Part shown: in pieces, positions 1 through 34,245 of the stretch
Position numbering within the stretch: position 1 is the first letter of the stretch
Layout: each line of letters begins with the position of its first letter
From: Ruminococcus sp.
GTDB lineage: Bacteria > Bacillota > Clostridia > Oscillospirales > Acutalibacteraceae
Reading direction: 5' to 3'
Assembly (NCBI GenBank): GCA_017404665.1
Contig: JAFRBX010000026.1
Location: 1 to 34,245, forward strand
DNA length: 34,245 nt
Program-made: the position numbers and the translations under genes
The notes under the pieces: generated by a model
What the model was told of the DNA's origin: nothing
The model's database searches: none
The model's input: only the letters and a program-made list of their open reading frames with translations

Positions 1-72
1 TCTCTTATCCTTGTTCTTCTTTCGAGCTTCTCTTATGGTTTCTAAATCATGTGCTGTAAATGTATAACTCAT
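1..72 (-). CDS. N-terminus of IS630-like transposase/HTH protein (cut by window edge)
   Basis: Only the first 24 codons are visible, starting MSYTFTAHDLETIREARKK and running off the left edge. This opening (a short lead, then an acidic/basic helix rich in R, K and E) resembles the N-terminal helix-turn-helix domain of IS630-type transposases from gut Clostridia, which bind the insertion-sequence ends. The start ATG is 19 bp downstream of a good -10 box and follows a GGTGATG ribosome-binding site. The visible part is too short to show a DDE catalytic domain, so whether the element is intact cannot be judged. It could also be a stand-alone HTH protein. Confidence 0.5.
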   Translation of the reverse strand, partial: MSYTFTAHDLETIREARKKNKDKR

Positions 73-90
73 CGTTTCATCACCGTATAC

Positions 91-119
91 ATTATACCAC
101 ATCGATTTCAGTTTTTGAA
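91..119 (-). promoter_or_regulatory. Sigma-A promoter of the IS630-like gene
   Basis: Reading leftward, TTCAAA (119-114) and TATAAT (96-91) are separated by 17 bp, 19 bp upstream of the ATG at 72. Confidence 0.6.
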
Positions 120-204
120 GCGTTTTATTGAATAATAGTATTATGCCGCGGCAATCCCACAAAGCAGCAAACCGCCTTGCCTGTTACAACCGACATATAT
201 CGAT

Positions 205-259
205 CGGGTGCGGGTGTCCCGCCCTTCACTATTCTCTATTATCTGTTATCTATATTCTA
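205..259 (-). repeat. Stop-codon-linked heptamer repeat element, copy A
   Basis: The element starts with the TAG stop of the L,D-transpeptidase gene and reads leftward. It consists of 7-bp units GAATATA, GATAACA, GATAATA, GAGAATA, then GTGAAGGGCGGG and a GCGGG-TGT-CCCGC hairpin (210-222). The core from the GTGA(A/G)GGGCGGG segment through the hairpin is almost identical to copy D at 18587-18634. It belongs to a five-copy family in this window, with the other copies at 10985, 11174, 18459 and 18587. Confidence 0.75.
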
Positions 260-1486
260 TTCCACCGTCACCGTCCTCGTGACCCTTGTCTTAAGGCTGA
301 AGCTGTCGGTCACGGTGTAGGTCAGATAGTATACGCCGGGCTTGTCGGTCAGCACCTCGCCCGCCACCTTGACGCGGTTCGTGATGTCGTTGCCGCAGAT
401 GTCGGCGGCGGTGACACCCATCTTCGCGTCAAAGTGATCTCCCTTTTTGAGTTCGGTGTCCTCTGTGCCCGAAAGCGTCGGCGATTTGCCCAGATAGGGG
501 TTGCCCTCGGTATCGTCGGTGGGGTCCCACTTTGCGTCAGTCGGAATCTTGACGGTCGCGGGCTTGCCCAGCGGGTCGGATTTTTTATCCGCGTCGATGA
601 CGTGAACGGGGGTATCGACGTCGCAATTCTTCATGATCCAGTAAACGTCGGACACCATCATGCGCACACAGCCCTGTGACGCGGGCTCGCCGAGCTTGTT
701 GAACTCGGCGGCGTCCAGCGCATCGTGCTTTGCCGTCTCATAGGGGATGCTGTGGAACAGGTACGGTCCCGAAAAGCCCGAGACGAACATGCCGTAGACG
801 TCGCCGTACAGCGGATGCCACGGTTCCTGGAAATAGATGGAAAAATCGCCCGTGATGGTGATATCGCCGCCGGAGGTGCCGCAGGAGCAGACCATTGCCC
901 TGACCGGCACGGTATAATCGCCGTTATCGTCCTTGGTATACACGGTGACGGTGTTGGTGCGGCGGTTGACGGTGATGCTGTAGATATCCCGCCTGCCCGT
1001 CGCGACGTTCTTCGCTAATATTTCTTCATTCGCCTTGATGGCGGTTGTGACCTCGTCGGGTCGCTCCGGCTCGGGGTTTTCGGCAACAGTGAACGAGCAC
1101 ACCGCCGTAAAATTCCTTGATGAAGCGGTGACCTCAGCCGTGCCGACAGCCAGCGCGTCGGCATGACCCGCCGCGTCCACGCGCACGATGTCGGGGTCGG
1201 AGGAAACGAACGAGACCTCCTTGATATCGACCGCGGAGGGCATGGTCAGCATGCAGATATCGCCGACCTTGACGTCCATCAGGACAGGCTCGCCGTCGCG
1301 CAGCTCCAGATTCACTGCGCCGTTGTCCTCGTGCTTGTTCTTCAGGTCGATGATACGCCAGACTGTCAGGGCAACAGCCGCCGCCAGCACGACGCAGAGC
1401 GCCGAGATTGCGATGATTCTTTTGGTGTTTCCTGTGCGATCATAACGGTATTTGGTGCCGTATCGCATAACTTTCATCGGTTTCAT
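257..1486 (-). CDS. L,D-transpeptidase (YkuD family), membrane-anchored, with Ig-like flanking domains
   Basis: The enzyme cross-links peptidoglycan stem peptides (3-3 links) or attaches proteins to them, acting outside the membrane. A short basic cytoplasmic tail is followed by one transmembrane helix (about residues 25-45), so the protein is a type II anchored enzyme. A bacterial Ig-like (Big_2-type) region spans about 55-130. The YkuD catalytic domain lies at about 150-310 and contains the upstream His (LFHSIP) and the signature SQGCVRM with the nucleophilic Cys. A C-terminal beta-sandwich resembling DUF5011/HYR Ig domains completes the protein. The start is taken at the ATG whose A is 8 nt downstream of the -10 box, which would give a leaderless mRNA. 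ATGs at 1492 and 1477 are alternatives, and none has a good Shine-Dalgarno site. The gene diverges from the methyltransferase gene, and its stop codon is the first triplet of repeat copy A. Confidence 0.87.
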   Translation of the reverse strand: MKPMKVMRYGTKYRYDRTGNTKRIIAISALCVVLAAAVALTVWRIIDLKNKHEDNGAVNLELRDGEPVLMDVKVGDICMLTMPSAVDIKEVSFVSSDPDIVRVDAAGHADALAVGTAEVTASSRNFTAVCSFTVAENPEPERPDEVTTAIKANEEILAKNVATGRRDIYSITVNRRTNTVTVYTKDDNGDYTVPVRAMVCSCGTSGGDITITGDFSIYFQEPWHPLYGDVYGMFVSGFSGPYLFHSIPYETAKHDALDAAEFNKLGEPASQGCVRMMVSDVYWIMKNCDVDTPVHVIDADKKSDPLGKPATVKIPTDAKWDPTDDTEGNPYLGKSPTLSGTEDTELKKGDHFDAKMGVTAADICGNDITNRVKVAGEVLTDKPGVYYLTYTVTDSFSLKTRVTRTVTVE

Positions 1487-1493
1487 GTCCATG

Positions 1494-1522
1494 ATTATAC
1501 ACGATTTCTCACAATATATCAA
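1494..1522 (-). promoter_or_regulatory. Sigma-A promoter of the L,D-transpeptidase gene (leaderless geometry)
   Basis: TTGATA (1522-1517), a 17-bp spacer and TATAAT (1499-1494). The expected transcription start falls at or next to the A of the ATG at 1486, leaving no room for a ribosome-binding site. Confidence 0.72.
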
Positions 1523-1561
1523 GTTACAGTTTTTTGTAAGCGAAATCACGCACACAAATGA

Positions 1562-1590
1562 TTGCAAAACCGACCCTGCCGTGCTACAAT
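1562..1590 (+). promoter_or_regulatory. Sigma-A promoter of the methyltransferase gene (leaderless geometry)
   Basis: TTGCAA (1562-1567), a 17-bp spacer and TACAAT (1585-1590). The start codon ATG at 1597 lies 7 nt after the -10 box, where transcription should begin. Confidence 0.7.
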
Positions 1591-1596
1591 ATCCCT

Positions 1597-2805
1597 ATGA
1601 AAGATTTTTGTATTTACGCGAAGAAATGCAATTCCTGCCAGCTGTGCAACTTAAGCTATGCGGAGCAATTGCACTATAAAGAGAATATCTGCCGCCGCTT
1701 TCCGGGCAAGCTGTGTCCTGTCGAGCCCATCACCCCCTCGCCCAAGACCGAGGGCTACCGCAATAAAGCCCAGTTCGTCTTCAGGCGTGAGGGCAAGCGC
1801 ATTGTCAGCGGTCTGTACAAATCGACGACGCGCAGCGTGATGCCCGCTGACAGATGCGCCGTTTGCTCGGACAACGCGAACGCGATCATAGCGGCGCTCT
1901 GCAAGCTTTTTCAAAGCTTCAAGGTCATGCCCTACGACCCCTACACGGGCAGAGGCTGGCTCAAAAGCGTCGTGATCCGCGAGGCTGCCGCCGCGGGAGA
2001 AAGCATGGCGGTCATCAACGGTGCGGACGCGGTCTTTCCCGCCAAGCGCACCTTTGCCGCCGCCCTGCAAAAGGCGTGTCCGACGCTCACCACCGCTGTG
2101 TGTACCGTTAATCGCGATCCAACAAAGCTGTTTACGGGCAAACAGAGCGAGATTCTGTTCGGGAAGGGCTTCATCACCGACGTGCTGTGCGGCGAACGCT
2201 TCATTCTCTCCCCCGCCTCGTTCTACCAGATCAACCATGACCAGACCGAACGGCTGTACGCGAAAGCCGTCGAATTGGCAGGACTCAGCGGCAGTGAAAT
2301 CGTCCTCGACGCCTACTGCGGCGTCGGCACGATCGGGATCATCGCTTCTCGCAGGGCAGGCTTTGTTCACGCGGTTGAGCTCAACCCCGCCGCCGTCGCC
2401 GACGCGAAGCGCAGCGCGAAGCTGAACGGCATCGAAAACATCCGCTTCACCGCCGCCGACAGCAGGGACTTCGCCAAAACGCTGGCGAAGAACGGCGCGC
2501 ATATCGACGCCGCCTTCATCGACCCGCCCCGCGCGGGCTGTACCGCGTCGTTCCTCAACGCGCTCTCGAAGCTGAAACCCGACCGCATCGTCTACATCTC
2601 CTGCAATCCCGAAACACAGGCGCGGGATATGCGGCTCCTCATAAGAATGGGCTACACGGCGCAGGTGTGCTGTCCTTTCGACATGTTCCCGCATACCAAT
2701 CATACAGAGAGTGTTGTCCTTTTACGTCGGAATAATAACGAGGACAGCGAAATATTCCAACCTAAAGAAACAACATCTGAAACCATCGTTTTATTATCTG
2801 ATTGA
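1597..2805 (+). CDS. 23S rRNA/tRNA uracil-5-methyltransferase (RlmD/TrmA/RumA family)
   Basis: This SAM-dependent enzyme makes 5-methyluridine in rRNA (U1939 or U747 type sites) or tRNA. About 402 residues, with the family order visible. An N-terminal Cys cluster (Cys residues in CIYAKKCNSCQLC plus a later NIC) fits the iron-sulphur site of RlmD-type enzymes. It is followed by the Rossmann SAM motif VLDAYCGVGTIGI, the DPPRAGC motif, and IVYISCNP with the catalytic Cys. HTNHTESVVLL marks the usual C-terminal end. No other Met lies between 1597 and the Cys cluster, and there is no Shine-Dalgarno sequence before 1597. About 25 residues follow the normal family end (from about 2730); they are encoded in AT-richer DNA that appears to belong to the neighbouring islet. 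The substrate (RlmD, RlmC or TrmA type) cannot be settled from the sequence alone. Confidence 0.9.
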   Translation: MKDFCIYAKKCNSCQLCNLSYAEQLHYKENICRRFPGKLCPVEPITPSPKTEGYRNKAQFVFRREGKRIVSGLYKSTTRSVMPADRCAVCSDNANAIIAALCKLFQSFKVMPYDPYTGRGWLKSVVIREAAAAGESMAVINGADAVFPAKRTFAAALQKACPTLTTAVCTVNRDPTKLFTGKQSEILFGKGFITDVLCGERFILSPASFYQINHDQTERLYAKAVELAGLSGSEIVLDAYCGVGTIGIIASRRAGFVHAVELNPAAVADAKRSAKLNGIENIRFTAADSRDFAKTLAKNGAHIDAAFIDPPRAGCTASFLNALSKLKPDRIVYISCNPETQARDMRLLIRMGYTAQVCCPFDMFPHTNHTESVVLLRRNNNEDSEIFQPKETTSETIVLLSD

Positions 2806-2853
2806 ATGTCAAATCTGCACCTTCTTTTTCTCATCGATTTGAAAGGAACTGTT

Positions 2854-4212
2854 ATGTCTTTCATTGTACGACTTTATCATCTGTCGCAAAAATCACGAAA
2901 GCTCATCATCAGCATCTGGTTGTCTTATCTTGCCGGTATAGGAGTGGAATATATTTCCGATGCATCCGACCTGAATGACCTGTTATTCCGGTTCATAGAT
3001 TTTTCTAAGCTGTCGGTCATTATTCTTTGGGTCGGTTTTATTCTCATCATAGCAGCATGTATATTCAGTCTATTGTTCAAGAAACTGTTCTATTCTCAGC
3101 TTCCGTCGAAGCAGTTCTATTCCTTAATGAACCGATATACCTGCCGAACTTTAGCCGAAGCGGAAACGTCCGGCTATGCATGGGGCTACAATAAAAACGT
3201 TGTAACACCTCAGAATCCGAGAGGATGGAACTCTGAAAGCGTTTTTATCGATCTTGCCGGCAGCGTGATTGATACAGAGTACGCTTTTCCCGTTAAAGAC
3301 AAGATTATGGACGGATATGACGCGGCTGCTTTCGATCGATATTACAAAAACGATCCGACAATCGCACTTATTCGTTCACGCGGCGACGACATGGAGCGTT
3401 TTGCGGTCAGCCACTATGAGCTGAACTCGAATAAGAAAAACAAAAGGTTGGAGATAAGGCTGCAAAAAACGCGCTGGTCACAGCTGCAGTTTTCTTGGGG
3501 CTACCTGAGATTATTAGACACCCGGAACAACCCGGTTTCACATCGTAATCTCAAAGAAATAGAAGCAACCTACGTCAGTGCGCTCAATCGCAGCAGACTG
3601 CTGATAAACAGCTTCTGCCTACATTTGATTCTTGTCGCAAAAAACGGAAACGCAGTTTTGTCACGAATCAGCAATGTCAAATCGAATGATTATCCGCAGA
3701 CATGGGCAGCAACAATAGGAGAACAGCTCGAAAAAGAGGATTTCTTTGATGAGGCGACAGGAAGGGCAAAGCATCATTTTGTTTTGAACTGGGTCAAGCG
3801 TGCGCTGAAAGAAGAATTTGATATTGATGAAAACGAATATAATGAATTCGGGCAGAGCGGGCAGAGCGAGCTTGAAACATATGTTGATATGGCGTCGTTA
3901 AGAGTATTAAGTCTTGATTTTGAAGGCGATATCTATAATTTTGCACTTACTTGTATTATCAAATTAAAAATCGACGCTTCTCAGCTGCTTTCCGTCAAAG
4001 GGATCAGGATCGACCGTAATGAGAACACCCTGCAGATTGAGGAATGCTCGCCCGCCGACGCCAGACGAATTCTGTTAAACTACCCGGGAAACATTCACGA
4101 CTATCATCCGTCCACCTATTTGAGACTGTTGATGTATCATTTGTATACGGAAGGCACTGCAGGTACATATAACGCGCTGATAAGGGCTGAAAAAAATAAA
4201 AAATTTCACTGA
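2854..4212 (+). CDS. Two-TM membrane protein with Nudix-like C-terminal domain, function unknown
   Basis: About 452 residues. Two hydrophobic helices (about 17-34 and 52-77) are followed by a soluble, probably cytoplasmic part. Residues about 255-380 read like a degenerate Nudix fold: a strand (LHLILVAKNG), then AATIGEQLEKED, then a helix ending KRALKEEFDI. The last segment aligns with the REuxEExGu half of a Nudix box, but with Ala for the first Glu and Asp for the Gly, so catalysis is doubtful. The start is set at the ATG with GAAAGGAAC just upstream; an ATG directly after the methyltransferase stop (2806) has no ribosome-binding site. Base composition is clearly AT-richer than the neighbours, with codons such as AAA, TTA and ATA common, which suggests horizontal acquisition. 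I do not recognise the family. Membrane-plus-Nudix designs are known among nucleotide-signalling and conflict systems, but that link is only an inference. Confidence 0.7.
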   Translation: MSFIVRLYHLSQKSRKLIISIWLSYLAGIGVEYISDASDLNDLLFRFIDFSKLSVIILWVGFILIIAACIFSLLFKKLFYSQLPSKQFYSLMNRYTCRTLAEAETSGYAWGYNKNVVTPQNPRGWNSESVFIDLAGSVIDTEYAFPVKDKIMDGYDAAAFDRYYKNDPTIALIRSRGDDMERFAVSHYELNSNKKNKRLEIRLQKTRWSQLQFSWGYLRLLDTRNNPVSHRNLKEIEATYVSALNRSRLLINSFCLHLILVAKNGNAVLSRISNVKSNDYPQTWAATIGEQLEKEDFFDEATGRAKHHFVLNWVKRALKEEFDIDENEYNEFGQSGQSELETYVDMASLRVLSLDFEGDIYNFALTCIIKLKIDASQLLSVKGIRIDRNENTLQIEECSPADARRILLNYPGNIHDYHPSTYLRLLMYHLYTEGTAGTYNALIRAEKNKKFH

Positions 4213-4390
4213 AGGCTGAACGACAAGGAGTTTCAGCATACAGATCACGGTCATCTGCATCGCAGAGAAAAAAGCTTCATCTATCGGCTCAGTCAGACCG
4301 CGGAAATAACGGTTCATTTTTCGTGCACCGCAGACTGAAAATTTCTCAGCACAAAAACCGTAATAAATTGCAAAAACGTCGCCCCGGGAA

Positions 4391-4419
4391 TTGTATTCCC
4401 GCGTCCGATATGTTATACT
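4391..4419 (+). promoter_or_regulatory. Sigma-A promoter of the RpiB-family gene
   Basis: TTGTAT (4391-4396), a 17-bp spacer and TATACT (4414-4419), 32 bp before the start codon. The 240 bp between the membrane-protein stop (4212) and the RpiB start otherwise hold no gene I can support, only a weak GCTGAA/TTCAGC hairpin right after the stop. Confidence 0.6.
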
Positions 4420-4451
4420 GTAACTACAATATTAAAAAGGGGGCTGATTCT

Positions 4452-4913
4452 ATGAAAATCGCTATGGCAAACGACCACGCCGGTACATCTATGAAGTATG
4501 AGATCAAGGCATATCTGGAAGCGCAGGGACACACGGTAACAGACTTCGGCACCTATGACGAAGGCTCCTGCGACCTTTCGGACTTTGTCCTTCCCGCCGC
4601 TTTGGCGGTCGCGAAGGGCGAGTGTGACAGAGGCATCTTTGTCGACGGAGTCGGCTACGGCAGCGCCATGATTGCCAACAAAGTGAGCGGCATCTACGCC
4701 TGCGTCTGTCAGGATCCTTTCTGCGCCCAACTGGCGCGCGAGCACAACAACTCCAACGTCCTGTGTCTGGGCGCGAAGATTATCGGCGGCATGATTGCGA
4801 TGGAGATCGTCAAAACCTTTATGAAAACGCAGCCGCTGACCGCCGATAAGTACGTGCGCCGTGTGAAAAAGGTACAAAAGATCAACGACGAGCACTGCGT
4901 GCCGGTCAAGTAA
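4452..4913 (+). CDS. RpiB/LacA/LacB-family sugar-phosphate isomerase with atypical active site
   Basis: Members interconvert aldose and ketose phosphates, for example ribose-5-P and ribulose-5-P. The 153 residues match the family length. ANDHAG (6-11) is the conserved N-terminal phosphate/substrate loop, ANKVSGI follows the active-site loop, and REHNNSNVLCLG carries the conserved His and Asn. The loop that in E. coli-type RpiB reads CGTGIG with the catalytic Cys reads DGVGYG here, so Asp65 stands at the Cys position and Val replaces the Thr. Mycobacterial RpiB also lacks the Cys and uses a Glu located elsewhere, so another general base is possible. The start is set by AAAAAGGGGG upstream of the ATG; the longer upstream open frame has no support. 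The gene appears monocistronic, with its own promoter and terminator. The true substrate is uncertain. Confidence 0.85.
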   Translation: MKIAMANDHAGTSMKYEIKAYLEAQGHTVTDFGTYDEGSCDLSDFVLPAALAVAKGECDRGIFVDGVGYGSAMIANKVSGIYACVCQDPFCAQLAREHNNSNVLCLGAKIIGGMIAMEIVKTFMKTQPLTADKYVRRVKKVQKINDEHCVPVK

Positions 4914-4966
4914 TCACCTAATCACTGTATGTAAATCTAATCTAAATTAACAGTAAGTAAAAAAAT

Positions 4967-4997
4967 ACGCGAGGTTTGCCGCCTCGCGTGTTCTTTT
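4967..4997. terminator. Bidirectional rho-independent terminator between convergent genes
   Basis: The stem ACGCGAGG / CCTCGCGT (4967-4974 / 4982-4989) is followed on the plus strand by a T-rich tract. On the minus strand it is followed by the T-run complementary to the A-run at 4958-4965. It serves both the RpiB gene and the beta-helix gene. Confidence 0.85.
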
Positions 4998-5016
4998 ATT
5001 CTTTACGGTTTACTGA

Positions 5017-7257
5017 TCAAAACGCTTCACCGATCTTGTACGGGGTGCTGATATTCGCCAGATAGCACTGGATATAGGTAACGTCGAGTATCGTCAGATA
5101 ATCGTCGCTGTCCACATCCGCATGGGAGAGCGTCACCAAGGAATACGGAACATCCATACCGGCGCCGACACGCTGTATCAAAGCCGTGTCAATGGAATCG
5201 ACAACACCGCTGCCGTCGGCGTCGCCGAGAATCAGCACCGGAGCGGCAGGCTCCGCCGTCAGCTGTTTTGCAGCTCCGTCGCCTTCGACCGTAACGGGAT
5301 ATTGCTTCGTCACGCCGTTGTCGGACTTAACCGTAATCGTCGCCTTGCCTTCTCCGACGCCGTAGATCATACCGGTGTCGAAGGCGAGCACAACGCTTTC
5401 ATCGGAGCTCGAATAGGTGAACGAAGTCAGCGCGTTGGTGGGGCGCACATCGGGCGTGATTTTGAAGCTCCTGCCCACACCCAGCGTCGCGCCCTTGCGC
5501 GGGGTCTCATAGTACCACGGGATATGGAAGCTTGTCAGCGAAGCGCCCGACGTGTAGTTCGACTTGACGGTGCTGCCGCCGTAGGAGTTGGAGCCGGAGC
5601 AATTCACAGTCGTGTTGCTCTCCACCAGCGACGCCTTGCTGTTGGAGGTGATCCAGATGCCGTTCTGACTGCAGTCGCGGATGCGGTTCCACTTCACCTC
5701 GCTCGCGGTGGAGTTATCCGCCATGAACAAGCCGATGTTCTTCGTGCCGACGATATCGTTATCATAGATATTGGTGAATTTCATCGTATACGCGCCGATG
5801 CCGTACTTGCCGCAGTATTCGATGCGGTTGTACTTCACCGTGCCGACGCTGCCGCCGTTGGTGCCGTCGAGCTGGATACCGTTGACCTCGGCGCCGAGAA
5901 TATAATTATAGCTGACGTCGGACGCCGTCACATTGCTGCGCAGGACGATGCCGTAGTAATTGTCTTTGTGAACGGTATTCTTCGTGCAGATGATGCTGTT
6001 GTCGATGATCTTGACGCCGCGTGCATCCTCGACACGGATGCCGTTGCCGCGAACATCAATGTAGTTGTCGTGGATCTTCACGCCGTCGATATAGTAGTCG
6101 CCCGCGGGCAGTCCGCCGCTCTCGTCGTTGCCGTCAACAGGCATTTTCGACGTCAGCTTTTCACCCAGCACCGCGATGCCCTGACTGGAGTAGGATGCGT
6201 ATTTATCATCGGTCGAGCCGATGTTGATCAGGACGTTCTCGTGGATCTCGATGTTAGCCTTCGGCGGCGTTTGGTAGCTGTCGGACGCATGGCTCTGCGT
6301 GCCGCCCTTTGCCGCGAGCTTGCTTGAAAGATAGGTACATCCGCCGGGCTCCGCATAGATCGTGATGCCGCGCGGCGCGTTCACGATCACGTTGCCGTAG
6401 ATATCAACGTTTGTCCAGTTCATGCCCTGTATCGCGATACTGCTCATATCGGTAAAGCTGTTATTGCGGATAGTGATCTTGTCATGCGGACGGTTGTGCA
6501 CCGCCGTGTGCGAGCCGATCGCGCGGGGCATGTTCTCAAACGCGCAGTACTCGATCAGCACGTTGCTGACAGGCAGATCCTCACACCTGCCGTTGGTGAT
6601 ATGGAACGGATGGAGTACGTCGAGCTGGATCGCCTCATAGCCGTAGTTACCGGGCGTGAGGAGCTGATCCTTGAAGGTGCAGCCGCGGATCGTCAGCCCG
6701 TCTACGCCCGCGAACTCGGTCATATGCCCTTCCTTTTCGTTGAGCAGGGTAACGCCGATCATCGAAAAATTCTTCGTATGAAATGCCTTGATGATCGTAT
6801 TCTCGCCCATATTGCCGTCAAAGGTGCCGCCGAGCACACGGACATTCTCATAGGCATAGCCGGTCACACCGGTGTTCTCGCCGTCCTCGTCGCCGACGCG
6901 CAGCATATTGCCCGCTCCGGCTCCCGCACGCTTCAGGGTGACGCCGGAAAGCGCGAGCGTCGTGTTGCTGTAGACGCGCAGCACATAGCTCAGATCATAG
7001 CTGCCCTCGGGCGCGACCACTGTATACGGATCATCAGCAGTCGCGTTGTCCCGCGCCTCATACAATGCGGACTGTACCGCCGCATAAAAGCCGCGGCTTG
7101 AAACCGCTGCTTCACTGACATAGATGAAGCCGGGCTCCGCCTGATCAGGGGTCGCTGCTTCATCCTCTGTAGCCGCCGCTCCCGCGTACACCGCCGCCGA
7201 GAACAGCAGTGACAGCACAAGCAACAGCGACAAACAGCTTTTCATCCATAATTTCAT
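5017..7257 (-). CDS. Secreted right-handed beta-helix protein with Ig-like domain and type I dockerin
   Basis: About 746 residues. A signal peptide (KLWMKSC, then a Leu/Ser-rich core ending near AYAGA) exports it. Residues about 50-580 are parallel beta-helix repeats of the pectate-lyase/PbH1 type, with recurring short strands such as VLIEYCAFENM, IEIHENVLIN and VKIHDNYIDVRGNGI. This fold is typical of polysaccharide lyases and glycosidases. A Big_2-like Ig domain follows (about 595-665; FTYSSSDESVV). The C-terminus (about 675-746) is a type I dockerin with two calcium-loop repeats, DADGSGVVDSIDTALIQR and DVDSDDYLTILDVTYIQCYL. Such a dockerin should bind a cohesin on a scaffoldin or cell-surface anchor, none of which is in the window. 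Catalytic residues cannot be assigned, so the substrate is unknown. The start is the ATG preceded by GAGGCGATTCG; the longer frame upstream lacks a ribosome-binding site. Confidence 0.85.
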   Translation of the reverse strand: MKLWMKSCLSLLLVLSLLFSAAVYAGAAATEDEAATPDQAEPGFIYVSEAAVSSRGFYAAVQSALYEARDNATADDPYTVVAPEGSYDLSYVLRVYSNTTLALSGVTLKRAGAGAGNMLRVGDEDGENTGVTGYAYENVRVLGGTFDGNMGENTIIKAFHTKNFSMIGVTLLNEKEGHMTEFAGVDGLTIRGCTFKDQLLTPGNYGYEAIQLDVLHPFHITNGRCEDLPVSNVLIEYCAFENMPRAIGSHTAVHNRPHDKITIRNNSFTDMSSIAIQGMNWTNVDIYGNVIVNAPRGITIYAEPGGCTYLSSKLAAKGGTQSHASDSYQTPPKANIEIHENVLINIGSTDDKYASYSSQGIAVLGEKLTSKMPVDGNDESGGLPAGDYYIDGVKIHDNYIDVRGNGIRVEDARGVKIIDNSIICTKNTVHKDNYYGIVLRSNVTASDVSYNYILGAEVNGIQLDGTNGGSVGTVKYNRIEYCGKYGIGAYTMKFTNIYDNDIVGTKNIGLFMADNSTASEVKWNRIRDCSQNGIWITSNSKASLVESNTTVNCSGSNSYGGSTVKSNYTSGASLTSFHIPWYYETPRKGATLGVGRSFKITPDVRPTNALTSFTYSSSDESVVLAFDTGMIYGVGEGKATITVKSDNGVTKQYPVTVEGDGAAKQLTAEPAAPVLILGDADGSGVVDSIDTALIQRVGAGMDVPYSLVTLSHADVDSDDYLTILDVTYIQCYLANISTPYKIGEAF

Positions 7258-7285
7258 CGAATCGCCTCTTTTCCGTTTTGATAAT

Positions 7286-7314
7286 AATTTACAACAATTG
7301 CAGATAAAAGTCAA
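7286..7314 (-). promoter_or_regulatory. Promoter of the beta-helix dockerin gene
   Basis: TTGACT (7314-7309), a 17-bp spacer and TAAATT (7291-7286), about 29 bp before the chosen start at 7257. Its position just upstream of 7257 supports that start over the longer open frame. Confidence 0.55.
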
Positions 7315-7357
7315 CCAAATCAGGTACAGAGAAATCTTTACATTCTTGTAAGAGAGA

Positions 7358-7386
7358 TTGTAAAAGCAGTTATTCTGTGATAAACT
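7358..7386 (+). promoter_or_regulatory. Promoter of the NlpC/P60-FN3 gene
   Basis: TTGTAA (7358-7363), a 17-bp spacer and TAAACT (7381-7386), 55 bp upstream of the ATG. It diverges from the beta-helix gene promoter. Confidence 0.5.
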
Positions 7387-7441
7387 GTGAAGGGTATTAT
7401 CGGCTTGCTAAGCGAAACCGTATCATGAGGAAGTGAACAAC

Positions 7442-9949
7442 ATGAGAAAAACCAGCAAATGTGTATCCGTCCTGCTGGCTGTGCTCACCGTCCTGACTGT
7501 GATGCTCTCCGGAATCGTTCCGGGAACACTCCGTACTCAGGCGGCAGGCTTCAACGGCTACAACTACGGCGGCGGGACGCTGTACGGATACCAAACCATC
7601 CTGGAGGCTTACGGCATCAAATATGAAGTATACATGAAGTGGCTTGACGACCACGACCGCGACAGTCCCAACCCTGATTATTATCTGGGCACCCGATATG
7701 TCGGTCAGGACCACCGCAACCCGCACGGCGACTGTCAGGGCGCATACGGCGCTTATGACTCTCCCGGCTCGGAGGGGATGAACTGTACCGGTTTTGTATG
7801 GCATGTACTGTATAAGTCCGCTGTCCATTCCGGCGCTTCCAGAGCACAGATCAACCGTCTCGGCGTGATGGGCGGCGTGCTCTCATCCTGGAGCACCTAC
7901 GGCGTTTATCGCATCTGGTTCAACTCGCTTGAGGACGCCTATGATTCCGGCGTGTTGGAAAAGGGCGACGTGATGTGGATCTATGGCTCCTCCGATAACC
8001 ATAACGCCATCTTTTACGGCGACAGTCCCGAGGATTTCATCTACTGGGATTCTGCAGGTGCGCGCAACCGCTACTGCGCGGTACATTCCATCGGCGCGTG
8101 TCGCGGACTATGGGTGTGCAAAGCGACCAAGCCGAAACAGATCGAGCTCAAGATCGACACGCCTGCCGCCGGCAACGGCGTCAAGTTCGGCACCAAATAC
8201 ATGATATTCGACAGCAAAGAGAAGGCGCAGGCATGCATCGATGATCCCGGCACCGACGCGAACTGGGAGGACCGCATCGGCACCATCGTGCTCGACAGCA
8301 GCGGTCACGGCTGCTTCCGCCAGCAGAGCGCTCCCTCAGCAAAGGAGCTGTGGAGCGGCGATACGCCGAACACCGCTCACAGCTATTTCAAATCCGGTGC
8401 CCGCAGAGTCGACTGTTCCAAGACCTACTACGCGGTACAGTGGAGCCACGGAGACGGCATCTGTGAGGATCATCAGATTCACGAGTTCAAGGACTCCGGC
8501 ATCCGTACACCGACCGGCTACCGCGTCTATCGCTTCTTCGCGCCGATCGTCGTGGACGATCCCGTCATCACCGGGACCAAGAGCATCAGCGACGGCGTGC
8601 GCATCACATGGGGTTCTGTCGGTCAGGGCGTGCGCTATCGCATCTACTATAAGAACAGCAAGGGCAGCTGGACGCGTATGGCCGAGACAACCTCCGCCTC
8701 CTATATCGATAAAGACGTCAAGAACGGCTCCACCTACACCTATACCGTCCGCTGTGTCGATGACTACGGCAGCTTTATCAGCGGTTTTGACGCAAACGGT
8801 TGGGAGCACACCTACAACTGTCTCGACACGCCTGAGATCACCTCCCTCGAAAGCACCCCAGAAGGCGTCAGGATCACATGGAACGCGGTTGAAAACACCA
8901 TCGACGACTCCGACGTTCAGTACCGCGTCTACTACAAAAACAGCAAGGGCGGCTGGACGCGCATGACCCAGACCGTCGATACCTCTTACGTCGACGACGC
9001 CGTCGGCGCGGGCAAGAGCTACACCTATACCGTTCGCTGTGTCGATCAGGCAGGCGACTTTGTCAGCAAATACGATACCGCGGGCAAGACCTGCACCTAT
9101 GCAGGGACTGCAGCTCCCGAGCTCATCGAAGCGACCGGTGAAGCGGCAGGCGTCCGCGTCAGATGGAACCCCGTCGAGGGCGTCGCCAAATACCGCGTCT
9201 ACTACAAAAACAGCATGGGCGAGTGGAAGAGTATGGGCGAAACCGCCGATACCGAGTTTCTCGACGAGGACGTCGCCCCCGGCAAAACCTACACCTATAC
9301 GGTGCGCTGTCTGAACAGCAAGGGCTATTCCGTCAGTCCCATGAACACAACCGGCATCCAAGGCGCTTTTATCGGCGTTGAAATCCCGCAGCTAATATCC
9401 GCAGAAAACGCTCCCGAGGGAATCCTGCTGAAATGGAAGCCTGTAGAGGGCGCGGTGCAATACCGCATCTATTATAAAAACAAAAACGGCAACTGGGTCA
9501 ATATGGCTCAGACAGCCGATACCGAGTATCTTGATGAAGACGTCAAGCTCAACCAGAGCTTTTGGTACACCGTCCGCTGTGTCAACAACATGGGGCGCTT
9601 CATGAGCGACTTTGACAAAACAGGTATGAAGGGCGCCTATACCGGCGTCGAGACGCCGCAGATCACGGAGTTTGAGAGCACTTCTGAGGGCGTCGTCATC
9701 CGCTGGAATGCTGTCGAAGGCGCCGCCGCGTACCGCGTGTTCTATAAAGGCAACAGCGGCTGGACACGCCTTGCCCTCGTCACAGGCACCGAGGTGCCGG
9801 ATACCGACGTCAAAGCCGGCAAGAGCTACACCTATACCGTCCGCTGCGTCGGCAGTAAAGAACAGTACATCAGCGACTATGACCACAGCGGCAGCAAGAT
9901 CCTGTATACCCCGCCCGCACCCACTACCGAACCCGAAGTTGTACAATAG
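7442..9949 (+). CDS. Secreted NlpC/P60-like cysteine peptidase with five fibronectin-III-like repeats
   Basis: About 835 residues. An N-terminal signal peptide ends near RTQAAG (residue 36). The catalytic module (about 37-230) has the arrangement of papain-like NlpC/P60 or CHAP enzymes: Cys115 in MNCTGFVWHVLY at the start of a helix and His187 in SSDNHNAIFYG, followed by a third polar position. Such enzymes usually cut peptidoglycan stem peptides or amides. Residues about 235-370 form a Cys-containing domain I cannot name. Five repeats of about 90 residues then follow, each with a core like YRVYYKNSKG.W and a YTYTVRCV strand; they are FN3-like and probably bind carbohydrate or act as spacers. 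The tail is Pro/Thr-rich, with no dockerin or LPXTG signal. ATG 7442 is preferred over GTG 7433 because GAGGAAG lies at a normal distance only from the ATG. The enzymatic call rests on motif spacing only. Confidence 0.8.
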   Translation: MRKTSKCVSVLLAVLTVLTVMLSGIVPGTLRTQAAGFNGYNYGGGTLYGYQTILEAYGIKYEVYMKWLDDHDRDSPNPDYYLGTRYVGQDHRNPHGDCQGAYGAYDSPGSEGMNCTGFVWHVLYKSAVHSGASRAQINRLGVMGGVLSSWSTYGVYRIWFNSLEDAYDSGVLEKGDVMWIYGSSDNHNAIFYGDSPEDFIYWDSAGARNRYCAVHSIGACRGLWVCKATKPKQIELKIDTPAAGNGVKFGTKYMIFDSKEKAQACIDDPGTDANWEDRIGTIVLDSSGHGCFRQQSAPSAKELWSGDTPNTAHSYFKSGARRVDCSKTYYAVQWSHGDGICEDHQIHEFKDSGIRTPTGYRVYRFFAPIVVDDPVITGTKSISDGVRITWGSVGQGVRYRIYYKNSKGSWTRMAETTSASYIDKDVKNGSTYTYTVRCVDDYGSFISGFDANGWEHTYNCLDTPEITSLESTPEGVRITWNAVENTIDDSDVQYRVYYKNSKGGWTRMTQTVDTSYVDDAVGAGKSYTYTVRCVDQAGDFVSKYDTAGKTCTYAGTAAPELIEATGEAAGVRVRWNPVEGVAKYRVYYKNSMGEWKSMGETADTEFLDEDVAPGKTYTYTVRCLNSKGYSVSPMNTTGIQGAFIGVEIPQLISAENAPEGILLKWKPVEGAVQYRIYYKNKNGNWVNMAQTADTEYLDEDVKLNQSFWYTVRCVNNMGRFMSDFDKTGMKGAYTGVETPQITEFESTSEGVVIRWNAVEGAAAYRVFYKGNSGWTRLALVTGTEVPDTDVKAGKSYTYTVRCVGSKEQYISDYDHSGSKILYTPPAPTTEPEVVQ
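8552..9907 (+). repeat. Five tandem FN3-like coding repeats (about 270 bp period)
   Basis: The sequence coding for YR(V/I)YYKN recurs near 8636, 8922, 9191, 9461 and 9731, giving a period of 270 bp except for one 286-bp step caused by a small insertion in repeat 2. The first 24 bases of the unit are identical in repeats 2 and 3, suggesting recent unequal crossing-over or conversion. Confidence 0.85.
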
Positions 9950-9969
9950 TAATCGGTTAATCCAGCCAC

Positions 9970-9999
9970 AGCCCCTTGAACACGCGTGTTCAAGGGGCT
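9970..9999. repeat. 30-bp perfect palindrome downstream of the FN3 gene
   Basis: Both 15-base halves (AGCCCCTTGAACACG and its exact complement) pair without mismatch or loop and are centred on CGCG. No T-run follows on the plus strand, so it is not a classical terminator by itself. It may work together with the terminator 22 bp further on. Confidence 0.8.
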
Positions 10000-10021
10000 T
10001 CGCAAGGACTATTGAAAATCA

Positions 10022-10056
10022 AGCAGGAGCTTCATCAGCCGAAGCTCCTGCTTTTT
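10022..10056 (+). terminator. Rho-independent terminator of the FN3 gene
   Basis: The stem AGCAGGAGCTTC / GAAGCTCCTGCT (10022-10033 / 10041-10052) ends in TTTTT. Confidence 0.88.
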
Positions 10057-10094
10057 ACGCAAAACCGTCAGACGGCGATGTTGTCTTATGTTTA

Positions 10095-10123
10095 TTAACC
10101 CATTCACGATATGTGCATAGAAT
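10095..10123 (+). promoter_or_regulatory. Possible promoter of the ZIP transporter gene, with a leader hairpin
   Basis: TTAACC (10095-10100), a 17-bp spacer and TAGAAT (10118-10123). A TACGCA / TGCGTA hairpin (10138-10143 / 10151-10156) and a GGATATCC palindrome lie in the leader before the AAAAGGAA ribosome-binding site. I could not match the leader to a known metal riboswitch. Confidence 0.4.
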
Positions 10124-10213
10124 GATAACAAGAGAAGTACGCAGGAACCTTGCGTATCTTAATTATCACGGGGATAAGGATATCCAAACCCCCTGAAAAG
10201 GAATAGATCACCA

Positions 10214-10987
10214 ATGAATTCAGATGTGTTTATCGGGTTGATGATACCCTTTATCGGCACCGCCTTGGGCGCGGCGGCGGTATTCTGCATGAAAAAAGAG
10301 CCCTCAGCGGGCACGTCGCGGGCGCTGACGGGCTTTGCGGGCGGTGTGATGATCGCGGCGTCCGTCTGGAGCCTGATCCTCCCCGCGATTGAACAGTCAC
10401 GCGCGTTGGGGCGGCTGGCGTTTCTGCCGGCGTTCTCCGGCTTCTGGGTGGGCGTTATCCTTCTCGCGTCACTCGACCGCCTGATCCCGAAGCTGCAAAA
10501 CGGGACGAAAAAGCATCAAAGCAAGCTCGCCCGCACGACGCTGATGGCGTCCGCGGTGACCCTGCATAACATCCCCGAAGGGATGGCGGTCGGCGTGGTT
10601 TACGCGGGATGGCTGACGGGGACCGACAGCGTTACCCTCAGCGGCGCATTTGCGCTGGCAACGGGGATCGCAATCCAGAATCTTCCCGAGGGAGCGATCA
10701 TCTCAATGCCGCTGCACGCGCAGGGCAAGAGCAGATGGAAAGCCTTTTTCTGCGGCGTGCTGTCCGGCGCGGTGGAGCCGCTGTTCGGCGCGCTGACCGT
10801 GCTGTGCGCGGCGGCAGTCGTACCCGCCATGCCCTACCTGCTGTCGTTCGCGGCGGGCGCAATGGTCTATGTCGTGGTACAGGAGCTGATCCCCGAGATG
10901 ACGCAGGGCAGCGATTCGCACCTCGGCGTGATGTGCTTCACGCTGGGCTTCACCCTGATGATGGCGCCCGACGTCGCGCTGGGATAG
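10214..10987 (+). CDS. ZIP-family divalent metal transporter (GufA/ZupT-like)
   Basis: An inner-membrane importer of zinc, iron or related divalent cations. The 257 residues, about eight hydrophobic helices and a charged loop after helix 3 (about 94-108) fit the family. The two metal-site signatures are present: HNIPEG (118-123) in helix 4 and IQNLPEG (154-160) in helix 5. In the second, Gln stands where E. coli ZupT has His, as in the GufA subgroup. A PEMTQG motif near residue 227 ends the pore region. The gene is preceded by AAAAGGAA and appears monocistronic. Its TAG stop is the first triplet of repeat copy B. Metal specificity is not evident. Confidence 0.88.
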   Translation: MNSDVFIGLMIPFIGTALGAAAVFCMKKEPSAGTSRALTGFAGGVMIAASVWSLILPAIEQSRALGRLAFLPAFSGFWVGVILLASLDRLIPKLQNGTKKHQSKLARTTLMASAVTLHNIPEGMAVGVVYAGWLTGTDSVTLSGAFALATGIAIQNLPEGAIISMPLHAQGKSRWKAFFCGVLSGAVEPLFGALTVLCAAAVVPAMPYLLSFAAGAMVYVVVQELIPEMTQGSDSHLGVMCFTLGFTLMMAPDVALG

Positions 10988-11043
10988 AAAGCAGAGAACA
11001 GAGAATAGATAACAGATAATAGTGAAGGGAGGGCTGTGCCCTT
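10985..11043 (+). repeat. Stop-codon-linked heptamer repeat element, copy B
   Basis: The element starts with the TAG stop of the ZIP gene and continues with units GAGAACA, GAGAATA, GATAACA, GATAATA, then GTGAAGGGAGGGCTGTGCCC. The last part is a GGGC-TGT-GCCC hairpin that replaces the GCGGG-TGT-CCCGC hairpin of copies A and D. It faces copy E across a terminator. Confidence 0.75.
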
Positions 11044-11090
11044 ACTCATTTGTTGTAAATATCTTTGCTTGCTAAAGCTTTAGAAAAACA

Positions 11091-11134
11091 AATAACGTGC
11101 ACCGCTCAAAAAAGAGTCGTGCACGTTATTTTAT
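11091..11134. terminator. Bidirectional terminator between the ZIP and AsnB-like genes
   Basis: A 12-bp perfect stem AATAACGTGCAC / GTGCACGTTATT (11091-11102 / 11119-11130) with a 16-nt loop. T-rich tracts follow on both strands. Confidence 0.85.
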
Positions 11135-11173
11135 ATGCCGTTATATCAATCTAAAACGCGTCAGCGTTTCCAA

Positions 11174-11207
11174 CAATTGTTATCTTTTATCTGATATCTA
11201 CTATCTA
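11174..11207 (-). repeat. Stop-codon-linked heptamer repeat element, copy E
   Basis: Reading leftward from the TAG stop of the AsnB-like gene, the units are GATAGTA, GATATCA, GATAAAA, GATAACA, ending in AATTG. It lacks the GC hairpin of the other copies and is the most diverged one. Confidence 0.6.
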
Positions 11208-12740
11208 TTCTCCGAATTTACAGTCGTACCAAAGCAGGAACACATAGACAGCGTAAACGCGGTTCCACAGAACAGCCTCACCGCCTGTAAAGCGCTCCCA
11301 CATATCCTTGATCACGTCCTGATCAAAGAATTTTCGTGACGTCGCCCCGAAGAGCTTTTCTTTCACAGCTGCGTTGTAACGTTCGTCTGAGAGCCACTTT
11401 CGCACCGGCACAGGGAAACCGACCTTCTTGCGAAAGGCGGATTCATACGGCAGAACGCTGCTCGCCGCTTGGCGGAACACATACTTGTTCTGTTCCTCGC
11501 GGAACTGATATTCAGAGGGGATACGGCTCGCGACCCGAAACAGCCTGAGATCGGAGAACGGCGTATGCAGCTCGATCCCGCAGGCGGTAGAGGTGCGGTC
11601 GGTGTTCAGATAGATATCGCCCTCAAGCCAGAAGGAGATATCCATCGTCAGCTTGGAGTCGAGCTGATCCTGCTTTTTCGCTTCGTCCCACATCTTTCGA
11701 AGCGGATCGGCGGGATCAACGGCGCTGTCGAAATCGCGCATCAGGCTCTTAACCACATCCTGCGACATGATATGCGAACAGGTCAGGTAGACCCAGTCGC
11801 TCGGGATGACACGCTTATGAGCGTTGTAGCCGCCGAAGAACTCATCGATGCCCTCGCCCGAGTAGACGACGTCGGCATGCTCCTTGACCGCCTGACAGCC
11901 CAGCGAGAACGCTACGGCGGAGGCGTCGCCCAAAGGCTGCCCCAGCTTATCGATGACCTCGGGGATGCGGTCAAAATACTCCTCTGGGGTGATGGTCTTA
12001 ACGCGGAAGCCCTTACCCAGCACGGCGGCAGTATCGCGCGCCAGATGCGCCTCGTTGAAGTCCTCCTCGGCATAGCCGACGGTGTTCGCGCACTGCGCGT
12101 CGGAGGCGGCGAGCAGATAGGACGAGTCCACGCCGCCCGACAGGAACGATTCCTTGTACGGCAGCTCAGCGTCCTCACGCTCCTCGTTCAATATCTCAGT
12201 GACAACAGCCTTGATCTCGTCGGCGAATTCATCGATGGATTTATCCTTCTCGGGCGTGAACAGCGGCTTGAAGTAGCAGTGTACATCTGCCTTTATGCCG
12301 TCCCACTTGAGATAGTGACCGGGCATGAGCTTGTATACGCCCTGATAAAAGGTCTCCTCGCCGATGGGGTAGCCGTAGAACAGATACTGCTGCAGCATGC
12401 GCTTGTTCAGCTTCTTCTCAAAGCGGCTGTCGGATACGATCGCGTCGATATCGCCCGAGCACAGCAATTCGCCGCCGACAAGAGCATAGAACATCTGCTT
12501 CTGACCGACCTGATCGCGGAATACATAGAGCTTCTGCGCCGCTTCATCGAATACTGCGAACGCGAAAGCGCCGTACAGGTGATCGACGATCCCTGTACCC
12601 CACTTTTTGAAGCCCTCTGACAAAATCTGTTTCTCCCGCTCCTCGCGGGAAAGCGGCAGCGCGATACCGAGCTCATCGCATAAACGCTTATAGTTGCGGA
12701 TATATCCGCTGAAATATTTGATCTGAACCGTGTTTTCCAT
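11205..12740 (-). CDS. Asparagine synthetase-like (AsnB superfamily) protein lacking the glutaminase Cys
   Basis: AsnB enzymes activate a carboxylate with ATP and transfer ammonia released from Gln by an N-terminal Cys2. Here the 511-residue protein starts MENTVQIKYF and lacks roughly the first 60 residues of the family, including the MCG start with its nucleophile. The rest of the glutaminase fold (GAFAFAVFDE, then LYVFRDQVGQKQMFYA) and the synthetase domain are present. The synthetase domain has the PP-loop SGGVDSS (201-207) and SGEGIDEFFGGY (294-305). The upstream DNA is a promoter and ribosome-binding site (GGAGGGATGAT), so this is not a frameshifted full-length gene. Loss of the Cys is also seen in beta-lactam and carbapenam synthetases, and in ammonia-dependent amide formers. 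No biosynthetic cluster surrounds it, so the substrate is unknown. The TAG stop begins repeat copy E. Confidence 0.85.
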   Translation of the reverse strand: MENTVQIKYFSGYIRNYKRLCDELGIALPLSREEREKQILSEGFKKWGTGIVDHLYGAFAFAVFDEAAQKLYVFRDQVGQKQMFYALVGGELLCSGDIDAIVSDSRFEKKLNKRMLQQYLFYGYPIGEETFYQGVYKLMPGHYLKWDGIKADVHCYFKPLFTPEKDKSIDEFADEIKAVVTEILNEEREDAELPYKESFLSGGVDSSYLLAASDAQCANTVGYAEEDFNEAHLARDTAAVLGKGFRVKTITPEEYFDRIPEVIDKLGQPLGDASAVAFSLGCQAVKEHADVVYSGEGIDEFFGGYNAHKRVIPSDWVYLTCSHIMSQDVVKSLMRDFDSAVDPADPLRKMWDEAKKQDQLDSKLTMDISFWLEGDIYLNTDRTSTACGIELHTPFSDLRLFRVASRIPSEYQFREEQNKYVFRQAASSVLPYESAFRKKVGFPVPVRKWLSDERYNAAVKEKLFGATSRKFFDQDVIKDMWERFTGGEAVLWNRVYAVYVFLLWYDCKFGE

Positions 12741-12770
12741 ATCATCCCTCCGTGTCGGATTTTGTCAAAA

Positions 12771-12798
12771 TTATAACACTATGAAAAGCCGCCGTCAA
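12771..12798 (-). promoter_or_regulatory. Promoter of the AsnB-like gene
   Basis: TTGACG (12798-12793), a 16-bp spacer and TATAAT (12776-12771), 30 bp before the ATG. Confidence 0.72.
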
Positions 12799-12801
12799 TA
12801 C

Positions 12802-12830
12802 TTTACAAAGGTTCGCCCTCACGCTATAAT
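12802..12830 (+). promoter_or_regulatory. Promoter of the PPC-domain gene
   Basis: TTTACA (12802-12807), a 17-bp spacer and TATAAT (12825-12830). It is back to back with the AsnB-like promoter. Confidence 0.72.
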
Positions 12831-12862
12831 GGTGTCATACATTTCCCGAAAGGAGCAAGCAT

Positions 12863-13294
12863 ATGGATTACAGAAAATTTGACGATAAGCTCTATGTACG
12901 CCTTGACAAGGGCGACGAGATCATCACCGCGCTGACAGCGGTCTGTGAAAAAGAAAAGCTCAGCGTCGCACAGATACAGGGCATCGGCGGGTGCGAGAGC
13001 GTCACGGTCGGCGTATTCGACGCCGACAAAAAGTGTTACAACGAAACGACCGTCGAAGGACTTTTGGAGATGACCTCGCTCGACGGCAGCCTCACGTCAT
13101 ATGAGGGCAAGCCCTACCTGCATCTGCACGCGGCTTTCGCCTACTGCGAGGACGGCGAGATTCGCCCTCTCTCCGGACACTTGCTGAAAGCAGTCATCGG
13201 GCTGACGGGCGAGATCGTCGTTACCCCCGCAAAGGGGCAGATCGGCAGGAAATACATCGAAGAGCTTGGCATCCGCATCTGGGACTTTGAATAA
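12863..13294 (+). CDS. PPC/DUF296-domain protein
   Basis: The 143 residues cover one PPC (plants and prokaryotes conserved, DUF296/PD1-like) domain. Hallmarks are the GIGGCESVTVG strand-turn, LHLHAAF with its His pair, LSGHLLKAVIG and TGEIVV. In bacteria the domain occurs as a stand-alone trimeric protein with a probable metal or ligand pocket at the His residues; in plants it is joined to AT-hooks. DNA binding is often assumed, but no DNA-binding motif is visible here. The ATG follows GAAAGGAGC at good distance. The gene is monocistronic, with its own promoter and terminator, and diverges from the AsnB-like gene. Its role is unknown. Confidence 0.85.
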   Translation: MDYRKFDDKLYVRLDKGDEIITALTAVCEKEKLSVAQIQGIGGCESVTVGVFDADKKCYNETTVEGLLEMTSLDGSLTSYEGKPYLHLHAAFAYCEDGEIRPLSGHLLKAVIGLTGEIVVTPAKGQIGRKYIEELGIRIWDFE

Positions 13295-13308
13295 TTGACG
13301 CGAGCAGA

Positions 13309-13336
13309 CGGGCACAGGATGACTGTGTCCGTTTTT
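13309..13336 (+). terminator. Rho-independent terminator of the PPC gene
   Basis: The stem CGGGCACAG / CTGTGTCCG (13309-13317 / 13323-13331) is followed by TTTTT. The further stretch to 13470 contains a GGCACGCGTGCC palindrome but no gene I can support. Confidence 0.82.
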
Positions 13337-13470
13337 GATCACAAAGAAAGCGCTGTGTATGATCGGAAAGAGAAAGGCACGCGTGCCCGGAAAGGGAACG
13401 GCACACGCGCCTCCGTCTTTTTGCACGGATTTGTTCATGCTTTGTCCATTTTTTATTCACGAAATGTCCG

Positions 13471-13499
13471 TAGACAGAAAAGACATTTTTTGCTATAAT
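13471..13499 (+). promoter_or_regulatory. Promoter of the lectin-dockerin gene
   Basis: TAGACA (13471-13476), a 17-bp spacer and TATAAT (13494-13499), leaving a leader of about 75 nt. Confidence 0.65.
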
Positions 13500-13580
13500 T
13501 TTTATCATTAATAAGTATGCTTCAAAAAAGATTTGCAATTATCGCATCTGACATCAGTCCGATGATACAAGAGGTAATTC

Positions 13581-15872
13581 ATGAAACGATTACTGATCAT
13601 TTTTTTATGCGCCGTACTGACGCTGAGCTCCCTGAGCTTTTCAGCGGGAGCGGCGGATAGCGCAATCGTCGATACGGCGGCGCCAACTGATCTTGCCTCA
13701 GCCTCCGCCGATGCGGACATCGCGTCAAGCGGCGCGACCGCCGACGAGATCGCGCCGACCGGCTGGTCGCTGCTGACCGAAGCGCAGTTTCAGAGCAAGC
13801 TCTCCTCCCTGCGCTCCAAATATCCCGACGGCACTATCTGGGAGGGGTATTACTATGAAAACGGCTCTATCAAAGCATCCACCTGCTGGGCATACGCCGC
13901 CCAAATGCTGTATGAGGTGTTCGGCGCGCGGTTTTACGCCGACAGCGTGATGGACTACAAATACTATAACGCGTATGAGGTAAACGCAGGCGACTGGGTC
14001 CGTATCGATTGGGATTCGCACTCGATTTTTATCACGAAAGTCACCGGCGACGGTATCTACTATACCGACGGCAACGGCACCGGCGTCTATAATCAGGTGC
14101 GCTGGGACGGCTATTATTCATGGTCGACGTTCTACAGCCGTTTCGCCTACGGTATCAAGCTGCCCGGCAACAAGCTGACCGGCGAGGAAATCGATCATAC
14201 CGTCGCCTACAGCGGCAACGGCGGCAGCGGAAGCATGACGTCGCAGATCGTGAAGCCGAGCGGCGGCTTCACCCTGCAAAGCAGCAGCTTCACCCGCAGC
14301 GGATACAGCTTTGCGGGATACACCTGCAAGCGCTCCTATGATAACAAATGGTACACCTCCGACGCCGGCTGGCAGACGCAGGACGAGATCTACAACAACG
14401 GCTACCACTACAAATTCTATCCGCAGGGAAACTCCTATACCCTCGGCACGCCGTGGATCGGCGGCATCAACGTATCCACCACCTTTACCTTCTATGCCCA
14501 GTGGCTGCCCGATCAGGCTACGCTGGAATTCGCCGCCAACTACAGCGGCTACAACTACATTCTCGGCTCCGATCTGGGCTCAGGCTACAGCGATTACATT
14601 TACTCCCGCGATCCCTCCGCCTACACTGTTTCGGTCGACGATACCGAAAAGCTGAACAACGCGAGCTCCCTGAAGATCACCGGCTCCAAAGCGGGCTCTT
14701 CGGCATCGGATCTGGCGATCGTCACCTCCACCAACAAGGGCTACGGCAACGGCTACAGCCAAGCGGGTTCCGTCGGTGACGAAAAGACCTATACCCTCCA
14801 CTTCTACGCCAAGGCGAGCGTGGACGGCGCGAAGATGTATTTCCGCTGGGGCTTCACCACCAACTACGTCACAGTCGAATTGTCGAAGAACTGGCAGACC
14901 TACACCGTCAATCTGCCGAAAAACCGCTTCTGCGGCTATGCGCTGCACCCTTACTTTGATAAAGCGGGCACCTTCTACCTGAACTCGCTCGCGCTCGGCG
15001 ACGAGACCTTTACGTCGAACGTCGCACCCGAAACGGGCACATGGGCAGCCGCCGACCGCAAGGTCACCCGAGGCGAAGCGCCCGACAGTCTTCCGACTCC
15101 GGTACGCGAGGGCTATACCTTCCTCGGCTGGTACACCGCCGCCGAAGGAGGCGAGAGGATCACGACACAGACGCCGATCAACGAGAGCACTCTGCGCGTT
15201 TATGCCCACTGGATGAAAAATATCTCCGATACCCCTGTACAGACCGTCAGTTGGGGCGGTCATGTCTACGAGCTCTATGACAACGCTGTCATGTGGGATG
15301 CGGCTAAGTCGCTCTGTGCCGCTAAGGGCGGTCATCTGATCACCATCGGCAGCGAGAGCGAAAACAGCATCGCCTATGAAATGATCCGCGGCAGACAGGG
15401 CTACTGCTGGATCGGTCTGACCTGTACTCAAGGCACCACCGACTGGAAATGGGTCGACGGCACGGCTTACACCTACAAAAACTGGTATAACAGCTCATAC
15501 GGCACAAAGGATTCCGGCGAGTATTACGGTCTGCTTTATCCGAGTGATTTCGGCACGAAGAATTACGCTTCAACATGGGACAAATGCAAAGGCAGCGATT
15601 ACTTTTGTTCATACTACGGCTATTACAATTCTTTTTATATCTGCGAGTATGACAAATCGCTGCTGTGCGGCGACGCGGACGGCGACGGCACGGTCACAGC
15701 GGTGGACGCAACGAATGTGCAGAGATACCTATCCTCATTGAACGCACACGCTGATGAAGAAACCCTGATGAACGCGGATATTGACAAGAACGGACGGCTC
15801 GAGATCATCGACATCACCTATATCCAGCGCCATCTGGCAGGGATGTCTATCCCGTATACGATCGGCTATTGA
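13581..15872 (+). CDS. Secreted papain-like peptidase/amidase with InlB repeats, CBM-like domain, C-type lectin and dockerin
   Basis: A 763-residue exported protein with an unusual module order. The signal peptide (1-25) is followed by an Ala/Asp-rich linker. A papain-like fold (about 60-195) has Cys102 in STCWAYAAQMLYEVFG and His147 in DSHSIFITK, the spacing of NlpC/P60 or CHAP peptidases. An InlB B-type/Flg_new region lies at about 225-310 (ending FTFYAQW), and a CBM4/9-like beta-sandwich at about 312-475. A second Flg_new repeat spans about 483-547 (EGYTFLGWY...VYAHW). A C-type lectin domain (about 554-691) shows the WIG and Cys landmarks. The type I dockerin (about 694-763) has DADGDGTVTAVDATNVQRYL and a second calcium loop beginning DIDKNGRLEIIDITYIQR. 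It should dock on a cohesin surface structure and bring a peptidase to glycans or glycoproteins. AGAGGTAATTC precedes the ATG. Substrate unknown. Confidence 0.85.
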   Translation: MKRLLIIFLCAVLTLSSLSFSAGAADSAIVDTAAPTDLASASADADIASSGATADEIAPTGWSLLTEAQFQSKLSSLRSKYPDGTIWEGYYYENGSIKASTCWAYAAQMLYEVFGARFYADSVMDYKYYNAYEVNAGDWVRIDWDSHSIFITKVTGDGIYYTDGNGTGVYNQVRWDGYYSWSTFYSRFAYGIKLPGNKLTGEEIDHTVAYSGNGGSGSMTSQIVKPSGGFTLQSSSFTRSGYSFAGYTCKRSYDNKWYTSDAGWQTQDEIYNNGYHYKFYPQGNSYTLGTPWIGGINVSTTFTFYAQWLPDQATLEFAANYSGYNYILGSDLGSGYSDYIYSRDPSAYTVSVDDTEKLNNASSLKITGSKAGSSASDLAIVTSTNKGYGNGYSQAGSVGDEKTYTLHFYAKASVDGAKMYFRWGFTTNYVTVELSKNWQTYTVNLPKNRFCGYALHPYFDKAGTFYLNSLALGDETFTSNVAPETGTWAAADRKVTRGEAPDSLPTPVREGYTFLGWYTAAEGGERITTQTPINESTLRVYAHWMKNISDTPVQTVSWGGHVYELYDNAVMWDAAKSLCAAKGGHLITIGSESENSIAYEMIRGRQGYCWIGLTCTQGTTDWKWVDGTAYTYKNWYNSSYGTKDSGEYYGLLYPSDFGTKNYASTWDKCKGSDYFCSYYGYYNSFYICEYDKSLLCGDADGDGTVTAVDATNVQRYLSSLNAHADEETLMNADIDKNGRLEIIDITYIQRHLAGMSIPYTIGY

Positions 15873-15897
15873 CACACACCGAACGCTGTGCTAATAT
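15869..15897 (+). promoter_or_regulatory. Promoter of the FMN-riboswitch/ribU transcript, overlapping the upstream stop codon
   Basis: TTGACA (15869-15874) includes the TGA stop of the lectin-dockerin gene. A 17-bp spacer leads to TAATAT (15892-15897). A GTCAGG-GAAA-CCTGAC hairpin with a GNRA loop (15903-15918) would sit near the RNA 5' end. Confidence 0.6.
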
Positions 15898-15930
15898 AAT
15901 AGCGTCAGGGAAACCTGACAAACAGAATAC

Positions 15931-16071
15931 ATCTTCGGGGTAGGGTGAGATTCCCGACCGGCAGTATAGTCTGCGAGCGCTGTCAAAGGCGCATGATACG
16001 GTGCGATTCCGTAACCGACGGTAACATACGCGTTATGATCATACGCGTATGAAGTCCGGATGAGAGAAGAT
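15931..16071 (+). promoter_or_regulatory. FMN riboswitch (RFN element)
   Basis: The conserved aptamer segments are in order: TCGGGGTAGGGTGAGATTCC, CGACCGGCAGTATAGTC, GATTCCGTAACCGACGGTA and AGTCCGGATGAGAGAAGAT. The closing stem is ATCTTC (15931-15936) with GAAGAT (16066-16071). One variable arm is long, with CATACGCG pairing with CGCGTATG (about 16025-16051). FMN binding is expected to switch off riboflavin uptake by favouring the terminator at 16088. Confidence 0.95.
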
Positions 16072-16087
16072 ATGATTGCATCAGCAT

Positions 16088-16124
16088 GCTCCGTAGGTAC
16101 CCGAACCTGCGGAGCCTTTGTTTT
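16088..16124 (+). terminator. Riboswitch-controlled transcription terminator
   Basis: An 11-bp stem, GCTCCGTAGGT with ACCTGCGGAGC (16088-16098 / 16105-16115), is followed by CTTTGTTTT. It lies between the FMN aptamer and the ribU start, as the expression platform. Confidence 0.88.
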
Positions 16125-16169
16125 GCAAAATCCAAATCATGTCTTGCGGAAAACCGCAAAGGAGAAATG

Positions 16170-16844
16170 ATGACAAACACAAAAAACAACAACCGGCTCA
16201 AATCTCTGCTGTCAATAGCGATGCTGACCGCGCTGGCTGTCGCCGCGGATATGTTCCTGCGGATACCGGGGATCGGCGGCTTCCTCACCTATGAGCCGAA
16301 GGACGTGATCCTCACCATCGGCGCCTTCATCTTCGGTCCCATTGCCGGACTGATCATGTCGCTGCTGGTGTGCCTGATCGAGATGATCACCGTCAGCACC
16401 ACGGGACCCATCGGTCTGCTGATGAACTTCCTCGCGTCGGGCGTATTCGTCGGCGTAAGCTCCGTGATCTACTGGCGCAGAAAAACTCTGCCCAGAGCTA
16501 TCATCGGTCTGATTGCGGGCTCGCTGTCGATGCTTCTGATCATGCTGCTGTGGAATTACATCATGACGCCGCTCTATATGGGCGTTCCGCGTGAAGCGGT
16601 ATTGGAGCTGTTCGTGCCGCTGCTGATCCCATTCAACCTTCTGAAGGCAGGGCTGAACTCCGCACTGATCCTCTTCCTCTACAAAGGCGTTGTCACTGCG
16701 CTGCGCAAATCGCGCCTGATACCCGCCAGAGAGAGCAACGACGGAGAGAAAAGGAAAGCAAACACGATCCTTATGGTCAGTATCTCAGCGGTGCTGGTCA
16801 TTACACTGATACTGGTGATGCTGATCTTCGCCGGAAAGCTGTAA
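16170..16844 (+). CDS. ribU: Riboflavin ECF transporter substrate-binding subunit RibU
   Basis: The membrane S-component that captures riboflavin for import with a shared ECF energising module, which is not encoded here. About 224 residues with six hydrophobic helices. The first helix motif (ALAVAADMFLRIPG) and FLTYEPKDVILTIGAFIFGP match the RibU family, including the conserved Glu-Pro-Lys-Asp segment after helix 1. PIGLLMNFLASG and NLLKAGLNS near the C-terminal helices also fit. The C-terminal part from about 190 has an extra charged linker and one more hydrophobic helix. ATG 16170 is preferred over ATG 16167 because AAAGGAG is 5 nt from the former and only 2 nt from the latter. The FMN riboswitch directly upstream strongly supports the substrate call. 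Confidence 0.93.
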   Translation: MTNTKNNNRLKSLLSIAMLTALAVAADMFLRIPGIGGFLTYEPKDVILTIGAFIFGPIAGLIMSLLVCLIEMITVSTTGPIGLLMNFLASGVFVGVSSVIYWRRKTLPRAIIGLIAGSLSMLLIMLLWNYIMTPLYMGVPREAVLELFVPLLIPFNLLKAGLNSALILFLYKGVVTALRKSRLIPARESNDGEKRKANTILMVSISAVLVITLILVMLIFAGKL

Positions 16845-16855
16845 AGAAATGTCAC

Positions 16856-16889
16856 AAGGCTGTCGTTTTCGAAAATGACAGCCTTTTTC
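16856..16889 (+). terminator. Terminator of ribU
   Basis: A near-perfect 15-bp stem (16856-16870 / 16871-16885; core AGGCTGTC/GACAGCCT) with TTTTT overlapping its end. Confidence 0.88.
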
Positions 16890-16950
16890 ATCGTCTTTCA
16901 TCTGTCTGCGTAAATCTGTATTAATAATGCTTTTAAAATGATTGATGAGC

Positions 16951-17250
16951 AGGGCGTCTACTCGGCTCCCTCTGACGAGGGAGCTGTCACGGCATTTTGC
17001 CGTGACTGAGGGAGAGATAACGCAGCGTGATAAAAACATTGAAAAACCTGACTCGATCCCTTACGCAATGATACTGCCTCTTCGGCTTGAGTCAGAATTC
17101 GGTTAGTAACTGTCATGCTGCGTTATCTCTCCCCCGCGATTCGAACAACTGCCCCTTTCAAAGTATCTACTCGCTTGCCCCCTCATCAGAGGGGCTGAAT
17201 GTGTAGCGTACATATCCACGTGACATACATGTCCGTCAGAGGGGGCGCTG
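16951..17250. repeat. Composite palindromic (MITE-like) repeat region without genes
   Basis: About 300 bp with nested inverted repeats and no plausible gene. GCTCCCTC-TGAC-GAGGGAGC lies at 16965-16984, and GTCACGGCA-TTT-TGCCGTGAC at 16986-17006. A 17-bp perfect inverted repeat (GGGAGAGATAACGCAGC) is at 17010-17026 / 17117-17133 around a 90-bp core. GCCCCCTCATCAGAGGGGC is at 17177-17195, with a related segment to 17250. TCTACTCG followed by a CCCTC-rich hairpin occurs at both ends (16958 and 17166), suggesting two related units. Similar GAGGGAG-type repeats are frequent in Ruminococcaceae genomes. The flanks (16890-16950 and 17251-17343) are AT-richer and hold nothing I can identify. Confidence 0.7.
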
Positions 17251-17343
17251 ATAAAGCGATGTTCCTTTCATTATCACGTTCTAATACCGATGTTGTAATT
17301 CAACAAATGAATTAGAGTCGCCTGTCCAATTATCCGCTCCCCC

Positions 17344-17372
17344 TTGCACATTTCTGCACTTTATACTATAAT
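17344..17372 (+). promoter_or_regulatory. Promoter of the DUF5662/HD operon
   Basis: TTGCAC (17344-17349), a 17-bp spacer and TATAAT (17367-17372), 23 bp before the start codon. Confidence 0.72.
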
Positions 17373-17395
17373 AGGAACCGGAAAAGAGGGATTCG

Positions 17396-17998
17396 ATGAG
17401 CAAGGCGCTGAAGCATTTCAAAACCATCACCCGCCACCGCCATCAGGTGATCAAAAATTGCTTTCGGGCGGGCATCCCGTGGCAGGGTCTCAAACACGAT
17501 CTGTCGAAGTATTCGTGGACAGAGTTCAGCGAGGGGGCGCGCTACTGGCAGGGCACGCGCAGCCCCAACGACCGCGAGCGCGAGATCAAGGGCTACAGCG
17601 AGGCGTGGATGCACCACAAGGGCCGCAACCGCCACCACTTCGAATACTGGACAGACTACTCCCCCGTCGATCGCAGGATCAAGCCCGTCGAGATGCCCGT
17701 GCGCTATGTCGTGGAAATGTTCTGCGACCGCGTCGCGGCGTGCAAGATCTATCAGGGCAAGGCGTATACCGACAAAAGCCCGCTGGAATACTTCATCAGG
17801 GGCAAGGAGCGCAAGGGCCGCGTTTTCCGCGGCGAGATGGTACATCCCGCGACCTGCGACCTGATCGAATCCTACCTCACGTATCTTGCCGAAAACGGAG
17901 AGCAAAAGGCGTTCGCTTACCTCAAAACAGTCGTCAAGCAGGATCGGAAGGACAGAAAAGCGCGAAAGAAGGAATGGAAAAATGCTGACAAAAACTGA
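17396..17998 (+). CDS. DUF5662 family protein
   Basis: 200 residues that match the clostridial DUF5662 family, of unknown function. Recognisable blocks are KHFKTITRHRHQVIKNCF, GLKHDLSKYSWTEF, WMHHKGRNRHHFEYW and MPVRYVVEMFCDRVAACKIY. The His/Asp-rich blocks (KHDLSK, HHKGRNRHH) look like a metal site in an all-helical, HD-like fold, which is an inference. The C-terminal 20 residues are very basic (KQDRKDRKARKKEWK). The start follows AAAAGAGGGATTCG. The last 17 bases overlap the next gene, so the two are probably translationally coupled. Confidence 0.85.
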   Translation: MSKALKHFKTITRHRHQVIKNCFRAGIPWQGLKHDLSKYSWTEFSEGARYWQGTRSPNDREREIKGYSEAWMHHKGRNRHHFEYWTDYSPVDRRIKPVEMPVRYVVEMFCDRVAACKIYQGKAYTDKSPLEYFIRGKERKGRVFRGEMVHPATCDLIESYLTYLAENGEQKAFAYLKTVVKQDRKDRKARKKEWKNADKN

Positions 17999-18461
17999 TG
18001 ACGCCGAAGGGATGAAGCGTTCCATGGACGTGCAGCGCGTCGCGCTGAAGATGAAGCAGCATCACCGCGGCGATATGGAAAAGACCCAGCATTTTGTGCG
18101 CGTCTACACACTGGCGAAATCCATCGGCGAGCTGGAAAACCTGAACGTAGAGGAACAGTACAGCTTAGAGCTCGCGGCAGTCGTCCACAACGTCGAGGGC
18201 GACCGCGTCCCCGCGGTGCGCGATATCCTGCTCGGATGCGATATCGCCGAGGATATTGCGATGAAGGTCTGTCACATGGTCGAGAATATCGAAAACTACG
18301 AGCACATCAGAACACTTGAGCACCAGATCCTGATCGAGGCAAAGCTGATCGTCGACTTCAAGGAGCACAACACCCCCGAAAAGGAGATCATCCGCAAGGC
18401 GGAGGATATCTTCATCACCAACACGGGAAAGCTGTTCTTGAAAAGGGCATTCCGTTTATAG
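17982..18461 (+). CDS. HD-domain-like protein with HN in place of the HD motif
   Basis: 159 residues. The order MEKTQHFVRVYTLAKSIG (first His), then LELAAVVHNVEGD at the usual place of the HD dyad, then a helical segment with CHMVENIENYEH, resembles small clostridial HD-family metal phosphohydrolases. The Asp of the HD dyad is Asn here (codon AAC instead of GAC). That Asp is a metal ligand in active members, so the protein may be inactive, regulatory, or use another ligand. The start is the ATG after AAGAAGGAATGG, overlapping the DUF5662 gene by 17 bp; a longer upstream frame is only the shadow of that gene. The TAG stop is the first triplet of repeat copy C. Confidence 0.75.
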   Translation: MLTKTDDAEGMKRSMDVQRVALKMKQHHRGDMEKTQHFVRVYTLAKSIGELENLNVEEQYSLELAAVVHNVEGDRVPAVRDILLGCDIAEDIAMKVCHMVENIENYEHIRTLEHQILIEAKLIVDFKEHNTPEKEIIRKAEDIFITNTGKLFLKRAFRL

Positions 18462-18521
18462 AGAACAGATAACAGATAAAAGATAATAGATAATAGTTAC
18501 GGGAAAGCCTGACGGCTTTTT
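18459..18521 (+). repeat. Stop-codon-linked heptamer repeat element, copy C
   Basis: The TAG stop of the HD-like gene is followed by AGAACA and units GATAACA, GATAAAA, GATAATA, GATAATA, then GTTACGGG. An AAAGCC-TGAC-GGCTTT hairpin with a short T-run follows, resembling a small terminator. This copy has the longest clean run of 7-bp units. Confidence 0.78.
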
Positions 18522-18549
18522 GATTGAGATAACAACTGCGAAAAAATGA

Positions 18550-18577
18550 GCTCGCGACTCTTTATAGAGTTGCGAGC
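18550..18577. terminator. Terminator between the HD-like gene and the glycosyltransferase gene
   Basis: GCTCGCGACTC pairs with GAGTTGCGAGC (18550-18560 / 18567-18577). On the minus strand it is followed by TCATTTTTT, so it mainly ends the glycosyltransferase operon. Confidence 0.82.
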
Positions 18578-18586
18578 ATTATTATT

Positions 18587-18634
18587 CGGGTGCGGGTGTC
18601 CCGCCCCTCACTGTTATCTATTATCTGTTCTCTA
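18587..18634 (-). repeat. Stop-codon-linked heptamer repeat element, copy D
   Basis: Reading leftward from the TAG stop of the glycosyltransferase gene are AGAACA, GATAATA, GATAACA, then GTGAGGGGCGGG and the GCGGG-TGT-CCCGC hairpin (18592-18604). The hairpin and its flanks (18587-18605) are identical to copy A. Confidence 0.78.
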
Positions 18635-19576
18635 ATCTTTCAAATACTCTTCCACAATAAACCGCGGGCGCTGTTTGGTCTCCAGATAGATCTTGCCGAT
18701 GTACTCGCCGATGATGCCGATCGCCATCATCTGCAGACCGCCGATCGCCCAGATGGACACCATCAGCGACGCCCAGCCGGTATCCGTCGCGCCCATAAAG
18801 TAGCGCACGACAGAATAGATCAGCATCACGATGCTGACGAGGAAGATGAATAGCCCCAAACGGGTGATGAGCTTGATGGGCTTGGTCGACAGCGAGGTGA
18901 TACCCTCCCACGCCAGCGCGAGCATCTTCTTGAGCGGATATTTGCTTTCACCCGCGAGACGCTCACTGCGCTCATAGGTAGCGATATCGCTCTTGAAGCC
19001 GACCATCGGCACCAGTCCGCGCAGGAAAAGGTTCGTTTCATGAAACTCTGAGAACGCCTGCAGCGCTCTTCTGCTCATCAGGCGGAAATCGGCATGGTTG
19101 AAGATGACCTTCGCGCCCATTTGTTCGAGCACCTTGTAATACGCCTCGGCGGTGAAACGCTTGAAGAAGGTGTCGGTCGCGCGCTTGCTGCGCACGCCGT
19201 AGACCACATCGCAGCCCTCATGGTACTTTTCGACCATCTCGTCAAAGACCTCGATATCGTCCTGCAGGTCGGCGTCGATGGAGATCACCGCGTCCGCCTC
19301 ATCCTTTAAGGTCATCAGCCCGCACATCAGGGCGTTCTGGTGACCGCGATTGCGGCTGAGCTTGATCCCGCTGAAGATGCTGTCGCTGTCATGCAGGCGG
19401 GTGATCAGCTCCCATGTTTTATCGCGGCTGCCGTCGTCGATGAACACGATGCGGCTGTCGTAAGAAATCAGCCCCCTGTCCATCATCGCGCTGAGCTTGA
19501 CGCGCAGCTTTTCGGCACTGTCGGGCAGCACCTCTTCCTCATTGTAGCAAGGAACCGCAATATATAATTTCGTCAT
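18632..19576 (-). CDS. GtrB/DPM-type family 2 glycosyltransferase, membrane-bound
   Basis: 314 residues. The GT-A domain opens with KLYIAVPCYNEEEVLPD and contains FIDDGSRDKTWE, LSRNRGHQNAL and the metal-binding SIDADLQDD. Two C-terminal transmembrane helices (about 235-260 and 270-295) and the ending GEYIGKIYLETKQRPRFI are typical of GtrB/YkcC/DPM-like enzymes. These move a sugar from a nucleotide donor to undecaprenyl phosphate on the cytoplasmic face of the membrane. It starts 3 nt after the SGNH hydrolase stop, and its ribosome-binding site AAGGAG lies inside that gene, so the two are coupled. The sugar is unknown. No flippase or GtrC-like partner is visible. Confidence 0.92.
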   Translation of the reverse strand: MTKLYIAVPCYNEEEVLPDSAEKLRVKLSAMMDRGLISYDSRIVFIDDGSRDKTWELITRLHDSDSIFSGIKLSRNRGHQNALMCGLMTLKDEADAVISIDADLQDDIEVFDEMVEKYHEGCDVVYGVRSKRATDTFFKRFTAEAYYKVLEQMGAKVIFNHADFRLMSRRALQAFSEFHETNLFLRGLVPMVGFKSDIATYERSERLAGESKYPLKKMLALAWEGITSLSTKPIKLITRLGLFIFLVSIVMLIYSVVRYFMGATDTGWASLMVSIWAIGGLQMMAIGIIGEYIGKIYLETKQRPRFIVEEYLKD

Positions 19577-19579
19577 AGA

Positions 19580-20803
19580 TTACTCCTTAGCCAGTTTTTC
19601 GACGATTTGATCGGAAACCATCGGCAGATAGAATTTCGCGTAGCCGATCGCCGTGGGATGGATCGAATCGGGCGCGTTGCCTTTTTCGTTGTCAAAATAC
19701 GAATACCGTCCGCGGGTATAATTGTCCTCGGTATTCATATCGGTATCGCTATACAGGTCGACGGAGTCAGCGCCCCATTTTTCGGCGATGGCAAGCGCTC
19801 TTTCGCCGTAAATCCGCTCTTTTTCATCGGAGCCGAGATCCATATTATGCGCACGCACGTAGATCACGGGCACATCCTTCCAGTTAGCGGCGATAGACCA
19901 CATGGTCTTTTCAAAGCCGCCGGTAAAGGTCGCGATCGGCGTCGCGGACATATCAAAGCCTTCGGTGAATTCCCCGAGGGGTACAAGGTTCATATCGTTG
20001 GTGGCGCCGTTGATCAGAATGATATCGGGCTTGACGCCGTCCGCCAGCGCCGGCTTTATCTGATTGATGATCTGCGCGCGTCCCGTGCGGTCGCCCATCG
20101 CCGCGCCGGGCACAGAGTAATCCGCCGCCGTCATGCCGTACTTTTCGGCGATCATATCGGCGATGCCCTCGTCGCCGTTGCCGCTGCCGTGCATGATGCT
20201 GTCGCCGAACGATAAGATCATCTTACCCTTGAGCAGCCTGTAGCGGTTCACCTGTTCGAGCAGGCTTTCATACTCGTCGGCGGTGATCTCCCGATCAGGG
20301 TGCAGCATCGCGTTGAGATCAGGCAGAAAGTAGCCGTAATACGCCATCGTCGCCAGCTCGCTCTGCATCGCGGTGATGTCTGCGATGCGTCCCGGACTGC
20401 GCTGCTTATATCCCAGCGCCTTCACCGTCGTCTGCGCGACAAACAGGCGCGTCAAGGGCGCGTACATATCATCCTCGGTATAATCGGAGAGGATACCGAG
20501 ACTCTTCGCGGTCTCAAATACCGTGTTCGGATTGCTGCTGTCGCTCAGTGCGGCTTTTCCCGATGCGCTGATGACGTCATAAAGCCAGCGGCAGCGGTTG
20601 TGCGTCGTGCTGTACATCTGCTGATACAGCATTTTTTCGCCGGCGGTGTCGGGAGTTGCGGGAGCGCCCTCCTGCATCGTCCGCGGCTTGGCGGAAACGT
20701 TTTTTGCGATGGCGCTGACGATCGAAGTGCCGACAAGGATCGCCGCCAGCGTGACGATGATCAGCGCGGATATCCATACTTTCTTTCCCAGTTTCTGTCT
20801 CAT
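19580..20803 (-). CDS. Membrane-anchored SGNH/GDSL hydrolase with SLH-like N-terminal region
   Basis: 407 residues. One N-terminal transmembrane or signal-anchor helix (about 9-32) places the enzyme outside the membrane. The SGNH blocks are all present: GDSIMHG with Ser202, the block II Gly in VPGAAMGD, NGATND with Asn269, and DSIHPT with Asp379 and His382. The family hydrolyses esters, often O-acetyl groups of peptidoglycan or cell-wall glycans. The region about 85-185 (AKSLGILSDYTED, PLTRLFVAQTTVKALGY, then MAYYGYF and ITADEYESLLEQV) has the spacing of S-layer-homology repeats, though degenerate. It lies in an apparent operon with DAG kinase upstream and the glycosyltransferase downstream, so it may modify the same envelope polymer; this is an inference. 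Confidence 0.87.
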   Translation of the reverse strand: MRQKLGKKVWISALIIVTLAAILVGTSIVSAIAKNVSAKPRTMQEGAPATPDTAGEKMLYQQMYSTTHNRCRWLYDVISASGKAALSDSSNPNTVFETAKSLGILSDYTEDDMYAPLTRLFVAQTTVKALGYKQRSPGRIADITAMQSELATMAYYGYFLPDLNAMLHPDREITADEYESLLEQVNRYRLLKGKMILSFGDSIMHGSGNGDEGIADMIAEKYGMTAADYSVPGAAMGDRTGRAQIINQIKPALADGVKPDIILINGATNDMNLVPLGEFTEGFDMSATPIATFTGGFEKTMWSIAANWKDVPVIYVRAHNMDLGSDEKERIYGERALAIAEKWGADSVDLYSDTDMNTEDNYTRGRYSYFDNEKGNAPDSIHPTAIGYAKFYLPMVSDQIVEKLAKE

Positions 20804-20871
20804 TAATCTGAATCCTTTTATTCTCTGTTCTGATACTAAGTATCAACCCTATTATTTCCTGTTCATAGTCT

Positions 20872-21786
20872 TTAATTCTCTATCGGAATAATAATCTCAA
20901 AAGCCTTCGGTACAACGGTGATGACGGGGTCCTTCATGACAAACATCTCGCCGTCGATACCAATCTTGATATCGCCGTGGTTATCCAGCTTGAGCTCACG
21001 GCATTTTTGATGTAATATAAATTGCTTTCCCTTTGGATGGTCGATATGTTCGCCGCGGTTGAACGGCCCCAGCATCCATGTAAAGTAGCTGATCGGCACG
21101 GTGGGGATCGCCATAAAGTCGATCAGTCCGTCGTCGAGCTCGGCATATGGCGTCGCCTTGATGCCGCCGCCGTAGAACTTGCCCTTGGCGGCTACGGCGA
21201 GCATCTGGCTCTTGAAGCCCTGTGCGATGGGGATCTTTTTCCCGTCGGCATAGGGGGTGAAATGATGCTTTCTCTTGGTCAGCAGGCACTGCACGATAGC
21301 GAGCTTGTACGCAAAGGGACCCGACATCAGCGGGAGTCGCTTGTTCTTCTGCGCGCGGTCGGCGACCTCGCAGTCATAGCCGACGGAGACGACGTTCAGC
21401 GCGTATCGATCCTCACATTTAAGAAGATCGACCGTGACAGTCTTGCCGCGCGTCATTTTTGTAAAATCCAAAAAGTCCTCTTTGGGGGCAGGCAGGGAAC
21501 GGACATAATCGTTGCCGGTGCCGACGGGAACCACGCCCAGCGCGACGTTGTCGAAGCCCAGCAGACCGTGCAGCGCTTCATTCGCCGTGCCGTCGCCGCC
21601 GCAGGCGTATACCCTCAGCGGCTCGCCCTTTTCGGCATAGCGGCGCGCGATGTTCTCGGCGTCGCCCTTGCCCTGTGTATATTCGATGACTGCGTTATCC
21701 AGCTTCAAAGCATCGATTTTTTCTTTCAGCTCAGGGGTCGAATCCTTTGTGCCTGCAAAGGAGTTGAGAATAAACAGATGGGTCAT
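20872..21786 (-). CDS. Diacylglycerol/lipid kinase family protein (DgkB/YegS-like)
   Basis: 304 residues. The N-terminal nucleotide-binding domain has the opening LFILNSFAG and the signature GGDGTANE (63-70), followed by LGVVPVGTGNDYVRSL. These identify the soluble DAGK-catalytic family, which phosphorylates diacylglycerol or related lipids at the membrane surface. The C-terminal beta-sandwich contains GGGIKATPYAELDDGLIDF and IGIDGEM, both typical. It starts 20 nt after maf with GGAGGATTGCA as ribosome-binding site. The 68-bp gap to the SGNH gene holds a TTGATACTTAGTATCA palindrome and a GAACAG..AATAATAG stretch that may be a decayed heptamer element. Confidence 0.92.
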   Translation of the reverse strand: MTHLFILNSFAGTKDSTPELKEKIDALKLDNAVIEYTQGKGDAENIARRYAEKGEPLRVYACGGDGTANEALHGLLGFDNVALGVVPVGTGNDYVRSLPAPKEDFLDFTKMTRGKTVTVDLLKCEDRYALNVVSVGYDCEVADRAQKNKRLPLMSGPFAYKLAIVQCLLTKRKHHFTPYADGKKIPIAQGFKSQMLAVAAKGKFYGGGIKATPYAELDDGLIDFMAIPTVPISYFTWMLGPFNRGEHIDHPKGKQFILHQKCRELKLDNHGDIKIGIDGEMFVMKDPVITVVPKAFEIIIPIEN

Positions 21787-21806
21787 TGCAATCCTCCGTT
21801 TTCAGA

Positions 21807-22373
21807 TCATGTTTCGGCTATGACGGCGTCCAGCTCGCGCTTAAGTCTTGCGACCGGAAGCCCCACCACATTGAAGAAATCACCCTCGATGCGCTTTACC
21901 AGCACAGAGCCTTTGCCCTGTATACCGTAAGCACCCGCCTTGTCGAACGGCTCGCCCGTGGCGATATAGTCGGCGATCTCCTTCTCGCTCAGCGGGTAAA
22001 ACTCCACACGGGTCGCCTCACTGAACGAACGCGTCTTTCCGTTCATGATCACAGCACAGCCGGTGATCACGGTATGCGTCTTACCGGACAGCGCCGAGAG
22101 CATCCGCTCAGCGTCTGCAGCGTCGCGCGGCTTGCCGAGCACCTCGCCTTCGAGGATCACCACCGTATCAGCTCCGATCACAATGTCATCGGGATGCTTC
22201 TCGGCGACAGCCCGCGCCTTGACGCCTGCCAGATAAGCAGGTGCTTCCTCAGGCATCACGCCCGCGGGCAATACTTCATCGACCTCGGACACGACAACCG
22301 TAAAGTCCGGGGTGATGTTGCCGATCAATTCCTGTCTGCGCGGTGATTTTGACGCTAAAATGATCGTTCTCAT
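21807..22373 (-). CDS. maf: Maf-family nucleoside triphosphate pyrophosphatase
   Basis: 188 residues, the usual Maf length. The opening ILASKSPRRQEL is the family signature, followed by SEVDE, the catalytic IGADTVVILEGEVLGKP, and SGKTHTVITG. Maf proteins hydrolyse dTTP/UTP or modified nucleotides to monophosphates and are linked to cell-division arrest and nucleotide-pool cleaning. The start has GGGAGAGCC upstream. It is the first gene of the apparent four-gene operon maf - DAG kinase - SGNH hydrolase - GT2. A weak promoter (TTTATT, 17 bp, TATGAT) lies in the AT-rich stretch 22410-22450. Confidence 0.93.
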   Translation of the reverse strand: MRTIILASKSPRRQELIGNITPDFTVVVSEVDEVLPAGVMPEEAPAYLAGVKARAVAEKHPDDIVIGADTVVILEGEVLGKPRDAADAERMLSALSGKTHTVITGCAVIMNGKTRSFSEATRVEFYPLSEKEIADYIATGEPFDKAGAYGIQGKGSVLVKRIEGDFFNVVGLPVARLKRELDAVIAET

Positions 22374-22488
22374 GGCTCTCCCGCTTCTTTCGATATAGCG
22401 TAAAAAACATTAACATTGTTATCATAGCACAAACTATGAAAAAAATAAACAAAAAAATACAAAAAAATTGGTAATCCTTGTGATCGCA

Positions 22489-22519
22489 CAAGCAAAAACA
22501 ATCCCCTCAAATTGAGGGG
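22489..22519 (-). terminator. Terminator of the WYL regulator gene
   Basis: CCCCTCAA pairs with TTGAGGGG (22503-22519). On the minus strand it is followed by ATTGTTTTTG. The AT-rich stretch from here to 22373 otherwise holds only the weak maf promoter. Confidence 0.8.
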
Positions 22520-22532
22520 GCATAACCGCGGA

Positions 22533-23540
22533 TTATTCATACAGCTCTTTCACGCTGTCAAGATACGCGTTGAAGCCGTTTTTCGCTGATTTCGGCGATA
22601 CGATCCGCACCTTATCACCGAAGGAAAACAGCCAGCCGTAGAACTGCGGCGAGAGCATGACCTCCGTGCTGACGGTAAAGGTACCGTCGGCATGCGGCTG
22701 AAGAAAGACCTTATCCGAAAAGCGGTCGACCACAACGCCGATCAGGCTGTCGTCAAAGCGAAGCTTGACGCTGACTGTCTCGCCGCCGTACATGCCGAAC
22801 ACCTGCTTAGTGTACACCGCAAGGTCAAATTTATCTACCGCCTTGGTGCTGTCGGCGCGTTCCTCCTCCACGGAGATCGCCTCCATCTTATCCACACGAA
22901 AATGCTTGAGGGTATCCGCGTCCTTATCGTAAGCAATCAGATAGTAATTTTCATCGTCCCATGTCAGCGCTTTGGGCGTCAGCAGATAGCGCATGCCGCC
23001 GCGACGGCGCTCCTTCACGATCTTTTTCGCGCCAGTGCGCGATACCGCCCACTGTGTATAATAAAATCCGATCTTCTTCTTTGTGTTGATCGCGCGGTTG
23101 ATGCTGTCGATATTGCGGTATATCTCCTCGTTGCTGTTCTTGACGCGGTTCGCGACGATCACCTGACGGTGCAGCTGCTTCGCCTGATTCTCCGAGGTGA
23201 GGGTCTCGATCTTGCGGATCAGCTCACGGCTCTTTTTGACGGTGATGAACTTGGAGCTCTGCACCGCGTCAATCAGCAGCTTGATCTCTTCAAGCGTAAA
23301 TTCCCGCGATACCAGACTGAACAGCGAGATCTTGCCGACCTTGGTCTTGACAATATCCAGCCCGAAATCTCTGAGGCTCTCGATATCGCTGTAGATGCTT
23401 TTACGCTCTGCCGCGATGCCGTACTCGTCAAGATATTCGATGATATCGGCGACCGTGACGCCGTAATCGTCGTCGGTCTTTTCCATAAAATACTTCATGA
23501 TGTATAACAGCTTCTGTTTTTGCTTCGGATTCTTGGGCAT
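22533..23540 (-). CDS. WYL-domain transcriptional regulator
   Basis: About 335 residues. The N-terminal winged helix-turn-helix (about 5-65; VTVADIIEYLDEYGIAAERK, SIYSDIESL) is of the DeoR-like HTH_11 type. The WYL domain (about 140-230) contains GMRYLLTPKALTWDDENYYL and the family ending FRVDKMEAI. A C-terminal extension (WCX-like, about 245-330) follows. WYL domains sense ligands, probably nucleic acids or nucleotides, and often control stress, DNA-damage or defence genes. The second ATG of ATGAATATG is preferred because AAAGGA is 8-9 nt from it. The gene follows the AEC transporter by 66 bp on the same strand, so it could be co-transcribed with it. Target genes are not evident. Confidence 0.9.
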   Translation of the reverse strand: MPKNPKQKQKLLYIMKYFMEKTDDDYGVTVADIIEYLDEYGIAAERKSIYSDIESLRDFGLDIVKTKVGKISLFSLVSREFTLEEIKLLIDAVQSSKFITVKKSRELIRKIETLTSENQAKQLHRQVIVANRVKNSNEEIYRNIDSINRAINTKKKIGFYYTQWAVSRTGAKKIVKERRRGGMRYLLTPKALTWDDENYYLIAYDKDADTLKHFRVDKMEAISVEEERADSTKAVDKFDLAVYTKQVFGMYGGETVSVKLRFDDSLIGVVVDRFSDKVFLQPHADGTFTVSTEVMLSPQFYGWLFSFGDKVRIVSPKSAKNGFNAYLDSVKELYE

Positions 23541-23606
23541 ATTCATTTTCCTTTCTATGCATCAAACAATTCTATCAATTCAAACGCGAAACGTTCCCCT
23601 GAATCG

Positions 23607-24542
23607 TTATCCGTTTTCCAACAGGAACTGCGTCAATCCGACCACAGCCGGCATCGTCGCCAGCGAGAACAGCGCCGACGCGGATACAATACCTGCAGAA
23701 AGCTCGGTATCTCTGTCGTACTTAGCCGACATCATCGTGGTGAACGCCGCCACCGGCGCGCTGACCGCGATCACCGTCGCTGTAGTCACCGTCGCGTCGA
23801 TGTGCAGCAGTACCATCACGCCCATCACCGCGAGCGGCAGCACGATCAAGCGCAGCGCCATCGCGACATACGCGTCCGTATCCCGCAGCACACGCTTGAG
23901 ATTTGCGTGCATCAGATGATAACCGATCACCAACATCGGCACCGGCGTATTCAGCGCGGCAAGCAGACTGACAGGCTCAGCGAGAACGGCTGGGAGCTTT
24001 ATCGAAAAGACAAACAGGATCACGCCGACCGCCGTTCCGATGATGCCGGGGTTGAGCACCGCCTTCAGCGCGAGACGTCCCCCAGTCCTGCCGCTCATCG
24101 AGATCAGCCCGTACGTCCACATAAAAATGTTGAACATCGCGACGAACGCCGCGCCGTAAAAGACGCCGTCATCGCCTAGCACCGCCTTCTGCAGCGGCAG
24201 CGCCATAAAACCGCAATTGGAAAACACCACAGCGAACTTCAGCACCACCCCGCGGGCGATATCCTTCTTCCGATACAACAGCTCAGCCAAAAGGACAGAA
24301 AACAACAGCGACAGGAACACCGCCGCCAAAGAAATCAGCAAGCCGCTGAGCATCCGCGGCTGATAGTCCCGCTGAAAGGCGCTGACGATCACGCAGGGCG
24401 TCACAGCATACAGCACCACGTCCGTCATCGAACGCGCGCCTTGATCGGTGATTATCCCGAGCTTTGTCAGCAGCGCGCCGACCGCAATCAGAACAAACAG
24501 CACCAGCACCTGTGTGCCGACGTCCGTGAACGATTCTATCAT
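23607..24542 (-). CDS. AEC (auxin efflux carrier) family transporter
   Basis: About 311 residues with some ten hydrophobic helices in two halves. VVLYAVTPCVIVSAF in the first half, FSNCGFMALPLQKAVLG with the conserved Asn-Gly-Pro-type helix break, and NTPVPMLVIGYHL in the second half are typical of bacterial AEC permeases for organic acids such as malate or malonate. The start ATG follows GGGGGAGAGAAAAGC; an upstream in-frame GTG at 24563 is less likely. A consensus-like promoter lies 85 bp upstream. The substrate cannot be inferred. The downstream WYL gene may regulate it. Confidence 0.88.
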   Translation of the reverse strand: MIESFTDVGTQVLVLFVLIAVGALLTKLGIITDQGARSMTDVVLYAVTPCVIVSAFQRDYQPRMLSGLLISLAAVFLSLLFSVLLAELLYRKKDIARGVVLKFAVVFSNCGFMALPLQKAVLGDDGVFYGAAFVAMFNIFMWTYGLISMSGRTGGRLALKAVLNPGIIGTAVGVILFVFSIKLPAVLAEPVSLLAALNTPVPMLVIGYHLMHANLKRVLRDTDAYVAMALRLIVLPLAVMGVMVLLHIDATVTTATVIAVSAPVAAFTTMMSAKYDRDTELSAGIVSASALFSLATMPAVVGLTQFLLENG

Positions 24543-24626
24543 GCTTTTCTCTCCCCCGATCACTTTTTCAGCAGGATGACCTGCCGAAAGTCTCCGAAAA
24601 CAGAGTCCATGTTTTTGTACTCAATC

Positions 24627-24655
24627 ATTATAACAGCCGCGAGCTGTGATTGCAA
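24627..24655 (-). promoter_or_regulatory. Promoter of the AEC transporter gene
   Basis: TTGCAA (24655-24650), a 17-bp spacer and TATAAT (24632-24627). Confidence 0.72.
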
Positions 24656-24887
24656 CCTCCTATGTAGTAAAAAGAAATAACTTTTGCGGGCAGAAAATAG
24701 TCAAAATGTCCAAGTCCCGTATATTACCCTGTGAAACTGTACAAAATATACGTGGAAATTTGTTGATATCGCAAGGCAAAAAACCGCCATTCCACGATTT
24801 CAAGCAAAAATCATCCGTCAACAATACCTACAAACCTCCCCTGTATCTGACTGCATTTGTATAAACAAACAAATTTTTCATTATCAT
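24656..24887. other. AT-rich intergenic stretch with no gene seen
   Basis: Between the two divergent promoters lie about 230 bp of AT-rich DNA. The short frames in it have no ribosome-binding site or recognisable product. I see no RNA fold or repeat that I can support. Confidence 0.5.
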
Positions 24888-24916
24888 TTGACAAGCGGAT
24901 AAACGGAATATATAAT
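24888..24916 (+). promoter_or_regulatory. Perfect-consensus promoter of the H1-like gene
   Basis: TTGACA (24888-24893), exactly 17 bp, then TATAAT (24911-24916). Both hexamers match the sigma-A consensus, so strong constitutive transcription is expected. Confidence 0.85.
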
Positions 24917-24986
24917 ACAACCTGTAAGCACGCAAAACCACTGCTTAATATAATAAATCATAATATAATGAAAGAAGGATTTTATC

Positions 24987-25364
24987 ATGGCAACTAAGAA
25001 GACCGCCGCTAAGGCTGAAACCAAGACCACAGCTAAGAAGACCGCTGCTAAGAAGGCTGAGACCGCTCCCAAGGCTGAGACCAAAGTCGAGACCAAGGCT
25101 GCTGCTCCCAAGGCTGAGGCTAAGGCTGCCGCTCCCAAGGCTGCTGCTAAGAAGCCCGCTGCCAAGAAGGCTGATCCCAAGTTCGATCTCTACATCCAGT
25201 TCGGCGGCGCTACCGTTTCCGTTAAGGACATCGAGAAGAACGTCAAGAAGGTCGTCAAGGGCAAGAAGGCTTACACTGTATACGTGAAGCCCGAAGAGAG
25301 CAAGGCCTACATCGTAGCTGACGGCGAGACCACCGGCATGGATGTGTTCTTTGTAGCTGACTAA
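24987..25364 (+). CDS. Histone H1-like Ala/Lys-rich protein with C-terminal DUF6465-type domain
   Basis: 125 residues in two parts. Residues 1-65 are almost only Ala, Lys, Thr, Glu and Pro in AAKK, KAE and AAPKA repeats, like histone H1 tails and bacterial H1-like nucleoid proteins. Residues 66-125 form a small folded domain (FDLYIQFGGATVSVKDIEKN ... VYVKPEESKAYIVADGE) that I take to be DUF6465, common in gut Clostridia. The basic tail should bind nucleic acid. The perfect promoter, GAAGGA ribosome-binding site and strongly biased codons (AAG GCT) indicate high expression. A role as a nucleoid-associated or RNA-binding protein is an inference. The tail is coded by short DNA repeats prone to slippage. 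Confidence 0.8.
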   Translation: MATKKTAAKAETKTTAKKTAAKKAETAPKAETKVETKAAAPKAEAKAAAPKAAAKKPAAKKADPKFDLYIQFGGATVSVKDIEKNVKKVVKGKKAYTVYVKPEESKAYIVADGETTGMDVFFVAD

Positions 25365-25385
25365 TAAAATATCTGTAACAACATC

Positions 25386-25416
25386 GGCGAGGAGCTCAGC
25401 TCCCCGCCTTTTGTTT
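25386..25416 (+). terminator. Terminator of the H1-like gene
   Basis: The GGCGAGGAGCT / AGCTCCCCGCC hairpin (25386-25408) is followed by TTTTGTTTG. Confidence 0.87.
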
Positions 25417-25555
25417 GCTCAGATATCCGACAAATCAGCACATTCTTTACAGCTCACCGCCGCCGGATGAACATTCTGTAAAAACTTCTGAAAACTATGG
25501 AATTTTTCAAATCAATGTGTTATAATAATTTCACTCAAAAAACAGGAGGAAAAAA

Positions 25556-25924
25556 ATGAAGACTTTTACAAGAGTATTTGCCGTTATCATGATAGCAGCG
25601 ATTCTGGCAACCTTGATGGCAGCCTGCGGCAAACAAGGCGAACAAAAAAATTATATCGACAATAACCTCGTAGGCACATGGACGCAGACCGACGAGACCG
25701 ACGGCAACTGGACCTGGACGTTCAACGACGACGGCACCTGCAAGCTGGTTGGCGACGACGGCTTTGAGAGCGACGGCACATATCAGATCCCCGAAGAAGA
25801 CGTCGGCAAGATCGAGATCACGCTGGAGAAGTGGGAAAAGTCGACCTTGTTCACCTACACAGCGACTACAAAGGTTCTTGACCTCGAGTCCTTTGACCTG
25901 AGCTACTACTGCCAGAAGCAATAA
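25556..25924 (+). CDS. Small secreted lipoprotein, function unknown
   Basis: 122 residues. A hydrophobic signal sequence ends in a lipobox-like LMAAC with Cys22, after which the mature part begins GKQGEQ. The mature domain is short and rich in Trp, Asp and Thr (GTWTQTDETDGNWTWTFNDD). It reads like one small beta-barrel of the lipocalin-like/DUF5640 type (GTWTF..DG...Y.I), often found on clostridial lipoproteins. AACAGGAGGAAAAAA is a strong ribosome-binding site, and a TATAAT lies about 37 bp upstream. No neighbour suggests a role. Confidence 0.8.
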   Translation: MKTFTRVFAVIMIAAILATLMAACGKQGEQKNYIDNNLVGTWTQTDETDGNWTWTFNDDGTCKLVGDDGFESDGTYQIPEEDVGKIEITLEKWEKSTLFTYTATTKVLDLESFDLSYYCQKQ

Positions 25925-25957
25925 GCCTCAGGCACAACTTTTAAACACTATTGCATG

Positions 25958-25988
25958 ATAAAAGCCCGACTTTCCGTCGGGCTTTTAT
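25958..25988. terminator. Bidirectional terminator between the lipoprotein gene and hydA
   Basis: ATAAAAGCCCGAC pairs with GTCGGGCTTTTAT (25958-25970 / 25976-25988) around TTTCC. U-rich ends form on both strands. Confidence 0.9.
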
Positions 25989-25997
25989 TCTTGAAAA

Positions 25998-27368
25998 TCA
26001 CAGATCAAAATGATCGCGGGTGACATATTTTCCGCTGTGCTCCAGCACGATCTCGCCGCCGCGATATACGAGCTTTCCGCGCAGATAGACCTGCTCGACG
26101 CCGCCTACGGTTTTGACGCCCTCAAAGGGGGTGTAGCCGCATCGGCTGTGACAGCGGTCGGCGGTGATTTTGCCGTGACCTCTCGGCTCAAAGATGACCA
26201 GATCCGCGTCACTCCCCGCCTTGATCACACCCTTCTTCGGATACATTCCGTACAAACGGGCAGGGTTCTCGCTGAGGTAGGCGCACATCTGCTGCAGAGA
26301 GATGCGGTGCTTTTTTACACCGTAGGTATACAGCAGGATCGCGCGGGTCTCCACACCGGGCATGCCGTTCGGGATTTTGGTAAAGTCGCTCTCCCCCGCC
26401 CTTTTCTGCTCCACGGTAAAGGAGCAGTGATCGGTGCTGACGGTATCCGCGTTGTTGGTCTTCAGCGCGTCCCACAGAGCCTTGTTGTCCTCACGTTTTC
26501 TCAGCGGCGGTGAGCATACATACTCTGAGGCGGTATCAAACGGCGCGTCGTACACGCTGTCGTCCAGCAGCAGATACTGCGGACAGGTCTCGGCGTATAC
26601 CTCTACCCCTTCGTCTCTCGCGTGCAGAACCTCCTGATATCCCAGACGCGTGCTCAAATGCACCACGATGCACGGCGCGTCGGCAGCCTTGGCGATGGCA
26701 AGAAAGCGGTTAACCGCCTCCGCCTCAGTAAAGTCGGGACGGGTAAGCGGATGATGCTTCGGCTGCGTTTCTCCGCGGGCGAGCGCTTCTTCCCTGAGCT
26801 TGCCGATAATACCGGAGTTCTCGCAGTGGCATCCCACGATGCCGCCGTATTTTTTGAGCTCCTTCATCAGCTCATAGATTGCGCGGTCGTTCAGCTCCAT
26901 CGCGTCATAAATCATATAGACCTTAAAGGACGTCACTCCCTGCTCGAACATGGCGGGGAGCTCGTTTTTGATATCCTCGCGCCAATCGGAGATCGCCATA
27001 TGAAAAGCATAGTCGCAGCTCGATTTGCCGAACGCCTTTATATGCCAGTTGTTCAAGGCGTCCGAGAGGGTCTCTCCCTTGTTCTGGGTCGCGAAATCCA
27101 CCACCGTCGTCACGCCGCCGGCGATCGCGCTTTTGGTGCCGGAGTCAAAATCATCGGCAGTTACGGTATCGCTGACCTCCAGATCAAAATGGGTATGCGC
27201 GTCGATAAAGCCGGGAAAAATCAGCTTCCCACCGACGTCGACCGTCTGCGCTTCCGCGGAAAGATTTCTGCCGACCGCGACGATCTTTTCACCGTTGATC
27301 AATATATCGGCACGCTTGACGCCCCGTGGAGAGACGATCGAACCGCCTTTTAGTAATATCTTGCTCAT
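25998..27368 (-). CDS. hydA: Dihydropyrimidinase/D-hydantoinase-type cyclic amidohydrolase (HydA/HyuA)
   Basis: 456 residues, with the dinuclear metal site of the family intact: His58 and His60 (DAHTHFD), carbamylated Lys149 (SFKVYM), His181 (GCHCEN), His237 (VVHLST) and Asp313 (STDHCSF). The enzyme opens cyclic ureides such as hydantoins or dihydropyrimidines. Together with ygfK and ssnA just upstream it matches the E. coli hyuA-ygfK-ssnA group, which in gut anaerobes is known to be required for purine and urate breakdown. There it is thought to open a reduced purine-derived ring. ATG 27368 is preferred over GTG 27377, though the ribosome-binding site (AAAGAAG) is weak. It is the last gene of the apparent operon and ends at a shared terminator. 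Confidence 0.92.
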   Translation of the reverse strand: MSKILLKGGSIVSPRGVKRADILINGEKIVAVGRNLSAEAQTVDVGGKLIFPGFIDAHTHFDLEVSDTVTADDFDSGTKSAIAGGVTTVVDFATQNKGETLSDALNNWHIKAFGKSSCDYAFHMAISDWREDIKNELPAMFEQGVTSFKVYMIYDAMELNDRAIYELMKELKKYGGIVGCHCENSGIIGKLREEALARGETQPKHHPLTRPDFTEAEAVNRFLAIAKAADAPCIVVHLSTRLGYQEVLHARDEGVEVYAETCPQYLLLDDSVYDAPFDTASEYVCSPPLRKREDNKALWDALKTNNADTVSTDHCSFTVEQKRAGESDFTKIPNGMPGVETRAILLYTYGVKKHRISLQQMCAYLSENPARLYGMYPKKGVIKAGSDADLVIFEPRGHGKITADRCHSRCGYTPFEGVKTVGGVEQVYLRGKLVYRGGEIVLEHSGKYVTRDHFDL

Positions 27369-27406
27369 TGGAATCACTTCTTTTTTTGTAGTGCAATTGA
27401 TGATAA

Positions 27407-27439
27407 GGGAGGAGCAGACATGCGTGTCACACCCCTCCC
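27407..27439 (-). other. Intercistronic hairpin between ygfK and hydA
   Basis: GGGAGG pairs with CCTCCC at the ends, with GACA/TGTC inside, in the 90-bp gap. No T-run follows on the minus strand, so an RNA-processing or stability element is more likely than a terminator. Confidence 0.5.
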
Positions 27440-27458
27440 CTACCGATACTCAAAAATA

Positions 27459-30400
27459 TTATCTATACAAATCAATATCCTTTATGACGGTCATGATCAG
27501 CACCTCGACGTCCTTCGGCAGATCGTTGGGCTGATCGAGATCGATGTCCTCTACTGCGTCCAATCTCACACGCACCGTATGGTCATCAAGAATCAGGAAG
27601 CCCTTCTGGCTGCTGACGTCAAAGCTCTCTGCGTCCTCGAAGAAGGTAAATTTGTCGAGGTACGGAGCCGAGTCATAAGGACAGAAGCTTTTGCAGTTTC
27701 CGCACTCGTTGCACAGGCGATCGAGGTGCAGTATCTCACGCCTGCCGTCCGGCATTTCCACTACCGCGTTCGCACGGTTGGGGCATACGCTGACACAGTT
27801 CTCACACACGGTATTACAGCTCAGGCATCCGGAGATTTTCGCGGTTAGCGTTACTGGATCGATGGTGCGCTTGCTCTCAATCGCCTCTTCAGGCGTCTGA
27901 TATGCTTCAAGCGGGATATCCATAATATGCTTCTCACCGATAATATCGTCGGCAGCCTTCTGCGCGTCGGCGATACACTCGACTACGGTGGAAGGACCGC
28001 GCAGGCTGTCGCCGATATTGTACACCTTCATGCCGTCGTACTCAGACACAAACGGTACTCTGCCGCTCGCGTCGGGCTTGATACCGTTCTGCGTGAACAG
28101 CGAGGTATCCGTAGCCTCTCCGATCGCCGCAATCACGGTGTCGGCGGGTACTTCGACCGTTTCGTCGGTCATAACGGGACTTCGTCTGCCGCTCGCGTCC
28201 GGATCGCCCAGTTTCATCACGGTACAGATCAGCTTGCCGTCTTTATGCTCGACGGGAGAGAGCAGCTCGAGGAACTCAACGCCGTCGCTCATAGCTTCCT
28301 TGTATTCTTCTACATCGGCGGGCATATATTTTTTGGTCCTTCTGTATACGATTCTGACCTTATACACACCGGGAACACGTTTCGCAGCGCGCGCGGCGTC
28401 CATCGCGGTATTGCCGCCGCCGATGATGACAACGTTCGAACCGAGGAACGCCTTGTTCTGCTTGAAATCACGCAGGAAATCCAGCACGTTGATGACGGTG
28501 CCTTTCACATGCGGATCGCGCGCCTTGTACGCGCCGACGCCGCAGACTGCAGCCTCATATCCGGCATCCTTCAGTTCCTTGAACGACGGAGCGGGCGTAT
28601 TGAGCTTGATGTTCGCGCCCATCTTCTCGATCAGGGAAACGTCCCATTTGACAAAATATCCAGAAACACGGAAGTCAGGGATGATGTTGCGCACCACGCC
28701 GCCCGCTTTGTTGGATTTTTCAAAGACGTCGACCTGATAACCCGCGCGGGCGAGGAAATACGCCGCCGACAAGCCCGCCGCTCCGGCGCCGATCACGGCG
28801 ATCTTCTTACCGTTGGGAGCGGCGTCGGGCTTGAGCTCGGGAAGCAGCTCATCGTAACCCTCGCAGGCAGCGATATACTTGATGCCCCTGATATCCATCG
28901 GCTTGAGATAGTAATAGTAGCGGGTACACATGCTCATACAGCGGTGATTGCAGATCAGACCCGTGGTGAACGGCAGCGGGTTTTTCTGCAGGATGACCGC
29001 GAGCGCCTCTTTGTGCTTCTCCTGATCCGCAAGACGAATGTACTCGGGGATATCCTGGCGTATCGGACAGCCTCCCTGACAGGGCGCCATATAGCAGTCG
29101 AACAGCGGCACAGACTCGCCGCACTTGCGTGACGGCAGGGGCTTGATCGGCTTGGTATACATTTCATGCGTCTGTAAGCAGTCGCGGAGCTTGGTGATGA
29201 TATCGATATCCGTACCCTTGAAGGACTCATACGGACACAGGCGCAGCCAATACGCCATCGGCGCCAGTCGGGAGTAGCCGCCGGGCTTCAACAGACTTGT
29301 CGCTACCGTGATCGGCCAGATACCTGCCTTGAACAGATAATTGACCGCAGACGCCGATACGCCGCCGGAGAACGAGATACGCAGCTTGCCGTCGAACGCT
29401 TCTGAGAAACGGCGCGCCATCTCGATGGTCAGATGGAACAGCGCGCGTCCGCTCATGTACATTTCCTCGGCAGGCAGCTCGCCGCGCCTTACCTCAACGG
29501 GGAAGGTGTTAGAGAGCTTGACGCCGAATTCCAGTCCCTTGCTTTCGGCAAGCGCCTTCAAACGCCGGAACATCGCCACGGCGTCGTCAAACTGCAGATC
29601 CTCCTTGAAGTGATGATCGTCAAAGGCAACGTAGTCGAAGCCTGTCTTGTCGAGGATTGCGCGCGCGTACTCATAGCCTAAGATCGTCGGGTTGCACTTG
29701 ACAAAGGTGTTCAAGCCCTTTTCCTCGATCAGATAGGTCGCGATGCGCTCGATCTCATCGGGCGGACAGCCATGCAGCGTAGAGAGCGTCACACTGCGGC
29801 AGATGCGCGGCGAAATACTGTCGATCAGTTCGGTATATTCCGGATAAAATTCTTTTAAAGCATTTTTTGCTTCTGTAAATATCGGGCGGTCGGACGCATC
29901 CTTCAAGCCCTCAATAAAGCGGTCGATCTTCTTCGATTTGATTCCCTCAAGGTCATAACCGACGCTCATATTGAACACAAAGCCGTCCGGATCGCCCAGC
30001 TCAAAGGCTTTCGCGATCACCTTGAGCACACACCATGCCTTGACATATTCCTCGAATGCCTGCTCGACGGTCAGCTCGGTGGACCACTCGCAGTTGTAAC
30101 CCTCATCCTCCGCATTGATACACGGACGGGCGATACATTTCGCCAGCTCCTCGCCGTCCATCACCTGAACGGTTTTCAGCTCAAAGAAGCGTGCGCCGCC
30201 GATGTAGGCGGAAATGATATTCTGCGCCATCTGTGTATGCGGACCCGCGGCAGGACCCAAGGGAACCTCCAGCTTCTCGCCGAAGATCTCGAGGTATTTA
30301 TCATCGTCCCCGAGATTCTCTGTCGCCTCGTCGCCGAGACTGCCGGCATATTTCCTGCTCCACTCTTTGATGCGGGAAATGCGAAAGCCCTCATTGACAT

Positions 30401-30485
30401 TGAAAGCTCTTTGACGTCTGTCATATTCTGTTTTCATTCTGCCGAGCAGTTCCCGTATGCTCAGCGGTATCATTTTTTCACTCAT
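27459..30485 (-). CDS. ygfK: YgfK-type iron-sulphur flavoprotein (putative selenate reductase subunit)
   Basis: 1008 residues. Residues 1-450 form a dihydroorotate-dehydrogenase-like barrel (LHGCPPDEIERIA, FVKCNPTILGYEYA, FSGGVSASAV). A Cys cluster follows (CYMAPCQGGCP at 464-474 and CNHRCMSMC at 512-520), as in GltD-type subunits. Next are an FAD site (VIGAGAAGLSAAY, about 564) and an NAD(P) site (VVIIGGGNTAMDAA, about 690). At the C-terminus, a CLSCNTVCENCVSVCP stretch and CNECGNCKSFCP can hold two further [4Fe-4S] clusters. This is the full length and layout of YgfK, which passes electrons in anaerobic purine catabolism and lies in selenium-linked molybdenum hydroxylase gene clusters. No in-frame TGA is present. 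GAGGGAATTATC precedes the ATG. It lies downstream of ssnA, separated by a MITE-like element. Confidence 0.93.
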   Translation of the reverse strand: MSEKMIPLSIRELLGRMKTEYDRRQRAFNVNEGFRISRIKEWSRKYAGSLGDEATENLGDDDKYLEIFGEKLEVPLGPAAGPHTQMAQNIISAYIGGARFFELKTVQVMDGEELAKCIARPCINAEDEGYNCEWSTELTVEQAFEEYVKAWCVLKVIAKAFELGDPDGFVFNMSVGYDLEGIKSKKIDRFIEGLKDASDRPIFTEAKNALKEFYPEYTELIDSISPRICRSVTLSTLHGCPPDEIERIATYLIEEKGLNTFVKCNPTILGYEYARAILDKTGFDYVAFDDHHFKEDLQFDDAVAMFRRLKALAESKGLEFGVKLSNTFPVEVRRGELPAEEMYMSGRALFHLTIEMARRFSEAFDGKLRISFSGGVSASAVNYLFKAGIWPITVATSLLKPGGYSRLAPMAYWLRLCPYESFKGTDIDIITKLRDCLQTHEMYTKPIKPLPSRKCGESVPLFDCYMAPCQGGCPIRQDIPEYIRLADQEKHKEALAVILQKNPLPFTTGLICNHRCMSMCTRYYYYLKPMDIRGIKYIAACEGYDELLPELKPDAAPNGKKIAVIGAGAAGLSAAYFLARAGYQVDVFEKSNKAGGVVRNIIPDFRVSGYFVKWDVSLIEKMGANIKLNTPAPSFKELKDAGYEAAVCGVGAYKARDPHVKGTVINVLDFLRDFKQNKAFLGSNVVIIGGGNTAMDAARAAKRVPGVYKVRIVYRRTKKYMPADVEEYKEAMSDGVEFLELLSPVEHKDGKLICTVMKLGDPDASGRRSPVMTDETVEVPADTVIAAIGEATDTSLFTQNGIKPDASGRVPFVSEYDGMKVYNIGDSLRGPSTVVECIADAQKAADDIIGEKHIMDIPLEAYQTPEEAIESKRTIDPVTLTAKISGCLSCNTVCENCVSVCPNRANAVVEMPDGRREILHLDRLCNECGNCKSFCPYDSAPYLDKFTFFEDAESFDVSSQKGFLILDDHTVRVRLDAVEDIDLDQPNDLPKDVEVLIMTVIKDIDLYR

Positions 30486-30511
30486 GATAATTCCCTCTTA
30501 TCAAAAACGCT

Positions 30512-30640
30512 GTCATTGCGAAGCCCGTTTACGGGCTTCGCAATCCCCTTGACACTAATTATGTTTGCTGTATCACAATATTCATTCCCTGCTTGTGGGA
30601 TTCCCACGCCATTGACTGTCGGTCAACTCCTCGGAATGAC
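30512..30640. mobile_element. MITE-like element between ssnA and ygfK
   Basis: A 129-bp non-coding element with terminal inverted repeats GTCATTGCGA (30512-30521) and TCGGAATGAC (30631-30640; 9 of 10 match). It is flanked by TCAAAAACGCT (30501-30511) and TCAAAAAACGCT (30642-30653), a likely target duplication. It contains a 13-bp perfect stem with a 4-nt loop (30515-30544; ATTGCGAAGCCCG and its complement). Repeats with GTCATTGCGA...GAATGAC ends are widespread in Firmicutes. It lies in the transcript of the purine operon. Confidence 0.75.
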
Positions 30641-30653
30641 GTCAAAAAACGCT

Positions 30654-31985
30654 TTATCTGTTCACTCTGTCCCACAGCTTCTCCGCTGTCGCTTTGATCT
30701 GTGCGCTGAGCTTTTCTTCATCAATATCGACAAACTGTCTGTCCTTGTACAGCAGCCTGCCGTTCGCTATGACGGTACGGCACTGTCTGCCGTTCATGCC
30801 GAAGATCATATGACCGTCAAGATTCTCTCCCGACAGCGGCGTAAAGGGCAGATAATCCATCACGATGATGTCTGCGGCGGCGCCCTCTTTGATCACGCCG
30901 AGCGGGAGGTCAAAATACTTTGCCGCGATCTTCGCGTTATTTTGAAAGAGCATGGTAGTGACCTCGTTCCATCCGACATTCGGCATCCCCGCGTTATGGC
31001 GCTGGATCGTCAAGGCCACCTTCAGGCTCTCGAGCATATCGTGGGTATAGGCGTCAGTGCCCAGCCCCAGCATAATGCCCTTTGAGAACATCTTCAAAAC
31101 GGGTGAGCAGCCCACCGCGTTGCCCATATTGCTTTCTGGATTGTTGACGACCATTGTATGTGTCGCAGTGATCGTGTCCATCTCAGGCTCGGTCAGGTGG
31201 ATGCAGTGACCCAAAATCGTTTTCTCCCCGAGTATCCCCCATTTGACCAGTCGATCGACCGGCAGCATATGAAAATTATCACGGCTGTCCTCAACGTCGT
31301 TGAGACCCTCGCAAATGTGGATGTGATAACCCGTCCTGCCGTCGTTTGCCTTTACGCATTTTTCAAACGTTTTATCAGAGATCGTAAACAGCGCGTGCAT
31401 GCCGAACATCGCGTTCAGCATGGGATCCTTTTTCTCCTGACAGTATTGGATGAAGTCGGCATTCTCTTGGATCGCCTGATCGCATTTTGCCTCGCCGTCG
31501 CGGTCGGAGACCTCATAGCACAGGCAGGAACGCACGCCCATCTCTTTCGCGGCGTCGGCGATTGCAAACAGAGAGCCCGGTATCTCTTTGTAGCTGGCAT
31601 GGTGGTCGAAAACAGTCGTCACACCGTTGCGGATGCACTCCAGATAGGTCGCGTAAGCGCTGGCTTTGGTATCCTCCAAGGTCAGCTCGCGATCCAGCTT
31701 CCACCACATGCCGTCGAGGATCTCATAAAAGTTGGTGGGATTATAGCCATTGATGGACAGACCGCGCGCCAATCCCGAGTAGATATGAGTATGGGTGTTA
31801 ATAAATGCAGGCATGATCAACTGACCGCGGGCGTCAACGAATTCAGCCTGCGGATACTTTCGCCTCAGCTCGGCGGCTTCTCCGACAGCGATAATACGCC
31901 CACCTTCGGTCACAACGGCGCCGTCCTCAATAAAGGGGCGCTGCAAATCACGCGTGAACAGCCTGCCGTTCGCGATCAAAAACAT
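30654..31985 (-). CDS. ssnA: SsnA-type amidohydrolase (putative aminohydrolase of purine catabolism)
   Basis: 443 residues, metal-dependent amidohydrolase of the chlorohydrolase/guanine-deaminase branch. The N-terminal HTHIYSGLARG has His65 and His67, followed by YHIHICEG, ILGHCIHLTE and GLGTDAYTHDM with the metal-binding Asp. This matches SsnA, the partner of YgfK and HyuA in E. coli and in gut bacteria that ferment urate and purines. The deamination step it performs has not been settled to my knowledge. The ATG follows AGGAGGGATTATT; an earlier in-frame ATG at 32021 has no comparable site. It is the first gene of the apparent ssnA-ygfK-hydA operon, with a leader of about 130 nt. Confidence 0.93.
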   Translation of the reverse strand: MFLIANGRLFTRDLQRPFIEDGAVVTEGGRIIAVGEAAELRRKYPQAEFVDARGQLIMPAFINTHTHIYSGLARGLSINGYNPTNFYEILDGMWWKLDRELTLEDTKASAYATYLECIRNGVTTVFDHHASYKEIPGSLFAIADAAKEMGVRSCLCYEVSDRDGEAKCDQAIQENADFIQYCQEKKDPMLNAMFGMHALFTISDKTFEKCVKANDGRTGYHIHICEGLNDVEDSRDNFHMLPVDRLVKWGILGEKTILGHCIHLTEPEMDTITATHTMVVNNPESNMGNAVGCSPVLKMFSKGIMLGLGTDAYTHDMLESLKVALTIQRHNAGMPNVGWNEVTTMLFQNNAKIAAKYFDLPLGVIKEGAAADIIVMDYLPFTPLSGENLDGHMIFGMNGRQCRTVIANGRLLYKDRQFVDIDEEKLSAQIKATAEKLWDRVNR

Positions 31986-32008
31986 AATAATCCCTCCTGT
32001 TCCATGCA

Positions 32009-32060
32009 TGACCAGATGCATTGGTCAAGTTCAATTTCTGATCAGAACCCTCGTGTTCTG
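32009..32060 (-). promoter_or_regulatory. Structured leader of the ssnA operon (palindromes, possible operator or attenuator)
   Basis: Two inverted repeats lie in the 5' leader: TGACCA-7-TGGTCA (32009-32027), ending 10 bp upstream of the AGGAGGG site, and CAGAAC-6-GTTCTG (32043-32060). The first could be a dyad operator or an RNA hairpin near the ribosome-binding site. I could not match the leader to the purine, guanine or xanthine riboswitch consensus. Confidence 0.5.
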
Positions 32061-32119
32061 CTTTTCAGACAGAATTCAAAAGAAAGAAAAGCTAATAAAG
32101 GTTCTACTATTCCATCTAT

Positions 32120-32148
32120 ATATTATCACAAATATATAACATTTGCAA
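32120..32148 (-). promoter_or_regulatory. Promoter of the ssnA-ygfK-hydA operon
   Basis: TTGCAA (32148-32143), a 17-bp spacer and TAATAT (32125-32120). Confidence 0.65.
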
Positions 32149-32280
32149 TACTGACAGCACAAAATGTTTATAGAATTTGCGCTTTTTAGACAAAAATCCA
32201 TCAAAAGTGTGACGGCTAAACACCGAGAGACAACGCGCTCACCTTACCATAATTCTTCATTTCATATTTCTCGTTTTATA

Positions 32281-32309
32281 TTGCATTAGTCCGCCGATTG
32301 CGTTACAAT
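32281..32309 (+). promoter_or_regulatory. Promoter of the nuoE/nuoF-like operon
   Basis: TTGCAT (32281-32286), a 17-bp spacer and TACAAT (32304-32309), 33 bp before the start codon. The 130 bp between this and the ssnA promoter hold no gene. Confidence 0.65.
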
Positions 32310-32342
32310 ATGTAGTAATACTATGAGTAATGGAGGCATTCC

Positions 32343-32822
32343 ATGGATACAAGAGCAATCGACCTCTCTCTGCTGGACGGCGTTTTAGAAGAATACGCGT
32401 CTGTCAAGGGCAGCCTGATCACCATTTTGCAGCATACACAGGAAATATACGGCTACCTGCCGAAGGAGGCTATAAAGCTGATCGCGGAGCGCACGGGCAT
32501 CGCCGAATCAGAGATCATGGGCGTCGGCACCTTCTACACCCAGTTCCGCTTTGAGCCCGTGGGCAAGTACCTCATTATGCTGTGCCAGGGCACGGCGTGC
32601 CATGTCAACTCGTCGGAGCTCATTTTGCAGACCATAAAAGATGAACTGCACATCGACGACGGGCAGACCACCGAGGACGGCTTGTTCTCGCTCAAATGCG
32701 TGGCGTGTCTGGGCTGCTGCTCGCTCTCGCCCGTCATGATGATCAACGAGGATACCTACGGCTCGCTGACTCCCGACAAGACAAAGAAGATACTCAAAGA
32801 ATTAAGGGAGGCGGCAGTATGA
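32343..32822 (+). CDS. NuoE-like [2Fe-2S] thioredoxin-fold subunit (24 kDa type)
   Basis: 159 residues. A helical N-terminus (ILQHTQEIYGYLPKEAI, then GVGTFYTQF) is followed by a thioredoxin-like fold with all four cluster ligands: Cys81 and Cys86 (CQGTAC) and Cys122 and Cys126 (CLGCC). Such subunits pass electrons between NADH:FMN subunits (NuoF type) and partners in complex I, NAD-linked formate dehydrogenases and electron-bifurcating hydrogenases (HydC/HndA). AATGGAGG precedes the ATG. The stop overlaps the next start (ATGA), so the genes are translationally coupled. Which complex it belongs to depends on genes outside the window. Confidence 0.92.
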   Translation: MDTRAIDLSLLDGVLEEYASVKGSLITILQHTQEIYGYLPKEAIKLIAERTGIAESEIMGVGTFYTQFRFEPVGKYLIMLCQGTACHVNSSELILQTIKDELHIDDGQTTEDGLFSLKCVACLGCCSLSPVMMINEDTYGSLTPDKTKKILKELREAAV

Positions 32823-34245
32823 GAATTGTGATAGGTCAAGGCTCCTGCGGTATCGCCGCAGGCGCTGAGAAGGTCAGGCAAGCTCTTCTGAAAGAAAATA
32901 TCAATGCGAGCATTGCCGGATGTATCGGCATGTGCTATTTAGAGCCGATCGTGGATATCTATGATGAAGATAGACTTACTCGACTGGTCAAGGTCAGCGA
33001 GTCCGACGCTCCTGCGATCGCGGAATACATACGCACAGGTAATAGAGAAAAAATAGACAACTTAGTTGTCACAGATGAGGACAGCGAGTTCCTGAATAAG
33101 CAGACGCGAATCGCTTTAAGAAATTGCGGTATCATCAACCCCGAAAAGATCGAAGAATACATCGACAAAGACGGCTACAAGGCACTGAAAAAATGCCTGA
33201 CCGAGCTTTCTCCCGAAGAAGTCATAGATATTATTAAAACCTCAGGATTAGCAGGACGCGGCGGCGCGGGTTTCCCGACGTGGTTCAAGTGGAACGCCGC
33301 GAGGAATAGCGAGGGTGAGGAAAAGTACCTGATCTGCAACGCCGACGAGGGCGACCCCGGCGCGTTCATGGATAGAGCCGTCATTGAGAGCGATCCCCAC
33401 AACCTGATCGAGGGTATGCTGATTGGCGCTTACGCTATCGGCGCAAAGCACGCGGTCGTCTACGTCAGAGCGGAATATCCGCTGGCGATCAAGAGACTGA
33501 AAAACGCTCTGGAACAGGCGCGTGAAAAGGGCATCATCGGCAACAATATTTTTGGTTCCGACTTCTCCTGCGACTTCATGATCAAGGCGGGAGCGGGCGC
33601 GTTCGTCTGCGGTGAAGAGACTGCCCTGATCGAATCCTTAGAGAGTCACAGAGGTATGCCGCGTCTGAAGCCCCCGTTCCCCGCGCAGTCGGGATTCTGG
33701 AGAAAGCCCAGTAACATCAACAACGTTGAGACCTTCGCCAACGTCGCGTGGATCATCAACAACGGCGGCGAAGCATTCGCCGCCATGGGTACCGAGGGCA
33801 GTAAAGGCACTAAGGTATTCGCTGTCACAGGTAAAGTTAAAAGAAGCGGTCTCGTTGAGATCCCGATGGGTAAAACCCTGCGCGACGTTATCTTTGACAT
33901 CGGCGGCGGCATGAAGACAGATAAGCCGTTCAAGGCTGTCCAGATGGGCGGTCCCTCCGGCGGATGTATCCCCGCCGATCTGATCGACACCGTCATCGAC
34001 TACAAAGCCCTCGGCGCGACAGGCGCGATCATGGGCTCGGGCGGTATGGTCGTCATGGATGAATCTACCTGCATGGTCGGCATGGCAAAATTCTTCCTCG
34101 ACTTCACCGCCAAAGAGAGCTGCGGCAAATGCGTGCATTGCAGGATCGGTACCAAGCGCATGCTTGAGATGTTAGAGCACATCACCAAGGGCGAGGGCAA
34201 GGACGGAGACATCGAGCTGTTAGAGGAATTATGCTATGCCATCAA
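32819..34245 (+). CDS. NuoF-like NADH-binding flavoprotein subunit (51 kDa type), cut by window edge
   Basis: At least 475 residues, running off the right edge. A short thioredoxin-like N-terminal domain (GQGSCGIAAGAEKV, then AGCIGMCYLEP) precedes the NADH/FMN core. The core has GLAGRGGAGFPTWFKW, ICNADEGDPGAFMDR, GAGAFVCGEETALIESLE and PSNINNVETFANV. SCGKCVHCRIGTKRM follows, holding three Cys of the [4Fe-4S] site. In the N-terminal domain only Cys10, Cys35 and Cys39 are present; the second Cys of the usual C-x4-C pair is Gly15. The layout fits HydB/HndC of bifurcating hydrogenases or the beta subunit of NAD-dependent formate dehydrogenase. It overlaps the nuoE-like gene by 4 bp. Its closeness to the purine genes may be functional, since reduced purines need a redox partner, but they are on divergent transcripts. 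Confidence 0.92.
   Translation, partial: MRIVIGQGSCGIAAGAEKVRQALLKENINASIAGCIGMCYLEPIVDIYDEDRLTRLVKVSESDAPAIAEYIRTGNREKIDNLVVTDEDSEFLNKQTRIALRNCGIINPEKIEEYIDKDGYKALKKCLTELSPEEVIDIIKTSGLAGRGGAGFPTWFKWNAARNSEGEEKYLICNADEGDPGAFMDRAVIESDPHNLIEGMLIGAYAIGAKHAVVYVRAEYPLAIKRLKNALEQAREKGIIGNNIFGSDFSCDFMIKAGAGAFVCGEETALIESLESHRGMPRLKPPFPAQSGFWRKPSNINNVETFANVAWIINNGGEAFAAMGTEGSKGTKVFAVTGKVKRSGLVEIPMGKTLRDVIFDIGGGMKTDKPFKAVQMGGPSGGCIPADLIDTVIDYKALGATGAIMGSGGMVVMDESTCMVGMAKFFLDFTAKESCGKCVHCRIGTKRMLEMLEHITKGEGKDGDIELLEELCYAI

Follow-up and report, generated by a model that had tools for sequence, protein, structure and literature searches.

The window analyzed here, a 34,245-nucleotide stretch of a Ruminococcus sp. 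genome, contains several short tandem-repeat arrays that each lie at the stop codon of an unrelated gene. This arrangement raises the question of what the arrays are and whether the stop codon determines where they lie.

Heptad arrays in the window are arms of two-armed elements

An earlier note on this sequence had described five arrays whose 7-bp units are close to GATAAYA, and all five were found where it had placed them. The repeats are real and non-random, with GATAAYAGATAAYAG matching the window 19 times at up to 3 mismatches (1.57 expected; maximum of 100 shuffles, 5), but the unit is an AG-N5 heptad (here AGATAAY or AGAGAAY) rather than GATAAYA. When the arrays are read as AG-N5, the TAG stop codon of the adjoining gene is in phase in five of five cases, the AG of TAG being an AG of the array. 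The names of the five neighboring genes (e.g., L,D-transpeptidase, AsnB-like, and glycosyltransferase) are that note's reading from the sequence.

Rather than five separate elements, the arrays constitute two whole two-armed elements (10985 to 11212 and 18454 to 18634), neither with a gene inside, and a lone arm at 205 to 259 (Table 1), for which no partner was detected in positions 1 to 204 at the thresholds of the pair census. All five arrays are indeed in the sense orientation of the adjacent gene, but this needs no separate explanation: since the arms point inward, a gene whose end lies at an outer edge must be in sense with that arm. A hairpin similar to the internal one of element 1 was seen in several other long elements. 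The sole known RNA family matched in the window was an FMN riboswitch located elsewhere, and there was no rRNA match.

Table 1. Parts of the elements in the window
Feature	Position	Strand	Description
Element 1, left arm	10985..11028	+	AG-N5 heptads, starting at TAG stop of upstream gene
Element 1, left hairpin	11027..11043	+	AGGGC..GCCCT type
Element 1, internal hairpin	11091..11131		Terminator-like, ACGTGCAC..GTCGTGCACGT
Element 1, right hairpin	11153..11169	-	AAACGC..GCGTTT type
Element 1, right arm	11174..11212	-	Inverted heptads, overlapping TAG stop of convergent AsnB-like gene
Element 2, left arm	18454..18496	+	Heptads over TAG stop of upstream gene
Element 2, left hairpin	18501..18522	+	AAAGCC..GGCTTT type
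Element 2, internal hairpin	18550..18577		Terminator-like, GCTCGCGAC..GTTGCGAGC
Element 2, right hairpin	18587..18607	-	CGGGTGCGGGTGTCCCGCCC
Element 2, right arm	18611..18634	-	Inverted heptads reaching TAG stop of convergent putative glycosyltransferase gene
Lone half-element, hairpin	205..224	-	CGGGTGCGGGTGTCCCGCCC
Lone half-element, arm	223..259	-	Heptads reaching TAG stop of L,D-transpeptidase-like gene

Arms are constant and hairpins vary across the source genome

The same design was found at 51 head-on array pairs in 1.05 Mb of the source genome, a count for the sequence surveyed rather than a per-genome copy number; 48 pairs came from 0.78 Mb of contigs picked for holding hits and 3 from 0.27 Mb of contigs taken by number. 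Neighboring arms within 500 bp of each other were head-on in these 51 cases, compared with 3 in the "--" and 1 in the "-+" arrangement. The elements span 60 to 488 bp (median, 138 bp) and consist of inward-pointing AG-N5 arms of 3 to 11 units enclosing two hairpins that in most cases differ from each other. What stays constant is the arms; the hairpins vary, with the same hairpin module occurring in both arms of only 1 of the 51 elements (~10 expected), based on hairpin classes defined by analysis-specific text patterns. Both arms of an element are mostly of one heptad type, the exception being the element at C65:13645. The period is specific, since 7 yielded 6.6 segments per 100 kb and the other lags from 5 to 16 yielded 0 to 0.6, except for 3.0 at the multiple 14.

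On folding, 47 of the 51 elements formed at least 12 pairs between their arms. Selection for an arm-arm RNA stem would nevertheless be expected to make an element's own arms pair better than swapped arms, and they paired worse (-26.4 versus -30.0 kcal/mol), contrary to such selection, and this candidate was rejected. We read the weaker pairing as counter-selection of perfect palindromes. It is not uniform: unit position 3 alone showed a clear negative link between arms (r = -0.64 for T), whereas position 6 gave r values of 0.12 (C), 0.26 (T), and -0.28 (A).

Proximity to stop codons does not organize the elements

The earlier note had also suggested a preference for the 3' ends of genes. The elements lie in intergenic gaps, bounded by a stop codon and the ribosome-binding site that follows, and 38 of the 51 have codirectional genes on both sides. 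Of their 102 outer ends, 56 faced stop codons and nearly as many, 45, faced start codons; the last one lacked a gene on its side. Among the 50 classified pairs, codirectional, convergent, and divergent gaps numbered 38, 9, and 3, not significantly different from the 461, 82, and 87 of 630 background gaps (P = 0.22); divergent gaps taken separately (3 of 50 versus 87 of 630) gave a P value of 0.13. Stop-codon usage was also compared for the 54 genes that end near an arm (47 at paired and 7 at lone arms), using gene calls from our own script, which missed at least one gene in the window. TAA, TGA, and TAG terminated 31, 12, and 11 of these genes, relative to 406, 326, and 112 in the background (P = 0.15 for TAG against the other stops). 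From stop/start facing, stop-codon usage, and gap classes together, stop-codon targeting was rejected as the organizing rule.

TAG was in phase with the array in 7 of the 11 cases, five of them inside the window. The proposal that the element supplies the stop codon itself applies to a minority of genes, given that the stop lay inside or touched the array in 23 of 54, and fails for the others. The association with stops is probably instead a by-product of insertion into gaps: the spacers of compact operons leave little room, which would bring insertions up against stops, and since TAA or TAG is part of the common unit, an element entering a gene just before its end would create a new stop.

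The one IVP gene found in the genome lies within the same arms and hairpins

PF05635 (23S-rRNA-IVP/S23) had one match in the source genome, which is 95.9% complete, and this match lies inside an element (C5:4074-4561) whose arms and hairpins are the same as those of the gene-less elements. One IVP gene was found, compared with at least 51 elements. In keeping with what defines a MITE, the 51 head-on pairs are short elements between terminal inverted repeats, and they have their ends in common with a coding element of the same genome. Target-site duplications of 2 to 9 bp were not above the level of swapped flanks, apart from one case of 6 to 7 bp. There is therefore no classical transposase signature, the exact element ends are uncertain, and we term the elements MITE-like rather than MITEs.

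The bracket extends to IVP genes of many phyla. In a foreign set comprising the best 80 of 571 IVP loci by similarity to the query, less one (L287) excluded because its flank was short, AG arrays at spacing 7 stood head-on at 50 of 79 loci, as opposed to 0 of 145 displaced controls. At 9 loci of this set the spacing was 8, one of which had both spacings, and spacings 5, 6, and 9 to 12 were found at none. AG occurred in 75 of 79 arrays and CT in 15. At 21 of the 79 loci neither bracket was detected at the thresholds used, and the wrong orientation at spacing 7 also occurred at 6. In a separate plasmid set, spacing 7 occurred at 10, spacing 8 at 3, and either at 12 of 13 IVP loci; coverage was at least 80% in 16 of the 32 records with an IVP match, and the 13 used come from these 16. 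Within the genus, period-7 arrays flanked both sides of 15 of 24 readable IVP loci and neither side of three (L213, L214, and L222). At many of the foreign loci, the hairpin modules were not seen to be present.

An Rfam scan of 20 IVP loci revealed no rRNA. Conserved 23S motifs had no match in 110 loci, but the motif search lacked a positive control, so we rely on the Rfam scan. No IVP relatives were found in phage records at an E value of 1e-5 with one query. Y1 transposase and reverse transcriptase were each considered as an obvious partner and rejected, since neither was associated with IVP presence in 40 genomes (odds ratios of 1.07 and 0.94, respectively). The Avd model NF033474 matched two of three IVPs tried (E = 1e-6 and 5e-8; 29.0 and 33.1 bits against a cutoff of 80) and did not match the source-genome IVP.

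The elements vary among related genomes

An exact 16-mer present in 39 copies in the source genome occurred 3 times in G017, once in G023, and not at all in the other 33 of 35 congeners or in 23 members of the order. Based on 13 to 80 kb per genome, congeners G012 and G017 had 7.6 and 11.2 period-7 segments per 100 kb. G059 and G023 had no lag-7 segments in the kilobases sampled, yet both carry heptad arrays at other places, and lag 14 gave 5.6 segments per 100 kb in G023. Pattern counts exceeded those of a reversed-pattern control, itself matched by some AGTG arrays, in 7 of 10 genomes but not in G069 (302 + 309 versus 489 + 492), G070, or G072.

Both flanks were found for 17 of the 51 sites in the 0.86 Mb of G059 searched. 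The site was shorter than in the source genome at 14 of the 17 and nearly empty at 3, where the spacing between aligned flanks was 13, 14, and 35 bp, compared with 138, 155, and 196 bp. The comparison of orthologous genes proposed in the earlier note therefore yields nearly empty sites in a few cases; the other 14 hold different spacer sequence, 3 being as long as or longer than in the source genome. Three junctions carry, in sister species, elements of the same design with different heptads and hairpins. At the IVP site, G059 retains an IVP remnant with different heptads, which implies that the arms can change while the site stays. The elements look mobile, and the idea of a mobile palindrome family is supported by lineage-specific amplification, some nearly empty orthologous sites, and the two-armed palindromic architecture.

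Origin of the elements

Given that the one IVP gene found in the genome lies within the same arms and hairpins and that, across many phyla, AG-anchored arms with other heptads bracket IVP genes, the dispersed repeats are probably the arms of short, bounded mobile elements. These would be MITE-like and non-autonomous, derived from an element with a sole gene that encodes an IVP/S23 four-helix-bundle protein. Several results weigh against this reading: the lack of target-site duplications, the one IVP gene compared with at least 51 elements, nearly empty sites at only 3 of 17 G059 sites, no association of IVP presence with Y1 transposase or reverse transcriptase genes, IVP loci that have no bracket or arrays in the wrong orientation, the IVP remnant with different heptads in G059, and hairpin modules that many foreign loci do not evidently share. 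More tentatively, and with less than an even chance, the IVP itself may drive or assist their movement; as a putative distant relative of Avd, it would recognize the arms through a fixed contact at the periodic AG.

A REPIN/BIME-like family, in which a Y1 (RAYT-type) transposase acting in trans mobilizes two inverted REP hairpins and the heptads are incidental flanks, would account for the two different, oppositely oriented palindromes per element and the near absence of elements with one module in both arms, and the source genome has one full and one partial Y1 transposase match. Yet it is the heptad arms that are constant, the hairpins being variable and often not evident at IVP loci; GTAG or CGTC lies near the hairpin foot in just 3 of 51 elements, and Y1 genes do not track IVP presence, so we consider such a family unlikely. 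The frequent codirectional flanks and the arm-arm pairing on folding would suit an mRNA 3'-end or intercistronic RNA module, with stops and a stabilizing or processing hairpin, under selection with little or no mobility, as would the excision from RNA by RNase III of an intervening sequence with the same protein family (PMC4990558). Such a module is quite unlikely, however, when own arms pair worse than swapped ones, outer ends meet starts nearly as often as stops, and the elements are patchy among congeners, with some nearly empty sites.

Copying of element RNA by a host reverse transcriptase, with the arms arising by telomerase-like repeated copying of a short template, appears very improbable. 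The AG-anchored 7- or 8-nucleotide units do resemble telomeric repeats, one heptad type is mostly common to both arms, the genome has one reverse transcriptase gene (retron-like by eye), and two foreign IVPs match the Avd model weakly, below its cutoff. Against this, RVT_1 is unmatched in 17 of the 27 genomes of the genus that carry an IVP gene, reverse transcriptase and IVP genes are not associated, the source-genome IVP lacks an Avd match, and the arms at C65:13645 are of different heptad types. Plain tandem-repeat slippage in spacers could explain the differing numbers of units between arms, and heptamer excess is known in many bacteria (PMC4692102); since slippage accounts for neither the head-on pairing nor the common hairpin modules nor the IVP bracket, it is barely credible as an explanation without a mobile element.

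Extending the derivation from an IVP element beyond this genome, we give just short of an even chance to an unrecognized, nearly pan-bacterial class of mobile element with IVP/S23 as its sole gene and head-on AG-N5 (sometimes AG-N6) ends, in which nothing but the recurring AG is fixed and the filler can vary between elements. It would move unlike known transposases, possibly with templated terminal-repeat addition, shed dozens of gene-less copies, and have as its ends the heptamer repeats, long without an explanation, of Xanthomonas, cyanobacteria, Beggiatoaceae, and others. This offers one testable cause for the over-representation of heptamer repeats between bacterial genes and for the role that S23/IVP "four helix bundle" proteins, first met in intervening sequences of rRNA, play elsewhere. 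If true, a tiny element without a recognizable transposase has reached many phyla and occupies sites within core operons, its unusual ends would join known mobile-element designs, and gene ends and apparent regulatory motifs near stops or starts can be element termini, a caution for annotation.

Comparison with known systems

REPINs and BIMEs are short, intergenic, and lineage specific and contain two inverted, unlike palindromes; we know of none with heptad arms. The present elements resemble them in size, intergenic location, lineage specificity, and unlike palindromes but seldom carry the GTAG/CGTC tags. Avd is the partner of diversity-generating reverse transcriptases, and the profile matches of IVPs to it (NF033474 and PF22296) are weak and below curated cutoffs.

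The earlier note knew of no described element of this kind, a statement that must be narrowed on two counts: head-on heptamer pairs near stops have been published in Xanthomonas (PMC4692102), as have heptamers within the S23-gene element of the 23S rRNA intervening sequence (PMC4990558). Our literature search found no link of head-on heptamers to IVP genes. According to the accessible part of PMC4692102, the Xanthomonas/Nostoc heptamers GGGAATC and GGGGAYT are intergenic, occur as convergent head-on pairs (70 in one Xanthomonas genome and 75 in another), lie on the sense strand near stops (some over the stop codon) and on the antisense strand near starts, are under-represented in divergent gaps, and are interpreted as quadruplex-forming simple repeats "generally" without mobile-element association. 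They share with the present elements the intergenic, head-on placement near stops and starts but differ in unit, and an IVP gene or hairpin pair is not among the features described in that part.

The TAACTGA direct repeats of Beggiatoaceae, Cyanobacteria, and Bacteroidetes form, in the accessible part of PMC4679880, intergenic arrays of 7-mers that contain stops in every frame and lie mostly toward start codons in the main genome. TAACTGA is one base from TAACAGA, a unit of the present elements, but lacks the AG anchor, and head-on pairing, unlike here, is not among the features described there. The 23S rRNA intervening sequence, as presented in the accessible part of PMC4990558, has an S23p gene, inverted terminal repeats, and tandem GACAGAT heptamers in strain-variable number. 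It lies in 23S rRNA, whereas the window and the 20 scanned IVP loci contain no rRNA, and amplified noncoding copies like those seen here are not among its features described there. The S23/IVP gene, inverted ends, and heptamers are common to both, the gene lying between inverted repeats in its one copy in the source genome and at 50 of the 79 foreign loci (from the best 80 of 571).

Heptad arrays form two-armed elements

The five stretches of GATAAYA-type units that the earlier note described in the window are present, with 19 matches versus 1.57 expected by chance, and their TAG stops are in phase in all five cases, which is unusual for the genome. Genome-wide, GATAACAGATAATAG occurred within two mismatches at 309 places, versus 149 for the reversed pattern, and scanning the first 412 kb for arrays detected 71, versus 1.0 per replicate in Markov controls, with a plus array followed by a minus array less than 500 bp away. 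Under a somewhat looser rule, 1.05 Mb yielded 137 arrays, of which 35 were singles (often weak) and the rest formed 51 head-on pairs. Since head-on pairs dominate and other neighbors within 500 bp are rare (three minus-minus and one minus-plus), the actual unit is a two-armed element.

From the outside inward, an element consists of AG-N5 heptads (here AGATAAC, AGATAAT, AGAGAAC, AGAGAAT, and AGATAAA), a short linker (GTGAAGG or GTTATGG in many cases), then a hairpin, a middle part that varies, and a mirrored set with another hairpin; some longer elements additionally carry a terminator-like hairpin. The element hairpins are of about five kinds, and several cores are concentrated in elements: GGGAAACGC was found 23 times inside and 4 times elsewhere, CGAGCAAAGCGAGA 8 times inside and 0 elsewhere, and CGGGTGCGGG 23 times inside and 12 elsewhere. 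By our text patterns, the two hairpins of an element belonged to one kind in 1 of 51 cases, relative to ~10 expected. T at unit position 3 was negatively correlated between the arms of one element (r = -0.64, 49 pairs), such that partner arms pair worse than swapped arms; position 6 showed no clear negative correlation (C, 0.12; T, 0.26; A, -0.28). We read the hairpin mismatch and poorer arm pairing as avoidance of a perfect palindrome, with position 6 being unclear. Two elements contain mixtures of heptad types (see table), which implies that arms can change independently. The AAAGCC-TGAC-GGCTTT hairpin core, which is found in other elements, is also formed by the end of rapZ and the first bases past its stop; this copy may be either a coincidence or a vestige of hairpin acquisition.

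Features located in this analysis. C numbers are contigs of the Ruminococcus sp. assembly, G numbers are congener genomes, and L072 is a fetched locus; spacings are between aligned flanks.
Feature	Location	Details
Mixed-arm element	C65:13645-13783	The arms differ in heptad type (GATAAYA and GTGAATA)
Mixed-arm element	C2:7142-7287	Right arm mixes GATAAYA and GTGAATA types
Element with IVP gene	C5:4074-4561	Gene sits between the usual type of arms and hairpins; at the corresponding site, G059 has a decayed IVP end with a hairpin and other heptads
Site compared with G059	C3:22752	13 bp in G059, 138 in own genome
Site compared with G059	C44:15151	14 bp in G059, 155 in own genome
Site compared with G059	C5:76040	35 bp in G059, 196 in own genome
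Site compared with G059	C17:34754	Not shorter in G059, which has another heptad element
Heptad-derived gene end	C64:51064	Final codons of left gene derive from heptads; G012 and G017 orthologues end in different heptads
rapZ-end hairpin core	C44, beside C44:15151-15281	AAAGCC-TGAC-GGCTTT
GGCAATCCC repeat (ACAAAG)	Window 145-168; beside C5:76040; inside C60:53233	
Retron-like reverse transcriptase gene	L072 (C4), 8483-9520	YCDD and QGAPTSP by eye; sole RVT_1 match in own genome
FMN riboswitch (RF00050)	Window 15927-16075	92.9 bits; directly upstream of ORF 16086-16844

Elements occupy intergenic gaps, some within conserved gene pairs

The 51 pairs lie in 38 codirectional, 9 convergent, 3 divergent, and 1 unresolved gap, a spread not significantly different from the intergenic background. 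The sites include gaps inside conserved gene pairs, for example those that we take from their proteins to be rapZ|whiA, rpmA|obgE, and smc|ftsY. On the stop side, the arm overlaps the stop or starts a median of 5 to 6 bp past it (range, -32 to 335), and at least 11 bp remain between arm and gene start on the start side. Read inward, the prevalent unit contains TAA or TAG, so insertion just within a gene end would give a new stop. The earlier proposal that the element supplies the stop codon applies to a minority of the set: of 54 neighboring stops, 23 are inside an arm or touch one.

Related genomes point to mobility

An exact 16-mer present 39 times in this genome had three copies in G017 and one in G023 and was absent from the other 33 congeners and 23 order members. 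Arrays with a lag of 7 were detected at a strict threshold in this genome, G012, and G017 but not in six other congeners (13 to 80 kb scanned each); G023 and G059 carry heptad arrays outside the stretches scanned. At the 17 of 51 sites with comparable flanks in G059, spacing was shorter in G059 at 14 and equal or longer at 3. In the rapZ|whiA, rpmA|obgE, and protease|uppP-like gaps, G012 and G017 have elements that share this design but differ in their heptads and, for the most part, in their hairpins, one element in the last gap being common to both; different elements in the same gaps point to repeated insertion or arm replacement there. No target-site duplication was found at the elements, which counts against a classical transposon.

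Other short repeats, of the GTACGGGCGGCC... and GTAGGGG... types, fill some of the same gaps (loci L156 and L194 in G023, L182 in G012, and L185 in G017). Several elements also have, next to or within them, a second short repeat around GGCAATCCC, which may represent a further small family of repeats.

Many IVP genes lie between AG-anchored arms

The sole match to PF05635 (23S_rRNA_IVP; TIGR02436, "four helix bundle") in this genome lies inside an element. IVP matches occurred in 27 of 40 genus genomes. Among 30 fetched loci, 24 were readable by our motif, and 15 of these had period-7 arrays of varied heptads on both sides (at least 16 of 21, with no separate control); one further locus was cut off by the end of its contig, whereas no such arrays were present at L213, L214, and L222.

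Among the best 80 of 571 IVP loci in named genomes, 79 had usable flanks. Head-on AG arrays bracketed the gene at spacing 7 in 50 and at spacing 8 in 9 (L235 was in both classes but unconvincing at 8), at neither in 21, and at spacings 5, 6, and 9 to 12 in none, whereas 0 of 145 displaced control windows had such a bracket. The wrong orientation at spacing 7 occurred at 6 of 79 loci, and plain lag-7 self-similarity at 28 of 79, versus 1 of 143 controls; AG was present in 75 of 79 arrays and CT in 15. By record title, the spacing-7 set includes Ruminococcus, Thiohalocapsa, Treponema, Planctomycetaceae, Kiritimatiellae, Bacteroides, Flavobacterium, Fibrobacter, Pyrinomonadaceae, SAR324, and Nomurabacteria, among others. 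Units of 8 nt (AG-N6) bracket IVP genes at L243, L264, L273, L274, L291, L292, L294, and L300, e.g., in candidate-phyla bacteria and one Methanophagales archaeon record. No rRNA was found in 20 IVP loci scanned.

As a separate set, 13 of the 32 plasmid records with an IVP match were examined (12 of the 13 cyanobacterial), with spacing 7 in 10, spacing 8 in 3 (one with both), and neither in 1. In this set, IVP genes with spacing 7 lie between cas6 and cas4 (two plasmids) and between two ribonucleotide reductase genes; one with spacing 8 lies between cas10 and cmr3.

Repeat-rich relatives exist in other genomes: AGTGRNNAGTGRNNAGTGR exceeded its reversed control in 7 of 10 genomes behind IVP loci, e.g., 67+52 matches versus 1+0 in G064. 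In G069 (Pyrinomonadaceae), 302+309 overlapping matches compare with 489+492 for the control, which matches such arrays too; many of the AGTGRNNAGTGRNNAGTGR matches there are listed as head-on pairs ~50 to 160 bp apart.

Probable origin of the elements

The elements are two-armed and amplified in a lineage-specific manner, a few orthologous sites are nearly empty, and AG-anchored arms are common to the elements and IVP genes. The heptad filler changes, whereas period and AG are retained. We consider it likely that the elements are MITE-like derivatives of an IVP-gene mobile element, with slightly lower confidence because only 3 of the 17 sites compared in G059 are nearly empty. IVP would recognize the arms and drive or help movement. 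Co-occurrence with IVP gave no support for a reverse transcriptase or Y1 transposase acting in trans. Structures have been solved for relatives (2rld and 2gsc, with five chains each), and weak matches to Avd models were obtained for two of three IVPs.

Comparison with known heptamer repeats

In the literature searched, which held few subscription papers and no preprints, heptamer pairs were not linked to IVP genes, and the accessible portions of PMC5524665 and PMC5041132 had no bearing on heptad elements. The available text on the Coxiella IVS describes a variable number of heptamers preceding the S23p gene, inverted ends, and excision by RNase III (PMC4990558). TAACTGA repeats are intergenic heptamers, and their authors speculate, in the part available, that the mobile component may be a protein that binds the repeats (PMC4679880). 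The Xanthomonas heptamers, as far as the accessible text goes, form 70 and 75 convergent pairs in two genomes, are said to be generally unassociated with mobile elements, and have the same stop and start preference as the elements described here (PMC4692102).
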